Below are positions 1 to 64,000 of a stretch of DNA of 64,000 bases, one piece after another. This DNA comes from Chryseobacterium vaccae. Its GTDB lineage: Bacteria > Bacteroidota > Bacteroidia > Flavobacteriales > Weeksellaceae. Below the pieces are notes generated by a model. The model was given only the letters and a program-made list of their open reading frames with translations. It did not search any database and was not told the DNA's origin. The stretch is taken from the NCBI RefSeq assembly GCF_009602705.1, contig NZ_VSWH01000001.1, positions 1,612,001-1,676,000 on the forward strand, read 5' to 3'. Positions within the stretch are counted from its first letter, which is position 1. Every line of letters starts with the position of its first letter. The translations under genes were made by a program, and so were the position numbers.

Positions 1-2842
1 CCAGTGTTACATATAAATCTTTAGAAAAGGTTGTACTTCTCGGTGTTTTTGGAGCAACTTGCTGTGCTACAGGCGCAGGCCGTTGAATGGTGATTTCCGG
101 ACGGTTCTGGAATAAAGTCAGGACTTCTTCCTGCATACGGATCATATCGGCAACATTGTCCTGGAATGCCTGTACCAGCGGATGGCCGCTTTTGGTGGCA
201 ATGGCCGAACCTGCATATTGTTTTGGCGCATCCAATGATTGAGCCAATGCTTTAACTTCTTTAAAATCACGGATAATAGGCGAACCTAATTCCAGTTTAA
301 TGCCCTTACCTGATGACTTTTTTGAATGATTCTGAATGTCTAAAAAGTCAAGAGCAATTACTTTTCCTTCTACAAATAATGAAGCGACTACACGCTGTAA
401 CTGCGCCAATGCAGAACGCGCCGGAACACTGGAAGCAATCGTGCTGAATGCTTTTCCTTTCAATGTATCATCAATAAATCCGATCAGACCCCCAGTTCCC
501 ACCTGAATGAACACTCTTGCCCCTTCTTCGTATAATTTATCCGTCAGTTCACGGAAACGAACCCGTTCAACCAAGTGTTCGGCACTCAGTTTTCTGATAG
601 CTGCCTGATCTGAAGGATAAGGTTCCAGAGTTGTAGCAGACCATAACGGGATTTTTGTTTTCTGAAACTGAGCCTTTTCCATTCCGGCAAGGATCACATC
701 CAGTTTATCCTCGATAAAAGGTGAATGGAACCCTGATTGGAAAGGCAATACCTGATGGAAAATCTGCTTTGATTTTAACAGAGGAACCAATTCATCCAAT
801 GCAGCATTGCTTCCGCAAAGAATCACCTGGTTAGGGCAGTTGTCATTGGAAACATATAAGTTTTCAATCTCCGCAATAAAAGGTTTTACGACATCAATTC
901 CTGCTCCGATAGCAATGAATTTGGAATCTTTTAATTCAAATGTTTCCGGATTCAGGACATCAATTAAGGCTTTTACAGAATTGGCTTCTGCAAGCTCTGA
1001 TGAATATCCGGCCAGCCATTCTCCTAAACTGTGACCTGCATTCATATCCGGGATGATCCCCAATTTTTTCAGTGAATTGTCAAGGATACTGCAATTGTTG
1101 AAGATGTTCAGGGCATCCGTTAAAAGGCCTTCCCCTTCGGTTTCTATAGGCGCTGCTAATCCGAAATAACGGCTCACACTCTCAACTTCACCTTTTGCAA
1201 GACCATCTAAGCCCGGAAATACAAAAGCTACTTTTCCGCCATCTTTTAGCAATGGTGCAGAAGTGTACCAGATATCCTGTTTGTTTTTCCAGATAAGATT
1301 CTTGGAAACGATTTTAATGGCTTTTTCTATTCTTACAGGGGTCGGATCGAATATTGCTACTCTGAAATCTCCCTCCCCTATTGCTGTCTCATTATTTTGT
1401 AAAGCAGAAAGCAGTTCTTCATGGGTTGGTCTTGCCAATATCAGGATATGATCTTTTTTGGGCATATCATAACCTTCAAGAACAACATGTGCATTAATTC
1501 CCCCAAATCCAAATGCATTCACAGCAGCAACTTTGGGAAGTCCTGTTTTTGACCAGTTTTTCGGTTCCTGTACAGGCTCGAAACGGGTTTGCTGCATATC
1601 TGCAACCGGATTTTCACAGTATAATGTTGGTGGTAATGTGTCGTGATGCAGGGCGAGGCACGTTTTAATTAACCCGGCAATTCCTGCGGCAGGCATAGCA
1701 TGCCCGATATTGGATTTCACAGATCCTATCCCGGCAACAGGAGCCGTTTCTTCTCTCCCAAAGAACTGAGCTAAGGTCTGAAGTTCTGTTTTATCTCCAA
1801 GCGGAGTTCCGGTACCATGAGCTTCAAGGTAACCTACTTTATTTTTATCTAAACCGGCATTGAGCCATGCCTGTTCTAAAGCTTTCAGCTGGCCTTTCAC
1901 GGACGGACTCATCACACTGGTTCCGTTTCCGTCACTGCTTACGCCTACTCCTTTAATCACAGCATAGATTTTATCCTGATCCCGGACTGCATCTTCCAGC
2001 CTTTTCAGAACCACAAAACCGCAGCCCTCCCCGATCAGCAGTCCATCCGCATCCTGACTGAATGGTTTGATCTGTTCCTGACGGGACATGGCCCCAAGCT
2101 GGGCAAAAATACTCCAGAAAGCAGCATTTTGTCCGGTGTGTACACCTCCTGCAATCATGATATCGGAGCGCTCTCGCTGAAGTTCCTGCACCGCATGATC
2201 TACTGCAATCAGGGCACTGGCACAGGCCGCATCCACGGTAAAGGCCACTCCTCCCAGATCAAAACGGTTGGCCACCAGTGAGGCCACGAGATTAGGAATC
2301 AATCCCATGGCGGTATCTGCCGCAAAACGTCCTTTCTTTTCCTGAAAGGCATATTTAACTTTTTCAATATCTTCTGAAGAAACCTGAGGCAGCAATTCTT
2401 TCAGTAATGAAGAAATCTGTTCTCCGGTTCTTACAATTTCAATGGCACGGGTAGCGCCCGGCCCGGTATAGTTTCCTTTTCCGATGATGATTCCGGTCTT
2501 TTCAAGGGAGGTATTTTTTTTAAATATTCCGGCGTCTTCTAAAGCTTTCTGAACTAAATCAAGAGTCAGTAGATGATCCGGTTCTGTTCCTTCCACGGCA
2601 AGGGGTAAAATTCCAAATGCGGTAGGATCAAATTCATAATCAGGGATAAATCCTCCCCGTTTACAATAGAAACGGTCAACCGGGCTGGTAGCATCGCTGA
2701 AGTGAACAGGATCAATTCTGTCAGCAGGAACGGATTGGGTGGAATCTACTTTATTGACAATATTCTGCCAGAAAGTGTCGGCATCCTGTGCTCCGGGAAA
2801 GACACAGGATAAGCCGATTACAGCAACATCTGTTTGTTTCAT
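1..2842 (-). CDS. Type I PKS / PUFA-synthase-like protein, KS-AT, partial
   Basis: Modular polyketide or polyunsaturated-lipid synthase subunit; the open frame runs off the left edge, so only the first 947 residues are visible. Residues 1-450 are a ketosynthase with the active cysteine near residue 207 (VDAACAS), an EAHGTGT histidine motif and SNIGHAMPAAG. Residues about 520-850 are an acyltransferase with GHSLGE, serine near 605. A proline/glutamine-rich linker follows, so ACP or reductive domains probably lie beyond the window. The start lies 19 bases after the stop of the upstream megasynthase on the same strand, which implies co-transcription and a shared assembly line. Both catalytic domains look intact. 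Product unknown; relation to Pfa-type synthases is inferred from the partner protein. Confidence 0.9.
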   Translation of the reverse strand, partial: MKQTDVAVIGLSCVFPGAQDADTFWQNIVNKVDSTQSVPADRIDPVHFSDATSPVDRFYCKRGGFIPDYEFDPTAFGILPLAVEGTEPDHLLTLDLVQKALEDAGIFKKNTSLEKTGIIIGKGNYTGPGATRAIEIVRTGEQISSLLKELLPQVSSEDIEKVKYAFQEKKGRFAADTAMGLIPNLVASLVANRFDLGGVAFTVDAACASALIAVDHAVQELQRERSDIMIAGGVHTGQNAAFWSIFAQLGAMSRQEQIKPFSQDADGLLIGEGCGFVVLKRLEDAVRDQDKIYAVIKGVGVSSDGNGTSVMSPSVKGQLKALEQAWLNAGLDKNKVGYLEAHGTGTPLGDKTELQTLAQFFGREETAPVAGIGSVKSNIGHAMPAAGIAGLIKTCLALHHDTLPPTLYCENPVADMQQTRFEPVQEPKNWSKTGLPKVAAVNAFGFGGINAHVVLEGYDMPKKDHILILARPTHEELLSALQNNETAIGEGDFRVAIFDPTPVRIEKAIKIVSKNLIWKNKQDIWYTSAPLLKDGGKVAFVFPGLDGLAKGEVESVSRYFGLAAPIETEGEGLLTDALNIFNNCSILDNSLKKLGIIPDMNAGHSLGEWLAGYSSELAEANSVKALIDVLNPETFELKDSKFIAIGAGIDVVKPFIAEIENLYVSNDNCPNQVILCGSNAALDELVPLLKSKQIFHQVLPFQSGFHSPFIEDKLDVILAGMEKAQFQKTKIPLWSATTLEPYPSDQAAIRKLSAEHLVERVRFRELTDKLYEEGARVFIQVGTGGLIGFIDDTLKGKAFSTIASSVPARSALAQLQRVVASLFVEGKVIALDFLDIQNHSKKSSGKGIKLELGSPIIRDFKEVKALAQSLDAPKQYAGSAIATKSGHPLVQAFQDNVADMIRMQEEVLTLFQNRPEITIQRPAPVAQQVAPKTPRSTTFSKDLYVTL

Positions 2843-2861
2843 ATGGGTTCTGTACAGAGGT

Positions 2862-5800
2862 TTACCAGTTGTTTCCTGACATAATCAATACCTGACTTTC
2901 TGTTCCGTATCTGATCTCGTTAAGGAAGATTTCTTTTCCTTCATCCAACGGAATCATGGAAATTCCACGGCGTTCGTATTCTGATTCGAGGGTGGAAGAA
3001 ACCATACCGGCTCCTTTCCACGGGCCCCAGTTGATGGAGATTACTTTTCCTTTCAATCTTTTATTCAAAGCATTAGCGTAATCATCCAAAACACTGTTGG
3101 CAGCCGCATAATCGGTCTGGCCTTTATTACCGTATACAGAAGCAATACTTGAGAATAATACAACGAACTGGCAGTCTGTATGAAGCTGTTCTGCTAGTAC
3201 ACGCAACGGTTTTACTTTGGTATCAAACACACGTCCGAATGAAGAAGTTGTCTTTTGCTTGAATAATTTATCTTCTAAAAGACCTGCTCCGTGAATCACT
3301 CCATCCAAACGGTTGTATTGTTCATAAATACTGCTGATCAGATTGCTTAAGCCTTCTTCGTCACAAAGATCTAATGATTGATAAACAATTGTGTTTCCAA
3401 GTGCCTCCATATCGCGGATCGTGCGCAGAATCTGGTTATTTTTGTAAACTCTGATGGTTTCTTTTTCTATTTCGGCAGGGGAAGTGAATGCTCCGGATTT
3501 GATAAGATAACTTCTTATTTCTTCCTTGGTTTTCATTGTTTCCAATTCTTTTACCATGTTTCCGTTTCTCGGATCTGCTGATCTTCCAACCAGAATATAA
3601 GTGCACGGATAGGTCTGAGACATGTGTTTCACCAATTCCGCAGTAATTCCCTGTGCTCCTCCAAGTACCAGCACCACTGATTTCTGATCTAACTGAATAT
3701 GAGCTTCATTTAAGCTTGTAGACAATGGTGAAGGGATAATATTGACCTTATGTCTTTTTTCGTTTTTATAAATAACCTCAGCCGGTTTATCGTTGATCAG
3801 TATTTCCTTTAGCGTAATTTCAGCGATCTGATCCATTTCCTGTGGTGTATTCAGGCTGATCAGTCTGCAGGTTGTATTTTCAAATTCCCTTGCTAAACTT
3901 TTGAAAAGTCCGGGATATCCCTGGTGATGGCGTAAAACACTTACATCAGTGATTTCCTGAAGATGGGCAGGAATATCAGAGATCAGATATACCCATTTTA
4001 CTTTGTCAAAATCAAGTTTTTTAATTAAATCAACATGATCAATAATGCTTGGCTTATCAACGGCTGAGAATAGGTCCAGCATGATTAATCCATCAACATT
4101 TGAAAGATCTTTTTCTGTATCTACCAATTCTACGATAGCTCCATGTTTTTCCAGTTCATTTTTGATTGCAGAAGTTTGTTTGCTGTCATCCTGAGTGATG
4201 GCAAAACGTTTTCCCTGAAGGGTTTCCGTATTTTGTACTGAGGAAGCATCGGTAGGTGTAATGTCAAAACGAAGACGTGATAATACATTATTGGCAGCTT
4301 CAGGAGTGATTTCTTCCTTTATTTCTTTTTTTACTTCATGGGTATCACCGTTCATTTCACTGATCCAGCCAGCCAGTCCGCGAAGGGTCTTAATGGCCGC
4401 CAGTTTTTCCATTACATCATCAGCCTGCTCAAGATTTTCACCAAAACCGATCTTATTTTTAAGATCTGCAATGATCTCCATACGTTTGATGGAATCGATA
4501 CTAAGGTCTGCTTCCAGATCCAGATCAAGTCCTAGCATCTCTTTCGGATAGCCTGTTTTTTCACTTACGATATTGAGAATAGCATTTTGAAGGTCTTCCA
4601 GGGATAAAGCAGATTTTGCCTGTGGTTCTGAAGTATTTTCAACTGCGGTTCCGTTTTTTTCAGGAGTTGTTGATGTATCTGCTCCGGAGAATTCAGTAAG
4701 CCATGAAACTAATCCGCTCAGGGTTTTGACTCCTGCCAATTGTTCCATCACCATATCTTCATTGGTACTGCCGTTACCTAATGTTCCCAATTCATTACGA
4801 AGGGTTCCTATGATTTCCACTCTTTTAATGGAATCGATGCTCAGATCAGCTTCAAGATCCATTTCCATGCCCAGCATTTCCTTCGGATAGCCTGTTTTAT
4901 CGCTTACTACCTGCAATAATAATGCTTTGATATCTCTTGTAGGAGCTGATTTTACGGCAACCGCAGAGGCTGCCACCGCAACCGCTCTTTCCTGATGAAC
5001 AGGCTGCACAGGAATCATACGTTCAGGAGCAGGAGCAGGCATTGGGCTATTATAAACAGGCATCGGATTCGCCTGAGGATTCTGTCCCATAAAGGAGAGC
5101 ATCACATCACGCTGTGCCTGTATCATTAATTTCATGCTGTTTAAATATTCCTGCAGCATACGTTCAGCTGTAGATAAGCTTTCCGGAGCAGGGTTTTGTG
5201 TAGTATTATTAGTAGTAAAATTGTTCATGGGAATAGGATTTATAATAGGGAGTGCACCATTAGCAGGCAGTGAACCTGTTGTCGGATGTGCAGCTTGTCC
5301 GTTCACCCGCCAAATGGCAGGATTTTTCTTATACAGTTCAGGCTGATTGATATCGATAAGCTGAACGCTGCGGCCATCAAAAAGTTTCTCAATATTGAAG
5401 TTTCGGCCTGTTCCTAAATATTGGGCCAACATGCAAAGCAAATGGGTAAATTTATTACGGCTGCTGTCTTCAACATATAAGGTCAGCTGATCTTTTTCAA
5501 GACATGATTTGGTTAATCCGGTAAGTACTTTTCCAGGTCCTACCTCGATAAAGATTCTTGCACCGTCGTTATACATCGCCTGAAGCTGCTCTACGAATCT
5601 TACAGGCTGTACCAGATGTTCAGTCAGTCTTTCTTTGATGTCTGAAGGATCTGCCGGATATACTTCTGCTGTGGTATTGGACCATACAGGGATCTGCATT
5701 TCCTGAAAAGGAATGTCTTTTAATACCTCAGCATATAAATCTTTTGATTTTGCCAGTAAGGGGCTGTGGAATGCACAAGCCACTTCAAGTTTCTTAGCAG

Positions 5801-8800
5801 AAATACCTTCCTGTTTAAGGGCTTCCAATAGTTTATGGATAGCTTCTGTAGTTCCTGCAATGACACATTGATTAGGAGCATTGAAGTTAACCGGATAACA
5901 CCCTTCCGCTTTAGCCAGGATGGGTTGTAAACGTTCATGGGTAGCACTTGCTGCGAGCATTGAACCCGGATCTCCGCCTTCTACTGAATTTAAAATAGAC
6001 TGAGCTCTCTGAATACTTAAGTCAACCAATTGATCTTCTCCAAATACTCCTGAAAAACATAGTGCAGGCAATTCACCATAGCTGTGACCAGCCAGCATAT
6101 CCGGAATGATCCCTAATGACTCTAAGAATTTTGCCAATGCCAGATCAACAATTCCTAAAAGCGGCTGTGCCAGGCGGGTATCTTTAATGGTTTCTTTCTG
6201 TTGTTTTAAATCTGCTTCATTGAATGTTGCAGAAGGGAAAACTACTTTTTCAAGTTCAGGATATTCATCAATAAGCCTACGCATTGCCGGGAACACTACG
6301 AACAGATCACGGGCCATATTAATTCTCTGGCTTCCCTGTCCGGGGAATGTAAAGGCTACTTTACCTTCTTTTTTATTAACGGTGAAGGTATCTTTGGTTT
6401 CGATTCCTAATAATACCAATTCAAGCTTCATCATCAGATCTTCAGCAGTGTCTGCAACGATACTGAACTGAATTGGTTTTTCTGAACTGATGCTTAAACT
6501 ATATGCAATATCTTTTAACGGAATACCGTCATTGACTTCCAGTAAGGCTTTGATATGACCTGACTGTCCTTTGGCTTCTTCATAAGTATCCCCACGGAAT
6601 ACAAATAGTTCTGAAGGCCACGACTGCATGGCAATGGAATCATCCTGTTTCGGATGGTTGGCAATGACCGTGTGGAAATTGGTTCCTCCAAATCCAAAGG
6701 CACTGATTCCCGCATAACGGTTCTTTTCAGTCCATAATCCCGTTTCTGCATGGAAAGAGAATGGACTGGTTTCCGGATTGTAATAAGTATTAGGCTTCTG
6801 AAGGTGAAGTGTTGGTGGTTTTACCCCGTGATAAACTGCAAGAGAAGCTTTAATTAAACCTGCTAATCCGGCAGCACACTTCGTATGCCCTATCTGTGTT
6901 TTTACTGATCCTAAATGAGTCTGTCCCGGCAAAGCTCCTGAATAACTGAACAGGTTGGTTAAAGCGCTAAGCTCTGTTTTGTCCCCCACTACGGTTCCTG
7001 TTCCGTGAGCTTCTATCAATCCAACCGCTGCCGGACTAATACCAGCCTGGGCATACGCACGTTCTAAAGCACGCACCTGCCCTACCTTTCGCGGAGCTGT
7101 AAGCCCCAGTGCTTTTCCGTCACTGGATCCGCCTACTCCTTTGATTACGGAATAGATACGGTCACCGTCACGTAATGCATCTTCATATCTTTTTAAAACG
7201 AGGATTGCAACGCCTTCTCCCAAGGCAATACCGTCAGCCTCACCGTCAAATGTTGCACATCTTCCTTTTCTGGAAAGTGCATGGGTACTGGAAAACATCA
7301 GGTAATCGTTAATCCCGTTGTGTAAGTCTGCGCCTCCGGCAAGCACCATATCAGATTTTCCTAATACAAGCTCCTGACATGCCAGATCAATAGCTGCCAG
7401 AGAGGATGCACAGGCTGCATCTACGGTAAAGTTTCTTCCGCCAAGATCCAGACGGTTGGTAATACGGCCTGCAATTACATTGGCCAGAATACCCGGGAAA
7501 GAATCTTCTGTGGTATGCGGGAAAGCTTCTTTCACTTCTTCATGAAGTTCACCGAAAACCTGTTTATAATAGCCTCTGAAACTATAACTGTTGGCAAGGT
7601 CATTACCTCCTTCAGCCCCAATAATTACAGAAATATTTTCTCTGTTGATGTGTTTTTCTCCATAACCGGCATCCTCCATTGCCCGTTTGGCAACCAATAA
7701 GGTCAGCAATTGTGTTGGTTCAATAGCAGCAAGAGACTGTGGCGGAATTCCGAATGCCAGCGGATCGAAATCTATTTTAGGGATAAATCCTCCCCATTTG
7801 GAATGGGACACGTCCGGTCCGTCTGAATCCGGATGGTAATAAAGATCTTTATTCCATCTTTCATCCGGGACTTCTGTTACGCTGTCTTTTCCAAGAATGA
7901 TGTTACGCCAGTACTCCTGAAGGTTTTTAGCTCCCGGGAAGATACATTCCATCCCAACAACGGCAATATCCAGTGGTTTTTCACCTGATACCGGAAGTTC
8001 CGGAAGTTCAGCGTTTCTGATATATTCATAGTTGTTGATGCTTACGTCGTGGTGAAGGCTGTCAAGAGTGATCACACGGTTATGCATGGTAGCTACCTGT
8101 CCGATCATGTACATTCCCAGGTCAAGCTGATCATTTTTAGGAATATTCACCAACTGATCTCCCTGGCGCTCTACCCCTTTCGCTGCAATTCTCAGACGGC
8201 CTACATTTAATTTTTCAAGCTGTTCCCAAACTTCTTTTTTATCAGCTCCGGCAGCCAGCAATTTTGCTTTTTCTGCATTGAAGTGATGAGCAAAAGCAGT
8301 ATTCAGGCAGCGTGTTTCATGTCCCGGTGCTGTTTCAAGCAGAACGGTATCTTTTGCCTGCATAGCCTGCAATTGGAATTCTTCTTGGATAGCCCCTGTA
8401 AGGACAGCTTCCTTCGTGTAGAGATAAGCTGTTCCCATCAATACACCTACTTTTACACCTCTTGCTGCCAATGGAGCTGCCATCACAGAAACGAATGCTG
8501 TTGAAAAGGCATTATGGATTCCCCCTGCAAAAAATACACTGATTTTTTCAGGGTGTTCTTCTTTTAAGATCCTTTCGATCTGTTTTTCCCAAAGTACCAT
8601 GCTTGAAAGCGGGCCTACGTGACCACCACATTCCCTTCCTTCAAATATGAAGTTAGTGGCTCCTTCTTTCAGGAAAATATCCAGTAATGCAGGAGATGGG
8701 ACGTGAAGAAATGCTGTAATTCCGGCTTTTTCAAATACTTTGGCCTGAGCGGGTCTTCCTCCGGCAATGAGAACCACAGGTGGTTTGGCCTCCAATATAT

Positions 8801-9896
8801 AAGATGTCTGCTCTTCACGGAGTTCCTGAGGTGCAAATCCTAAGATCCCTACTCCCCATGTTTTTTCCCCGGCCAGTCTTTTGGTTTCCATTACCAGAGA
8901 TTTCGCAGCTTGTCCTTTCAGTAAAGACAACGCAACAAAAGGCAACGCTCCTGCTTCTGCTACAGCATCGGCAAATAAAGGAACATCGCTTACACGGGTC
9001 ATTGGTCCCTGAGCAATAGGATAACGCAGGTTAAACTGCTTTGCCATCGCATTGTTTTCATCAATTACCTGAAGGGCTTTTGCCTGTTTCAGATGTCCGT
9101 ACATTGCTTCTTTGAATCCGAAGACCAGTTTTTTAAGACTTTTAAAATCTTCATACAGATCTATGGCTAAGGAAATATCCTGCCCCATTGGGATATAGTT
9201 ACTGTTAAGATCAAAACCGTTAAAATATTCCGTAAGTTCTTCAGCTGTGATATTTTCCGGTAACACGGGTGAATTAGGCCTTACCAGTACACGATGATTG
9301 GCTATAATCCTGGTTTCTGTTCCGTTCAATTTTGAGCAGAGATCTTTGATATCCTGCGGAACATTGGTTTCCTGAAACAGAGCCAGCTGACTGTCCAGCA
9401 CCACTCCTGTTGCTCCAAGAGCTTTTACTGCTGCTGCCGTATGAATTCCTATCCCTCCCTGTACCCAAACAGGAATAGTAGTAATCTCTTTAATTACGCG
9501 CTGAAACAGCACAAATGTTGACTCATAGCCCACAAGCCCGGCAGCTTCGTTTCCTTTAACAATAATTCCTGTTGCCCCTAATTCTTCTGCTTTTCTGGCT
9601 TCTTCGAGACTGCTTACCTGGCAGATAACCGGTAAATCTGTAGCTACATTTAACGAAGCACCACATGGCAGAATGGCAAATTTTACTTTTTCAGGAATCT
9701 GAAGGGATAAAAACCGATCGTCAACAAGACAAATACCATAAGAAGGCATATCGGTGTGATCCAGTGCTTCCTGAGCAGCAGCCAGTTCATATCCTAAGTT
9801 TAGAACGGGAAACGCACCCGCCTGATGCAATTTAGGCAAAAGATTGACATCGGGTTTTTCAAAGGGTGTTAATCCAATAATGGTTAAGTTTTTCAT
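2862..9896 (-). CDS. PfaA-like megasynthase: tandem NMO barrels-KS-AT-ACP-ACP-KR
   Basis: A 2344-residue multidomain synthase. Residues 1-240 form a first nitronate-monooxygenase/FabK-like TIM barrel with a degenerate motif (NEAAGLVG, Leu where His is usual). Residues 275-640 are a second, canonical copy (RECGGHVG, GTAYLYTKEAV). The ketosynthase begins near 645 with active Cys829 (VDAACASS), EAHGTGT and QIGHTKCAAG. The acyltransferase has GHSYGE with Ser near 1272. Two ACPs carry LSIDSIKR with phosphopantetheine serines near 1689 and 1802. The ketoreductase spans about 2070-2320 (GGAQGI, Tyr near 2263). The LSIDSIKR ACPs in tandem and the terminal KR resemble PfaA of PUFA synthases, where the FabK-like reductase is normally the separate protein PfaD. 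Product and substrate cannot be read from sequence. It is the first gene of an operon continuing leftward. Confidence 0.93.
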   Translation of the reverse strand: MKNLTIIGLTPFEKPDVNLLPKLHQAGAFPVLNLGYELAAAQEALDHTDMPSYGICLVDDRFLSLQIPEKVKFAILPCGASLNVATDLPVICQVSSLEEARKAEELGATGIIVKGNEAAGLVGYESTFVLFQRVIKEITTIPVWVQGGIGIHTAAAVKALGATGVVLDSQLALFQETNVPQDIKDLCSKLNGTETRIIANHRVLVRPNSPVLPENITAEELTEYFNGFDLNSNYIPMGQDISLAIDLYEDFKSLKKLVFGFKEAMYGHLKQAKALQVIDENNAMAKQFNLRYPIAQGPMTRVSDVPLFADAVAEAGALPFVALSLLKGQAAKSLVMETKRLAGEKTWGVGILGFAPQELREEQTSYILEAKPPVVLIAGGRPAQAKVFEKAGITAFLHVPSPALLDIFLKEGATNFIFEGRECGGHVGPLSSMVLWEKQIERILKEEHPEKISVFFAGGIHNAFSTAFVSVMAAPLAARGVKVGVLMGTAYLYTKEAVLTGAIQEEFQLQAMQAKDTVLLETAPGHETRCLNTAFAHHFNAEKAKLLAAGADKKEVWEQLEKLNVGRLRIAAKGVERQGDQLVNIPKNDQLDLGMYMIGQVATMHNRVITLDSLHHDVSINNYEYIRNAELPELPVSGEKPLDIAVVGMECIFPGAKNLQEYWRNIILGKDSVTEVPDERWNKDLYYHPDSDGPDVSHSKWGGFIPKIDFDPLAFGIPPQSLAAIEPTQLLTLLVAKRAMEDAGYGEKHINRENISVIIGAEGGNDLANSYSFRGYYKQVFGELHEEVKEAFPHTTEDSFPGILANVIAGRITNRLDLGGRNFTVDAACASSLAAIDLACQELVLGKSDMVLAGGADLHNGINDYLMFSSTHALSRKGRCATFDGEADGIALGEGVAILVLKRYEDALRDGDRIYSVIKGVGGSSDGKALGLTAPRKVGQVRALERAYAQAGISPAAVGLIEAHGTGTVVGDKTELSALTNLFSYSGALPGQTHLGSVKTQIGHTKCAAGLAGLIKASLAVYHGVKPPTLHLQKPNTYYNPETSPFSFHAETGLWTEKNRYAGISAFGFGGTNFHTVIANHPKQDDSIAMQSWPSELFVFRGDTYEEAKGQSGHIKALLEVNDGIPLKDIAYSLSISSEKPIQFSIVADTAEDLMMKLELVLLGIETKDTFTVNKKEGKVAFTFPGQGSQRINMARDLFVVFPAMRRLIDEYPELEKVVFPSATFNEADLKQQKETIKDTRLAQPLLGIVDLALAKFLESLGIIPDMLAGHSYGELPALCFSGVFGEDQLVDLSIQRAQSILNSVEGGDPGSMLAASATHERLQPILAKAEGCYPVNFNAPNQCVIAGTTEAIHKLLEALKQEGISAKKLEVACAFHSPLLAKSKDLYAEVLKDIPFQEMQIPVWSNTTAEVYPADPSDIKERLTEHLVQPVRFVEQLQAMYNDGARIFIEVGPGKVLTGLTKSCLEKDQLTLYVEDSSRNKFTHLLCMLAQYLGTGRNFNIEKLFDGRSVQLIDINQPELYKKNPAIWRVNGQAAHPTTGSLPANGALPIINPIPMNNFTTNNTTQNPAPESLSTAERMLQEYLNSMKLMIQAQRDVMLSFMGQNPQANPMPVYNSPMPAPAPERMIPVQPVHQERAVAVAASAVAVKSAPTRDIKALLLQVVSDKTGYPKEMLGMEMDLEADLSIDSIKRVEIIGTLRNELGTLGNGSTNEDMVMEQLAGVKTLSGLVSWLTEFSGADTSTTPEKNGTAVENTSEPQAKSALSLEDLQNAILNIVSEKTGYPKEMLGLDLDLEADLSIDSIKRMEIIADLKNKIGFGENLEQADDVMEKLAAIKTLRGLAGWISEMNGDTHEVKKEIKEEITPEAANNVLSRLRFDITPTDASSVQNTETLQGKRFAITQDDSKQTSAIKNELEKHGAIVELVDTEKDLSNVDGLIMLDLFSAVDKPSIIDHVDLIKKLDFDKVKWVYLISDIPAHLQEITDVSVLRHHQGYPGLFKSLAREFENTTCRLISLNTPQEMDQIAEITLKEILINDKPAEVIYKNEKRHKVNIIPSPLSTSLNEAHIQLDQKSVVLVLGGAQGITAELVKHMSQTYPCTYILVGRSADPRNGNMVKELETMKTKEEIRSYLIKSGAFTSPAEIEKETIRVYKNNQILRTIRDMEALGNTIVYQSLDLCDEEGLSNLISSIYEQYNRLDGVIHGAGLLEDKLFKQKTTSSFGRVFDTKVKPLRVLAEQLHTDCQFVVLFSSIASVYGNKGQTDYAAANSVLDDYANALNKRLKGKVISINWGPWKGAGMVSSTLESEYERRGISMIPLDEGKEIFLNEIRYGTESQVLIMSGNNW

Positions 9897-10860
9897 GCAT
9901 CTATAGTATTGAAGTAATAAATTGGAAATTCCATATCATAAGCCCACTTTTTATTGGTGAAAAAAGCAGAAAATTATGACGGAATAAAAATAGATAAATT
10001 ATATTATATTTTCAATCATAAATGAAATTTGATAATAATTTTTTAATAATAAATTATTATTCAGTCAAATAAAATTAAAATAAAACAATTTATATTATTA
10101 ATCCTCGAAACAATAGGGCACAATCCTAGTATTATAATTATAAACAATTATAATTAAATAATATTAGGCAAATATAGAAATAAAAAACAAAATATTTCAA
10201 TAATAAGTGATTACTTTTTTCAATATTACAAAAATGTAATATATTCAAAAGAGGAGTTAAAATGAGCCAAAATTCATTAGTCAATTCAGGATGAAACAGA
10301 TACGAATTCCCAGTTTATTTAAAAAAAATTCAAAATACAGTGGGAAATTATCTTTCTATTTTTGAAAATTTAACATGATGGAAAATGGGCTAAAGAATGG
10401 AAGTTATGATTGCATCGTAATTTCAGGTTGTTATCATAGACTTTCAGAATAAATTTGAGATCAAGTAGGATTTTATGACTGCTGATTCTGTTCTTAGCTT
10501 TATGCTTTTCTGATGGTATTGATATCACTTTTTGTAACGCAAAGTCTTGGCTTCTTTGCACATATTTTAGGGAGCAAAGCGTAGAATCAACTCCGTTGAT
10601 CCGATGAAGCGATGGATTAGCCTTCGGCTGGTTTTTGATTCTTAAATAGTTGATCATTGTTCAAAAAACTACTGAAAATCTTTGATTTTCTGGCGCCTTA
10701 AAAGCAGCATAATGCTTTAATTTCTTTGCGCCCTTTAGCGTTAAACCAACAATACATTAAAAAAATATGCGTTATCTGCCACATCTGCGAGACAAAAGAT
10801 CCTACAAAGACCCGTGTAATCCGAGGTATCTATGGGAAATTCTTAATATCAAAAAATATA
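9897..10860. other. Long gene-free region between megasynthase and glutaminase genes
   Basis: The first 350 bases upstream of the megasynthase start are extremely AT-rich, with short palindromes such as the AATTATAA-type repeats near 10130-10160; this presumably holds the operon promoter, but I cannot place it with confidence. From about 10370 to 10850 the sequence has a different texture (phrases such as tttgcgccctttagcg), resembling non-coding dispersed intergenic sequence. The open frames here show no gene-like composition, so I call none of them. Confidence 0.6.
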
Positions 10861-11874
10861 TTAAAATATACTCAGGTTATACTGCTTTACCAGATCCAAA
10901 ATCATATGATATCCTGCCAACGAGTTTCCATGCTGATCTAATGAAGGGCTGAATACTCCTATTCCCATTTTTCCAGGTACACTTACGGTAATTCCGCCTC
11001 CTACACCAGATTTACTTGGAAGTCCAACCGTGCGGGCATATTCTCCACTGAACTCATACATTCCGGCAATCAGCATCTGTGATTCTATTAATTTGGCAGT
11101 TTCTGCGTTTTTGTAGGTGGAATCTCCATCAAAACGGGTACACTGATTCGCAAAGAAATATCCGATCTTGGCCAGGTCTTCTGCGGTCAGTTCAATGGAA
11201 CACTGTTTGAAATAGTTATCTAACTGGTCTTCATCTCCTGAGATCAGTCCGTTATTTTTCATCAGATAAAACATTCCCCGGTTACGATGGCCGGTAGATT
11301 TTTCCGATTCATAAACGGATTTACTGTAATCAATTGACGTGTTTTTCGTAATGTAACGTACCATATCCAATACTTTAAGGAATGGCTTTTCTCCTTCTCC
11401 GGAAATCAGTGAAACAGTAAGGATAGCTCCTGCGTTCATCATCGGATTAAGCGGTTTTCCGGTTGTTTCCAGATTGGAAAAATGATTGAAGGGCTTATCG
11501 GATCCGAAATAGCCCATTTTATTAAAGACATCAGCCTCTCCTCTTTCATTTACCGCAATCATGAGGGCAATAATCTTGGAAATGCTCTGCATGGTAAATT
11601 TCTTGTGAACATCGCCTACGTTCAGCACTTTCCCATTTTTATCCACTACTGAAAAGGCAATTGCCTTAGCATCCATTTTTCCCAGCTCAGGAATATAATC
11701 GGCTACTTTACCCTGTGTATAATACGTTCTGTTCTTTTCCAAAATACTGCTTAATACTTTTTCTGAAACTACCGGAACGTCTACCGTTTTCTGGGCATAA
11801 GCCATTGTGTTAAAAGACAGAAAAGCCGCTATAAAGATTCCTTTTGCTGAAAACAGAATGCTATTTTTTTTCAT
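10861..11874 (-). CDS. glsA: Glutaminase A, exported
   Basis: Hydrolyses L-glutamine to glutamate and ammonia. The serine-dependent beta-lactamase-fold glutaminase family is clear from TMQSISKI (the S-x-x-K catalytic pair), PLNPMMNAGAI, SGEYARTVGLPSKSGVGGG and a C-terminal GxGVFSPxLDxxGNS-like block. I start it at the ATG at 11874, giving the peptide MKKNSILFSAKG then a hydrophobic stretch ending AYAQ; an upstream ATG would add five polar residues. Most bacterial GlsA proteins are cytoplasmic, so the signal peptide suggests periplasmic ammonia and glutamate scavenging. Single gene, with a good promoter box about 42 bases upstream of the start. Confidence 0.95.
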   Translation of the reverse strand: MKKNSILFSAKGIFIAAFLSFNTMAYAQKTVDVPVVSEKVLSSILEKNRTYYTQGKVADYIPELGKMDAKAIAFSVVDKNGKVLNVGDVHKKFTMQSISKIIALMIAVNERGEADVFNKMGYFGSDKPFNHFSNLETTGKPLNPMMNAGAILTVSLISGEGEKPFLKVLDMVRYITKNTSIDYSKSVYESEKSTGHRNRGMFYLMKNNGLISGDEDQLDNYFKQCSIELTAEDLAKIGYFFANQCTRFDGDSTYKNAETAKLIESQMLIAGMYEFSGEYARTVGLPSKSGVGGGITVSVPGKMGIGVFSPSLDQHGNSLAGYHMILDLVKQYNLSIF

Positions 11875-11915
11875 GTAGAATATTTTCAATTATCTATTGG
11901 GATAAGTCCCGGAAG

Positions 11916-11923
11916 CAAAGATA
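11916..11923 (-). promoter_or_regulatory. Bacteroidetes -7 promoter box (TATCTTTG) of glsA
   Basis: Reads TATCTTTG on the minus strand, a perfect match to the Bacteroidetes TAnnTTTG box, about 40 bases before the chosen glsA start. No convincing TTG -33 element is visible. It supports the start at 11874. Confidence 0.6.
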
Positions 11924-12092
11924 AAATATTTTGTCTTGTGGAGGTTATTCTTTGAGAAATACATTCTGTTCAGTATTTATACCCAAAGCTTCAATTACTG
12001 ATTTATACTCTACAACAGGTGTTTTCATCTTTGTTACTTTGTCATGCTCAGGTATTTTCATATCTGTGTGAGACCACAAAAACAAATAACAC

Positions 12093-13280
12093 ATGATCAC
12101 AGAAAACTACGACGTTATCGTCATCGGAGGAGGAGCAATAGGCCTGGCCACGGCTTATCATCTGGGTAAAAGAAAGGCAAAAGCCCTAGTTCTGGAGCAG
12201 TTTACTTTTATGAATCAATTGGGAAGTTCAGCCGGAGTTTCCCGCCAGTTCCGAATCCCCTATCCGGATGAATATATGGTGCAAATGGCTCTGGAATCAC
12301 AACCGTATTGGGATGAACTGCAGAAAGAAACGTCTACACAGCTTCTTGATAAGGTAGGTACCCTTTGGTTTGGAGATCCTGAGGTACATTCCACTGAAGG
12401 AAATATTGCTGAAGCTGAAGCGTCTTTAAAAGCATTAAAAGTCCCTTACACAACTCTTACCGCAAAAGAAATTGAGCAAAAATACCACTTCAGAAACCTT
12501 CCGGAGAATTATACCGGACTATTTCAACCGGATGGAGCCAGCATCAATTTTAAAGCAACTCTTGAAACGCTTTTGAATCTGTGCACAAAAGAAGAAACGG
12601 TTCATCTGGAGGAGAACTCGCCTGTTCTTCAAATTAATCCCAAAGGCGAACTCTTTGAGATTACTACACCTCACGGAATTTATATTACCAAAAAACTGGC
12701 CATTATTCCTGGTCCGTACATCAACAGTGTGATTAATTTACTGGATTTTAAAATAGAAGCGACTTACTGGAATATGTCTTCTGCTTATTTTAAAAAGACA
12801 GATCCTGAGATACAGTACCCGACCTGGTTTGTCTTCCAGAATTCTATAGAAAAAAACGGCAATCAGTTTTATGGCTTCCCTTCTGTTGACTGGGATCATC
12901 CGGAATACATCCGGGTAGCACCGGATTTTGTCATCAACCCCTTAGAGGAACCTAATGACAGGACTTTAATTCCCAATCCGCAGGAACTGGCCTATACTTC
13001 TGAATGGATACAGACCCATATGACAGGGCTAAGTACACAACCGGAATACACTTCCACATGCCTTATTGCTTTAAGTACGATTCCTGATAAGGAACTGCTG
13101 ATAGATTTTGCCCCTCCTTATGTTTCCAATTATAAAAACATCGTGGTATATGCTACCGGGTGGGCTGCAAAATTCACCCCTTTTTTAGGAAAAATCATGT
13201 CTGATCTTGCCTTAGACGGAAAAACAGATTTTAATATTAAACCTTTCCGCTTAGGACGCAAATATTTTCAAGCCATTTAA
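12093..13280 (+). CDS. Sarcosine oxidase / N-methyltryptophan oxidase-like FAD oxidoreductase
   Basis: A 395-residue flavoprotein of the monomeric sarcosine oxidase/MTOX (DAO) family, expected to oxidise secondary or N-methylated amino acids with release of H2O2. The Rossmann dinucleotide motif GGGAIG is at residues 10-15, followed by SAGVSRQFRIPYPDEY, equivalent to the family's flavin and substrate-contacting block. The segment TCLIALSTIPDKELLID places Cys323 where monomeric sarcosine oxidase has the cysteine that binds FAD covalently. It lies 14 bases before a second flavin oxidase gene, so the two are very probably one operon. The real substrate is unknown. Confidence 0.85.
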   Translation: MITENYDVIVIGGGAIGLATAYHLGKRKAKALVLEQFTFMNQLGSSAGVSRQFRIPYPDEYMVQMALESQPYWDELQKETSTQLLDKVGTLWFGDPEVHSTEGNIAEAEASLKALKVPYTTLTAKEIEQKYHFRNLPENYTGLFQPDGASINFKATLETLLNLCTKEETVHLEENSPVLQINPKGELFEITTPHGIYITKKLAIIPGPYINSVINLLDFKIEATYWNMSSAYFKKTDPEIQYPTWFVFQNSIEKNGNQFYGFPSVDWDHPEYIRVAPDFVINPLEEPNDRTLIPNPQELAYTSEWIQTHMTGLSTQPEYTSTCLIALSTIPDKELLIDFAPPYVSNYKNIVVYATGWAAKFTPFLGKIMSDLALDGKTDFNIKPFRLGRKYFQAI

Positions 13281-13294
13281 AAAACCATACAACC

Positions 13295-15058
13295 ATGAAT
13301 AAAAACACGCCATTGAATTCAGGAATGCATCCTGATCTAAAAATAGAAGTCGCTGTTATCGGAGCCGGAACTTCCGGACTGTATACAGCTTATCGTCTGG
13401 TAACTGATCAAAGATTTAAAGCCAGTGAAGTACAGATCTTCGATATGAGCAATAAGCTGGGCGGAAGACTGGAATCTGTCATTATGCCCGGGATGAATTT
13501 CTGGGGCGAATTGGGCGGGATGCGCTACCTGACTTCCCAGGAAATAGTAACAACACTCATTGAAGGCTACCCTCTCACAGAAAGCGATCTGAACAAACGA
13601 ACTCCTGTCCTGAAAGATAAAATGACACCCATCCCTTTTCCAATGGGCGATCCTTCAAAGCTGTTGATGTATCTTCGTAAAGAACGTTTCAAACAGGATG
13701 CATGGACGGTTGCACAGAGAGAAAATAAAAAGCTGGCGACCCGGTATTATCTGAATGATGACGACGACGGATTCAGCTCAGACCAGCTGTTCAATAAAAT
13801 TATCTATGATGTTTTAATGGCTGATTCATGGGTTGCCAAGACCTATAGAAGCAAAATCATCAAAGGAGCTTCAATTTATGATTATTCTTTTGAACTGACC
13901 AGTAAAGACTGGGATGATATAAAACCAAAATTAATGTACAATTTTCCCGGTTCTCCTTACAATAACCGCAAGGTAAATGATATTGGTTTCTGGAATCTGA
14001 TCAAAGACCAGGTATCACAGGAAGGATATGAGTTTCTGGCCAATGCGGGTGGATACTATTCAAATACCATCAACTGGAATTCTGCGGAAGCATTTCCTTA
14101 TATGGTTGGAGATTTTTCGGCAGGAACTATTTACAAAACCATTGAAGAAGGATATGACAGCATTGCCTACGCAGTCGCCAATTCTTATATGGAAAATAAA
14201 GAGGCCTGCATCTGGTCTGAAAATAAACTGCTGACGTTCACCAAAGAGCATCCTTTAACTCATACGCATAAATACCTGCTGACGTTTCTGAACCTGCAAA
14301 CCAACAAAGAATGGAACGTTTATGCCAACAGAATTGTCCTTGCCATGCCTAGAAAGTCTCTGGAGCTTATGGATCAGAACAATTTCTTTTTTAATGGTGA
14401 TGAAAGTTCAGCTCTGAATAAAAATATCCGCTCTATCATTATGGAACCGGCCTTCAAAATCTTAATGGGCTTTGAACATCCATGGTGGAAAAAACTGAAA
14501 ATTGATTCGGGACATTCGATTAGTGATCTGCCTATGAGGCAATGCTATTATTTCGGAACGGATCATGAAACGGATAATTCTATGCTACTGGGAAGCTACG
14601 GCGATATGGAAACTGAAACCTTCTGGAAAGCTCTTACCGATGATAAGGTTCTTTTTAAAGTAAAAGCAACCCAATCAGCTTCTCTGAAAGAACTGCATCA
14701 ATTGGATGATGTTCAGGCTACTCAATTGATGGTCAATGAACTGATGAACCAGCTTCGGGAACTGCATGGGCCGGATTTGACTATACCGGAGCCTTATGTA
14801 ACCTATTTTAAAGACTGGACTGATGATCCTTTTGGCGCAGGATACCATGCATGGAAAGCAGGATTCTCTGTAAAAGATGTTATGCCTTATATGAGAAATC
14901 CAATTACGGATGAACAGATTCACATTTGTGGAGAAGCTTATTCTGACCAGCAGGGATGGGTGGAAGGAGCTTTCTGTGAAGCGGAAAAAATGCTGCAGGA
15001 ACATTTCGGACTGGACAGGCCGTACTGGCTGAGCCCTGATTATTATCTGGGATGGTAA
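13295..15058 (+). CDS. Flavin-containing amine / L-amino acid oxidase family protein
   Basis: A 587-residue flavoprotein of the monoamine oxidase/L-amino acid oxidase superfamily. The N-terminus has the FAD motif VIGAGTSGLYTAYRL (residues 21-35) and the downstream GGRLES contact. The C-terminus has the second FAD block (HICGEAYSDQQGWVEGA). No signal peptide is visible, so it should be cytoplasmic. Second gene of a two-oxidase operon and followed by a rho-independent terminator. Possible substrates are amino acids or biogenic amines; sequence alone does not decide. Confidence 0.85.
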   Translation: MNKNTPLNSGMHPDLKIEVAVIGAGTSGLYTAYRLVTDQRFKASEVQIFDMSNKLGGRLESVIMPGMNFWGELGGMRYLTSQEIVTTLIEGYPLTESDLNKRTPVLKDKMTPIPFPMGDPSKLLMYLRKERFKQDAWTVAQRENKKLATRYYLNDDDDGFSSDQLFNKIIYDVLMADSWVAKTYRSKIIKGASIYDYSFELTSKDWDDIKPKLMYNFPGSPYNNRKVNDIGFWNLIKDQVSQEGYEFLANAGGYYSNTINWNSAEAFPYMVGDFSAGTIYKTIEEGYDSIAYAVANSYMENKEACIWSENKLLTFTKEHPLTHTHKYLLTFLNLQTNKEWNVYANRIVLAMPRKSLELMDQNNFFFNGDESSALNKNIRSIIMEPAFKILMGFEHPWWKKLKIDSGHSISDLPMRQCYYFGTDHETDNSMLLGSYGDMETETFWKALTDDKVLFKVKATQSASLKELHQLDDVQATQLMVNELMNQLRELHGPDLTIPEPYVTYFKDWTDDPFGAGYHAWKAGFSVKDVMPYMRNPITDEQIHICGEAYSDQQGWVEGAFCEAEKMLQEHFGLDRPYWLSPDYYLGW

Positions 15059-15084
15059 ACACAAATACATTATATTCAGTAAAG

Positions 15085-15108
15085 CTCCGGAGCATTCCGG
15101 AGTTTTAT
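15085..15108 (+). terminator. Rho-independent terminator of the oxidase operon
   Basis: CTCCGGA at 15085-15091 pairs with TCCGGAG at 15096-15102 across a GCAT loop, followed by TTTTATT. It sits 27 bases after the stop of the second oxidase gene. Confidence 0.8.
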
Positions 15109-15234
15109 TGTATTGCTCACAATGCTTATTTTAGAATGAGATTTTACAAAAAGATTTTTCATCCTGACAGGCTGTTGTCATAAATCCTTCTTACATTTAC
15201 ATAATCAACAGAGACAAAATAACAGGGAATTACC

Positions 15235-15816
15235 ATGCAAAAAGTAAAGGAAAGACTTACGGTTTATGTCAATACAAAAACGGAATGGCGCCAATGGCTT
15301 CAGGAAAATCATCAGACGGAACAATCCATATGGCTTGTCTGCAACACCAAAAAATCGAGCTTACCTACCATAAGCTGGAGCGAACTGGTTGATGAAGCTC
15401 TTTGCTTTGGCTGGATCGACAGTACCAGAAAAACGATTGACGAATCCTCTTTTGTACAATTGTTCAGCAAGCGTAAACCCAACAGTACCTGGTCAAAAAT
15501 CAACAAGGAAAAAATCCAGAGACTGATTGACAACCAAATGATGACTGAAGCCGGCTATGAAACGATTAAAACAGCAAAACAAAACGGCTCATGGACCATT
15601 TTAGACTGCGTAGAAGATCTAACTATTCCTAAAGACCTGGATGAAGCATTTAAAAACTATTCAGGTTCAGAAGATTATTTTTTAAGCCTTAGCAAATCCA
15701 TGAAAAAAATGCTGCTACAATGGATTGTTCTTGCCAAACGGCCGGAAACCCGAAAGAAACGTGTTGATGAAATCGCAGAACTCGCAGCCCAGGGAAAGAA
15801 ACCAAAACAATTTTGA
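15235..15816 (+). CDS. YdeI/OmpD-associated (OmdA) family protein
   Basis: A 193-residue cytoplasmic protein. The block ELVDEALCFGWIDS near residues 55-70, then QLFSKRKPNSTWSKINK and a basic C-terminus (ETRKKRVDEIAELAAQGKK), are hallmarks of the YdeI/OmdA family (bacteriocin-protection YdeI in databases). Biochemical role is not established; some members are linked to stress or peptide resistance. Single gene with no evident operon partner. Confidence 0.85.
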   Translation: MQKVKERLTVYVNTKTEWRQWLQENHQTEQSIWLVCNTKKSSLPTISWSELVDEALCFGWIDSTRKTIDESSFVQLFSKRKPNSTWSKINKEKIQRLIDNQMMTEAGYETIKTAKQNGSWTILDCVEDLTIPKDLDEAFKNYSGSEDYFLSLSKSMKKMLLQWIVLAKRPETRKKRVDEIAELAAQGKKPKQF

Positions 15817-15840
15817 TTGACATCCACAATAAAATATGAA

Positions 15841-15988
15841 AGGCTGGAAGATGGAAGAAGGAGACTGGAAGTTACTTTTAGTTATAGACATTGAAAGCCA
15901 TCATAAAATCAAATTATCTTAAAACAGATCAGTACTTATTCTTAATGACCTTCATAACCTTCCTCTTCCCTCTCCCGGCTTCAAACCT
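15841..15988. repeat. 148-bp dispersed inverted-repeat element, copy 1
   Basis: Starts with GGCTGGAAGATGGAAGAAGG and ends with a complementary CTTCCTCTTCCC...GGCTTCAAACCT arm. It matches in inverted orientation the segment at 43212-43359 along its whole length, including the internal stretches GGAAGTTACTTTTAGTTATA and TTCTTAATGAC. No coding capacity. It looks like a small non-autonomous palindromic element (MITE- or REP-like). Confidence 0.75.
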
Positions 15989-16055
15989 ATATCAACCCTG
16001 AACCGAGGTTTATCAATAAAATAAATTCATCCTATTTATCTTCTTGTCTATTCCT

Positions 16056-16063
16056 TATTTTTG
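16056..16063 (+). promoter_or_regulatory. Bacteroidetes -7 promoter box (TATTTTTG) of the DUF1826 gene
   Basis: TATTTTTG followed by C matches TAnnTTTGc, 35 bases before the gene start. No clear -33 element. Confidence 0.5.
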
Positions 16064-16098
16064 CAAAGAATTAAACGACGTAACAGTTTACTTTAAAT

Positions 16099-16797
16099 AT
16101 GGACGATATATTTTCTAAAAGCGATCAAATCGGAGTAGTTTCCACTTTTTCTGAACTTGTTAACACCCATTTTCAGGGAAGTATGAATGCCATCTGCTGG
16201 CACAGGAATTTAGCCGGAGATTTTAAGGAAATTGTATCTAAGCTTCAGCTAAAAGATAATATTACAGAAGTTTCCACCGAAGACCTTTTGGCATTGCAGC
16301 TCTCAGAAGAAGGCCATACTGCCAGAGAAATTATCTTACATGACTTACAGCAGTTAACAGATTTCGGAGCGTCCCCTACCCTTAATTTACTAAAATGTTA
16401 CGAACGGGATGAGGAGTTCGATTTCATTTCAACAGATGTCTATTCCTATCATGTAGATCGATCACCCATCGGAACGAATACCTTTTTATGTACCTATCAT
16501 GGTACGGCAAGTGATATTTTGCCTAATGATCAGGCAGAACAAAAGATTCTTATTCCGGAAATCAGGGAAAAGCTTAAAGAACTCCACGACGGTCCGGAAG
16601 CTGAGTTTGAGACTTTCATGAAAGACTGTTTCTTTGATCTGCATTACCAGCCGAAGCCCAATGCAGAGCCTGTTAATTTAGGGCTGGGGCATCTTTGGCG
16701 TCTGGCGGTAGATCATCCTGAGCAGGAAGTCCTGCCTTGTGTGCACAGAGCGCCTGTTGAAAATAAAGGGGAATACCGGCTGCTTTTAATCTGTTAG
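16099..16797 (+). CDS. DUF1826 family protein
   Basis: A 232-residue protein without signal peptide or membrane segments. The C-terminal part (GHLWRLAVDHPEQEVLPCVHRAP followed by RLLLI, here split for brevity) and a central DVYSYHVDRSP block carry conserved His, Asp and Cys residues typical of DUF1826. In proteobacteria DUF1826 genes often neighbour zinc-homeostasis genes, which is not seen here. Enzymatic activity is unknown; the conserved HVD and CVHR motifs suggest metal binding, but that is inference. Confidence 0.75.
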   Translation: MDDIFSKSDQIGVVSTFSELVNTHFQGSMNAICWHRNLAGDFKEIVSKLQLKDNITEVSTEDLLALQLSEEGHTAREIILHDLQQLTDFGASPTLNLLKCYERDEEFDFISTDVYSYHVDRSPIGTNTFLCTYHGTASDILPNDQAEQKILIPEIREKLKELHDGPEAEFETFMKDCFFDLHYQPKPNAEPVNLGLGHLWRLAVDHPEQEVLPCVHRAPVENKGEYRLLLIC

Positions 16798-16946
16798 GGG
16801 TTTTATTGTTGATGCAACCTGAATTTCATTTAATACTTATTGAAAAAAATTAATCAAATAATAATTCTGACAGTATATTCCTTTATTTTTATTAGGTATT
16901 GGCTTATTAATTGATGCTGTTAATTTCATTGAATTCCCGATGGCTA

Positions 16947-18746
16947 ATGACTAGATCGATTATAACTTTAATTTTATTTTTATGTGGTTTTTTCTTTTTA
17001 AATGCGCAGGAGAAAAAAGATTCGCTTTATTATAAAATAGAGGAATTTTCGGATAAAAGAAAAGTCACCAAATTCATTCACCGTTTCATATTCCGCAGGG
17101 AGGCAGATTCATCCTCTGTTAAATCCAGAACCGAAAAACTCCTGCAGGAGACCTATAACAAAAGATACATCAGAAATGTCCGTATTGAAACTATTGACCC
17201 TTTTGGATATGGCTCTCAAAACCATAAAGAAAAATTAAAATGGTACGACTGGGTAGCAGACAAACTTCATTCCGCTACAAAAGCATCTACTGTTAATAAT
17301 TATCTTCTTTTTAAGAAAGGGGAAGAATATAATGCCCAGAAACTCTATGAATCCGAACGTTTGCTGAGAACAATGCCTTTTATAAACAGGGTTAACATCA
17401 GTGTTTCCGACAGTACTTCCGGCAAAGATTCTATTGATGTTGTTGTAAAAATTCTCGATTCCTGGAGTCTGAAACCGAGCCTAAGCTATTCTGGAAGTAA
17501 GATTGGCCTGGGAATTAGAGAGGAAAATGTATTGGGTTTAGGTCACACGCTTGATTTTCTTTACAGAAACGATTCCAAAGAAAAACAAAATTATCTTTTG
17601 GGAAGTTACACCACTTATAATCTTTTTGGAACTTACATTAATGCCCAAATTCTGGGTGAACGGGATTTTCTCAAGAATGAAAGAATCAATTTCAATATGA
17701 GGAGAGATTTTTTTTCACCCCTCACAAAATGGGCAGGTGGCTTTACTTTTGAATATTTTATGCGAAATGTTTCACTTCCTACAGAAACCGATACTACTTT
17801 TCCGGAAGGTCAGATCAAGGTATACAGTCAGGATTTATGGGGCGGTTATCAGATACCGGTTTCCTCTGATCCGGGTGAAAAAGTAGCCAGCAATATTGCT
17901 ATTATAGGAAGATTCCAGAATTATCAGTATAAAGACAGTCCGGAAATAGATCAGTATAGATATTTCAGCTCTTATAACAGTTTTTTGATGTCCGTTGGGC
18001 TTATTAGCAGAAAATTTTCCGTGCAGAAGAATATTTTTCAATATGACCTTCCGGAGGATATTGCTTATGGGAAATCGGTGAGTTTTATTGCAGGCGGTTT
18101 ATCAAGAAACAGGGAGGTAAAGCCGTATGTGGGAGTTTCCGCATCTTACGGTAATTTTACAAAACTGGGGTATTTTACTCTGAAAGCTCAGTTTGGAAGA
18201 TTCCTTAATGAGGACAGCCAAAACCGTGAATCTTTCCGTTTAGACGGGACTTATTTCACCCATCTTCAGGACTGGAAATTTGCCAAAGTAAGACATTTTT
18301 TTTCTCCTACTTTAGCATTAGGAAATCCTCAACATAATTATTCTTATAAAGACAGAATCAATCTTTCCTCTTCCGATGAGTTTCCTGTCTACAATCCGGA
18401 TTATATAGGAACTAAAAAAATGGTTTTAAGATATCAGCTTCAGATGTTTATTAATAAAACCTGGAAGAATTTCCATTTCAGTCCTTATTTAACGATGGCA
18501 GCCGGCTGGCTGGGAATGCCTGATGAAAAACTTCTGAAAACCCGTACCAATACAAAAATAGGAGTTGGTGTTTTAATTAATAATCCGTTTTTGGTCTTCA
18601 ACAGAATCCAGATCTCTTTCACCTATTATCCTCATGTGCCGTTTGATGATCATTCAGTTTCTGATTTTAACAGCAACCGGAATAATCTTCTGCCTATGAA
18701 CAGTTTTGCCACGGAAGTTCCTCATTTTGTTAATTTCGGAAATTGA
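16947..18746 (+). CDS. POTRA/Omp85-like outer-membrane protein
   Basis: About 599 residues from the chosen start. The ATG at 16947 gives a clean signal peptide (MTRSIITLILFLCGFFFLNAQ); earlier in-frame starts would put polar residues in front. Residues about 110-180 look like a POTRA module (YNAQKLYESERLLRTMPFIN, then a DSIDVVVKILDSW strand), and the rest is an amphipathic beta-strand series consistent with an outer-membrane barrel (repeated Y/F-rich strands). Related proteins of the Omp85/BamA superfamily insert or translocate outer-membrane proteins; the client is unknown. It ends 68 bases from a convergent gene. Confidence 0.75.
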   Translation: MTRSIITLILFLCGFFFLNAQEKKDSLYYKIEEFSDKRKVTKFIHRFIFRREADSSSVKSRTEKLLQETYNKRYIRNVRIETIDPFGYGSQNHKEKLKWYDWVADKLHSATKASTVNNYLLFKKGEEYNAQKLYESERLLRTMPFINRVNISVSDSTSGKDSIDVVVKILDSWSLKPSLSYSGSKIGLGIREENVLGLGHTLDFLYRNDSKEKQNYLLGSYTTYNLFGTYINAQILGERDFLKNERINFNMRRDFFSPLTKWAGGFTFEYFMRNVSLPTETDTTFPEGQIKVYSQDLWGGYQIPVSSDPGEKVASNIAIIGRFQNYQYKDSPEIDQYRYFSSYNSFLMSVGLISRKFSVQKNIFQYDLPEDIAYGKSVSFIAGGLSRNREVKPYVGVSASYGNFTKLGYFTLKAQFGRFLNEDSQNRESFRLDGTYFTHLQDWKFAKVRHFFSPTLALGNPQHNYSYKDRINLSSSDEFPVYNPDYIGTKKMVLRYQLQMFINKTWKNFHFSPYLTMAAGWLGMPDEKLLKTRTNTKIGVGVLINNPFLVFNRIQISFTYYPHVPFDDHSVSDFNSNRNNLLPMNSFATEVPHFVNFGN

Positions 18747-18766
18747 CGGTTAGGGTTTAAATCACA

Positions 18767-18792
18767 AACAGCTCCCACAAGTGGAAGCTGTT
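18767..18792. terminator. Hairpin between convergent genes
   Basis: AACAGCT at 18767-18773 pairs with the AGCTGTT arm ending at 18792, enclosing a smaller CCAC/GTGG pair. It sits between two convergent stops and could end both transcripts; there is no strong T tract. Confidence 0.5.
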
Positions 18793-18813
18793 GATCATCA
18801 ATATATTTATTAT

Positions 18814-20253
18814 TTATTTCTTTATTAATTTGAAACTTTGAGTTTCGTTGTTTACCTGTACAAGATAAACACCAGCCGGCAAGTCAGAGATATTAATTGC
18901 TGAGCCATTATCAAAATCTGAGATAGATTTCACTAATGCCCCATTTGTATTATACACCTTGATTTGATTCAATTTTTTCTGATGTTTGATAAATACTTTA
19001 TCTTTTGCAGGGTTGGGATATAAGCTAATTTTGCTTTCATTGGTTTTTATTTCATTAACCGCAAGAAACTCAGAACAGCTTACCTGAGTAGGGAAATTTT
19101 TATCTGCCGTTACTCCATCACTGTTACCCAATTGAAACAGATTATCTGCCCCCCAGGCCCACACAGTAGTATCTTCTTTAACAGCTCCAAAATGATAACC
19201 ACCAACACGCAGTGCTAATGTTTTCCAGTTGGTATCCGTTCCTACCTGTTGAGGTGCCAGATTAAAGGTGTCACCAGCAGTTCCTCCGGTAATCCCATTA
19301 TGATTAACTCCAAATGCATAAATCCCATTATCACTTTTCATAATCGCTGAAGCATCCCATGAAGTAGCGATCTGCTTATAGTCAGAAGCAGCTTCAATAG
19401 CCTGTGGTGTATAGAAAAACTGTGAACCTGCACCTGCTATTCCTAGTCTTCCATTAGCACTGGATCCCCATCCGAACAATTTCCCTGTTGTTTTAAGACC
19501 TAAGACATGATAAACCCCGCAAGAAACATCTTTCCAGTTGTTATCAGTTCCTATCTGCGCAAAATTAACAGCTGCTCCGGAAGTTACTCCGGTACCTGTC
19601 TGCCCTTGTACATTGGCACCAGCTGACCAAAGTGTTCCATCTGTTTTAATTCCGAATGAGTTATAGTATCCTGCTGAAGCTTTGTCCCAATTCGTAGCAA
19701 GTGAGGTTTCCTGTTGCCAAACATTATAATATCCGAGGGTTGTTCCTGCACCAAGATTTCCCCATTCATTATAACCTGTTCCCCACATCGTACCATCTGT
19801 TTTTACAATCATGGTATGGTGATACCCCGCAGAAAAAGATTTAACATTTTCAGAGATCATGACAGGGGAATACTGTGCTGTATTATTGCCGATTCCTAAA
19901 TTGCCATATTGATTGTCTCCCCATCCGTAAAGCTTGTTATCAGATTTTTTTGCTAAAACAAACCAACGTCCTACAGAGATATCTGTCCAATCATTAGCCG
20001 TTCCTATTTGTGTAGGAACCTTCACAATAGTTGCTGCACCAGAACCATTTCCAAGAATACCATTAATATTCTGTCCCCACATCCAAAGTGTTCCATCTTC
20101 TTTTAAAGCAACACTAAAGGTTTCTCCCTGTGAGAATTTTTTCCATCCAGTTAAAGAGCACTGGGCATTCATAACACTTAAGCCGAACAAAAACGCAATA
20201 AGACTGAGTACTGCGGTTTTCTGCCTGTTTCCGAAAAATACAATTTGTGACAT
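18814..20253 (-). CDS. Secreted RCC1-repeat protein with T9SS type A sorting domain
   Basis: A 479-residue exported protein. The signal peptide ends VMNAQ. It then has about seven RCC1-like blades, each built on a DGTLWxWGxNxxGxLG theme (for example DGTLWMWGQNINGILG and KLYGWGDNQYGNLGIG), predicting a beta-propeller. The last about 75 residues (SKISLYPNPAKDKVFI to AGVYLVQV and SFKLIKK) are a Por/T9SS type A C-terminal signal, so it should be secreted and attached to the cell surface by type IX secretion. Monocistronic. Ligand unknown. Confidence 0.9.
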   Translation of the reverse strand: MSQIVFFGNRQKTAVLSLIAFLFGLSVMNAQCSLTGWKKFSQGETFSVALKEDGTLWMWGQNINGILGNGSGAATIVKVPTQIGTANDWTDISVGRWFVLAKKSDNKLYGWGDNQYGNLGIGNNTAQYSPVMISENVKSFSAGYHHTMIVKTDGTMWGTGYNEWGNLGAGTTLGYYNVWQQETSLATNWDKASAGYYNSFGIKTDGTLWSAGANVQGQTGTGVTSGAAVNFAQIGTDNNWKDVSCGVYHVLGLKTTGKLFGWGSSANGRLGIAGAGSQFFYTPQAIEAASDYKQIATSWDASAIMKSDNGIYAFGVNHNGITGGTAGDTFNLAPQQVGTDTNWKTLALRVGGYHFGAVKEDTTVWAWGADNLFQLGNSDGVTADKNFPTQVSCSEFLAVNEIKTNESKISLYPNPAKDKVFIKHQKKLNQIKVYNTNGALVKSISDFDNGSAINISDLPAGVYLVQVNNETQSFKLIKK

Positions 20254-21407
20254 AATTTTTTTTAATTTACCTGACGAATTTATTTCAATTCAATAGGTGC
20301 ATCCAAAGTATATATGCGCAAAATTCAGAAATCAGCCTATATCAATTAACAATCCGAATAATCATAACCAACTAATTAACAGCATTTAACAAGATTATTA
20401 TTTAATATTTTTCATTAATATTTGAATTATTTTGCATGGATATAAAATCAGCATAAAATAACATTAAAGTTTCTAAAAAGATATACTTCACCGTACCTCA
20501 AACTGCTTTTTACAATATCGTTTATCATCATTCCTGGCAGGATTATTATTGAAATACAGGTATTTCCCACCGTTAAAATCACTATTCCAGTTCCTCTATT
20601 AGTCTTTCAAAAAAAGAACTTTCATTCCTACGATTACCGTTTTACAAATAAGCATATTTGATTTTCAGGTAATTAAACTAAATGGTATAGTTTGTTTTTA
20701 GTTAAGCTTTACCTCAATTAATTATTCTCGAAATAATTTATACAAACACTCTCAAAAAATATTCGATCTTATTTTATACCGAAGCCCCTTATCATTCGGT
20801 TCTTTTCGAAGATAAAATCAATATTGTGGTGTATTGTAATACCCAAAAAGACAGGCCAGCCTATGAAGCGTTAAAATCGCAACATTTTTGTGCGAACCAA
20901 TACCAATCTGGGGTATTTCATGCATATCTTAGGATACTCTTTACGGAAGACATTTTTGGAGCAAAAAGATTGAATCCTAACGGATACCAAAGCTGATATC
21001 AATGCTGTTAGAAATGCCAGTACATATAGAAACACAAAAATAAAGTTTTTCCAAAGCCTAAGATTGGGTGTTGGATAATCCCGAAAAGATTCCCTATGTT
21101 TCTTTATATAAGACATACTCATTTATATCATATGGAACCTATAAATCAGGAGATTATTTTCAAAACGAATTTAACCAGCTACTACCATTTCTCAGAAAAA
21201 ATATTTTGCAATGAATAAAGTGCACTACTTCTTAGTATTAATAATTAATAATTAATAATTATTAATTGATAGCTAATATTTTCAAAAAAAGTATTAACTA
21301 ATATTTCATAGAATATTAATAACCAATTAATTAAAATAAGCAAAGTGTTAACTGATTATAATACAAGAAATAATATTATATCTGTTTTGTTTAATATAAA
21401 ACACTAT
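20254..21407. other. AT-rich gene-poor region with decayed reading frames
   Basis: No intact gene is supported. On the minus strand 20488-20595 encodes about 35 residues ending a vanished gene (NGGKYLYFNNNPARNDD... then KKQFEVR), preceded by stops. On the plus strand 20706-20996 is an open frame of 96 codons without a start (includes EDKINIVVYCNTQKDRPAYE); the opposite strand at 20871-21122 has a membrane-like frame, and I cannot tell which, if either, was real. At 21236-21275 a run of overlapping TAATTAATAAT heptad repeats precedes the TPR regulator and may be part of its control region. Confidence 0.45.
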
Positions 21408-23162
21408 ATGCATAAAATTTACTTATCTCCGGTTACAATTATTATATCGTTTACAGCATTATTTTACCTGTTCTGCTCCTGTAATACATCCGGACAAGAT
21501 GGCAATGATTATCTTTATAAGTTCAATGATGAGGTTTCTGCTGTTAAAAATCAGCCTGAAAAAGTAAAAGCATTAGAAAAAAGAGAGTTGGAGAAATACA
21601 GAAAAAGCGGTAACCGCCTTTATCTGATCAGCAGTAAATACAGCCATCTTTTTATTAATTTTGGAATTTTTCCTAATGCAGGTGAAATCCCGTACATTTA
21701 TGAACTTATGTGTCTGAATGACGACCAATATGCCTATATAACGATTGTCTGTAACTTTAACCTGGCCTATCAATTTGAAAATATCTCTCCGGAGCAGTCC
21801 ATGCAATTTCTGAATAAAGCTATAGAAGCTGATGAAAAGACAGGCAAAATGTTATTATTACCTCACCTGTACCATCTAAAGGGAAAATTATATTTCAATG
21901 AAAAAAACTATAGTAAAGCTTTGATTTATTTTAATAAGGCTATGGAAGGTTATATCAGAAGAGGAAGAAAAGATGATACTGTGTATGTAGCCTCTATGTA
22001 CAATAACATAAGTATGGTCTATCAAAAGGTGAACAATATAGAATTGGGTATCAAAAATGCACAGAAAGGCATTGATATTTTAAGGAAAAAGAAAAATCTT
22101 AATCAGGAAGAAGAATATTATATTCACTATTTCAGTGGTAATCTTGCTACTTATTTTATAGAGCAACAGGATTATTTAAAGGCAGAAAAATTATTAGCAG
22201 CAGAATTAGAGTTTTGTAAAGATCGAGAAGTTTATTATAAGGATGCTATTGCTTCTTCACGGCGTTTGATTGATATTTATACCATTACCGGAGAAAAACA
22301 GAAGCATAATGCCGTTATTAATTTCCTGATCAATCTGGAACCTAAAATAAAATCCATCCATTATAAAATAGCCACCAATGAGATTCTTCAGAGTTATTAT
22401 CTGAAAATGGATGATCTTCAAAACTTAAAAATGGTTTCAAAAAGGATGGAATCTCTACAGCGTGAGCAGAATTCAATTTCTGAAAAGAAACTGCACAAGG
22501 TTTCTGATGCATTATATCAATATGTATTAAAAAAAATATACGAGGAATATGATCATAAAATGGATGACAACAAAAAGAGAAACTGGTTTCTTCTGGTCCT
22601 TGCATTATTTATCGTTTTATTCTTAATTTGGTTAATCTGGTATACTAAAAAGAAAAATAAAACAGAAAAAGAACTTCTGGAACAACAAAAGCTTCTACTG
22701 GAAGACAATAAAAAATTACTGGAAAAGGATGTACAGCTGCAAAAAGAAAAAAATAAAAATCTCCACTTAAGTCTTAATCTGAAAATTGAAACCGAAAAAG
22801 CTCTTCTTGAGAATCTGAAAAAGATAAGAAGAACAAAAAAAACCGATGTAGAAGAGAGTTTGAAGGAATTACAGTTCAAAATCAACAACCTGATCCAGAT
22901 TGATAATAAAAACTATGATTTTATGAATGAAAGTTCGTTGGAAAACAAGCTCTTTACGGAAAAACTTTCTCATCAATTTCCTTGTCTTACAGAACAGGAA
23001 CTTAATTTATGTGTTTATTTCAAGCTCAATCTTTCATCCAAAGAAGTTTCTTTGCTTGAAGGAATTACTTCGGGAAGTGTAAGGGTATACAAAACCAAAA
23101 TCAAATCAAAAATTGGATTAGGAAAAGAACAAAAATTGGACGATTTTCTCAATACAATCTAA
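21408..23162 (+). CDS. TPR lipoprotein sensor-regulator with TM helix and LuxR-like HTH
   Basis: About 584 residues from the preferred ATG at 21408, which gives a lipoprotein signal (hydrophobic run ending LFCSC); a longer start at 21345 would add 21 residues. The N-terminal two thirds is helical TPR-type solenoid (HLYHLKGKLYFNEKNYSKAL, MYNNISMVYQKVNNIELGI). A transmembrane helix follows (NWFLLVLALFIVLFLIWLIW), then a charged coiled coil, then a C-terminal LuxR/FixJ-type helix-turn-helix (LTEQELNLCVYFKLNLSSKE, SGSVRVYKTKIKSKIG). This architecture fits a membrane-anchored transcription regulator sensing the periplasm. It is a paralogue of the IS-disrupted gene at 32616-35518 and lies upstream of the giant surface protein gene. 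Confidence 0.85.
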   Translation: MHKIYLSPVTIIISFTALFYLFCSCNTSGQDGNDYLYKFNDEVSAVKNQPEKVKALEKRELEKYRKSGNRLYLISSKYSHLFINFGIFPNAGEIPYIYELMCLNDDQYAYITIVCNFNLAYQFENISPEQSMQFLNKAIEADEKTGKMLLLPHLYHLKGKLYFNEKNYSKALIYFNKAMEGYIRRGRKDDTVYVASMYNNISMVYQKVNNIELGIKNAQKGIDILRKKKNLNQEEEYYIHYFSGNLATYFIEQQDYLKAEKLLAAELEFCKDREVYYKDAIASSRRLIDIYTITGEKQKHNAVINFLINLEPKIKSIHYKIATNEILQSYYLKMDDLQNLKMVSKRMESLQREQNSISEKKLHKVSDALYQYVLKKIYEEYDHKMDDNKKRNWFLLVLALFIVLFLIWLIWYTKKKNKTEKELLEQQKLLLEDNKKLLEKDVQLQKEKNKNLHLSLNLKIETEKALLENLKKIRRTKKTDVEESLKELQFKINNLIQIDNKNYDFMNESSLENKLFTEKLSHQFPCLTEQELNLCVYFKLNLSSKEVSLLEGITSGSVRVYKTKIKSKIGLGKEQKLDDFLNTI

Positions 23163-24340
23163 ATTAAAAGCCTGCTACCCTTCTAAAATGTAATCCCCCC
23201 CTCTTCAAGTGGCTGCATTTAATGTTGTATTATTGGCTATTAAGATTCTTTCCAGGTCAGGGAAGGATCTGTTCTTTCATGTTCATAATAATATTTTACT
23301 GCTTTTAAAGCCAAATCGAGAGCTACATTGATGTTTGAAGAAAATGGCCCGAATTGGTCACCTATAACAATATCTTTATAATCTTTGTTATCTTGTTCTT
23401 TTATATTTGTTAAATCAAAAAACTCTCCACTACCACAGTAGGTGATAGAATATACTCATCGTATCCACCACCGATCAATAAATATCCAATGGAACTATCC
23501 ATTAATACTTGTGTAAGCTCTTTTTGATTTAGTTTTAAAATGCGATTTTCAACTTGATATAGCTATTATTTTAAAAATTGCAGCAGTTCTACAACTTAGA
23601 AATAAAATACTGTAAATCAAATATTTAAATAAACAATTTTCATCATTTCCAGATCTGTAAAGCTGCCCCATTGTCATTCAACCAATGAGGAAGAATGTCT
23701 GAGGTTAAATTTCCAGATTATATACATTGAATTTCTATTTTTTATATAGCCAGGCTAATATTTTTTTCCCGGATATGCCCTTTGTAATTCATATATATTA
23801 AGTAATCCCTTTTGCTGCAGTAAATATAACTTTCATCTTCAGACAAAGCCAATAACACTTCTTCTTTTTTGACTTTAATATTGTCTTTTATTCAATCACT
23901 TTTAAACTAATTTAAATACAACTGAATAAGGCAGAACAAAACGCACAGATTCTACATAACTAACTAAAAATCAAACACACTTATTTGTAAAAACGTTTAT
24001 TGGCATCTTGTTATTATTCAAAAATTTACATCTGAAAATTTCGGAAATCGTCCCATATGTTCTTTGCTAAAGAATATGAATTATCTTAATTATGCGCCTG
24101 AGAAATAATATGCTTGATAGCAAATCTGCAGCAAAAAAACGGAACAGAAATATTAAACACCCTGCACTAGCTTCCGTAAAACGTCTATGATTTGAATTTT
24201 TAATACGTTATTCCGGCATAAGTATTTTTACACCTGCTTTTTATGTTCTAAAGTTTCTAAATCATAAAAAATACCCAAAATATTCTCTCAATCAGATTGA
24301 CGATAGCACCATCAGAAATAGATATAAAAATACAGGAAAA
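23163..24340. other. Gene graveyard between regulator and HTH gene
   Basis: Contains several minus-strand decayed frames. One is the Imm1-like pseudogene listed separately. At 23742-23893 about 49 codons end a lost gene (KKEEVLLALSEDESYIYCSK then YLIYMNYKGHIREKNIS). At 23643-23715 about 24 codons read NLTSDILPHWLNDNGAALQI. All lack starts and are preceded by stops. The remaining 24000-24340 is AT-rich and presumably holds the promoter of the HTH gene; I see no clear box. Confidence 0.5.
23240..23562 (-). pseudogene. Frameshifted Imm1-like immunity protein remnant
   Basis: Two overlapping minus-strand frames join into one protein-like sequence. The first reads RILKLNQKELTQVLMDSSIG then YLLIGGGYDEYIL. 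The second, after a shift near 23450, reads ITYCGSGEFFDLTNI, then IGDQFGPFSSNINVALDLAL, then KAVKYYYEHERTDPSLTWKE and a stop. The GGGYDEY segment, the late run of AL-A-KAVKYYY and the terminal TW resemble Imm1-family immunity proteins of polymorphic toxin systems. It lacks a start (in-frame TAG at 23563). No toxin gene remains beside it. Family assignment is from motif memory, hence moderate confidence. Confidence 0.5.
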
Positions 24341-24763
24341 ATGAACTTTAAAAACATTCATATAGGATCCCTGATCAGTCAGAGAGTAGCAGAATGTGGA
24401 ATAGAAATTTCCCGTATCTGTAACTTTATGAAGCTTGAAGAAAAAGAAATAAAAAAAATGTATCAGGAAAAAATCCTTGATACCAAAGTCCTTCTGAAAT
24501 GGAGCAAACTTCTGGAGCATGATTTTTTCAGGATCTACTCCCAGCATCTTATTCTGTATGCTCCTCCCCCACATCCGCAGGTTCTAAAAGTGGAATCACA
24601 GCTGCCGCAATTCCGGAAAAATATATACACCAAAGAGATTATAGATTTCATTCTTGCACAGATTCAATCTGAAGAGATGAGCCGGAATCAGGTCATAGAA
24701 CAATATAAAATACCCAAAACAACACTCTATAAATGGATGGCAAGAAACAAAAAACAGAAGTAA
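24341..24763 (+). CDS. Small double-HTH putative regulator (transposase-like C-terminus)
   Basis: A 140-residue protein with two helix-turn-helix-like parts. Residues 1-75 resemble a Xre-type fold (IGSLISQRVAECGIEISRIC, then KWSKLLEHDFFRIYSQHLIL). Residues 88-136 resemble the HTH of IS3-type OrfA proteins (YTKEIIDFILAQIQS ... QYKIPKTTLYKWMARN). It has no catalytic domain, so it is more likely a DNA-binding regulator than a transposase. The stop lies 33 bases before the giant surface protein gene, which suggests co-transcription. A paralogue lies at 42373-42792, again beside surface-protein genes. Confidence 0.75.
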   Translation: MNFKNIHIGSLISQRVAECGIEISRICNFMKLEEKEIKKMYQEKILDTKVLLKWSKLLEHDFFRIYSQHLILYAPPPHPQVLKVESQLPQFRKNIYTKEIIDFILAQIQSEEMSRNQVIEQYKIPKTTLYKWMARNKKQK

Positions 24764-24796
24764 AAACAATAAAAAAACGATTCTAAAAAACAAATA

Positions 24797-27700
24797 ATGA
24801 AAAAACAAAAACTACTTTTTATCCTGTTGCTCTTTCTGGGTAATGTGATACTTTACGCACAGTGTAGTATCAATGCAGGAGGGAATGCCACGATATGCGG
24901 TACATCCTATACCCTACAGGGAAGTTCATCCGGCAGTACAAACGGGACACCAGTCTGGACACTGGTATCTAAACCTTCCGGAGCACCGGACCCGGTTATA
25001 AGCAACATTAATTCCCTGACCCCCAATGTTACGGGAATGACTTATCCAGGCAATTATGTATTTCAGGTGGCACAGAGCTGTAACCCTTCCGGAACAGTAA
25101 CCTCACAGGTAACCATTACAGCACCTGGAGATACCTCTACCTTTACCGCAGGCCCGGATATTACGGGCATACCTGCAACCACAGGAGTAGCTGCACTCAA
25201 TGCTACCATCCCGGCAGGATATACCGCATCATGGACATATTATAACATTTTCAGTTTTGAATCTAATGGAACTATTGCTACAACTAATGCCACGATGAGC
25301 AACACCACAACAGCAAGTCCTACATTAACGCTTACCAATAAAGCGGATCATACAACAGATCCTGCTTACCGTGCTGTACTGAGGATCACCTCCGTTAATA
25401 ACCCGAGTTGTTGGTATGAGGATGATGCAATCGTTAGGTTCATCCCGAATCCCAATATGACATTTCCTGCCACTTCTAGTCAATGTGTAACACCTGGTAC
25501 TAGCGGTGCTTCATTTTATTATGATGCTAATTCAACTTCACCAAAATTTTCAACATCTACGACTAATTCATCGGGAAATTCTTCTTTCGGGACAACCGTT
25601 ACCATGACTGTGGTAAGCCAGCCGGCTGGGGGGAATATTCAGTATTCCCGTATAGAGAACGGAAGACTTTACTTTTCAGGAATTACGACTACAGGTGCTT
25701 ATACATTCGATCTTACTATTTCGAATACCTTAGGCAGCTATACCAAAAGACTTACTTATAACTTTAATGGTACCCAGCCTGGCTTTTTAGATTTTATAGA
25801 TCCGGCATATCCCAATCAGATGGAGATTTTCAGTAATGTAGGTAGTGCAGGATCATTATATTGTAATATGGTGGGTTCTACAGCACCTATTACTTTTTAC
25901 TTTCAGATTAATTCAGCAGACCCTCCTACTACCATAACTTCAATAGCACCTTCCGGCGTAATCCCTTCAGGAGGAACACTATCTATAGTAGAAACTGGTG
26001 CAGGAACTATGAATAGAAGCGTAACCCTTACACCACCGTCTGGAGGATGGAGGGCAGGAACCTACAGATTTAACATTAATGTTGTTGGTGCTGGAGGTTG
26101 TAGCAGAACACCTTATTATTATGTTCATATATCAGATAATACCCGTCCTGCCGTTAATGTCGACAACATTACGGTATGTTATCCGGGATCTGGGGTGGTA
26201 TCGGCAACAGTACCATTACCTACAAGATATCAGACAACAACAGCAAATCCAAGTTATTTTCAGGATTTTGCAGGAAGATATGATTTCACTCTGGTTTCAG
26301 GTCCTGCAGGGGCAGCTGCTCCTACTTATGAGGCTACTACCGCAAGATCATTTACCAGCGCATCTACACAAATCAACAATCTCAATAAACCAGGAGAATA
26401 TGTTTTCAGAATAAAGGCTGCCGGCAGTAGTGGTTCTCAGGGGTTTATAAATGCAGAATACCTATGTGCAGGAACCTCATCCGAGGATACATTCTCCATA
26501 TTTGTATCTGCGCAGGTAGGTTCTAATGCAGGATCTGCCCAGACTTTGGTTGGAACTACCCAGACTACTTTCAATGGGAACAATCCGGGAGTTGCCACAG
26601 GTGCATGGACATTGTTATCCAAGCCTGCGGGTGCTACCGATCCTGTAATTGTAACACCATCAGCTTACAACACCAATGTTACAGGATTCAATACTCCGGG
26701 GGTATATACCTTCCGATGGACCGTTACCACAGGTACTTGTATAAGTACAAGTGATTTGACGGTTAATGTGGTGGCTCCGTCTCCCGGAGGTATAGCGGCA
26801 GCTGTATGGTACAAGGCAGATGCAGGTGTATATTCTGATGCAGGTACAACCGCAGCAGCAGATAATACTGCTGTTCAGCAATGGAATGATCAGATGGGAA
26901 CAGGCCGTAACCTTTTACAGACTACCGCTGCACAAAAGCCGGCTTTCTCTAACCAAAGCACACTGGCTAACTTCAACCCTACCGTAACTTTTAATGCCGA
27001 TTTTATGGCTGCTGATCCGGGAAGCGGAAATGAAATTATAACCCGTACCCAGGGAAGCATCTATATTGCCGGTAAAATGAATACTGTTGGAGCCTCAAAA
27101 ACCTCTTTTGCAGGTTTTGACCAGACCATGAATTATCCGGGATTGAGTACTTCCAATACTAATCCAAGTGATAAGCTGATGTTTTACAGTGGAGGTACTT
27201 ACAATTCGATATCTACCAATTTGTTTGTTACCCAAAAGCCTTTCGTTGCAGGTTCTTCATGGCTGAACGGAGGTGGTACACCTAATACCAATGTATTAGC
27301 GAAAGTATGGTTAGACGGTAACGAAAATATCTACAACAATACATCCTCGAATGTTAATACCGGTAATGGGTTACGCATTTTCAGGGTAGGTGGTGATACT
27401 GACTGGGGAAGCCTTGACGGGCAGTTGAATGAAACGATTGTATTTGCCAATCCTCTTTCCGCTTCAGAAAAAGCCCGTGTAGATTCTTATTTATCCGTTA
27501 AATGGGGATCAACATTGACAGGAGATTATGTAAGCTCCGATAATACTGTGGTGTGGACTACTTCCCCTATCTATCAGAATAATATTCTGGGTATTGCAAG
27601 GGATAATATTTCTGTTTTATACCAGAAACAATCGCGAAGTGAAAATATCGACCAGAAGCTGATCATAGGCGCAGGAAGTTCATTAGCAAATACCAATGCG

Positions 27701-30700
27701 GCAAACACCAATACCCTTACAGATAGACAATTCCTTCTTGCCGGTGATAACGGACTGGAGCAAAAGCTTAAAATACCTCTGTCTTATACAACTGGTTCCA
27801 ACGGTGTTGCCAACACCCGTTTCGAATCTATCTGGAAAGTACAGAATACCAATTCGGTAGGTACGGTAACGGTTGCATGGCCTAAAGATGTTAGCAATCT
27901 CTACTTGGTACAATCTACCGATGCAGTTTTTGACGGTACCGATACCTTTACCCCAATGGTAACAGAAGTTACCGTAAACGGTGTAGTGTACAATACAACC
28001 AATGTAACTTTAGCAAACGGACAATATTTTACTTTTGCAGGCTTTGTACCGAACTATTGTGTTAACGGCTGTAATCCAAACACCTTTGTAAATAGTTCAG
28101 ACCCTAATACCATAGAATACGACAATATAGTATCTATCTTTCATTCTACGATAGTAAAAGAAGGTGATGGAAGCTTTAAAACATGGGGAGCTATGGCTGC
28201 CCCTAACGGAACTTCACACTTGTTAGTCCCAACACCAATAACCTCCGCAAATGGTTTTAATTATACAGGAACACCGCTGAAAGCAACCGGAGGTATGAAT
28301 GTAGTAGCTGGTTTACCGGAACAACATGCTTTATTAACTACCGATGGGCTATATGTGTGGGGAGCAGCTAATATATTAATAAGTTCTTCCATTAAAAGTA
28401 CCACAGCTTTTGGTAAAATTACAGTTAATGGCAAAGCAGACGGTCTGCCTGCTGGTGTAATGCCTACCGATGTAAAAATGATGTTTGGATCTTACGGAAC
28501 GTTAGCTATTGTAACCTGCAGTGGTGAGGCTTGGGTATTGTCTATGAATGGTGCTAAAAATGGGGATGGTACAGCACAGAATGCAGTCAACAATGTGATC
28601 TGGCACCGTGTAAAAACATCGGCGATCGATAATCTTAACAACGTTGTAGCCATGCGAGGTACAACAAATGCTTTGTTTGCTTTAACTTCCGAAGGAAAAC
28701 TCTATACTTGGGGTACAGGTACGTATATTAATAACGGAGCTGCCGCCAACAGAACATATGCTACGGAAGTATCTGCCCCAGCAGGAATTACTCCTAAGAT
28801 GATTGGGATGACAGGTGGTTCATACTATCTGCTGGCTGACAATGGAAAACTCTATACCATGGGAAATAATGCCTACAAACAATTAGGAGATGGTACCACT
28901 ACAACCAAAACGACTTGGGTACAGCCGCTAAAAGTAACCAATCAGAATGGACAGGGTACGGGGCTATTAGAGAATATTGTATGGATCTCACCTAGCGAAC
29001 ATGCTGAAGATGCTGGTGGTCAACTTAGTGCTATTAATGTATTGACTAATAATAATAAACTATGGGCTTGGGGATCTAATAGTGGTTATATGATCGGAGG
29101 AGCCGTAGAGTCCGCCACCTATGATCCTATCTATATGCCGGGTGTAAGTGCCGCCTCCAATGGAATGAAAGTGACAGATGAAATTATTGCCGTAGAAACA
29201 AGTGGACATACCACTATGAATATTAAAAAGGGTACCGACACGTTTGGTTACGTAGGACACAGAGTCTATGGCAGTATGGGTGATGGCAGTTCTGCTGATC
29301 AAATGATCTCTACCTATAGTTATACTACCGCTATTTTGATGGTATGTGCTGTAAACTCCTCATCCTACTGCTACAAGCCAGGTATTACAGCCGGTACCGC
29401 ATTAGAAACCAAAGCAGGTATCACCTCTCTTGGCAGAGCCGGAGCAGATACAGATAACTGGCCAATGGTAAGAAAAGGAGGATGGATGGCTTTAGAATCT
29501 AAAACCAAAGCTTTTGTACCGAACAGGGTCGCTTTTGATGCATCAGGAAATCCTGTGGGTATTACAGCTGCCAACTTTGTAGAAGGTATGATGGTATATG
29601 ATACTACCAACAAATGCATGAAGATATACACCTTAAAAGAAGGAGGCGCTTCTATGGCCTGGCATTGCATCTCCACACAAGCATGCCCAGATGGTAGTTC
29701 CGGAGGTGGTGGCAGTACGTTATCACTGAATTGCTCATCAGCAGTATTCAGCCCTGCAACAGCTACACAGGGCACGATGTACAATGGTACCCTTACCGTA
29801 CCTTATACAGGTGGAAACGGGAGCAGTTATACAGCACAAAGCTTCACACAAAACGGATTGACATTTACCCGCCCTGCCGGTAATTTTGCTACAGGTAGCG
29901 GAAATATTGTGTACAACGTTACAGGTACTCCGGCAACGGCAGGTTCAATATCTGTAAGTATCAGTATAGGAGGACAAAGCTGTAATGGGCTTAGTCTTAC
30001 TGTAAACCCGTATGTGGGAGGTCCGGGTACATTAGCACTTAGCTGTTCATCAGCTATATTCAGTCCTTCAACGGCTACACAGGGTACAACATACAGTGGT
30101 ACACTTATGGTACCTTACACTGGAGGAAATGGAAGCAGCTATGGAGCACAAAGCTTTATACAAAACGGATTGACCTTTACACTTCCTGCAGGTACTTTTA
30201 CCACAGGCAGCGGAAACATTGTATACAACATTGCAGGTACTCCGGCAACAGCAGGTGTAACTTCTGTAAACATCAGCATAGCAGGACAAAGCTGTAGCGG
30301 GCTTAATCTTAGTGTAACCCCGGCCGGAGGAGGTATTTTACCATCTACCATCACTCTTCTACAGGATAGAAAGTCCTGGATAGCGTCAGTTTACGATACG
30401 GATTATATTCCTTATACAGCACCTACGGCGCCGGCAAGCTACAACCGCCCGGTAGCAGCGGACGGTATTAATGAATCCAAAACAGCAGACTATCAGGGTT
30501 CTATTACGACTACAGGCTTCACGGTGCAAATTCCTGTAGCGAATGTAACAGGCAGCGGAAATATAGCCGCATGGACGACTACAGCAGTAATACCGGCAGC
30601 TTATACAGAAGACGGACAATCCAGAATTTTAGAATTATCCTGGGCTGCACAGTCTTATACCACAGCTACCAAATTTATTACGGCTACCATCAAATCTTTG

Positions 30701-31579
30701 GGTGGAGATATGCTTGCCAAGAAACTGGACATTAATGCAGGTATCGGAAATGATTACATGGGGGTATTGCTAGGCATGTTCCAGTATCCTTACAATAATG
30801 CAGGAACACTTACAGGGTATGAAGTACGTGATATTCCGGGAATACCAGACAGAATGTTTGGGCTGGCAGATAATAATGGCAGCACAACCAGCCATCTGAT
30901 GCTTTATCTGCCGGTTCAGGGAGAAGACGGAAATATCTGGCTGAACAATAATCTGGGCGCCGATTATACCAATCTGATGAACACAAACTTTAATCTGACG
31001 CAGCAGGCTACAACTGATCAGGATTATCTTGCCTATGGATCTTTGTTCCAATGGGGAAGAAAGGGAGATGGGCATGAGCTCACCAACTGGAACAGTGGTA
31101 CTGGAGGATTAGCGGCAACAGCCGTATATCTGGGTGCAACAACGGGTCCCCTTACAGAACCACTAACAACCCCTAATTATATAGCATCACCTGGAGGAAC
31201 AAACTCGGACTGGAGAAGCCCTGCTTATGATACCACTCGATGGTTGGGAATGTCCGGGGTCAACAATCCTTGTCCTCAGGGGTTCAGAGTTCCAACTCAG
31301 GCAGATCAGAATAGTCTGGCTAATGCAGTGAATGCTAAACCTCTACCAACCAATGCAGTTGAAAGATCGGCTTTACGATTACCTCGTCCGGGTTATAAGA
31401 GTGGCAGGATTAATTATACCAATACAGGGGCCTTTGGATATTACTATAATTCATATTCAGGTACTGCAGGTACTTTAGGATACCTTTCAACCGTATATGG
31501 AAGTGGTAATACTATAGGACAAGGAACTAGTTCTATTGGTCTTACAAGTGCAGCATCGGTTCGCTGTATAAAAAACTGA
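24797..31579 (+). CDS. Giant mosaic surface protein (LamG-like, RCC1-like, FISUMP)
   Basis: A 2260-residue secreted protein. Signal peptide residues 1-22 (hydrophobic run to ILYAQ). Residues 23-660 are Ig/PKD-like repeats. Residues 665-910 look like a LamG/concanavalin fold (AAAVWYKADAGVYSDAG), followed by a module often attached to it in Bacteroidota (NILGIARDNISVLYQKQS to FLLAGDNG), to about 1090. Residues 1118-1510 carry RCC1-like blades (EGKLYTWGTGTYI, NGKLYTMGNNAYKQLGDG). Residues 1525-1630 are a module shared with the 949-residue protein downstream. Residues 1640-1845 are two 104-residue tandem repeats. The C-terminus is a FISUMP domain (GNIWLNNNLGADY, NPCPQGFRVPT, SAASVRCIKN). No T9SS C-terminal signal is visible. 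Adhesin-like role is inferred. Confidence 0.85.
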   Translation: MKKQKLLFILLLFLGNVILYAQCSINAGGNATICGTSYTLQGSSSGSTNGTPVWTLVSKPSGAPDPVISNINSLTPNVTGMTYPGNYVFQVAQSCNPSGTVTSQVTITAPGDTSTFTAGPDITGIPATTGVAALNATIPAGYTASWTYYNIFSFESNGTIATTNATMSNTTTASPTLTLTNKADHTTDPAYRAVLRITSVNNPSCWYEDDAIVRFIPNPNMTFPATSSQCVTPGTSGASFYYDANSTSPKFSTSTTNSSGNSSFGTTVTMTVVSQPAGGNIQYSRIENGRLYFSGITTTGAYTFDLTISNTLGSYTKRLTYNFNGTQPGFLDFIDPAYPNQMEIFSNVGSAGSLYCNMVGSTAPITFYFQINSADPPTTITSIAPSGVIPSGGTLSIVETGAGTMNRSVTLTPPSGGWRAGTYRFNINVVGAGGCSRTPYYYVHISDNTRPAVNVDNITVCYPGSGVVSATVPLPTRYQTTTANPSYFQDFAGRYDFTLVSGPAGAAAPTYEATTARSFTSASTQINNLNKPGEYVFRIKAAGSSGSQGFINAEYLCAGTSSEDTFSIFVSAQVGSNAGSAQTLVGTTQTTFNGNNPGVATGAWTLLSKPAGATDPVIVTPSAYNTNVTGFNTPGVYTFRWTVTTGTCISTSDLTVNVVAPSPGGIAAAVWYKADAGVYSDAGTTAAADNTAVQQWNDQMGTGRNLLQTTAAQKPAFSNQSTLANFNPTVTFNADFMAADPGSGNEIITRTQGSIYIAGKMNTVGASKTSFAGFDQTMNYPGLSTSNTNPSDKLMFYSGGTYNSISTNLFVTQKPFVAGSSWLNGGGTPNTNVLAKVWLDGNENIYNNTSSNVNTGNGLRIFRVGGDTDWGSLDGQLNETIVFANPLSASEKARVDSYLSVKWGSTLTGDYVSSDNTVVWTTSPIYQNNILGIARDNISVLYQKQSRSENIDQKLIIGAGSSLANTNAANTNTLTDRQFLLAGDNGLEQKLKIPLSYTTGSNGVANTRFESIWKVQNTNSVGTVTVAWPKDVSNLYLVQSTDAVFDGTDTFTPMVTEVTVNGVVYNTTNVTLANGQYFTFAGFVPNYCVNGCNPNTFVNSSDPNTIEYDNIVSIFHSTIVKEGDGSFKTWGAMAAPNGTSHLLVPTPITSANGFNYTGTPLKATGGMNVVAGLPEQHALLTTDGLYVWGAANILISSSIKSTTAFGKITVNGKADGLPAGVMPTDVKMMFGSYGTLAIVTCSGEAWVLSMNGAKNGDGTAQNAVNNVIWHRVKTSAIDNLNNVVAMRGTTNALFALTSEGKLYTWGTGTYINNGAAANRTYATEVSAPAGITPKMIGMTGGSYYLLADNGKLYTMGNNAYKQLGDGTTTTKTTWVQPLKVTNQNGQGTGLLENIVWISPSEHAEDAGGQLSAINVLTNNNKLWAWGSNSGYMIGGAVESATYDPIYMPGVSAASNGMKVTDEIIAVETSGHTTMNIKKGTDTFGYVGHRVYGSMGDGSSADQMISTYSYTTAILMVCAVNSSSYCYKPGITAGTALETKAGITSLGRAGADTDNWPMVRKGGWMALESKTKAFVPNRVAFDASGNPVGITAANFVEGMMVYDTTNKCMKIYTLKEGGASMAWHCISTQACPDGSSGGGGSTLSLNCSSAVFSPATATQGTMYNGTLTVPYTGGNGSSYTAQSFTQNGLTFTRPAGNFATGSGNIVYNVTGTPATAGSISVSISIGGQSCNGLSLTVNPYVGGPGTLALSCSSAIFSPSTATQGTTYSGTLMVPYTGGNGSSYGAQSFIQNGLTFTLPAGTFTTGSGNIVYNIAGTPATAGVTSVNISIAGQSCSGLNLSVTPAGGGILPSTITLLQDRKSWIASVYDTDYIPYTAPTAPASYNRPVAADGINESKTADYQGSITTTGFTVQIPVANVTGSGNIAAWTTTAVIPAAYTEDGQSRILELSWAAQSYTTATKFITATIKSLGGDMLAKKLDINAGIGNDYMGVLLGMFQYPYNNAGTLTGYEVRDIPGIPDRMFGLADNNGSTTSHLMLYLPVQGEDGNIWLNNNLGADYTNLMNTNFNLTQQATTDQDYLAYGSLFQWGRKGDGHELTNWNSGTGGLAATAVYLGATTGPLTEPLTTPNYIASPGGTNSDWRSPAYDTTRWLGMSGVNNPCPQGFRVPTQADQNSLANAVNAKPLPTNAVERSALRLPRPGYKSGRINYTNTGAFGYYYNSYSGTAGTLGYLSTVYGSGNTIGQGTSSIGLTSAASVRCIKN
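29713..30324 (+). repeat. Two 312-bp tandem repeats inside the giant surface gene
   Basis: Two consecutive copies with a period of 312 bp (anchor AAACGGATTGAC at 29851 and 30163), encoding 104-residue units with FSP(A/S)TATQGT, VPYTGGNGSSY and NGLTFT. Similarity is high at DNA level, indicating a fairly recent duplication that keeps frame. Confidence 0.85.
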
Positions 31580-31631
31580 TAAAGGAGTTTAGATTCATCC
31601 TTTAGCAGATATAATCTTTAAAACAGATCTA

Positions 31632-31687
31632 ACAGGTTTCAAAAAGCCTTATCAAAGTTCAACATCTTGATAAGGCTGAAAACCTGT
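31632..31687 (+). terminator. Long hairpin after the giant surface gene
   Basis: ACAGGTTT at 31632-31639 pairs with AAACCTGT at 31680-31687, and inside it AGCCTTATCAA pairs with TTGATAAGGCT. Followed shortly by ACTAAAAAAATATAA rather than a T run, so it may be a processed repeat hairpin as well as a terminator. Confidence 0.55.
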
Positions 31688-32203
31688 CAGACTAAAAAAA
31701 TATAATCCAGATAATGGCGTACTGCAGGATTTTATATTTGCTTTCCGCTTGGAAAGTTTCTTTTATTAATGAAAGCAGAAACAAATCCATAACACCAACT
31801 GATCTCAACAGGATACTAAAGAGGCTTGTCAGATGTTTTTTGGAGTCCTTTGGTCAGAAAATTCAGGTAACTCAGTAGACGATATTCTTCATCAAACAGC
31901 AGAATAATGAAGTCATTCCATTAAAAAAATACCTTTTAGCTTATTGTAATGAAGTTCGTAAGAAAAATCAAATTTTAAAAACAATTATCATGGCTTAACC
32001 CCCATTCAATAAAGGGAAGTTAATCAGAATTCATGATGATAATCAATATAATATCGAAAATAGAAAAGTGTGCTCGGATCCTATAAAAATTGATATTAAA
32101 AATTATAAATCAGCCGAGGAATTAGTTATTTTAGTCTCCTGACTTTGAGTCAATAGCGACAAAAAATCACCGTAGTTTCATTAATTTTATTATATATCTT
32201 TGC

Positions 32204-32211
32204 AATGAAAA
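32204..32211 (+). promoter_or_regulatory. -7 promoter box (TATCTTTG) almost at the start codon
   Basis: Perfect TAnnTTTG box followed by C, only 9 bases before the ATG of the receiver-domain gene. With the usual short distance from this box to the transcription start, the mRNA would have almost no leader. Confidence 0.55.
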
Positions 32212-32220
32212 TACTGCAAA

Positions 32221-32577
32221 ATGAAAAAGAAAATTGTGCTTATCCAAGATGATAAAGATGTTCTTGAAGTTATGGATGAAATCTTGGAAGATGAGGGTTT
32301 TGATGTTATACCTTCATTGACAACCGAACCAATCAAAAGAATTGACAAAATCGATCCTGACTTGGTTATAGTAGATGATAACATAAAAGGCAGCAAAAAG
32401 GGATCAAAAGTAATTAAAGGATTAAAGGATGATCCTCAAACCGAAGATTTATCTGCTGTTTTAACCTCTACATCTTATGATTTGCCCAAAACGGCCGAAG
32501 CATGTAAGGCTGATGACTTTATTGAAAAACCGTTTGATATTGATCATATGATTAATGTAGTTAAAAAAAATTCTTGA
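32221..32577 (+). CDS. Stand-alone response-regulator receiver domain protein
   Basis: A 118-residue single-domain CheY-like receiver without an output domain. Acidic pocket D10/D11 (IQDDKD), phospho-acceptor D52 (LVIVDDNIKG), conserved T/S in VLTSTS near 82 and the conserved lysine K103 in EKPFDI are all present, so it should be phosphorylatable. It lies tail-to-tail with the IS-disrupted TPR regulator, 38 bases apart, and has its own promoter box. No histidine kinase is adjacent, so its partner is unknown. It may be a phospho-relay element. Confidence 0.85.
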   Translation: MKKKIVLIQDDKDVLEVMDEILEDEGFDVIPSLTTEPIKRIDKIDPDLVIVDDNIKGSKKGSKVIKGLKDDPQTEDLSAVLTSTSYDLPKTAEACKADDFIEKPFDIDHMINVVKKNS

Positions 32578-32615
32578 GAAAAATGAATACAGAATTTTAT
32601 TATAGGTTATCTTAA

Positions 32616-32812
32616 CTATATATTATTTAAAATATCGAAAAGTTTTCCGGATTTATCTGGGTTTACTTTAGAGTTAATCCTTGCTTTAAAAACCCTTACA
32701 CTTCCCTCTGTTATGTCTTCAAGAACTGAAATCTCCTTTGAACTTAAATTAAGTTTGAAATAAACGCACAGCTTAAGCTCTTTAGTACTAAGTAACGGAA
32801 ACTTCTTTGAGA
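32616..32812 (-). pseudogene. 3' part of IS-disrupted TPR/LuxR regulator
   Basis: Encodes the C-terminal LuxR-like HTH (SKKFPLLSTKELKLCVYFKL, then NLSSKEISVLEDITEGSVRV) matching the C-terminus of the intact paralogue at 21408-23162 almost residue for residue. It is cut off from its N-terminal part by the 1204-bp IS element. A chance ATG inside the IS end could give a 71-residue HTH fragment, but no promoter is evident. Confidence 0.9.
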
Positions 32813-32819
32813 GATTAGT

Positions 32820-34023
32820 TGTAATAGCCACGACTTTATCTGACAGTTAGGGGTTAAAAATAATTGTCAGTTATCCAATATTATCCTTACTTCCAAAAGT
32901 AAGGATTTTTTGTTCCTCTGCAAGAGTTTCCAATAATTTCTCTTTTGCAATAGTTTTACTATCTAGAAACGTCTGCATCGGTGTTTTACCGTAACAATGT
33001 TTTCCTGTATGCGTTCTTTCATTGTTGTAATACGACAACCAGCTGTTCAGGTCTAATTGCAGTTCTTCAATACTTCTGTAAATTTTCTTTCTGAAAGCTA
33101 TGGCATAAAACTCGTCCTGTATCGTCCTGTGAAAACGTTCACAAATACCATTGGTCTGAGGGCTTTTAGCCTTGGTCTTCGTATGATCGATATCTTCAAT
33201 GGCCAAATAGAGCTGGTATTCATGCTGTTCTCTTATTCCACAGTATTCCGTTCCTCGGTCTGTTAAAATTCTGAGTAAACGAAGTTCCTGCTGCTCAAAG
33301 AAAGGGACTACCTGATCATTAAGCATGTCAGCAGCAATAAGAGCATTTTTACGGTCATATAGCTTTGCAAATACTACCTTTGAATATGTATCAATAAAAG
33401 TTTGTTGATAAATATGTCCAACTCCTTTGATATTGCCTACGTAATAAGTGTCTTGAGCTCCTAAATATCCAGGATGATGAGTTTCAATTTCTCCATGAGC
33501 TTTTTTCTCTTCCTTAGCCCTTTCTAGTGCTGAAAGTTGAGATTCAGTAAGGACTACACCATCTTGAGCAGATTTGGCTTCTAGGGCTTTCAATCTTAGT
33601 TTAAACGTATGTAGATCGTGTCTTAACCAAATACTTCTGACTCCACCTGGTGATACAATGAAACCTTTCTTTTTAAGTTCATTACTTACTCTAAGCTGCC
33701 CCAAAGCAGGGTTTTCAATAGCTATATCAACAACAGCTTTTTCAATGACTTCATCTACACGATTCTTTAATACTGGCTTTCTTCTGGAGATTTCCTGTAA
33801 TGCTAATTCACCTCCTTGCTCATACAATTCTTTAAATCTATAAAAACTGTCTCGGGAATAGCCCATCACCTTACAGGCTTTGGATACGTTTCCTAAATGT
33901 TGTGCTAATTCAAGTACGCCTAACTTGTTTTTGATAATCTTTTGTTGTGTTGTCATAATACTTAATCTGTTTTAAAGTTATTTAATTTGATTATAACTGT
34001 CAGATTAAGTATTGACTAATTCA
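32820..34023 (-). mobile_element. IS481-family insertion sequence, 1204 bp
   Basis: The ends are imperfect inverted repeats of about 27 bp: TGTAATAGCCACGACTTTAT at the left end (32820) and, read inward from 34023 on the other strand, TGAATTAGTCAATACTTAAT, both followed by CTGACAG. They are flanked by the 7-bp direct repeat GATTAGT at 32813-32819 and 34024-34030, the target duplication. Removing the element and one repeat restores the reading frame of the TPR regulator exactly. One transposase gene fills the element. Confidence 0.93.
32871..33956 (-). CDS. IS481 family transposase
   Basis: A 361-residue DDE transposase. The N-terminal HTH (LGNVSKACKVMGYSRDSFYR) is followed by a second HTH-like region and an rve integrase core. 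Catalytic residues are the Asp in FIDTYSKVVFAKLYD, the Asp in RILTDRGTEYCG, and a Glu in the ICERFHRTIQDEFY region. The long single frame and the SPQTNGICERFH motif fit IS481. The gene looks intact, so the element may still move. Confidence 0.93.
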   Translation of the reverse strand: MTTQQKIIKNKLGVLELAQHLGNVSKACKVMGYSRDSFYRFKELYEQGGELALQEISRRKPVLKNRVDEVIEKAVVDIAIENPALGQLRVSNELKKKGFIVSPGGVRSIWLRHDLHTFKLRLKALEAKSAQDGVVLTESQLSALERAKEEKKAHGEIETHHPGYLGAQDTYYVGNIKGVGHIYQQTFIDTYSKVVFAKLYDRKNALIAADMLNDQVVPFFEQQELRLLRILTDRGTEYCGIREQHEYQLYLAIEDIDHTKTKAKSPQTNGICERFHRTIQDEFYAIAFRKKIYRSIEELQLDLNSWLSYYNNERTHTGKHCYGKTPMQTFLDSKTIAKEKLLETLAEEQKILTFGSKDNIG

Positions 34024-35518
34024 GATTAGTCATGAATAAATTATTTTCAAAAGAGCTTTCACCAATGAAATCATAATTTTTCTTATCTATACGAATTAAA
34101 TTATTGATCTGAATGTATAAATCTTTCAATATTTCTTCAGTTTCAATATTTTTTGACATTCTTGTTCTTTTAAGATTGTATAAAAAAGCTTTTTCTGTTT
34201 CTATTTTTAGATTAAGATTAAGACGCATATTTTTATTTCTTTCTCTCTGAAGTAACAAATCTTGTTCAAGTATCTCCTTTTGATTTTTAATATGTTCCTT
34301 TTCCGCTCTATTCTTATTTTTTATACTTCTAAAAAATAGAATCAATACGATTAAGATCAGAAGTGATAAAATTAAAAAAAATCTATTTTTTCTTTCCTGA
34401 TCATGTATCTTGAAATTATACTTTTGATTGATGTCCTGTACCATATAATTATTTAGTACATCAGCAGTTTTACCAGCATCCCTACTTCTCTTCAGATCAT
34501 AACTATTATTCAAATCAAACAATTTTGCAGAAATTATTTTTAAATTTCTGAAGTCATTGGTTTCGGCATAATATTGTTGAATTATACTATTAGCTCTGAT
34601 TCTATTTGGGTAAGAATTTACTTTGGATTCGACATTTAGCAAGAAATTAATAACTTTTTCTTTTTTATGATGCTGTTTTGTAGTCCCAAATAAACTGAAT
34701 AGCTGTTCTAAAATAGTAATGGAGTTTCTGTAAAATTCTTCTTTGTCTTTAAAAAATTCGAATGCATTACATAAAAATGTTTCAGCATTACTGTAATCTT
34801 TGAGTGAATAATAATAAGCTCCTGCATTTGCAATCATAAGATTCATCAGAAACCTTTCTTCATTAGTTAGAATAGCTTTATTTTTTAGAATATTAATACC
34901 TATTAGCGTTTGCTGAATTGCCTTCCCTTGTTTTCCTAATTTATTGAAAGTCATCCCAAAATTATTATACATTGAAGCAATATAAAGGAGGTCATCTTTA
35001 TTTAGATTTTGTAAAGATTTATTAAAATAATAAATGGCGGAAGAATATTTTTTAGCATTATAAAACCATCTTCCCTTTGCATGATAAAGATGAGGCAAAA
35101 AATATTTTTTGCCATATCTTTCATCAATTTTTATAGCATCATCAAGGAATTTTAATCCAAATTCCGGAGAGTTTTGCTCAAATTGAAGAGCCAAAGCAAA
35201 ATTACAGGAAATAGAGATATACTCACTTTTGCTATCATTAAGTTTCAATAATTCATAAATTAAAGGAACTTGCTTGATGTTATTGTCTTCTCCTATGTAT
35301 AAAAAGCGTTCCAAATATTTACTGCTCATTAAATATTTGAGATCGTTAGACTTCTTATATTTTTTCAGCTCTCTGTCATATAATAATCGGATTTTTTTGG
35401 GATCAGAAACTATTGGTTTTATTTCTTCTTCGGTCAATTTATAAAAATACTCATTCGTATTATCATTCTGGCATGATAAGATGATGAAGAATGTGAATAT
35501 GATAAAAATTCTACTCAT
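34024..35518 (-). pseudogene. 5' part of IS-disrupted TPR/LuxR regulator
   Basis: Encodes the lipoprotein signal (MSRIFIIFTFFIILSC), the TPR solenoid, a transmembrane helix (NRFFLILSLLILIVLILFF) and the coiled coil, then runs into the IS and stops after a few bases. Joined with 32616-32812 it gives a 563-residue protein, close to the 584 residues of the intact paralogue. The ATG at 35518 is preferred over a TTG two codons upstream. The truncated product would keep the sensor and membrane part but lose the DNA-binding domain, so it should be unable to activate transcription. Confidence 0.92.
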
Positions 35519-36251
35519 GAGCAATATTTATTACGTCAAATTAAGAACAAAAAGGATTTACAAAATAGAATTTTCAAATGCAAGATCTATTATTAACAAA
35601 TAAAAATTATAATTAACTAAAAGCCAATATTTTAAATTAATAAAATTAACATATTTCACTAAGAAATCTCTTTTTTGTTAGCAATTGTTAACAACAATTT
35701 TAGCATTGATAAAATTATCATGATATAAATTCGCTGCCAGATCTCACACTAAGGATCGAAAAAAAAACCAAGTATTTATGAAAAATTTATTCGGATTACA
35801 TTTGTTATCCCTCCCTCTTCGCTGTGATAAGGCACAGCAATATATCCACAGAATACAAATAACAGACAGGAGATCTAACAGCCCACCTATCTATACTGGA
35901 ATACCAATTCTTCCAGATACTAATAATCGGCCTATAGAAAATACCCCTTCTTATTGTTTAGTCCGGGCTTTCCAGCACCATTTCCAGAGTAAACCACACA
36001 GTCTCTTGGAGCACTTCACCATTTACTTAAGCATTAGGAAAATATTTGTACATCTAAGACACATCCGAATTGCATATATCCGGAAGCCAAAAGCTATTAT
36101 TTAAGATGCTCAGAACCATTACTCTTCCTTGTATATATCATACAAACAAAGTGTAGGAGGTTAAGATTTTTTTCAAAAAAACACAAATTTATCCTGTTCA
36201 AAAAAACTGAACAACAGATCATTATAAACTTACTTGATAAAACAATTAATG
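35519..36251. other. Divergent control region with degraded secreted-protein start
   Basis: AT-rich region between the disrupted regulator and the plus-strand surface operon. At 35778 a frame opens with a signal-peptide-like MKNLFGLHLLSLPL and then turns into composition unlike any protein family; another frame nearby reads GTAIYPQNTNNRQE. This looks like a decayed member of the small surface-protein family, and I do not call it as a gene. No clear TAnnTTTG box was found for the operon. Confidence 0.4.
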
Positions 36252-36998
36252 ATGAAAAATTTTATTTTAGCAACCAGTTGCCTCATATTAAGCAGCAATA
36301 TTTTCGGTCAGGTTGGTATTAATACCTCAACCCCTGATATCTCCTCCATTTTAGAAATCAGGAGCACTAATAAAGGCATAAAAATCCCGAAAGTACAACT
36401 TACCTCTGTCACGGTGAAAGCCCCGGTTGCCCAGGTGGCGGACGGATTAATAATTTTTAATACCGCAGAAAACCTAACGGCAGTTCCAATACTTCATAAA
36501 GGTCTGCATGTTTGGAGCGAAGCATCGCAGAGATGGGAATATCTTATTTCAAAGACCAAATTGACAGAAATTACTGATGGGTTCGGAATTGAATTAGCTC
36601 AGGTTGCTTCAAATCAAACTACACCGCAAGCTTTTACGGCTACATTATCAGAACTTACATTCTCTTCCACTCTTCTTAACTATATGTCCGCATTTACTAC
36701 GGGTACAGACAGTTACTATACTGCCCCGGTAAAAGGAAGATATTATGCCAAATGCGGAATGGTGATCAATGCGTCAACATCAGCACAAATCCAGATCCGG
36801 GTTTACAATGCTTCCGGTACCGAAGATACCGGAAAAAGGCAAACTTTTGTTATGACCAGAGATAATATCGTAGGCGGACTTACAGTCAATGGCACAGTGT
36901 ATTTAGAACTGAATGCAAATGAACAAATACGATGTTGGGGAAGCTCTACCGGGAATGCCAGCAGTACTTCAAAATATTTTTATCTCACAAAATCTTAA
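36252..36998 (+). CDS. Secreted C1q/TNF-like surface protein 1
   Basis: About 248 residues from the ATG at 36252; upstream in-frame starts (TTG 36234, ATG 36249) only lengthen the N-terminus. Signal peptide MKNFILATSCLILSSNIFGQ. The next segment (VGINTSTPDISSILEI, STNKGIKIPKVQLTSV) is the short collar typical of Flavobacteriia surface proteins. The last 130 residues form a jelly-roll-like domain (YYTAPVKGRYYAKCGMVI, TVYLELNANEQIRCWG) resembling C1q-like trimerising heads. First gene of a five-gene surface operon. Confidence 0.7.
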   Translation: MKNFILATSCLILSSNIFGQVGINTSTPDISSILEIRSTNKGIKIPKVQLTSVTVKAPVAQVADGLIIFNTAENLTAVPILHKGLHVWSEASQRWEYLISKTKLTEITDGFGIELAQVASNQTTPQAFTATLSELTFSSTLLNYMSAFTTGTDSYYTAPVKGRYYAKCGMVINASTSAQIQIRVYNASGTEDTGKRQTFVMTRDNIVGGLTVNGTVYLELNANEQIRCWGSSTGNASSTSKYFYLTKS

Positions 36999-37098
36999 AA
37001 TATAAACTTATTCAATGATCAGGGGGCTGCTCATTCGAATTTCCACAGAAAATCAGACATCATAGAATAACAATTCTAAACATCTAAAAACATAAAAA

Positions 37099-37860
37099 AT
37101 GAAAAACATATTAATCTTTCTGATAACAACATTAATGACGAATGTCAAAGGGCAGGTCATTATTGGCAGCAGCAGTTCATCCGGTTCCGCCGTGTTGGAG
37201 GTGGTATCTGCCAACAAAGGAATGCTGATACCAAGACTGGATATTCCTGATTTTGACAATCCGAATCCCGTTACCAATCCCGCAGATATGCTGATAGCAA
37301 TGAATACCAATACCAGCTCCGGAACCGGGCTGGTTTATTGGGATGCTTCCGCTCCCAAGCAGTCAAATCCTTCCCTTACAGGGAGATGGGAACTGCTTTA
37401 CGAGCTGAGTACAATAATTAAAGATATCAGTACAAACGCAAGACGAGTTTATTTAGTCAGCCTTCAGACTTCCACAGCGGCTTTCAATCCAAATGTAGAG
37501 GTACAGACCCTTATGCAAAGCAATACAGTACTCCAGGGCAGTATCAGCGGTAATATTTATACTGTTCCCGAAACTGGTATATATGAGATCAATGCCAGGG
37601 TAAGTACATTTCAGGGAACAACATCTAGTGATGGATATCTGGAAGGCCGGATAAAGGTAAACGGTACTGTTGTAAAGGTAGGTCGGGCAAATAAAAATTC
37701 AGGCGCTCCAAATTCGTCAGCAGAGATGGTTCACAGGCTTTCTCTTATCGCCGGTGACCAGGTTTCGTACTATTTCTTTCAATCTATACCTACCGGTACG
37801 GGAACTACTCAGAATAGAAGGGCCTCACAGATTTCCGTAACAAGGCTGGACCCTTTATAA
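37099..37860 (+). CDS. Secreted C1q/TNF-like surface protein 2
   Basis: 253 residues with signal peptide MKNILIFLITTLMTNVKGQ, then the collar SAVLEVVSANKGMLIPRLDI and a segment with WDASAPKQ, and a C-terminal jelly-roll-like domain (GNIYTVPETGIYEINARVST, SLIAGDQVSYYFFQ). Same layout as the genes on both sides, indicating tandem duplication and divergence. Function probably structural or adhesive on the cell surface (inference). Confidence 0.7.
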   Translation: MKNILIFLITTLMTNVKGQVIIGSSSSSGSAVLEVVSANKGMLIPRLDIPDFDNPNPVTNPADMLIAMNTNTSSGTGLVYWDASAPKQSNPSLTGRWELLYELSTIIKDISTNARRVYLVSLQTSTAAFNPNVEVQTLMQSNTVLQGSISGNIYTVPETGIYEINARVSTFQGTTSSDGYLEGRIKVNGTVVKVGRANKNSGAPNSSAEMVHRLSLIAGDQVSYYFFQSIPTGTGTTQNRRASQISVTRLDPL

Positions 37861-37890
37861 AGCAACACAATATAGATACATTCATAGATC

Positions 37891-38685
37891 ATGAAAAACT
37901 TAAAATATAATTTAGCCATCATCACATTCCTGTGTTTTACTTTATTATCAAACGCACAGGTAGCCATAACGCTTTCAAATATTCCCGACCCAACACCGCA
38001 TGCTTCAGCTGTTCTGGATATGGATTTTCCAGTCAATACAAACAATGGGATTCTGTTGCCTAAAATTCCGCTGAAAAACACTACTGATAAAGATATCATT
38101 ACCAATCCTGCCAATTATCTTCTTGTTTACAGCAACCCTAATCCGGCACTTAATAGCCCTTCCAAAGGACTCGCTTACTGGGACCCCGGCGCTCCCGTTC
38201 AGCCGCAATGGTCTACCGTGGCTAATATAACGAATGTGTCTGAGAGCTTAGGCATCAAGGGAGTAATAAAAACTTTAGCTTATGCCAGGCAAAATACCCC
38301 GGAGACTACTTTACATATCACAGGTACTAGTGGCGGCTATAAAATTAAATTTGAAACGGAATATCTGGATATTATGAATGCATTTAACCTTTCAACACAT
38401 GAGTATACGATTTCCTCCCCCGGAGTCTATTCTGTAAAGTGTTTGATCAATATAACAGTTGGCCAGGCAGCCGCATCAGCACAGGCATTTGTTATCCGAA
38501 ATGGTGCTGTGATGTCTTCGGGATCTCTTGTTCAAACCACAGGAGCAGGTACAAGCTGGCCGCTTTCCATAAGCTCATATCTTAATCTGGCAGCGGGAGA
38601 TAAAATGGCCTGTGGAGCAGGCTATGGATCATATGGCGCAAGTACATTTAAAGTAAATAACGCAGTTTTAGTTATTTCCCAATAA
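37891..38685 (+). CDS. Secreted C1q/TNF-like surface protein 3
   Basis: 264 residues; signal peptide MKNLKYNLAIITFLCFTLLS then NAQ. The collar (PHASAVLDMDFPVN, NNGILLPKIPLKNT) and the phrase YWDPGAPVQPQW are shared with the preceding gene. The C-terminal domain (YTISSPGVYSVKCLINIT, SSYLNLAAGDKMACGAG) again resembles a C1q/TNF jelly roll. Spacing of 30 bases from the upstream gene and 64 to the next supports one operon. Confidence 0.7.
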   Translation: MKNLKYNLAIITFLCFTLLSNAQVAITLSNIPDPTPHASAVLDMDFPVNTNNGILLPKIPLKNTTDKDIITNPANYLLVYSNPNPALNSPSKGLAYWDPGAPVQPQWSTVANITNVSESLGIKGVIKTLAYARQNTPETTLHITGTSGGYKIKFETEYLDIMNAFNLSTHEYTISSPGVYSVKCLINITVGQAAASAQAFVIRNGAVMSSGSLVQTTGAGTSWPLSISSYLNLAAGDKMACGAGYGSYGASTFKVNNAVLVISQ

Positions 38686-38749
38686 AAAAGTAACAGCTTA
38701 AAAATTTTGTTTTTGTTAACCTTTAATTTTCCTAATCAATTTTTACATT

Positions 38750-41599
38750 ATGAGAAACCTTTTCCGATTTATTTTTTTTGGTATTTCACCGGCATTGTTT
38801 AAAAGCATAGTCATATTCTTTATGCTTTCACTGACCGGTCTCGTATATGCGCAATGCCCAACCCAGGTAGAAAAAATAACCCCTACGACCAACTTCTATG
38901 ATTTCAATGGAGCCACTGCGGCTGCAAATATGCCTATTACAAGCATACCTGCTACAACGGGCTGGACAGGCTCCTATACCATGAGCAATAACGATGGTAC
39001 ACCTTTTACAGGCAGTCCCGATCCGGCCACGGTCAACCAGGTGTTTGCCGGCAACGATTATACACTTTTTAACCAGCAGATGGTTAACGGACATCTTGAC
39101 CAATTCGCAACGCACCCTATTACCAATGCAAATCCTTTAGGCACAGGTGCTAAAGTGACGCTTGTAGTCTGGGTAGTTGACTCTGGCACACCCGGTTATA
39201 ATATGGATTTTTATATACGTTACGGTAATTCAGCTACTCCGGCTGGTAATCCTATATATGGAACAATAAGCTCTGCAATCAACACAAATGCCAATGCAAC
39301 GGTAACAGCCAGTAATGGAGCCACATTATTATCGCCCGCAACTATTGCAGTGGGAGGCTACCGAACCATTACCATCCAACTGCCTCCAGGCATTCCCAAT
39401 AACGGAAACATTATGTTGCACTATGCTCCTGCCTCATTTGCTAATCCTGCCAATGGAACAGCAGATGATATCAGGGTTCAAAGCGTAAGCTTCCTGGCAT
39501 GTCCGGACTTAGATAGCGATGATGACGGAATTTTAGATACAGCCGAAGGGTATTGTCAAAATTCATTGTTTGATATTGGATGGACCAGCAACACTCCTCC
39601 AGGAACACTGACACAGGACATATATTGGCCCACTGCTCCTGCAGGTAGCAGTATTCCCGGGCGTGATACCAGTATAGCAGCTACTGCCGACAGCTTTGTC
39701 TGGGGATCAGGGATTAGTCACACGCAAGATGGTACCAGATGGCAATTAAGTGGGGTAAATCAAAGCTCTTTGGCCAATGCCAAAGCCAACAATGATTATA
39801 TACAATACTCGTTTACTACACCTGCAGCCTTAGCAGGATATCATGAAATTAGCAAATTCGGTTGGGCGTCTACTCCAAATATCAATGAGTATTGGGTTGG
39901 AGCTGAAGTTTCTACCAATGCCTTTACTACACCGGGGACATTGTTGCTGGAAAACTTCATAATTCCTGTTACGGGCAGCTATACCTATTTATCGGCAACC
40001 TCTTTGGTTAATAAGGTCCACCTGTTGCCCAATACCACGTATACATTCAGGATATACGTATATGGGGCATCCGCCGCCGGTACTCCTGTAAGATATGATG
40101 ACTTCCAGATCGGAACCTGCCAATCTTTAGACACCGATAGCGACGGCATACCAGACTTTCAGGATCTGGATTCTGACGGGGATGGATGCCCTGACGCCAT
40201 AGAGGGAGATGAAACTGTTCAGGCAGGACAGCTCAATCCTAACGGCAGCATTAATACCACTGCCAGCGGAGGCATCAATGGAAATGGTGTTCCTAATCTT
40301 GTCAACTCAGGAGGAACAGCAGATATCGGCGGAGATGTAGGACAGGATGTGGGAGTCTCCACAAGCACTTTAGTAAATTATTGTACAGATACTGATCATG
40401 ATGGAATTCCTGACATCGAAGACATTGATAAAGATAACGATGGGATTTCAGATACTGACGAAGGGTATTGTCAAAATTCACTGTTTGATGCCGGATGGTT
40501 CAGCAACACTCCTGCTGGAACACTGGTTCAGGACAGGTATTGGCCTACGGCACCTACAGGCACAAACATGACCGGGCGTGATACCAATATAGCAGCATCT
40601 GCCGGTAATATGGTTTGGGGTTCCGGAATAACCCGTGCCCTAGACCCGAACACTTCTAACAGATGGATTTTAAGCAGTATCAATGAAAGTTCATTAGCCA
40701 ATGCCCGAAGCAATAATGATTATGTGCAATACTCTTTTACGACGCCTACCACGTTAACAGGATACCACGAGATCAGTAAATTTGGCTGGTCCTCTGCATT
40801 AAATGGCAATGCATACAGAGTTGGAGTTGAAATTTCTGCTAATGCCTTTTCCACAGCGGGAACATTGTTGTTGGAAAATTTTACAATACCAGCCTCAACA
40901 CCTTATTTATATCTCATCGGCTCTCCGCTAAATAATAAAATTCATCTGCTACCCAATACAACATATACATTAAGGGTTTACATATATGGATTAGCCACCA
41001 GCAATCTAGAGGCAAGGTATGACGACTTCCAGTTCGGAACCTGCCAATCCCTTGACACCGATGGTGACGGCACCCCTGATTTTCTGGATCTGGATTCTGA
41101 CGGAGACGGCTGCCCTGACGCTATAGAAGGAGATGAAAATGTATTAAACGAACATCTGAATACGGACGGAAGCATCAACACTACAGCTAATGGAGGTGTG
41201 AATGGGAATGGTGTCCCTAATCTGGTAAATAATGGAGGTATTGCTGATACTGGCGGAGATGTAGGACAGGGAACCGGAGGTTCTGTAAATGCTTTAGTAA
41301 ATAGCTGTTTTTGTTATAAGAATGCGGTGATTTCAGGCACATCGCTGGATACCACTCTAGGAATTACTTCATTAGGCAGAGCAGGTATAAACAATGGCAA
41401 TTGGCCTATGGCCAGAAAGGGAGGATGGATTGCGTTGGAAGCAAAAACTAAAGGTTTTGTACCTAACAGATTAACAACAGTACAAAAGAATTCATTAATA
41501 CCCGTGGAAGGAATGATGGTTTACGATACTAATCTGGACTGCTTAAGTATTTATGACGGCCTGGGATGGAAATGTTTCAACGTTCAGACATGTCCTTAA
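38750..41599 (+). CDS. Large surface protein with thrombospondin type 3 repeats
   Basis: 949 residues with a long signal peptide (hydrophobic core ending TGLVYAQ). Residues 30-245 are a beta-rich domain. Two 305-residue units follow; each has a galactose-binding-like beta domain (SLFDIGWTSNTPPGTL / SLFDAGWFSNTPAGTL, FTTP...GYHEISKFGW) and Asp-rich calcium-binding thrombospondin type 3 repeats (DSDGIPDFQDLDSDGDGCPD). The last about 95 residues (LGITSLGRAGINNGNWPMAR, KGGWIALEAKTKGFVPNRL, EGMMVYD) match the module at residues 1525-1630 of the giant protein at 24797. Probably an extended, calcium-stiffened surface stalk. No T9SS signal is visible. Confidence 0.85.
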   Translation: MRNLFRFIFFGISPALFKSIVIFFMLSLTGLVYAQCPTQVEKITPTTNFYDFNGATAAANMPITSIPATTGWTGSYTMSNNDGTPFTGSPDPATVNQVFAGNDYTLFNQQMVNGHLDQFATHPITNANPLGTGAKVTLVVWVVDSGTPGYNMDFYIRYGNSATPAGNPIYGTISSAINTNANATVTASNGATLLSPATIAVGGYRTITIQLPPGIPNNGNIMLHYAPASFANPANGTADDIRVQSVSFLACPDLDSDDDGILDTAEGYCQNSLFDIGWTSNTPPGTLTQDIYWPTAPAGSSIPGRDTSIAATADSFVWGSGISHTQDGTRWQLSGVNQSSLANAKANNDYIQYSFTTPAALAGYHEISKFGWASTPNINEYWVGAEVSTNAFTTPGTLLLENFIIPVTGSYTYLSATSLVNKVHLLPNTTYTFRIYVYGASAAGTPVRYDDFQIGTCQSLDTDSDGIPDFQDLDSDGDGCPDAIEGDETVQAGQLNPNGSINTTASGGINGNGVPNLVNSGGTADIGGDVGQDVGVSTSTLVNYCTDTDHDGIPDIEDIDKDNDGISDTDEGYCQNSLFDAGWFSNTPAGTLVQDRYWPTAPTGTNMTGRDTNIAASAGNMVWGSGITRALDPNTSNRWILSSINESSLANARSNNDYVQYSFTTPTTLTGYHEISKFGWSSALNGNAYRVGVEISANAFSTAGTLLLENFTIPASTPYLYLIGSPLNNKIHLLPNTTYTLRVYIYGLATSNLEARYDDFQFGTCQSLDTDGDGTPDFLDLDSDGDGCPDAIEGDENVLNEHLNTDGSINTTANGGVNGNGVPNLVNNGGIADTGGDVGQGTGGSVNALVNSCFCYKNAVISGTSLDTTLGITSLGRAGINNGNWPMARKGGWIALEAKTKGFVPNRLTTVQKNSLIPVEGMMVYDTNLDCLSIYDGLGWKCFNVQTCP
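39551..41290 (+). repeat. 915-bp tandem duplication within the thrombospondin-repeat gene
   Basis: The sequence TATTGTCAAAATTC recurs at 39551 and 40466, and the following beta domain and Asp-rich repeats align throughout, so the period is 915 bp (305 codons). Divergence between the units is larger than between the 312-bp repeats of the giant gene. Confidence 0.8.
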
Positions 41600-41634
41600 T
41601 TTATATAAAAAGATAATTTAATATTAAAAAGAAG

Positions 41635-42168
41635 ATGAAAACTATATTATTCGCAACAGCGGGCTTACTGTCTTCCTTTGTGCAGGCACAAATAGCAATA
41701 GGCAAGACATCAGTATCCAATACATCCGTTTCTTTAGAGTTTGCAGCAGAAAATAAAGGGATGATATTGCCATGGGTTACCAATACTGCATCAGTAACAG
41801 GAGCAGTAAACGGAACCTTAGTTTATGATCTTACTGATAAAAAAGTGAAGGTGAAATATGCCTCAGGATGGAAAGACTTATCTGTAGACACTACAGGAAG
41901 TACAATAGATCCAATAACAAATATTGATGCAGCCATCATCCAGAATTCTGCGAATGAAAACACTTCGGCAAAGACAAGCATAGGAACCGTAAATACAACC
42001 TCCGGAATACTGGTACTTGAAGACACCAATAAATCAATGATATTACCCAAAGTAGCCAGTCCGCATCTTAATATCATCAATCCCGCGCCCGGCCTGATTG
42101 TGTATGACACCACTGCAAAACTTCTGGCAGTTTTCAACGGGAAGGTATGGAGCTTCTGGAAACCATAA
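41635..42168 (+). CDS. Short secreted protein with duplicated collar motif
   Basis: 177 residues; signal peptide MKTILFATAGLLSSFVQAQ. It carries two copies of the motif seen in the other small surface proteins: SLEFAAENKGMILPWV with GTLVYDLTDKKVKVKY, and LVLEDTNKSMILPKV with GLIVYDTTAKLLAVFNGKVW. It thus looks like two collars without a jelly-roll head, perhaps an anchor or subunit for its neighbours (inference). Last gene of the surface operon, followed by a hairpin. Confidence 0.75.
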   Translation: MKTILFATAGLLSSFVQAQIAIGKTSVSNTSVSLEFAAENKGMILPWVTNTASVTGAVNGTLVYDLTDKKVKVKYASGWKDLSVDTTGSTIDPITNIDAAIIQNSANENTSAKTSIGTVNTTSGILVLEDTNKSMILPKVASPHLNIINPAPGLIVYDTTAKLLAVFNGKVWSFWKP

Positions 42169-42203
42169 AATATTTTTTACAGTGAAATTTTGATTCACAG
42201 TTC

Positions 42204-42258
42204 CCTTCAGCCATACAAAATGTTTTGATCTTTATCATTTCCCAGTTTTGGCTGAAGG
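42204..42258 (+). terminator. Long-loop hairpin ending the surface operon
   Basis: CCTTCAGCCA at 42204-42213 pairs perfectly with TGGCTGAAGG at 42249-42258 across a 35-base AT-rich loop. No T tract follows, so termination efficiency is uncertain. Confidence 0.45.
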
Positions 42259-42372
42259 TTAGCTGTTAACTTTCTCTGATAAAATTTAAAAAATCCTTTT
42301 AAGATCTTTATAATCAATGCAGAATTCAATTTTAGTTTCAAAATTTTTCACAAAAACAATAAGTTGTATTTC

Positions 42373-42792
42373 ATGAAAAACTTTCAACATATCAATATTG
42401 GTGCTCTACTTAAACAAAGAGCACAAGAATTAAATATCAGCGAACAACGTATCTGTAATTTTCTTAAATGCAAGGAACAAGAAATTGCAAAAATGTATCA
42501 ATCGGAACATATGGAAACAGGTTTATTACTTAGATGGAGCAAACTTTTGGAATACGATTTTTTCAGGATTTATTCACAACATCTGATATTATTTGCTCCC
42601 CCTTCAAATAGACAGAAATCAAATAATAAATCTACCATGCCACAATTTAAAAAAAGCATTTATACCATAGAGATCATACAATTTTGTATGGAACTTATCA
42701 ACACAGGTCAAAAAACAAAACAGCAAATTATAGAAGAATATAATATTCCTAAAACCACATTATATCGATGGATAAATAAGTACGATAAGTAG
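42373..42792 (+). CDS. Small double-HTH putative regulator, paralogue 2
   Basis: About 139 residues from the ATG at 42373 (a TTG at 42364 would add three). It closely matches the protein at 24341-24763 over the whole length: INIGALLKQRAQELNISEQR and RWSKLLEYDFFRIYSQHLIL in the N-terminal part, YTIEIIQFCMELIN and EYNIPKTTLYRWINKY in the C-terminal HTH. Most differences lie in the linker. It is followed 32 bases later by a third small HTH gene. Likely regulator of the adjacent surface operon, by position only. Confidence 0.75.
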   Translation: MKNFQHINIGALLKQRAQELNISEQRICNFLKCKEQEIAKMYQSEHMETGLLLRWSKLLEYDFFRIYSQHLILFAPPSNRQKSNNKSTMPQFKKSIYTIEIIQFCMELINTGQKTKQQIIEEYNIPKTTLYRWINKYDK

Positions 42793-42824
42793 ATTCAATC
42801 AAAAGTATTAAATAATAATATTGC

Positions 42825-43178
42825 ATGTCACGCATAACATTTAAATATATGAAGTATTCCAGCACACCGAATTACAAGAAAATCTATGAAGATATTTTGG
42901 TTTTTAAATTCCCTAACAAGAAAGAAGATTGCAAAGCTATTCTTTCTAAAAATAATATTTCAGTGATAAATATAATTCGTTTAAATGAGATTATATTTGG
43001 AACAGAAAATTTATTAAATACTGTTCAGAACCAGCGGTTCAGGTCTTATGACAAATCTATCATATTTGAAATGCTGGAGTATCAGAAAAAGAATAATTTA
43101 AATAACACTGAGCTTGCTAATCATTTTAAACTAAGTAGAAATACTGTAACCAAATGGAAAAAAATGTTTATTATTTAA
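42825..43178 (+). CDS. Small HTH protein, companion of the double-HTH regulator
   Basis: 117 residues (109 if the ATG at 42849 is used, which starts MKYSSTPNYKKIYEDIL and may be the true start). The N-terminal half (KKEDCKAILSKNNISVINII, RLNEIIFG) is of a kind I do not recognise. The C-terminal part (YDKSIIFEMLEYQKKN, NNTELANHFKLSRNTVTKWK) is a helix-turn-helix like those in transposase OrfA and small regulators. Probably co-transcribed with the preceding gene. Role unknown. Confidence 0.65.
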   Translation: MSRITFKYMKYSSTPNYKKIYEDILVFKFPNKKEDCKAILSKNNISVINIIRLNEIIFGTENLLNTVQNQRFRSYDKSIIFEMLEYQKKNNLNNTELANHFKLSRNTVTKWKKMFII

Positions 43179-43211
43179 CCTCAGTCCGAGATAAGAATAT
43201 CTGATGGATGC

Positions 43212-43359
43212 AGGTTTGAAGAAGGAAGAAGGAAGAGCGAAGTTTTGAAAGTCATTAAGAACAAATATTGATCTGTTTTTATTTAATTTAATTTTCTGGT
43301 AGCTCTCAATACGTATAACTAAAAGTAACTTCCAGCCTCCTTCTTCCATCTTCCAACCT
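43212..43359. repeat. 148-bp dispersed inverted-repeat element, copy 2
   Basis: Reverse-complement of the segment at 15841-15988 with about four fifths identity. Its ends form 24-bp imperfect inverted repeats (AGGTTTGAAGAAGGAAGAAG against AGGTTGGAAGATGGAAGAAG on the other strand). Non-coding. Confidence 0.75.
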
Positions 43360-43889
43360 TTTAACTCCTTACCCCCAACTCCAGGTTATTTAAAAGAGTA
43401 TTTTTAAAGTAAATGGTAGTAATAGAGATATAATAATTAAGTCGAATGTCCGCAATCTAACCGATGATCTTGGATGAAGAGGTATGATAGAAGATGTGGA
43501 TGAAAAGAGCACATAAGAAACAGCCACGGGCTTGGTTATTAAACACATTTATAATCAGTGAATTATACTTAAATTTCTAAAACTCTTTGAATAGAAATTT
43601 TGGGGATATTCCCTGAGCCATTTCTTACAAATCTTTAAGTTTCATTACGCCGTGGTTCCGCAAATTGTGCAGGATACAAAATTACCATTTACCACTCTGC
43701 AGTTCAATGCCCTTTTAATGCCAATATAGTTTTCATCATTATATGTATTTTTGTTACTATAGAGCCTTAGTTAATTGATATTTTCTTGGTTATAATTTCC
43801 CCTTGGTTTGTTATTATTGATTGCTGGAAGTGCTTGGTATTATATTGTAAATAGAAAACGTATATATAAAGAAAGATATATTCCGTTAA

Positions 43890-43916
43890 TTGACAAACTT
43901 AAAAATGTTAGTTTTG
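43890..43916 (+). promoter_or_regulatory. Promoter of the Crp/Fnr gene (TTG-N16-TAGTTTTG)
   Basis: TTG at 43890-43892 and TAGTTTTG at 43909-43916 match the Bacteroidetes -33/-7 pattern with a 16-base spacer, about 70 bases before the start codon. Confidence 0.6.
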
Positions 43917-43984
43917 TATGCGGGATTTGGAATTGAATCCGAAGCCTTTTAAGAAGAGGAATAAAGGAAAAAAATATCATAAAA

Positions 43985-44572
43985 ATGACTGATGTACTTG
44001 AAAAGTATCTATCCTCAATAGGAGGACTATCAACTGAGGAAATCAATTTTTCTGTACAGTTCTTTAAACCAATTCACTTAAAAAAAGGTGATTTTTTTAT
44101 TCGTGAGGATGACTTCTGCCGTCATATTGGATTTATTGCTAATGGTGCTGTAAAAGCATACGCTATAGATCAGGATGGAAAGGAAAATATAACCTGCTTT
44201 AAGTTTGAAAATGAATTTGTCACCTCATTTATGGAGTTTGTAAGGCAGGAAAAATCAAGAAGGAGTATCAAAACTATAGAGGATAGTGTCATCTATAGCA
44301 TAAGCTATGCAGATTATCAGCACCTGCTTAGTGAGGTTAACTCTTGGAATGAGGTTATAAAGTCAGTGATGGAGCATGAGTATAAGCAAAAGGAAAATTA
44401 TATGTTGAATTATAATAATAGGTCGGCTGTAGATAAATACCGTCATATGCTGTCTATTGAGCCCATGCTCGTTCAGCGCATAACTACGCAGGATCTGGCT
44501 TCATATCTGGGGATCACACAACGATCTCTTACACGAGTGAAAGGACATATAAACAGACCCAACGTATTATAG
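43985..44572 (+). CDS. Crp/Fnr family transcriptional regulator
   Basis: 195 residues: cyclic-nucleotide-binding-like beta barrel (LKKGDFFIREDDFCRHIGFI, NGAVKAYAIDQDGKENITCF), a dimerisation helix, and a C-terminal winged HTH (ITTQDLASYLGITQRSLTRV). It lacks the Cys cluster of Fnr, so oxygen sensing is unlikely; the effector is unknown. The MBL-fold hydrolase gene follows after 51 bases and may be its target or operon partner. A second Crp/Fnr paralogue is at 50342. Confidence 0.9.
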   Translation: MTDVLEKYLSSIGGLSTEEINFSVQFFKPIHLKKGDFFIREDDFCRHIGFIANGAVKAYAIDQDGKENITCFKFENEFVTSFMEFVRQEKSRRSIKTIEDSVIYSISYADYQHLLSEVNSWNEVIKSVMEHEYKQKENYMLNYNNRSAVDKYRHMLSIEPMLVQRITTQDLASYLGITQRSLTRVKGHINRPNVL

Positions 44573-44623
44573 GACAAATGTCCATATTCAGTTCTGATCA
44601 GTGATGTAGCTTTGTACAAAAAA

Positions 44624-45307
44624 ATGTTACATCAAATAGCTACTGAAGTATTCCATATTCCGCTCATGCCAAGAAACAGTATCAACTGTTTTATTATCGA
44701 AGGTGTTTTGGTAGACTCTGGAATAAGGAGTTCATATGCGACTATAAAGAAAGTACTTCAGGAAATCAACGTTTATCAACATGTACTCACACATGCACAT
44801 GCAGACCACCAAGGGTGCAGCGATCAGGTATGTGCTGAATTTGAGATACCTTTACTCTGCCACCCCAACGAAGTTTTCAGAACCGAAACGGGGATGGTAA
44901 CCATGGACTATCCAACTCCGCAACATTGGATCGCAAAACTTCAACAAAGGTACTGGGCAGGCCAAGGACATAAAGTTGGAGGGACAATCGTTGAAAACGA
45001 TAAAATCGGAGACTTTCGGGTAATAGAAACTCCCGGACATTCCGCAGGTCACATATCTTTATTCCGTGAGCAGGATGGTGTACTGATAATGGGAGATACA
45101 GCGGTAAATATGAACCTAATCACAACAGCAGTCGGCTTACGGCTTCCACCAAATATGTTCACATCGGATCAGAAGCTTAATATCAAATCGCTCCAGAAGT
45201 TAGCACAGCTGAACCCCGCTATGATTTGCTTCGGGCACGGACCGGTGCTTCGAAATAAGGATCGGAAGTTTGAGCAATTTGTGGCTCAATGCAGTGCTGC
45301 TATTTAA
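44624..45307 (+). CDS. MBL-fold metallo-hydrolase
   Basis: 227 residues from the ATG at 44624 (a TTG at 44612 would add four). The metal site THAHADH has H57, H59, D61 and H62; further ligands are in ETPGHSAGH, the Asp of MGDTAVN and the His of CFGHGP. This is a glyoxalase-II-like dinuclear zinc hydrolase; it lacks the signal peptide expected of a metallo-beta-lactamase, so an intracellular thioester, lactone or similar substrate is more likely. Downstream of a Crp/Fnr gene on the same strand. Confidence 0.88.
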   Translation: MLHQIATEVFHIPLMPRNSINCFIIEGVLVDSGIRSSYATIKKVLQEINVYQHVLTHAHADHQGCSDQVCAEFEIPLLCHPNEVFRTETGMVTMDYPTPQHWIAKLQQRYWAGQGHKVGGTIVENDKIGDFRVIETPGHSAGHISLFREQDGVLIMGDTAVNMNLITTAVGLRLPPNMFTSDQKLNIKSLQKLAQLNPAMICFGHGPVLRNKDRKFEQFVAQCSAAI

Positions 45308-45517
45308 AGATATATTGTATTTAATCCTGTAAAGAATTCTGCCGGACCTGCCAGAACTCACTGTTTATGTTATAATAGAGTTGGTTTTTAAGAGCAGAAA
45401 ATGAATTCTAGCTATAATACAACTTTAAAAGCTTTAAATTGGCAGAAAGAAGAATGAGAACAGCAATATTATTATTTTGCTATTCTCATTCTTATACAAA
45501 ATCGAATCCGATGAGTA

Positions 45518-46306
45518 TCATTCTATCCAAATATTTCCCCTAGAATAAGTTCTGGCTTTACCCGCCACAATTACCCTTTCATTTTTATTTTCACAATACA
45601 GCTCTCCGCCTCTTTCTGATAGCTGACGGGCATAAAGTTTGTCTTTTCCCAGTCTTAATGACCAGAATGGAACGAGTGAGCAGTGTGAAGAGCCGGTTAC
45701 AGGATCTTCAAGAATTGAAGACTGGGGTGTAAAGTATCTCGAAACAAAGTCGCTGTCAGTACCCGCTGCAGTTACAACCACACCTCCGGGATCCAGATTG
45801 ATAAGGTCTAAAATGGATCTTTCAACACTGATTTTCCTGATGTCTTCCTCAGACTCATATACCAGTAAATAGTCTCTTGATTTGAAAACTTCCTTTGGCT
45901 GAATATTGAGAGATTGGGCTATATTCTCAGGAAGAGTCGAAGGCTCAGGCATTCTTGAAGGTAAATCCATATAATAAAGTCCGTCTTTTACATCTACTAT
46001 CAGCTCACCGCTTTTAGTTTCAAAAACAATCCTGCTCTTCTGATAGTTTAAGATGGAAGTTAGGCAATAAGCGGTGGCAAGAGTGGCATGTCCGCATAAA
46101 TCCATCTCTATTTCAGGAGTAAACCATCTCAGATGAATGGTATTACCGTTATCAATAAAGAATGCTGTTTCTGCTACGGCATTTTCACAGGCTATTTTTA
46201 AAAGAATCTCATCAGGTAACCAGGTTTTCAACGGGACAACACAGGCAGAATTTCCTTGGAAAATAGCTTCTGTAAAAGTATCTATTTGAAATAAATCCAA
46301 CTTCAT
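45518..46306 (-). CDS. PhzF family isomerase-like protein
   Basis: 262 residues with the diaminopimelate-epimerase-like fold of the PhzF family: the start MKLDLFQIDTFTEAIFQGNS, catalytic Glu46 in ENAVAETAFF, the block MDLCGHATLATAY, and the second-domain loop EDPVTGSSHCSLVPFW. Phenazine genes are absent nearby, so it is a general PhzF-like isomerase of unknown substrate. Single gene. Confidence 0.92.
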   Translation of the reverse strand: MKLDLFQIDTFTEAIFQGNSACVVPLKTWLPDEILLKIACENAVAETAFFIDNGNTIHLRWFTPEIEMDLCGHATLATAYCLTSILNYQKSRIVFETKSGELIVDVKDGLYYMDLPSRMPEPSTLPENIAQSLNIQPKEVFKSRDYLLVYESEEDIRKISVERSILDLINLDPGGVVVTAAGTDSDFVSRYFTPQSSILEDPVTGSSHCSLVPFWSLRLGKDKLYARQLSERGGELYCENKNERVIVAGKARTYSRGNIWIE

Positions 46307-46978
46307 GATTAATAAATTTAAACCAATAACAAAGATAAATAATATTGTGAAACCGGACAGCTTTATGGATGACTAATAAAGTGAAATTTTAGATCACCTT
46401 TTGGCATTAGTTCTCAAATATACTTTGTCACTCAACACGAGCTTACCGGTACTAACACTGTCCAGTATCATGACCTTACCAGGCTATTTCCAAGCTTCCG
46501 CTATCCAATCCTCTAAACTCTGAACATCTGCAACTTTGATTCTAGTGAGAACAATCTCCGGGATGTCCCTTCTTTTAGCACCATGTGAAATTACTACTCA
46601 GAAATAAAGCTATTTGATTTACAGTAGTATAAAAGAGTTACTGGAAGTAGTTTTCATATGGTTTAAACTGGATGTATGTAAAGGAGTTATCTTCTTTAAC
46701 TGAACAATAAATATATCACGATAATTTTCCAGAATTCTGAAATATCAACTGCTATTTTAATAAACCTTATGGTTTGCAGTGCTTGCATAGTAGCTCTGCA
46801 ACTGTAATGTTATTAGAATATTTTTCCATCATTTGTGTTTTTATCTCTGGGCCTTACTAATAAGTGCTTTTATATCCACGTCTTTTAGCTAAATATTTAT
46901 ATTTTAATGGTGTTAAGCTTACTCTTGTCCGAAACAACCCACCCGAATGACAAAGAGCACTTATGAAAAGATTGCATT
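46307..46978. other. Gene-free region upstream of the PhzF gene
   Basis: AT-rich with one decayed minus-strand frame (listed separately). Elsewhere nothing coding, no clear hairpin and no clear promoter box. Confidence 0.5.
46394..46597 (-). pseudogene. Decayed gene fragment, unrecognised
   Basis: A startless minus-strand frame with one internal TAG at 46484 reads protein-like on both sides of the stop: SHGAKRRDIPEIVLTRI, VADVQSLEDWIAEAWK, stop, GKVMILDSVSTGKLVLSDKV. An in-frame TGA at 46598 precedes it. I cannot name the family. Confidence 0.35.
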
Positions 46979-48364
46979 CTATTTCCCTATACAAAACTTA
47001 GAAAAAATATTCCCCAGTACCTCATCGTTCGTCACTTCACCAGAGATCTCGCCAAGATATTCCAAAGCGTTTCTCAGCTCATAGGCTAGCAGCTCTGTAG
47101 AGATCTGGAAAGAAATAGCTTCTTTTACTTTATGTACGGCATCCATTGACTTCTGTAAAGCTTCAAAATGACGTTGATTGGTGATTACCACATTATTTTC
47201 CTGGGTTTTTAAATGTTCTACATAAGATGACAATTCATTTTTAAGATCCTGGATATTCTGATTTTCCACTGCTGAAATTCTGATAAAATCAAACTCTTGG
47301 GAGATTTCATCTCTGAAAATATTTTCTACCGATTCATACTTCGGAGGCAGTACCTCATCAATTTTGGTAGCACAGATAATCAGCTTCAGATCCTCTCTCA
47401 ACAATGACCGGATCATTTCAATATCTTCCGAATAGTCCTCAGTGGCAGCATCGGCAAGGTATACCAGAATATTGGCATTTTCAACCTTTTCTTTGGCTTT
47501 TTTTACTCCAATGGCTTCAATTTCGTCCATAGTCTCGCGAAGTCCGGCTGTATCAATCAATCGGAAGGCATGACCTTTAATATGAAGAACTTCTTCAATG
47601 GTATCTCTTGTCGTTCCGGCAATATTGCTTACAATGGCTCTTTCCTCTTTCAAAAGAGCATTCAACAAAGTAGATTTTCCGGCATTGGGTTTTCCTATGA
47701 TGGCAACGGCTGTTCCGTTTTTGATGGCATTTCCGTACTGGAAACTTTCAATAAGAGAACTTAATTTCACCTCAATTTTATCCAACAATCCGCTAAGGGC
47801 TGTTCTGTCTGCAAATTCCACATCTTCCTCGGCAAAATCCAGTTCCAGCTCGATCAGAGAAACAAAATTCAAAAGGTCTGTTCTTAATAACGATATTTCA
47901 TTGGTAATTCCGCCTTTCAGCTGGTTGATAGCTACTTTTCGGGAGGCTTCATTTTCAGAGGCAATTACATCGGCAATCGCTTCTGCCTGTGAAAGGTCTA
48001 TTCTTCCATTGATAAAGGCACGAAGGGTAAATTCCCCTGCCTTAGCCATTCTTGCCCCGTTTTTTATAAGGGTTTCCAGAATACGTTTCCCGATGTGCGG
48101 AGAGCCGTGAAAAGCAATTTCCACAGAATTTTCTGTTGTAAAGCTTTTCGGAGCCAGGAAAATAGACAGCATAACCTCATCAATAGCCTCTTCACCATCC
48201 ATAAAATATCCGTAATGAATGGTATGGGATTTCTGTTTTTCCAGTTTCTTACCTGGAAAACTTTTCTGAACAACCGGTAAAGCATCGTTCCCGGAAACTC
48301 TGATAATCCCTAAAGCCCCTACTCCATTGGCTGTAGCCAGTGCGCAAATCGTATCGTTATTCAT
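46979..48364 (-). CDS. mnmE: tRNA uridine-5-carboxymethylaminomethyl(34) synthesis GTPase
   Basis: 461 residues. With MnmG it builds the cmnm5 modification on U34 of certain tRNAs. The N-terminus MNNDTICALATANGVGALGI binds formyl-tetrahydrofolate; the helical domain is split by a Ras-like G domain (P-loop GKPNAGKST, switch DTAGLRE, base-recognition CATKIDE). The C-terminus ends FCIGK, with the catalytic cysteine. Full length compared with the family. A -7 promoter box lies only 5 bases before the start codon. Confidence 0.98.
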   Translation of the reverse strand: MNNDTICALATANGVGALGIIRVSGNDALPVVQKSFPGKKLEKQKSHTIHYGYFMDGEEAIDEVMLSIFLAPKSFTTENSVEIAFHGSPHIGKRILETLIKNGARMAKAGEFTLRAFINGRIDLSQAEAIADVIASENEASRKVAINQLKGGITNEISLLRTDLLNFVSLIELELDFAEEDVEFADRTALSGLLDKIEVKLSSLIESFQYGNAIKNGTAVAIIGKPNAGKSTLLNALLKEERAIVSNIAGTTRDTIEEVLHIKGHAFRLIDTAGLRETMDEIEAIGVKKAKEKVENANILVYLADAATEDYSEDIEMIRSLLREDLKLIICATKIDEVLPPKYESVENIFRDEISQEFDFIRISAVENQNIQDLKNELSSYVEHLKTQENNVVITNQRHFEALQKSMDAVHKVKEAISFQISTELLAYELRNALEYLGEISGEVTNDEVLGNIFSKFCIGK

Positions 48365-48368
48365 GGTG

Positions 48369-48376
48369 CAAATTTA
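48369..48376 (-). promoter_or_regulatory. -7 promoter box (TAAATTTG) of mnmE
   Basis: TAAATTTG followed by CACC and then the ATG. The box is so near the start codon that the transcript would be leaderless or nearly so, unless a downstream start is used. Confidence 0.55.
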
Positions 48377-48642
48377 CGTTTTTTCGGAATAATTTCTATT
48401 GAAGCAGCTTATCTGAATTGTCTATTGGCCTGATTGGTGTTTTTAAAGCTAATTTTTTTGGTGAGAATAATTAAAATATTACAACACAATTCTATGTTGA
48501 TTAATGCAAAAGAAACAAGTTTTTTATCATTATAATGTTTTTAAGATACCTGAAAATATAACAGAATATAATATGTGCCGACATTCATATAGATTTTAAA
48601 TGCAAGTAACTTTTGCCATGAATAATATCTGAATCAAAACAA

Positions 48643-49221
48643 TTATTTCAAAGCTCTACCAAGCTTATCTACTTTTTTAATCCATTTATTCCGCTGTCCT
48701 TCTGTAGAGTTTCTTATAATTCCGATATAGGTAACCTTTATCGGTTTGATGCCGCAGAATTCCAGTGTTGATTTTTTCAGCTGGTTAATACTTGGCCGGC
48801 CATAAAAAAGACGGTAGTACCAACCAGGCTGATCCAGCGTGGTAATGATATGGGCTGTTTTACCTGTCAACAATTTGTCCCACCAGACCGAATTATCTCT
48901 GTATTTATAAGCTAATCCAGGCAGAAAAATCCGGTCGATAAATCCTTTCATCAATGCAGGCATACCGCCCCACCAGACGGGATGGACCCAAACCAGATGA
49001 TCCGCCCATTGAATAATTTCCCAGGCTTTACGAAGATCCGGTTCCAGCTCCATTCTTTTCTGATATCCAAAATGCAGAACAGGATCAAAGTTCAAAGTTG
49101 CTATTGTAATTTCTTTCACCTCAGCTCCGGACTGTTTTGCCCCTTCTCTATAAGCTTTCGCAATCCCGAAATTGAAAGAATCTTTATTGGGATGTCCGTT
49201 AATAATGGCTATTTTTTTCAT
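48643..49221 (-). CDS. NAD(P)H-dependent flavodoxin-fold oxidoreductase
   Basis: 192 residues of the NQO1/modulator-of-drug-activity (Kef-associated) quinone reductase family: IINGHPNKDSFNFGIAKAYR at the N-terminus binds FMN/FAD phosphate, and ADHLVWVHPVWWGGMPALMK with KGFIDRIFLPG is the family signature. Likely a two-electron quinone or electrophile reductase. Last gene of an apparent three-gene operon with the saccharopine-dehydrogenase-like gene (5 bases upstream) and a Crp/Fnr regulator. Confidence 0.9.
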   Translation of the reverse strand: MKKIAIINGHPNKDSFNFGIAKAYREGAKQSGAEVKEITIATLNFDPVLHFGYQKRMELEPDLRKAWEIIQWADHLVWVHPVWWGGMPALMKGFIDRIFLPGLAYKYRDNSVWWDKLLTGKTAHIITTLDQPGWYYRLFYGRPSINQLKKSTLEFCGIKPIKVTYIGIIRNSTEGQRNKWIKKVDKLGRALK

Positions 49222-49226
49222 AAATA

Positions 49227-50240
49227 TTAGTTTATACTGATCGTTTCGTAGGCTTTAAGCCTTTTAAGCAGGATCTCCGGCTGATGAAGCTGATGACTGA
49301 AATAAATACGGTTTTCATGAGTGTTCATAAGCAATTCCTCCATATGAAGCACAGCAGAAAATGCTGTTAATTCAGCCTGTCCTTTAAGACTTTGCAGACT
49401 TAATTTTTTATGCCCATCCTTTGTTTTCACCTCGATTTCAAATATACTCTGATCTCCGTTCCCACTCGATCCGAAAATCATTTTTCTTTCCTTTAACGAA
49501 AGGATATTAAAAAGCCTTATTTTTTGAAATGCCCCCAAAAGCCATGTGATCAGCTTTGAATTGTAGGTCATCTTAACGCTTACATTGGGTATTTTTTCAA
49601 TCTGATTTAAAATATACAGATCCGGTACATCGAAATTATAAGCCTGTCTTTTTCCAATTCCAAAAGAAAAATTAAAATCTTCAGCATCCAGGAAATGTTT
49701 TATGGAAACAGGGCTGTTATTTTCATACCGGACAAAAGGCTTAGCTACATTTTCTGCCATAAAATGTGCTGAACTTTCTCCGGCAAGATCCTTCACAGAA
49801 TAGTATACAAATAGCTTTACTTCCAGTATATCTTTCTCATCCGAAAGTGTTTTCACCAACCCGTTTACAATACCGCCCATCCAGCCGGAACTGAATACAA
49901 TCCTACTGCGGACAGTGTTGCTTTTAGCGATATCATATGCTTTTATAAGATCGGGAGTAGGTTTGGTGATGTCTAAATAATCAATCCCGTTGGCTATAGC
50001 AAACTTAAGAATATGATCAGATTGGTCATTCACCGAAAGAATGATCAGATTAATACGATGATCTGTAATTTTTTTTAAAGTTCCGGGATCAGTAACATCA
50101 ATTTTCAGGTCATTTTCTGTTTTACCTCCTTTCCTTCCACCAATGAAAATATTAACATCCGGATTTCTTTCTTTCAGAATCCGAATCATTGTTTTACCTA
50201 CAAGACCATTACCTCCAACGATCAGAATATTGTGCTCCAT
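49227..50240 (-). CDS. Saccharopine dehydrogenase-like NAD(P)-binding protein
   Basis: 337 residues with an N-terminal Rossmann fold (ILIVGGNGLVGKTMIRIL; INLIILSVNDQSDHILKFAI; GIDYLDITKP) as in saccharopine dehydrogenase-like oxidoreductases, followed by a domain of unknown specificity. It is unlikely to be a lysine-pathway enzyme, since the catalytic domain is not conserved. Operon position between a Crp/Fnr regulator and a quinone reductase suggests a redox or detoxification role. Confidence 0.75.
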   Translation of the reverse strand: MEHNILIVGGNGLVGKTMIRILKERNPDVNIFIGGRKGGKTENDLKIDVTDPGTLKKITDHRINLIILSVNDQSDHILKFAIANGIDYLDITKPTPDLIKAYDIAKSNTVRSRIVFSSGWMGGIVNGLVKTLSDEKDILEVKLFVYYSVKDLAGESSAHFMAENVAKPFVRYENNSPVSIKHFLDAEDFNFSFGIGKRQAYNFDVPDLYILNQIEKIPNVSVKMTYNSKLITWLLGAFQKIRLFNILSLKERKMIFGSSGNGDQSIFEIEVKTKDGHKKLSLQSLKGQAELTAFSAVLHMEELLMNTHENRIYFSHQLHQPEILLKRLKAYETISIN

Positions 50241-50341
50241 AATTATTTTTTTACAAAATTATAGAGCTCCCTCTCCCAAATACAGGACAAATGTCTAAAA
50301 ACGAAATCCTGTATCTGTTATATTATATGAGTAAGTAATAA

Positions 50342-50902
50342 TTATATTTCTTTTCTGATACGGCTGAGATGTCTTTGAGTAATTCCAAGATAAGAAGCCA
50401 GATATTGTAACGGGATTTTCTGTATATAGTCCGGCTGGTTACCGAGAAGAGTTTCATACCGTTGTGCTGCATTGTCCCTTTGCAGTTGGAAAAACCGGTT
50501 TTCAAGTTCAAGATATTCTTCTTCAGCGATCATTTTTAAAAATCTGGTCCAGTTGAGATCATCCCGGACGAGTTGATCCACGGCATCTTTTTTTAAAATC
50601 ATCAGATCCCCATCGGTAATGGCCTGCATGTTTTCCCGGCTGGGACATCCTGAAATAAAAGACGAATACCCAGCCATCATCTGATTGGGAAACCTGAAAC
50701 AATAGGTCATATCTTTCCCTTGATCTGAAATATAAAAAGACCGGAAAATTCCGGAAATTATAAATGCGATCTCTTTGCACTTTTGGCCTTCCTGTACAAA
50801 AAAATCATTCTTATATACTTTTCTTGATTCAAAAAGCTGTAAAAAATCCCCGATCTCTTTTTCTGAAAATATCTTAAAGCTCCGGAAGTAATCTTCTATC
50901 AT
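50342..50902 (-). CDS. Crp/Fnr family transcriptional regulator
   Basis: 186 residues; cNMP-binding-like barrel (YKNDFFVQEGQKCKEIAFII, GIFRSFYISDQGKDMTYCFR) and a C-terminal HTH (IPLQYLASYLGITQRHLSRI). No Fnr-type cysteine cluster. It reads on the same strand into the saccharopine-dehydrogenase-like and quinone reductase genes with a 101-base gap, so it probably controls them. Paralogous to the regulator at 43985. Confidence 0.9.
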   Translation of the reverse strand: MIEDYFRSFKIFSEKEIGDFLQLFESRKVYKNDFFVQEGQKCKEIAFIISGIFRSFYISDQGKDMTYCFRFPNQMMAGYSSFISGCPSRENMQAITDGDLMILKKDAVDQLVRDDLNWTRFLKMIAEEEYLELENRFFQLQRDNAAQRYETLLGNQPDYIQKIPLQYLASYLGITQRHLSRIRKEI

Positions 50903-51037
50903 ATCTTTTTAATTGCGGTTAAGGAATATGAAACTCCCTGTAAACTTCTGCTAAATTAAACAAATCTCTTGATTTTACTTTACACTCTTATATAATTACT
51001 TTTTACTTTGAAGCTTCAGAAATGAGGATCAATATAG

Positions 51038-51066
51038 AAAAAAGCCATTTCAGGACGAAACGGCTT
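51038..51066 (-). terminator. Rho-independent terminator (minus strand)
   Basis: On the minus strand AAGCCGTTTC and GAAATGGCTT form a stem with one mismatch around GTCCT, followed by TTTT. A second terminator for the aminopeptidase transcript, or one that isolates the downstream regulator. Confidence 0.65.
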
Positions 51067-51210
51067 ACTGCTTTGAATTTACTAAAGTTATATATGAAGA
51101 TATGAAATGATTGATGTCTCTTTTACTGAAGCAAAGATAGATACCTCAGGACAGATCTGCCTCAGGAAAATCCCTAAAATTATCTCCGTAAAAATACGGT
51201 TGTACAATAT

Positions 51211-51245
51211 AAAAAAGCCCTGCAGAAAAGCTGCAGGACTTTGGT
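51211..51245 (-). terminator. Rho-independent terminator of the aminopeptidase P gene
   Basis: On the minus strand AAAGTCCTGCAG pairs with CTGCAGGGCTTT across TTTT and is followed by further T residues. It lies about 100 bases after the aminopeptidase stop. Confidence 0.8.
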
Positions 51246-51346
51246 TGTTTTATCTAACAATTATAATGTTCTGGGTTTGAGTTCTGGGTTTAAAGTTTCA
51301 GGTTCAATGTTCTATATTCACTATTCACACTCCCCCTTTCTCAATT

Positions 51347-53116
51347 TTAAAGTGGGCTAACCAGAGCCAGGAACCATTCCTTTACCTCTCCTTCAAGATA
51401 AGGGCCGATTTTTTCTTCACAGGTTCTGTGATAATCATTCAGCCATGCAATCTCTTTTTCAGAAAGGATTTCTTTTACAATGGTATCTTTAAAGAATGGG
51501 CAGAACGTCAAGGTTTCAAACTCATAAAAAGTTCCGTGAATCGTTTTTTCTGCTTCTTTTACCGCAATAAGGTTTTCATGACGGATTCCATAATCTCCTT
51601 CCAGATAATATCCCGGCTCGTTTGAGCATACCATTCCCGGCAGAAGATCTTGGGGATTCAGATCTTTTCTGATATTCTGAGGACCTTCATGTACGTTCAT
51701 AAAGCTTCCTACTCCATGACCTGTTCCGTGGTTAAAATCTTTACCTTCCATCCACAGCGGAAGTCTTGCAACGGCATCAAGGTGAACTCCTTTTGTTCCT
51801 TTCGGGAATTTCACCATGGACAGGCGGATCATACCCTGAAGTACCAGAGTAGAGTTTCTTTTAAATTCTTCAGAAACCGCTCCCAAAGCCAATGTTCTGG
51901 TAATATCGGTAGTTCCTTCAAGATATTGACCTCCTGAATCTACCAGTATGCTCGCATCATTCGTCACTTCTTTGCTTCCTTCACTTTTTGCAGAATAGTG
52001 CATAATAGCACCATTATCTTTATATCCTATGATGCTTCCGAAGCTTTCGCCCACAAAGTTTTCACCTTCTGCACGGAACCCTCTCAACTTTTTACCGATT
52101 GAATATTCGTTCATAGTTTCTTTTCCCGCATTATGGGTCAGCCAGTAAAGAAACTTTACCATAGCCACACCATCTCTCACCATTACTTTTCTGAAACCTT
52201 CCAGTTCAGCTTCGTTCTTCTGGGCCTTCATCAGGTTACCCGGAACCGGAGCTTTAATAAACTGATTGTCTGCTTTTAATGTTTCAAAGATCTGCTGATT
52301 GCTGTTAGGCGATACCAACACGGTTTCATTTTTAAAAGCTTTCAAATAGTTGTAAAATTCTTCGTAAGGCATCATTTTTACGAATGAATCATCCATTTGT
52401 TTTCTGGTCTCTACTTCCAGTTTTTCAAGATCTGTAAACAGAACCGCATCGTTCTTTGTAATCACAATATAACCTAAGAATACGGGATTACTTTCCACAT
52501 CGCTTCCTCTTAAATTCAGTGTCCAGGCAACATCATCAAGGCTTGAAATTACATGAACCGTAGCATCCTGCTCTTCCATTTTCTGGCGGATGGCCCCAAG
52601 CTTATCGGTAACAGATTTTCCAGCTCTTTCTAACGGATGTACGAAAATAGGATTCTTCGAAGGGGTGCCTCTGTCTTTCCAGATTTCCTTTAAAAGAGGA
52701 AGGTCTTCCAGAATCAGATTTTTGGATTGTAATTTTTGTGAAAGCAGCTGCCAATTGGCATGTGAAGCTGCCTTAGCATTTAAAGCGACTTTACCACCAG
52801 CTGGAATTTCAGAAATAATCCAGTCGATATAATTAGGGGTTCCTTCCATTCCATCCTTGAAAAGATCAATTCCGGAACCATCCAGTTCAATGGCAGCCTG
52901 GGTAAAATACCTTCCGTCTGTCCAGAGACCTGCTTTATCTTTTGTTACTACCACAAAACCGGCAGAACCTAAAAACCCTGACAGCCATGCTCTTTCCTGC
53001 CATTCTTCAGGCAGATATTCGCTCATATGAGGATCTGCAGAATATACTATAAATGCATCAACATTATTTTTCTGCATTTCCTGACGAAGTGCAGCAACTT
53101 TTTCCTTTGAAGTCAT
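51347..53116 (-). CDS. Aminopeptidase P family protein (Xaa-Pro aminopeptidase)
   Basis: 589 residues, M24B metallopeptidase of the long, three-domain (eukaryotic APP1-like) type. Two creatinase-like N-terminal domains precede a pita-bread catalytic domain whose dinuclear metal ligands are visible: Asp in VDSGGQY, Asp in GTTDITRT, His in GTGHGVGSFMNVHEGP, Glu in CSNEPGYY and Glu in GIRHENL. Removes N-terminal residues that precede proline. No signal peptide, so cytoplasmic. Confidence 0.95.
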   Translation of the reverse strand: MTSKEKVAALRQEMQKNNVDAFIVYSADPHMSEYLPEEWQERAWLSGFLGSAGFVVVTKDKAGLWTDGRYFTQAAIELDGSGIDLFKDGMEGTPNYIDWIISEIPAGGKVALNAKAASHANWQLLSQKLQSKNLILEDLPLLKEIWKDRGTPSKNPIFVHPLERAGKSVTDKLGAIRQKMEEQDATVHVISSLDDVAWTLNLRGSDVESNPVFLGYIVITKNDAVLFTDLEKLEVETRKQMDDSFVKMMPYEEFYNYLKAFKNETVLVSPNSNQQIFETLKADNQFIKAPVPGNLMKAQKNEAELEGFRKVMVRDGVAMVKFLYWLTHNAGKETMNEYSIGKKLRGFRAEGENFVGESFGSIIGYKDNGAIMHYSAKSEGSKEVTNDASILVDSGGQYLEGTTDITRTLALGAVSEEFKRNSTLVLQGMIRLSMVKFPKGTKGVHLDAVARLPLWMEGKDFNHGTGHGVGSFMNVHEGPQNIRKDLNPQDLLPGMVCSNEPGYYLEGDYGIRHENLIAVKEAEKTIHGTFYEFETLTFCPFFKDTIVKEILSEKEIAWLNDYHRTCEEKIGPYLEGEVKEWFLALVSPL

Positions 53117-53455
53117 TCTTTTCTTTTTTAAACACCGAAAGTTACGAAAAATTTAAGCTCTAAAAATGTAAACTTTGTGAACTTTTGGGGATAAAACTAA
53201 AATCTGTTGTGCCTGTTGTAGTTAAAAAAATTTCCCACGCATTGTGCAGATGACACAGATCTTTGCGCAGATATTTTCTTTCTGATCTGCAGATGAGGGC
53301 GGCAATATAAACCTTATAGGTTTTGGAAACCTGTAAGGTTTGAATAAGATATTGAGTAAACATATTTTGAAATATTGTAAATTTTAAGATACTACAAAAT
53401 CGAATTTAATATTAATAATGTAAAATTTTGGAAAGATTATTGCTACATCTATAAT
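53117..53455. other. Intergenic region with palindromic repeat
   Basis: Divergent promoter region of the aminopeptidase and DUF6526 genes. The stretch 53205-53350 has the texture of a dispersed intergenic repeat and contains the AAACCTTATAGGTTT palindrome listed separately. Confidence 0.5.
53309..53341. repeat. Palindromic repeat AAACCTTATAGGTTT-type, copy 1
   Basis: AAACCTTATAGGTTT followed by a loop and AAACCTGTAAGGTTT; the same palindrome occurs at 60579-60612. Hairpin-forming and non-coding, like a REP element. Confidence 0.7.
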
Positions 53456-53893
53456 ATGAAAATACAGAATTATAACAATCACAGGAAATTTTATCCGCCG
53501 CATCACTTCATATATCTTCCTTTGCTTATCCTTCTTGAAGTCTTTGGAATGTATAAAATATGGGATGATCCCGAAAATAAACTCATCTGGATTTTGTTTT
53601 CTATTGTTGTATTTCTGCTTTTCTATCTGGCTTTCATGACCAGACAACATTACGCTTTGGGGCTTCAAAACCGTATGGTAAGGCTTGAGTTTAAACAGCG
53701 ATATTTTGAGATTTTCGGTGAAAGATCTGATGAAACAGCTGAAAAATTAAGATTTGACCAGATTGCCGCCCTGAGATTTGCTTATGATGATGAATTTAAA
53801 GAGCTTCTGAACCGGGCTATTCACGAAAACATTTCCGGGGATGAGATTAAAAGATCCATTAAGCGATGGAAACCTGATCTCTATAGAATTTAA
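53456..53893 (+). CDS. DUF6526 membrane protein
   Basis: 145 residues with two adjacent transmembrane helices near residues 18-36 and 43-62 (IYLPLLILLEVFGMYKIW; WILFSIVVFLLFYLAFM), then a soluble charged C-terminus (RLEFKQRYFEIFGERSDETA, RSIKRWKPDLYRI). The N-terminus with NHRKFYPPHHFIYLPLL fits DUF6526, found mainly in Bacteroidota. Function unknown. First of three plus-strand genes ending in topoisomerase IB. Confidence 0.75.
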   Translation: MKIQNYNNHRKFYPPHHFIYLPLLILLEVFGMYKIWDDPENKLIWILFSIVVFLLFYLAFMTRQHYALGLQNRMVRLEFKQRYFEIFGERSDETAEKLRFDQIAALRFAYDDEFKELLNRAIHENISGDEIKRSIKRWKPDLYRI

Positions 53894-53914
53894 CACATCC
53901 AAAATATATACATC

Positions 53915-54082
53915 ATGAAAAAGTTGAGCTTATACAGTATGACGATACTCAGCTTGTTGACACTAACGAGCTGTGAAGCAGTAGAAACAATTTTTAAGGC
54001 TGGAATGTGGTGGGGAATTATCCTAGTCTGCGCCATTGTAGTTATTCTTTTACTGATCTTTTCGAGGGGTAAAAACTCTTAA
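53915..54082 (+). CDS. Small putative lipoprotein, 55 residues
   Basis: Reads MKKLSLYSMTILSLLTLTSC (lipobox with Cys20), then a short linker and a second hydrophobic helix (WWGIILVCAIVVILLLIF) ending SRGKNS. It lies 21 bases after the DUF6526 stop and 9 bases before the topoisomerase start, so it is probably translated in the same operon. Possible membrane peptide of unknown function; similar small proteins in Bacteroidota are annotated as phosphatidate cytidylyltransferase-like or hypothetical. Confidence 0.7.
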   Translation: MKKLSLYSMTILSLLTLTSCEAVETIFKAGMWWGIILVCAIVVILLLIFSRGKNS

Positions 54083-54091
54083 CCATTTTTT

Positions 54092-55198
54092 ATGGAGAAG
54101 AATGCAGACACAGAGATTATTTCTCATCTTAGACCTTCAAAAATTGTAAAAATCATGAATGATCCGGAAGCTTCTGCAAAGGCGGTACATCTTGTATATA
54201 CCACCGATGCAGAAACCGCCGGAATTATCCGTAAGAAAACCGGAAAAAAATATTCTTACTTCAAAGACGGTGAGAAGATCAAAGATAAGACCGAGATCAA
54301 CAGAATCAATAAGCTGGTGATTCCTCCCGCCTGGGAAAATGTATGGATATGTGCCCTGGAAAATGGTCATCTTCAGGCCACAGGTTTCGATATAAAAAAA
54401 AGGAAACAGTACCGCTATCATCCACTTTGGAGTGCTTTGAGAAATCACACCAAATTTTATAGAATGCTTCAGTTCGGATATGCGCTTCCGGATATAAGGC
54501 TTCAGGTAGAGCAGGATCTCGCTCTGAGAAATTTTGAAAAGAGAAAAATACTGGCTCTGATCGTCAGTCTGATGCAGCGTACCAATATCAGGATCGGCAA
54601 TAATGCCTACGAAAAGCTGTATGGTTCTTTCGGCTTAACGACATTAAAAGGCAGACATGTGAAGATCAACGGTCAAAAAATTACGTTTGAATTCAAAGGA
54701 AAAAAGGGAATCATGCACCATGTGGACCTCAAAAGCAGAAGACTTGCAAGGCTTGTTCAGAAGTGCAAGGATATTCCAGGAAAGGAGCTTTTTCAGTATA
54801 TCGATGAAGAGGGAAACCGTCATTCCATAGACTCAGGAATGGTGAATGATTACATTAAAGAAATAAGCGGTGAAGATTTTACGGCCAAAGATTTCAGAAC
54901 ATGGTCCGGAACAGTGAGTGCTCTCATTGCATTTAAAGAGATAGGCTATGCAGAAAATGATTCCCAGTATAAAAAGAAAGTGAAAGAAGCTCTGGAAATT
55001 GTTGCAGGACACTTGGGAAACACCAGCACCGTATGCAAAAAATACTACGTTCACCCGCTGGTTATCAATCTTTATGAAAACAATACCCTAAAAAAATATC
55101 TCGACGAGCTTGAAGAAATTGAAGTAAATGACGGGAAAGCAGACCTGACACAGGAAGAAAAACTTGTGCTGAAAATTTTAGAAAACGAGAAAATGTGA
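54092..55198 (+). CDS. DNA topoisomerase IB (eukaryotic/poxvirus type)
   Basis: 368 residues; relaxes supercoils through a 3'-phosphotyrosine. The N-terminal domain contains IPPAWENVWICALENGHLQATGFD with KRKQYRYHP (split here). The catalytic domain shows the Arg in MQRTNIRIGN, the Lys in TTLKGRHVKI, the Arg in FRTWSGTVSAL, the His in GHLGNT and a Tyr at 318 or 319 in VCKKYYVHP, matching the R-K-R-H-Y pentad. Full length for the bacterial family. Third gene of the small plus-strand operon. Confidence 0.95.
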   Translation: MEKNADTEIISHLRPSKIVKIMNDPEASAKAVHLVYTTDAETAGIIRKKTGKKYSYFKDGEKIKDKTEINRINKLVIPPAWENVWICALENGHLQATGFDIKKRKQYRYHPLWSALRNHTKFYRMLQFGYALPDIRLQVEQDLALRNFEKRKILALIVSLMQRTNIRIGNNAYEKLYGSFGLTTLKGRHVKINGQKITFEFKGKKGIMHHVDLKSRRLARLVQKCKDIPGKELFQYIDEEGNRHSIDSGMVNDYIKEISGEDFTAKDFRTWSGTVSALIAFKEIGYAENDSQYKKKVKEALEIVAGHLGNTSTVCKKYYVHPLVINLYENNTLKKYLDELEEIEVNDGKADLTQEEKLVLKILENEKM

Positions 55199-55310
55199 TA
55201 AAGATGAATGAATTGTGAATGGGCAATTTGTTTTGCAGTGAATTTCCTTACGGCACTTTTTTATAATTCACCATTAACTTGCCCAGCAAAATTCACTATT
55301 GATATTTACA

Positions 55311-56198
55311 TCAAACCGGAATCCTGTTCTTCAAAAACTGTGTTCTGTACTCTTTAGGGGTAATTCCTGCAATTTTTTTGAAAAGCTGGGTAAAATGTGA
55401 AGCTGTATGAAAGTTCAGTTCATAAGCGATTTCAGCAATATCTTTACTGGAATGAAGGAGAGCCTTGCTATAATTGATGTCTATTTCATTGATCCATTGT
55501 TTCGGAGATTTCTGGGTAACGTTTTTCACACATTTATTGAGATAACTTTCTGTCACAGAAAGCTTATCAGCATAAAAGGCTACTCTTTTTTCTATCACAT
55601 GGTATTTAAAAAGAAGGTCACGGAACTGAAGAGACAGTTCCATCGGGCGGGTGGCTGATTTATGATGCGAATCGGAATCTGTACTGAGCATTTTCACCAG
55701 AATAAGATGCAGCATGGTAACGACCACTTCGTTGATATTGAGGCTATTCAGCCATAATTCCTGTTCCATGATCGGAAGCAGCTGGGTAATCGTTCCATAA
55801 GTGAGGCTGTCCAGGTTCAGGAAAGGTGTCATAAAGAAGATGCTGCTTTTGTGTTTCGGAAGCTCCTGTTCAGACAGAATATTATTTTCATATGCCAGAA
55901 AGAACCCTTCAATATCATCGGAAAGTTCCACGGTAGCTGTTATGGTTCCCTGTTTGATAAAAATAACACCACCTTTTTCAGCATGATATTCTTTATTTTC
56001 AAGATATTGTCTGATGTGTCCTTTAGTTACAAAAATAATGAAGTTAAAGGTCGTACGGTAAGGGATTACCGGCATCAGGATTCCTTTAAGGTAATTTTCT
56101 ATCCGGTAAAGCTGTATATCCGCATTATTAGCTAGTATTTTCTCCGTGATATTCGGGAGGAAAAGTTTTTTATACTGAAAATTGGATAATACTTCCAT
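55311..56198 (-). CDS. AraC family transcriptional regulator
   Basis: 295 residues: an N-terminal cupin-like ligand-binding part and a C-terminal double HTH (LSVTESYLNKCVKNVTQKSP, DIAEIAYELNFHTASHFTQL, FKKIAGITPKEYR). Effector unknown. It lies just downstream of the TonB-dependent receptor on the same strand, separated by a hairpin, so it may control the urease/uptake cluster, but position alone suggests this. Confidence 0.9.
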   Translation of the reverse strand: MEVLSNFQYKKLFLPNITEKILANNADIQLYRIENYLKGILMPVIPYRTTFNFIIFVTKGHIRQYLENKEYHAEKGGVIFIKQGTITATVELSDDIEGFFLAYENNILSEQELPKHKSSIFFMTPFLNLDSLTYGTITQLLPIMEQELWLNSLNINEVVVTMLHLILVKMLSTDSDSHHKSATRPMELSLQFRDLLFKYHVIEKRVAFYADKLSVTESYLNKCVKNVTQKSPKQWINEIDINYSKALLHSSKDIAEIAYELNFHTASHFTQLFKKIAGITPKEYRTQFLKNRIPV

Positions 56199-56253
56199 AT
56201 CCGTTTAATGATTATTTAAAGTTAATAAAATTTATTCAGGAAAAAGGAGATAA

Positions 56254-56326
56254 TTTGGAAATTTGAAAATGAGTTAATTTGAAAATGATGAAAAAAAATT
56301 TCATTACCCCTTCTCAAATTTCCAAA
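56254..56326. terminator. Hairpin between TonB receptor and AraC genes
   Basis: TTTGGAAATTTGA at 56254-56266 pairs perfectly with TCAAATTTCCAAA at 56314-56326. It is placed to end the long urease-to-receptor transcript. The flanking TTTGA-rich wording resembles the heptad repeats at 59574. Confidence 0.55.
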
Positions 56327-56336
56327 CTCTCAAATT

Positions 56337-58583
56337 TTAGAATTTATAATACACACCTACCCTCACTCCGAAAGGGCTTCCGGGAGTATAGGTAAGATCT
56401 GTCACAGGCTCTGCTTCGCCTTTCAATTGGGTTTCTGTAGCAAACTGCGCTTCATTCCATTTTACATTGAAAAGGTTATTCACCTGAAGATTAGCTCCCC
56501 ATTTCTGGCGGTTGTAAGAAAGCATAAGGTCGTTAACAAAGTAAGCTTTCGTTTTGATGCTGTTGTCTTCTACCGCAGGTCTTGAACCAAGGTACCTGTA
56601 TTGTAATCCCAGAGAGAATCCGTTAAGGAAATCCCAGTTTACGGAACCTGTACTGGTGACTACAGGAGCCAATGGGACGTAGTCATTTCCTTTTTCTTCT
56701 TCAATGAATCTGGCGTGGGAATAGTTCACATCTGCATTCAGATAGAAGTTCTCCAATGGCTGGAAACGTACTCCAAGATCGGCCCCAAAACGTCTTGATT
56801 TTCCGGAAGGCTCTACCACCGCATCGTCTCCTACATACACAAATTCCTGCTGCAAATCCATATACCATAATGTTGGGGTAATGATCAAAGATTTGAAGGG
56901 ATGTAATCTTACTCCGAAATCTGCACCGATAGAATACGGAAGGGTCTTCTGATCTGCGTTCGGAACAACCACTCTTAAATCGTTGGAGTGAAAGCCCATT
57001 CCGGTTTTCAGGAACCACATTACATTGTCATTCTGGGCATAGGAGAAGTTTAACTTAGGACTTAGTCTGGTAGCCTCTTTTGACTGTCCGGACGGAAGCT
57101 GTTCAGGATCCAGAAGGTTATGCATATTGAATATAAAATGATCTACTCTTAATGCCGGGTTGATCGTCCATTTTCCTATTTTCCAGATCAATCCTGAATA
57201 CGCATGAAGATTGGTTTCCGTTCCGGTTACATCCGCCATTCTGTCCAGCAGCAGATCCCTGTGATATACATGGTTCAGCTGAAGTGTATTGATGTCATCA
57301 TTTCTAAACCCTACGCCTGAGATCCAATTCAATGAGCTGTTCGGCAGTGTAAAGTTTTTAGTATATTTTATTTCGGTTCCGTAAATGTTTCTTCCGTCGG
57401 TCTGGTGGATCTCGTCACCGTGGTCTTTATCTTTTAAATAAAAAGTAAAATCAGAATACAGATTGAAATTATATTTTGAATAAAAAGCCATGGCATCAAT
57501 CTGTTCCGAAGATGAAATAATATGTTTGAAATTCATCTGAAGGTTGGTTCTGGAGGTTTTTCCGCCTTCTGAAGGATCAATGCTTCCCCATCTGCCGATG
57601 ATTCCTTCATCTACCGCACGTTCAGGAATCTGTCCGGAAGCATTCCAGGAAGAATTAAAGGTGGAGAACTGGATGTTGAAATAATCATTATCTGTGATCC
57701 ACTGATTGTACTTTCCGAAAATATTAATCCTGTTAAAATTCTGCTTTACATCAAAAGGACCGTCTGTATAATTGTATTCCGCGGCAACATAAGCATTTTT
57801 CCGGCCGGCATCATCGTGCAGGATATTGAACATTCCCAAGATTCTTTTTGAGTTGAATGAACCTCCTTCCAGCTTGATCATACTGTTTTTCAAACCATTG
57901 TAGGTCTGAAAATCCACATATCCGGCGGTATTAAAATCTCCACGGTCCATATAGTAAGCTCCTTTCCCGAAATCAATATTATTTACTGTTTCCGGAATAA
58001 CGAAGTGAAGGTCTGAATATCCCTGGCCGTGAGCATGGGAAACGATATTGACAGGCATTCCGTCTACATTCACACTTACATCGGTACCGTGATCTGCATC
58101 GAATCCTCTCAGGAAAAGCTGTTCGGCCTTCCCGCCTCCTGCGTGCTGGGCAATAAATAGCCCCGGTACTTTTCTCAGCAGGTCCTGAGCTGAATTTACA
58201 GGAAATTTATTCAGATCCACTTTGGTAATCGCGGATAAAAAAGAGCTGTGGTTGATGGCTACTTCAGAGATCTGAAACGGCTTATGTTGTAAAAAAATAA
58301 CTTTATTTTTATCTTCATCATTGGCTACGGCCCATTTTACCTCATCATATCCCTGGCGGCTGATCACCAGTGTATCAGGAAGTGAAGCAGTGGGTATACT
58401 GAACATACCGTCTGTTCCGGAATGGGTATGGCTGTTTCCGTGGTTATACTTTACGAGAACGTCTGCAATGGGAAATTTGTCATCTGCATCTTTTATTAGC
58501 AACTGCTTTTCTGTTTCCTGTGCCATTATTTTTCCACTGAAAGCCATTGCCAGAAACACTGCTGCTATTTTAGTTATCTTCAT
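56337..58583 (-). CDS. TonB-dependent receptor, candidate metal/urea-cluster uptake channel
   Basis: 748 residues; signal peptide MKITKIAAVFLAMAFSGKIM then AQ. Residues 22-100 resemble the carboxypeptidase-like regulatory fold common in Bacteroidota receptors, with HGNSHTHSG. The plug spans about 115-230 (NSAQDLLRKVPGLFIAQHAG, LFLRGFDADHGTDVSV, NIVSHAHGQGYSDLHF) and the rest is a 22-strand-type barrel ending GVRVGVYYKF. The histidine clusters in and before the plug hint at a metal ligand. It is the last gene of the urease accessory/nickel/urea transport run, so nickel uptake is a reasonable inference, not shown. Confidence 0.9.
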   Translation of the reverse strand: MKITKIAAVFLAMAFSGKIMAQETEKQLLIKDADDKFPIADVLVKYNHGNSHTHSGTDGMFSIPTASLPDTLVISRQGYDEVKWAVANDEDKNKVIFLQHKPFQISEVAINHSSFLSAITKVDLNKFPVNSAQDLLRKVPGLFIAQHAGGGKAEQLFLRGFDADHGTDVSVNVDGMPVNIVSHAHGQGYSDLHFVIPETVNNIDFGKGAYYMDRGDFNTAGYVDFQTYNGLKNSMIKLEGGSFNSKRILGMFNILHDDAGRKNAYVAAEYNYTDGPFDVKQNFNRINIFGKYNQWITDNDYFNIQFSTFNSSWNASGQIPERAVDEGIIGRWGSIDPSEGGKTSRTNLQMNFKHIISSSEQIDAMAFYSKYNFNLYSDFTFYLKDKDHGDEIHQTDGRNIYGTEIKYTKNFTLPNSSLNWISGVGFRNDDINTLQLNHVYHRDLLLDRMADVTGTETNLHAYSGLIWKIGKWTINPALRVDHFIFNMHNLLDPEQLPSGQSKEATRLSPKLNFSYAQNDNVMWFLKTGMGFHSNDLRVVVPNADQKTLPYSIGADFGVRLHPFKSLIITPTLWYMDLQQEFVYVGDDAVVEPSGKSRRFGADLGVRFQPLENFYLNADVNYSHARFIEEEKGNDYVPLAPVVTSTGSVNWDFLNGFSLGLQYRYLGSRPAVEDNSIKTKAYFVNDLMLSYNRQKWGANLQVNNLFNVKWNEAQFATETQLKGEAEPVTDLTYTPGSPFGVRVGVYYKF

Positions 58584-58661
58584 TTTGATTGATTTATTGT
58601 TATTTTTCTTTTAAATGTATTTATGATTTTTAGAGGTAAGATGAGGAACCTCAGGGCTTAT

Positions 58662-59546
58662 CTATTTCTTTACTTTAAACATTTTCTGGATCAGAAGCGT
58701 GATCCATGTTCCGGCAACGAAAGGAAATGTAAGCACCCCTCCTACTTCACTCAATGTATTATGGTCTACCAGCAGGTCATCAATGCCCACAGTAATTGTT
58801 ACTGCAATTAAAACCCATAATCCGTTGATCTTTTTAAATCCTGAAAAGACGATGGCAGAAAGCACCGCATTAAACCCGAAAAGTCCCATATGGATTTTCT
58901 CTATGGGTTCCCCGTTCATATGAGAGAGAGAGGAACCCAAGATTGCCCCCGCAAAACCATACAATGCGGCAGCCGGAGAACTGATGAAAACCGCCACAAA
59001 GAAAATGATTCCCGATAGAATTCCCCCCTGGAAAATTACTTCCCCAAATGCGTTGGTGCAGGTCAAAAAGTCATCATAATCTGCAGGTCCAGCCGGCGCA
59101 GACATCATTTCTGATGGCGGAATCTGTGTAAAATGATGTAATACAAAGACACATACCCAGGTAATCAGAATAAACGGAAGGGTAAATACCGGAATTTTTT
59201 TCACGATAAAAAAATGCTGGATTACCGCAGCCAAAGCACCTCCTATGATGATCAGCACCCAGATTAGAAACGTTGCCTGAAATACAAAAGATAAAGCCAC
59301 ACCTACCAATGCTGCACTGAAGCCGTACAATCCTGCATTGATTTCAGATGGGTTATACTTTAACTTCATTGCGGTAAAAGTTCCGGCTGCTGTTGACAAC
59401 AATACAGCAACACCGCCCTGCCAGCTTCCGATAAAGATACCGATAAGAAACAGGAGCCCGGTCCACCGATTTTCCTGAAGCATAATCTGCCCGATTCCTT
59501 TTAAAATATTGTCTATAAAAGGGATTTTTTTGAAAAATTCGTCCAT
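58662..59546 (-). CDS. Urea transporter
   Basis: About 294 residues from the ATG at 59546; an earlier in-frame ATG at 59642 would translate the heptad repeat (SNLKSQISNLKF) and is unlikely. Ten or so membrane helices arranged as an internal duplication, with paired pore signatures NPSEINAGLYGFSAALVGVA and KIHMGLFGFNAVLSAIVF, are diagnostic of the UT/SLC14 urea channel family. Supplies urea to the urease maturated by the neighbouring genes. Confidence 0.92.
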   Translation of the reverse strand: MDEFFKKIPFIDNILKGIGQIMLQENRWTGLLFLIGIFIGSWQGGVAVLLSTAAGTFTAMKLKYNPSEINAGLYGFSAALVGVALSFVFQATFLIWVLIIIGGALAAVIQHFFIVKKIPVFTLPFILITWVCVFVLHHFTQIPPSEMMSAPAGPADYDDFLTCTNAFGEVIFQGGILSGIIFFVAVFISSPAAALYGFAGAILGSSLSHMNGEPIEKIHMGLFGFNAVLSAIVFSGFKKINGLWVLIAVTITVGIDDLLVDHNTLSEVGGVLTFPFVAGTWITLLIQKMFKVKK

Positions 59547-59573
59547 AGTTTTTTTAATTATATTAATGAAGGG

Positions 59574-59632
59574 TGATTTGAGATTTGACGTTTGAAATTT
59601 GAGATTTGAGATTTGAGATTTGAGATTTGAAG
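59574..59632. repeat. Heptad tandem repeat (GATTTGA)n
   Basis: About seven head-to-tail copies of GATTTGA with minor variants, in the gap between the permease and urea transporter genes. Copy number of such short arrays can vary by slippage and would change the spacing inside the operon. Confidence 0.8.
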
Positions 59633-59647
59633 CACTCTTCATTTATC

Positions 59648-60349
59648 TTACCACCCCAGAAAGACCATTCCGACACCGCATACGGTAACCACAGCCCCGC
59701 TGACCACTCCCATATATCTTTCCAGTTTTTCTGTGTTAAATAAGGTTGAATATCCGTAACGTCCCAGAAGAACCATTCCCAGCATGGTAAGAACTGTTGT
59801 TGCAGTAAATGAGGTCACAAGGACAGCAATTTCAGACATGGAATGCTTTACTCCGGAATAGAACAGTAAAGGAATCAATGGTTCACTCGGCCCCATCACG
59901 AAGATCATGAAAAGGACTAACGGAGTTACCTTAATTCTTTTCTGAGGCATTATCATTTCAGTGTGATTGTGTTCATACACGTATACATCATCACCCATGA
60001 CATCAAAATGCTTGTGAGGCTTGTTTCTTACTGCCTGAACCAATCCGTATATCAGATAAACCCCTCCGAAAATCAACAAGGCCCATCCCGAAAAATTCCC
60101 CCTGATATCCTGAAACCATGAAATTTTATTCAGCTGCCATCCAAGAAAAACTCCGATAAAGCCTAAAATAAGGGAGCTTAATACGTGCCCGAATCCACAT
60201 ACTACTGTGAGTATGGCGGTTTTCATTCCGCTCCATTTTTTAGATTTTGAAATAACGATAAACGGGAGGTAATGATCCGGCCCTGAAGCGGTATGTATAA
60301 AACTTATTGAAACGGCACTCAACAGAAGCGCCCAAACTGTACTATCCAT
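59648..60349 (-). CDS. ureH: UreH-like nickel permease
   Basis: 233 residues, about six membrane helices. The N-terminal SFIHTASGPDHYLPFIVIS contains the HxxxxPDHYLPF variant of the HxxxxDH nickel motif found in UreH/NiCoT-related permeases. A central cytosolic His-rich loop (KPHKHFDVMGDD, YEHNHTEM) and MGPSEPLIPLLFYS follow. Together with ureE-G and ureD this points to nickel import for urease. The substrate assignment is by family and context. Confidence 0.82.
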   Translation of the reverse strand: MDSTVWALLLSAVSISFIHTASGPDHYLPFIVISKSKKWSGMKTAILTVVCGFGHVLSSLILGFIGVFLGWQLNKISWFQDIRGNFSGWALLIFGGVYLIYGLVQAVRNKPHKHFDVMGDDVYVYEHNHTEMIMPQKRIKVTPLVLFMIFVMGPSEPLIPLLFYSGVKHSMSEIAVLVTSFTATTVLTMLGMVLLGRYGYSTLFNTEKLERYMGVVSGAVVTVCGVGMVFLGW

Positions 60350-60630
60350 TTTTTCTAATTCTATTATTCTTTCTTAAATTTTGGCTAAAGCCAATGGGAA
60401 TATCCTTCTTTATTTAAGTGGGCTGAAGCCCACCTCTATTGAATATTTTTCTCTGCATTTTCCACAGATGATCATGTTTTAAATTATGTTCATTTTTCAT
60501 ATCTGGTTCTGGCGAATTTCTTTCATTAACGCGGGCTAAAGCCCGCTCCAATTCTTAACTTTTTGTTGATCTCTTTACAAACCTTATAGGTTTTTGAAAA
60601 CCTATAAGGTTTCGCTGCATCTATTCATAT
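60350..60630. other. Hairpin-rich gap within the urease cluster
   Basis: Contains hairpins GTGGGCTGAAGCCCAC (60418-60433), GCGGGCTAAAGCCCGC (60531-60546) and the palindrome AAACCTTATAGGTTT...AAACCTATAAGGTTT (60579-60612, also found at 53309). These could stabilise or attenuate the transcript between ureD and ureH. No coding sequence. Confidence 0.7.
60579..60612. repeat. Palindromic repeat AAACCTTATAGGTTT-type, copy 2
   Basis: Perfect palindrome arms AAACCTTATAGGTTT and AAACCTATAAGGTTT around a TTG loop; second copy of the repeat at 53309-53341. Confidence 0.7.
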
Positions 60631-61419
60631 TTATTCAAGAGACCAGAGTAATTCCTGGATATGAAGAAAGAAATTATACATCAGCTCTCCTCCGTGTCCT
60701 AAAGCTCTTACGACAAAGCCATTGTCTTCCATTGCGGAAACACCCACCTCCATCTCTTCTTTATGCTGTTCTGCTGCTTCAATAATGGTTTCAATCAGTC
60801 CATTTTTATCCACGTTCTTCTTTGTACTGTAGAAAATGAGCGTTCCCTGGTGGGTATACTTTTCCAGATTTCCGATGCAGCTGATGGGGATCAGATCCGG
60901 CTGGATCACCACGTTATCTTTTATTACCAGTTTATCGTTGTGATAAATTTCCATGAGATTCTGAAAACGTTTCAGCTTAAAGACTTCTCCGTAATGTTTT
61001 CTTCCGCAGGTAATGATTTCGCTGATAATGATCTGGCTGTTTCTTCCGACATGGATATTGGCTTTACTCTGAAAATTAGAATCTTCATGCGGAACCACAG
61101 GATGCGGAACATAAGCAAAAGAGGTATTATCTTCCATTTTTACATTGAGTTCCTGCACTGCCCTATCCTTCATATTGAACAGCCTTTGATACGACTGCGA
61201 CTGCAGCTGAAGAGAGGCTCCTTTTTCCAGCGCTACCTCCAGATGATAATGGTCTCCGTCCAGAATTCCGGGAGAAGAGCTCATAATCATCTGATAGAGT
61301 TTTTTGTCGCTTTTCCGCTGTCCTACAGAAACTACCCTGAAAGGAAGTGAGACATAAAGGTCTTTCACATACGATTCTCCTCCCTTGAATCCTGCAATAA
61401 TATTTAAACGACTGTCCAT
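60631..61419 (-). CDS. ureD: Urease accessory protein UreD
   Basis: 262 residues; scaffold that binds apo-urease and, with UreF and UreG, delivers nickel to the active site. Recognised from RVVSVGQRKSDKKLYQMIMS with SSPGILDGDHYHLEV, the QLQSQSYQRLFNM core and the FAYVPHPVVPHEDSNFQSKA block. Its start codon directly follows the ureG stop (TAA then ATG), so translation is coupled. Slightly short and divergent, as usual for UreD/UreH of Bacteroidota. Confidence 0.93.
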   Translation of the reverse strand: MDSRLNIIAGFKGGESYVKDLYVSLPFRVVSVGQRKSDKKLYQMIMSSSPGILDGDHYHLEVALEKGASLQLQSQSYQRLFNMKDRAVQELNVKMEDNTSFAYVPHPVVPHEDSNFQSKANIHVGRNSQIIISEIITCGRKHYGEVFKLKRFQNLMEIYHNDKLVIKDNVVIQPDLIPISCIGNLEKYTHQGTLIFYSTKKNVDKNGLIETIIEAAEQHKEEMEVGVSAMEDNGFVVRALGHGGELMYNFFLHIQELLWSLE

Positions 61420-62058
61420 TTATCTTACCAGGTTCGGTTCTTCAATTTCTTCAAGAAGTGCATATTTTTTAATCCACCCGATTACTTTATCCAGACCTTC
61501 ATCCGTTTTAAGGTTGGTGAATACAAAAGGATTTCCTTTTCTCATTCTTCTGGCATCATTCTCCATGACTTCAAGGCTGGCTCCTACATAAGGGGCAAGG
61601 TCAATTTTATTGATGATTAAAAGATCTGATCTGGTAATACCGGGACCTCCTTTTCTCGGAATTTTTTCTCCTTCAGCCACATCAATAATAAAGATGGTAA
61701 CATCGGCAAGGTCCGGACTGAATGTTGCTGAAAGGTTATCACCCCCACTTTCAATAAGAACCAGTTCGATTTCCGGGAAACGTGCTGCCAGCTCATCTAC
61801 TGCTTCAAGGTTCATACTTGCATCTTCACGGATAGCAGTGTGAGGGCATCCTCCTGTTTCTACTCCGATAATTCTCTCGTGGGGAAGAAGACTGTTTTTC
61901 GCCATGAATTCAGCATCTTCTTTGGTGTAAATATCATTGGTAATTACTCCAAGATCGTAAGTCCCGAATAATTTTCTGCTTAAACGTTCCAGTAATGCGG
62001 TTTTTCCTGAACCTACAGGTCCTGCCACTCCTACTTTTATATATTTTCTGTTTTCCAT
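61420..62058 (-). CDS. ureG: Urease accessory GTPase UreG
   Basis: 212 residues. The SIMIBI GTPase that drives nickel insertion. The P-loop [14 protein letters not shown] is at residues 10-23; the metal-binding Cys-Pro-His is in [28 protein letters not shown] gives base recognition. All conserved residues are intact. Between ureF (146 bases upstream) and ureD (no gap). Confidence 0.97.
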
Positions 62059-62204
62059 TTTTTTTAAATTTTACTTTGTTTTTTAACGCTACGAGCGCTA
62101 AGTTTTTTTTATTGATTGAGAATATTTTACAGTCGCAAAGGCATTTCAATCAGCAAAAGAACTTCTCTATTCTAATCATTTGCCCTTTGGATTTTCGCGA
62201 ATTA

Positions 62205-62903
62205 TTATGACATATACAGTCTGGAATAAAGTCTTTCATGCTGCATACACCTGATATCAAAAGCCGTGTTGCATAGTCCTACCATATCTCTGTCCAGTTC
62301 GATGGTTTCATGAGCTGTTTTTTCCATGACCGGATAGAGAGAGAACAGGATGTCCTGCCCATCTAACTGTCCCAGCGGAACCAACTTTACAGCATTCGTG
62401 ATCATTCCGGCTACTGAGGTATAGTAAAAGCCAAGAAGAGCTTCGTACAGGGGAATTTTCATTAGATAAGCATACACTCCGAATACGATACAGTAATGTG
62501 AATTGGCTTCACAGTTCCGCACTGCTTTTTCAAAAGCTTCCATGAAGGGAAAATTTTCTCTTCTTTTGAAGATCTTAATCAGCCTCAATCCCAGTTTCTG
62601 ACTGGCCTGGCGAATTTCTCTAGGACATTTTATGGCATTACATTCGTTATCCAGGCTTAAAAGCAGTTCCAGATCGTTATTTTCAGCGGCTTCATAAGCT
62701 AATTTTACAAAAGCGCCGTCATTGTATTTAAGATTGTACTGAAGCATGTTCTGTACAAATCCCTTTGCTGTTTCTCTGGTATGTACGATTCTTTCCTGTA
62801 CATAGGTTTCCAATCCATTGGAATGGGTATACCCTCCGATAGGTAATGTGGGATCTGCCAGATGAAGCAGTCCTGATAAAAAATTCAGATTCATGTTATT
62901 CAT
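62205..62903 (-). CDS. ureF: Urease accessory protein UreF
   Basis: 232 residues, all-helical. LLHLADPTLPIGGYTHSNGL near the N-terminus (residues about 12-31) is the UreF signature; the C-terminal part (LGFYYTSVAGMITNAVKLVP, LGQLDGQDILFSLYPVMEK) is also conserved. Forms the UreDF or UreGFD activation complex. Its start overlaps the ureE stop by 8 bases, so the two are translationally coupled. Confidence 0.94.
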   Translation of the reverse strand: MNNMNLNFLSGLLHLADPTLPIGGYTHSNGLETYVQERIVHTRETAKGFVQNMLQYNLKYNDGAFVKLAYEAAENNDLELLLSLDNECNAIKCPREIRQASQKLGLRLIKIFKRRENFPFMEAFEKAVRNCEANSHYCIVFGVYAYLMKIPLYEALLGFYYTSVAGMITNAVKLVPLGQLDGQDILFSLYPVMEKTAHETIELDRDMVGLCNTAFDIRCMQHERLYSRLYMS

Positions 62904-63405
62904 CTTTCGGGGCTGCCATTTTTAAGATTTTTGTAAAGATGGATGATCCCAGACTTCCGTGTCCGTGAGGTTCCACATTGGATTTAAGAAGATTCAGCAG
63001 TTTTACGGATTGTTTTTCCGGTTTAAAGCCACTTGCTTCCAGCCATCTGAACATCGGCATTTCAAAAGGAAGCAGTACTTTGTCCTCCTGAATGAAAAGC
63101 GGGATATGCTTGTTACCGATTTCATAGCAAACGGTTCCCATTTCCAGCAAAGATCCCGGCACCATAACGATAGCATCTGTTTCCACAACGTTGATGGCAA
63201 TCACTTTTTCGGTATCCTCAAAAAGAATATCTCCTTCATGCAGACGCTGTCCTTCTCTAAGAAATTTAATGGCAACATCTGTTCCCTGTCTGGTTTTTTT
63301 ACGCTGGATTCTTTTGGTGGTTTCAAACCATTCCAGATCCAGATAATCTATATTTTTTTCGGTAGGGTTTTCGGTAAGATTGCCTATGATTTGATTAATG
63401 ATCAT
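62896..63405 (-). CDS. ureE: Urease nickel metallochaperone UreE
   Basis: 169 residues from the ATG at 63405 (MIINQIIGNLTENP); an in-frame upstream start would add 44 residues from inside the neighbouring gene and is unlikely. N-terminal domain with KKTRQGTDVAIKFLREGQRL, C-terminal ferredoxin-like domain and a short metal site EPHGHGS. It lacks the long His-rich tail of some UreE proteins. Its start overlaps the upstream gene stop by 11 bases. Confidence 0.92.
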   Translation of the reverse strand: MIINQIIGNLTENPTEKNIDYLDLEWFETTKRIQRKKTRQGTDVAIKFLREGQRLHEGDILFEDTEKVIAINVVETDAIVMVPGSLLEMGTVCYEIGNKHIPLFIQEDKVLLPFEMPMFRWLEASGFKPEKQSVKLLNLLKSNVEPHGHGSLGSSIFTKILKMAAPKDE

Positions 63406-64000
63406 TTTTCGATTTTTTTCTGAAGTCAAAGTTTTTGGAAATGCCTGCCCCGAATGTTGAACCACTGATTCCTGCCACATAGCTCTTCGTCCAGCCTTCC
63501 TGTTTGGTTTTGGTCTGAAGCATTGAAAGTTCTGCAAATTTGAATTTCAAAGCCCAGCCTCCGCCTAATAATATTCCGATGAGCGGATAGGCACGGAGAC
63601 GGAATCCGTTAAAATTCTGCATTTCGTCTGCTGCTATGGATTGCTGTTGCCCCCAAACGTAATGTGCATCAACCTGAGCAATCAGGACAAAGTATTTTCC
63701 GAGCATTAATGACGGACTGTACCAGAGTCCAGCTTCATTTTGCTTATAGACCACATTATGGTTAACTGTATTCTGAGAATAGGCGTAATTCACTCCGACA
63801 AGGTCATTGTTATTGATAAAATATCCTACTCCAAGCGGTGCACTTGAAACCGTGCTGCTGCTGTTTGACGGGGTACTGATTTTAGAATAATCTAATGAAC
63901 CATACATCATAATTTGCCCTTTTGGTCCGTCTTCGTCACTTTTAATCCTTGCTCCTCCCAGAAACTGAGCGTTTAGATTTCCTGAAAGCAGAGACATTCC
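63395..64000 (-). CDS. Outer-membrane beta-barrel protein of the urease cluster, partial
   Basis: About 200 residues visible; the start lies past the right edge because MSLLSGNLNAQ looks like the end of a signal peptide (cleavage after NAQ). The rest has alternating amphipathic strands and GLWYSPSLMLGKYFVLIAQV, GGGWALKFKFAELSML and GISGSTFGAGISKNFDF, consistent with a small 8- or 10-stranded porin-like barrel. Its C-terminus overlaps ureE by 11 bases, which ties it to the urease operon. Its job is unknown; a role in urea or nickel entry is speculation. Confidence 0.75.
   Translation of the reverse strand, partial: GMSLLSGNLNAQFLGGARIKSDEDGPKGQIMMYGSLDYSKISTPSNSSSTVSSAPLGVGYFINNNDLVGVNYAYSQNTVNHNVVYKQNEAGLWYSPSLMLGKYFVLIAQVDAHYVWGQQQSIAADEMQNFNGFRLRAYPLIGILLGGGWALKFKFAELSMLQTKTKQEGWTKSYVAGISGSTFGAGISKNFDFRKKSKNDH

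Follow-up and report, generated by a model that had tools for sequence, protein, structure and literature searches.

The window analysed here, a 64,000-nucleotide stretch of the Chryseobacterium vaccae genome, contains, side by side, two representatives of a multi-copy family of cassettes for exported, adhesin-like proteins that appears not to have been described before and that occurs in Chryseobacterium and related Weeksellaceae (Table 1); no account of such cassettes was found in the literature searched, which had most subscription journals outside its coverage. All the genes that a preliminary description had placed in two halves of this locus are present, some of them as described, whereas its readings of a gene disruption, of C1q similarity and of a duplication had to be corrected.

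Table 1. Features of the two cassettes, in window coordinates.
Feature	Coordinates	Strand	Remarks
TPR-LuxR regulator 1	21408..23162	+	584 aa; TPR region, one TM helix (393-411), C-terminal HTH region
dHTH 1 (double-HTH, 140 aa)	24341..24763	+	without sHTH partner
Giant exported mosaic, 2260 aa	24797..31579	+	RCC1 repeats; internal GMMVYDT domain; weak FISUMP C-terminus
LuxR-type HTH C-terminal fragment of broken TPR-LuxR regulator 2	~32616..32831	-	listed frame starts within the IS end
IS481-family element	32820..34023	-	transposase 32871-33956; target duplication GATTAGT; splits regulator 2
Broken TPR-LuxR regulator 2, N-terminal part (TPR, TM helix, linker)	34016..35524	-	final few codons enter the IS
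Exported ~250-aa protein 1/3	36234..36998	+	C1q-like label weak; likely start 36252
Exported ~250-aa protein 2/3	37099..37860	+	
Exported ~250-aa protein 3/3	37891..38685	+	BclA_C-like C-terminal domain, below cut-off
949-aa exported protein	38750..41599	+	DxDxDG-type acidic repeats (by eye); conserved giant C-terminal domain (..EGMMVYDT..WKCF..CP)
S180, 177-aa exported partner	41635..42168	+	GxxVYDTxxKxLxxxxGxxW module x2 (by eye); PF26696 precomputed for database copy
dHTH 2	42364..42792	+	likely start 42373
sHTH, 117 aa, single C-terminal HTH	42825..43178	+	directly 3' of dHTH 2

The first gene indeed codes for the proposed TPR protein, which has a single internal membrane helix; its reading frame opens at 21345 (GTG), and its N-terminus appears export/lipobox-like by eye. 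The N-terminal part of regulator 2 is 42% identical to regulator 1. That this second, minus-strand gene is broken had been recognized correctly; the cause, which had been missed, is the insertion of an IS481 element, beyond which the LuxR-type C-terminus continues. The element has its transposase (NF033577, 277.5 bits against a cut-off of 224), inverted ends and a 7-bp target duplication, and the genome holds eight identical copies, all of which, including the one in the window, have 7-bp repeats. More generally, the TPR membrane regulators near dHTH–sHTH pairs are of the LuxR or AraC type. Pfam recognized a GerE domain (E <= 0.01) in 12 of the 23 aligned TPR-LuxR proteins; regulator 1, one of the 23, gave no GerE match.

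Exported proteins of the cassettes

The exported proteins carry N-terminal export signals. The mosaic giant has RCC1 repeats, to which Ig-like/LamG-like stretches can be added by eye, but its supposed FISUMP C-terminus falls below both curated cut-offs (PF09603, 21.9 against 33.9 bits; TIGR02145, 15.5 against 41.65). Similarly, what had been called a thrombospondin-repeat protein does display acidic repeats by eye, though Pfam has no match for them. The three proteins of the presumed C1q-like operon are there, whereas the C1q similarity itself is weak: only the third has Pfam matches, both below cut-off (BclA_C, E 3e-5; C1q, E 0.029), and across 26 aligned proteins of the C1Q and TRI families BclA_C and TNF were each found in one (best E 3e-5, below cut-off). 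Triplets of such C1q-like proteins recur at other loci; we set aside the idea that the trio forms a heterotrimer.

Across the family the giants vary in length and conserve their C-terminal domain, and are followed by the 180-aa protein made of the same module; the structural model of the latter is poor (mean pLDDT 57). One of eight related giants has Lectin or CshA adhesin domains. The T9SS sorting domain Por_Secre_tail (PF18962) was found neither in the window giant and the 949-aa protein nor in eight giants of relatives, and a surface location of the exported proteins is weakly supported.

The dHTH–sHTH pair and its genomic neighbourhood

The core of the cassette comprises two genes, dHTH and, behind it, sHTH. 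The double-HTH protein, its paralogue (54% identical) and the further HTH gene of the preliminary description were all found in the window, and the predicted dHTH structure (mean pLDDT 76.6) agrees with the double-HTH architecture, with five helices in its N domain and a trihelical C domain; the C-terminal helix hardly varies among copies. The genome has 13 dHTH and 12 sHTH genes, with each of the 12 sHTH adjoining a dHTH. A sequence search of solved structures returned nothing convincing, and the VIA list spans the N domain only, such that the absence of a family from it does not exclude that family. A phage origin was rejected, there being no confirmed viral relative, weak PHROGs matches only and no PADLOC match.

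The two halves had been interpreted as a duplicated unit. A recent local duplication can be dismissed: the 13 copies of dHTH in this genome are at most 67% identical to one another, and all 13 are closer to a copy in another species, a comparison favoured by the roughly tenfold larger pool of other-species copies.

Our survey compared 127 dHTH loci with 40 regions taken at random from the same genus; L138, L202 and L208 (each with a dHTH identical to that of another locus), the window and a named locus in which no dHTH was called were left out of the counts. Co-occurrence at no more than chance level would have spoken against the preliminary description; instead, TPR-HTH genes were present at 80/127 dHTH loci against 2/40 random regions, at least one of four exported families at 77/127 against 1/40 and an sHTH nearby at 120/127 against 0/40, with control regions L105 and L115 (2/40) partly overlapping fetched dHTH regions. 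Clustering by BLAST of 131 undeduplicated loci placed TPR-LuxR genes at 62/131 against 1/40 controls, and the HMM labels gave none in the controls. Within the C. vaccae genome itself, a dHTH is found no farther than 10 kb from 8 of 22 TPR-HTH loci, against a random mean of 1.16, and from 7 of the 8 genes for the 180-aa exported protein, against a random mean of 0.41; in either case 0/5000 shuffles reached the observed value. The usual order emerging from these loci is an optional TPR regulator, an optional leader, exported proteins, giant, 180-aa partner, dHTH and sHTH, with the exported proteins mostly upstream of the pair on the same strand (for the giant, 38/43 cases). Unit 1 is atypical in lacking an sHTH and in having its giant 3' of dHTH.

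These neighbourhoods might also have arisen if accessory islands simply gathered adhesin-like, regulator and HTH genes, all dispensable and forming no functional unit. Such a reading would accommodate the fact that TPR-LuxR is weakly co-inherited with dHTH (Mantel rho 0.20, 32 loci), the absence of the exported families from 50/127 loci and the crowding of IS481, too, around TPR-HTH genes, with 4 of its 8 copies no more than 3 kb away against a random mean of 0.27; we consider it improbable in view of the consistent order and strand, the giant–S180 and dHTH–sHTH adjacencies and the loci conserved between species. The TPR regulator, present at 63% of dHTH loci and weakly co-inherited, is not supported as an obligate part of the cassette.

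Alternatively, dHTH–sHTH could be a pair of transposase origin, or a mobile one, that spreads alone into variable surface islands without regulating its neighbours. The relatives of dHTH fall in 3185 database clusters, and nearly all of the 120 listed are unnamed; of the six named among these, four bear the name transposase and one that of recombinase family protein, which, along with a weak similarity of the HTHs to those of the IS3/IS481 type, a copy number of 1–19 per genome and a short Empedobacter tilapiae contig with three dHTH in tandem, would fit mobility. Against this, the proteins are only 140 and 117 aa long with weak, mainly HTH-type Pfam matches; they are strictly paired and co-inherited (Mantel rho 0.50, 115 loci), several loci keep their gene order across species, none of 72 candidate viral stretches was confirmed to hold relatives, and their same-strand position behind exported genes is non-random. 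Hence, we regard autonomous mobility, too, as quite unlikely.

In a search for a shared operator, k-mer results were dominated by A+T bias. Once shuffled as well as real controls were used, a directional AAACACAA motif appeared, which is ~3.6-fold enriched in held-out units at a threshold of 10 (0.75 against 0.21 per kb) and lies upstream in 9/13 units of this genome, and is at chance level in the window. In motif-bearing sequences, 18/20 TAnnTTTG boxes are upstream of it, and the motif may thus be in the transcript; we treat it as no more than a lead.

RPPP leader frames at related loci

About one-third of the dHTH loci (41/127) additionally feature a leader, an ORF of ~200 aa with an export signal and an end in RPPP or, rarely, RAPP, RGPP or RSPP, mostly located just upstream of the giant or another exported gene; the window has no leader ORF. 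The 42 leaders were chosen by the motif RxPP (x = A, G, S or P), and 36 of them have RPPP. This form occurs in 38/8942 frames against 0/2987 control frames and in 0/741 control ORFs; the rare forms (6/8942 against 3/2987) are not above control, and the six ORFs bearing them were included among the leaders on account of where they lie and how they are built. A hydrophobic 15-mer lies within the first 60 residues of 38/42 leaders, against 62/153 control ORFs of 140–240 aa on the same crude scale. Within 700 nt 3' of the 42 leaders we found a giant in 22 cases, a TRI protein in 11, S180 in two, a TPR-LuxR gene in one and other genes in six. Only six homologues of one leader were found, which suggests fast evolution.

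In this the leaders share the anatomy of RAPP-type translation-arrest peptides, and by that likeness we infer that they may arrest the ribosome; such peptides were not reported for genes of this kind in the literature searched. They might, on the other hand, be small exported proteins of an ordinary kind that use their C-terminal RPPP for sorting or binding. To this we give a smaller but still appreciable chance: 36/42 are homologous to each other and 21/42 share an N-terminal IFISEGT-type motif, and part of the protein may have its own function; RNA folding of the leader junction showed no strong hairpin; and proline at the second position of RxPP is, according to PMC12992588, only partly arrest-permissive in ApdA/ApdP. 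An ordinary protein would less readily explain why the flanking residues vary while the four residues are kept, with 36 genes encoding them by 29 different codon strings, why the motif lies 2–9 residues from the stop in 37/42 or why the leaders mostly precede exported genes; the accepted alternatives A, G and S, rare variants that are not above control, are also those reported as arrest-permissive.

Separately, one control ORF, located in L119 and bearing RGPP, is followed by a gene that by eye resembles a TonB-type receptor; TonB receptors downstream of such arrest-peptide leaders are reported in PMC12992588.

A putative regulatory scheme and its relation to known systems

We propose, with a probability of roughly two in three, that these cassettes are sets of exported-protein genes under the putative control of a membrane TPR-HTH sensor, of the leader where present and of dHTH–sHTH feedback. 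The periplasmic TPR part would sense the state of the envelope or surface, and the cytoplasmic HTH would activate the exported-protein genes. The leader, where there is one, would stall its own ribosome unless its own export pulls the nascent chain free, thereby making expression of the giant depend on the capacity for export or assembly. Through the module that they share, the giant and its 180-aa partner could assemble, and dHTH and sHTH, encoded last, may bind DNA jointly and exert feedback on their own cassette and, given the near-invariance of the dHTH C-terminal helix, perhaps on sister cassettes. Unit 2 recently lost its TPR regulator to IS481 and unit 1 is without an sHTH; hence, both may be uncoupled from normal control. 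Rather doubtful is a stricter three-layer scheme for exported giant adhesins, in which a TPR-HTH sensor is joined by an RPPP secretion-monitoring arrest peptide gating the giant and by dHTH–sHTH whose shared DNA specificity links the copies within a genome, possibly with few expressed at a time. Were the putative regulation of the cassettes correct, it would open a way to study how Weeksellaceae select from their numerous paralogous exported proteins; and if relatives of dHTH regulate exported-protein operons, a large unexplained family would gain a role.

Membrane one-component regulators such as ToxR and CadC combine a sensor part, one TM helix and a DNA-binding domain on one chain; the TPR regulators follow the same logic, with a TPR array as the sensor, a C-terminal HTH and a location near exported-protein cassettes. 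Fimbrial or adhesin operons with local regulators, PapB/PapI for example, are likewise multiple paralogous surface operons with private small DNA-binding proteins; here, the putative private regulators are dHTH–sHTH and lie behind the exported genes. Compared with the small XRE-family regulators SinR, C.Esp1396I and HigA, dHTH differs in its second HTH and in the sHTH that almost always adjoins it. The likeness of the leaders to SecM and VemP is one of analogy; it is closer to the RAPP-type arrest peptides (ApcA/ApdA/ApdP, CruR), which, according to the available parts of PMC12992588 and PMC10987492, are small, with an N-terminal export signal, R-x-P-P near the stop and a gene directly downstream, be it sec/yidC, a TonB receptor, a copper or thiol factor or sacT, whereas the Bacteroidota uORFs named there end in NAP or NSP. 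Export signal, R-x-P-P near the stop and placement just upstream of a gene are thus common to both, but in the cassettes RPPP dominates and the downstream genes code for the adhesin-like giant and related exported proteins; if the leaders are arrest peptides, such arrest would reach beyond the export machinery to the exported adhesin-like proteins themselves.

The dHTH-sHTH pair and its neighborhoods

Our comparisons uncovered the anatomy, pairing, order and distribution of a recurrent cassette, centered on a double-HTH protein (dHTH, ~140 aa) and a single-HTH protein (sHTH, 117 aa). The C. vaccae genome codes for 13 dHTHs and 12 sHTHs; each sHTH gene adjoins a dHTH gene, and the sole unpaired dHTH lies in the window (see table). 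Distances among the two proteins are concordant both in the 12 units of this genome (Mantel rho 0.72, 0/999 shuffles) and over 115 loci (rho 0.50, 0/199 shuffles). Among 146 dHTHs, a count that includes duplicates and the window, the sHTH is downstream on the same strand in 127 (median gap of paired cases, 17 nt), upstream in three and on the opposite strand in one; it is more than 3 kb away in eight and missing in seven. In its predicted structure, dHTH combines an XRE-like N domain with a second, trihelical domain; structural matches are suggestive only. The conserved C-terminal helix suggests a common DNA site for the dHTH copies, and the AAACACAA motif is a lead as a candidate regulatory site.

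We sampled 11 other dHTH regions of the same genome (one clipped at 12.6 kb), 40 from 11 relatives and 80 named loci; 127 were compared, after dropping L138, L202 and L208 (dHTH identical to that of another locus), the window and one named locus without a called dHTH, with 40 random ~20-kb regions from the same genome and nine of the relatives. The sHTH is found in 120/127 versus 0/40 controls. Membrane TPR proteins with a C-terminal HTH are likewise enriched: TPR-LuxR in 51/127 versus 0/40, TPR-AraC in 35/127 versus 2/40, and either regulator in 80/127 versus 2/40 (5/11 C. vaccae, 24/40 relative and 51/76 named loci). The exported families comprise the giants of variable length (38/127 versus 0/40), their ~180-aa partner S180 (44/127 versus 0/40), TRI (35/127 versus 1/40) and C1q-like proteins (9/127 versus 0/40; not significant, p 0.08); at least one is present in 77/127 versus 1/40 (8/11, 15/40 and 54/76 by group), and 55/127 loci combine a regulator with an exported family. 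These counts are to be read knowing that the models were seeded from C. vaccae dHTH loci, that relatives and named loci were picked by dHTH score and that orthologous loci are non-independent; a reverse test in C. vaccae points in the same direction. The co-occurrence proposed in the preliminary description is clearly above chance and the recurring system stands; what that description has to revise is the parse into duplicated units, the name C1q and surface display. We found no earlier description of it in the literature within reach of our search, which excluded most subscription journals. The TPR part would act as a sensor, with the TPR-HTH proteins and the dHTH-sHTH pair exerting transcriptional control.

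A dHTH occurs in 30/30 genomes of a genus draw (1-19 copies each), in 49/148 genomes and 6/28 genera of a family draw (two same-genus genomes being without it), and in 6/296 genomes of a phylum draw, all six of the same genus. At least 549 stretches were confirmed among the 597 candidates listed; among the matches listed, the 80 named loci retained belong to Chryseobacterium, Empedobacter, Epilithonimonas, Soonwooa and Algoriella, together with a Flavobacteriaceae member and one Sphingobacterium. Locus types recurring across species include the fusA-SulP type (six; gene names by eye), a 330-aa LuxR-like regulator type (three) and a divergent TPR-AraC type (three). In L032, L055, L061, L066, L071 and L082, the pair holds a conserved position beside fusA-/SulP-like genes (by eye), and neither an exported family nor a TPR regulator was called there; this may be a core copy that works in trans. 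A short Empedobacter tilapiae contig carries three tandem dHTHs ~2.4 kb apart, with exported proteins between them.

The window locus and its exported proteins

The window locus codes for TPR-LuxR regulator 1 and dHTH 1, an exported mosaic of 2260 aa, an orphan receiver-domain protein, TPR-LuxR regulator 2 (in two pieces), three exported proteins of ~250 aa and one of 949 aa, an exported S180 of 177 aa, dHTH 2 and an sHTH. Its halves had been read as a duplicated unit; a recent duplication is rejected, as all 13 C. vaccae dHTHs have a better match in another species than their best own paralogue, which is at most 67% identical. The halves are old, separate family members lying side by side.

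Regulator 2 is interrupted by an IS481 element with a 7-bp target repeat. The transposase has eight protein-identical copies in the genome; the break is recent, because the seven other elements, each with a 7-bp repeat, show 0 mismatches to the window copy along 1204 bp. Four of the eight have a TPR-HTH gene within 3 kb (random mean 0.27; 0/5000 shuffles), and the window copy sits inside such a gene; this crowding could reflect a target preference or the dispensability of the regulators.

Features of the cassette loci and their positions
Feature	Sequence	Position	Remark
Window	C. vaccae contig 1	1612001-1676000	
Cassette locus	window	21.3-43.2 kb	
RCC1-repeat protein	window	18814-20253	just upstream of locus; T9SS sorting tail (PF18962)
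Unpaired dHTH	window	24341-24763	
Giant	window	24797 (start)	RCC1 repeats too, but no PF18962 tail
Orphan receiver domain	window	32221-32577	118 aa, lacks an output domain; flanked by giant and broken regulator
IS481	window	32820-34023	contig 1: 1644820-1646023
IS481 near TPR-HTH	contig 1	287102-288305	
IS481 near TPR-HTH	contig 1	1300568-1301771	
IS481 near TPR-HTH	contig 1	2702152-2703355	
C1q-like triplet	window	36234-38685	
Tandem dHTHs	L209 (E. tilapiae)	1-5771	
RGPP-ending ORF	L119 (control)	10967-11323	118 aa

Upstream of the dHTH on the same strand lie 22/22 C1q-like, 38/43 giant, 43/50 S180 and 34/59 TRI genes. S180 is next after the giant in 34/41 cases and next but one in two, with another gene in five; the giant would assemble with S180. 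A domain scan of eight giants of relatives recovered legume-type lectin and CshA domains in one, DUF11 in three, DUF6923 in two, a below-cut-off VWA in one, only a below-cut-off Y_Y_Y match in one and no match in three; a T9SS tail was found in 0/8. Triplets of consecutive ~250-aa C1q-like paralogues occur in the window, L025, L141, L153 and L206; in the last three, each of genes 1, 2 and 3 is similar to the gene at the corresponding place in the triplet, as would suit a heterotrimer.

RPPP leaders and published arrest peptides

A signal-bearing ORF of ~200 aa ending in RPPP, here termed leader, lies within two genes ahead of 18/41 giants; the window has none. RPPP is present in 37/2519 ORFs of dHTH loci (36 within the last 30 residues) versus 0/741 in controls, and in 38/8942 versus 0/2987 stop-to-stop frames. 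Counting the rare variants RAPP, RGPP and RSPP as well gives 42 leaders, of which 36 fall in one BLAST cluster; an IFISEGT-type motif marks 21/42 (versus 2/670 other ORFs) and an N-terminal hydrophobic stretch 38/42 (versus 62/153 control ORFs). The 36 RPPP leaders use 29 different codon strings; therefore, it is the peptide, not the DNA, that is conserved. Leaders are found in 38/77 loci with an exported family versus 3/50 without, and in 25/38 giant-bearing loci; of the 42 leaders, 35 have a giant, TRI or S180 gene within 700 nt downstream, one has a TPR-LuxR gene there and six another gene. The C. vaccae genome has 55 DNA matches to the RPPP pattern, nine coding for Ser by codon and 46 for Arg, all of the latter examined: in four, the frame is open for at least 100 codons ahead of the motif and closes within 25 residues after it, and all four adjoin giants or other cassette genes; a fifth (69 open codons) is likewise beside cassette genes, and two more (69 and 75) lie away from them.

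The leaders may act by arrest. A literature search for RPPP in connection with arrest peptides led only to PMC10987492, where it figures in a set of motifs looked for in E. coli and B. subtilis; RPPP is absent from the main text of PMC12992588. The latter reports that in ApdA and ApdP nothing can replace Arg, whereas Gly is permissive in full and Ser, Asp and Pro in part; it also reports that sec, TonB-receptor, copper and thiol genes are preceded by an excess of small RAPP/RGPP proteins, frequently with localization signals. In control region L119, the ORF ending in RGPP stands ~280 nt ahead of a TonB-type-receptor-like gene (by eye), the same pairing as in the published RGPP-TonB class.
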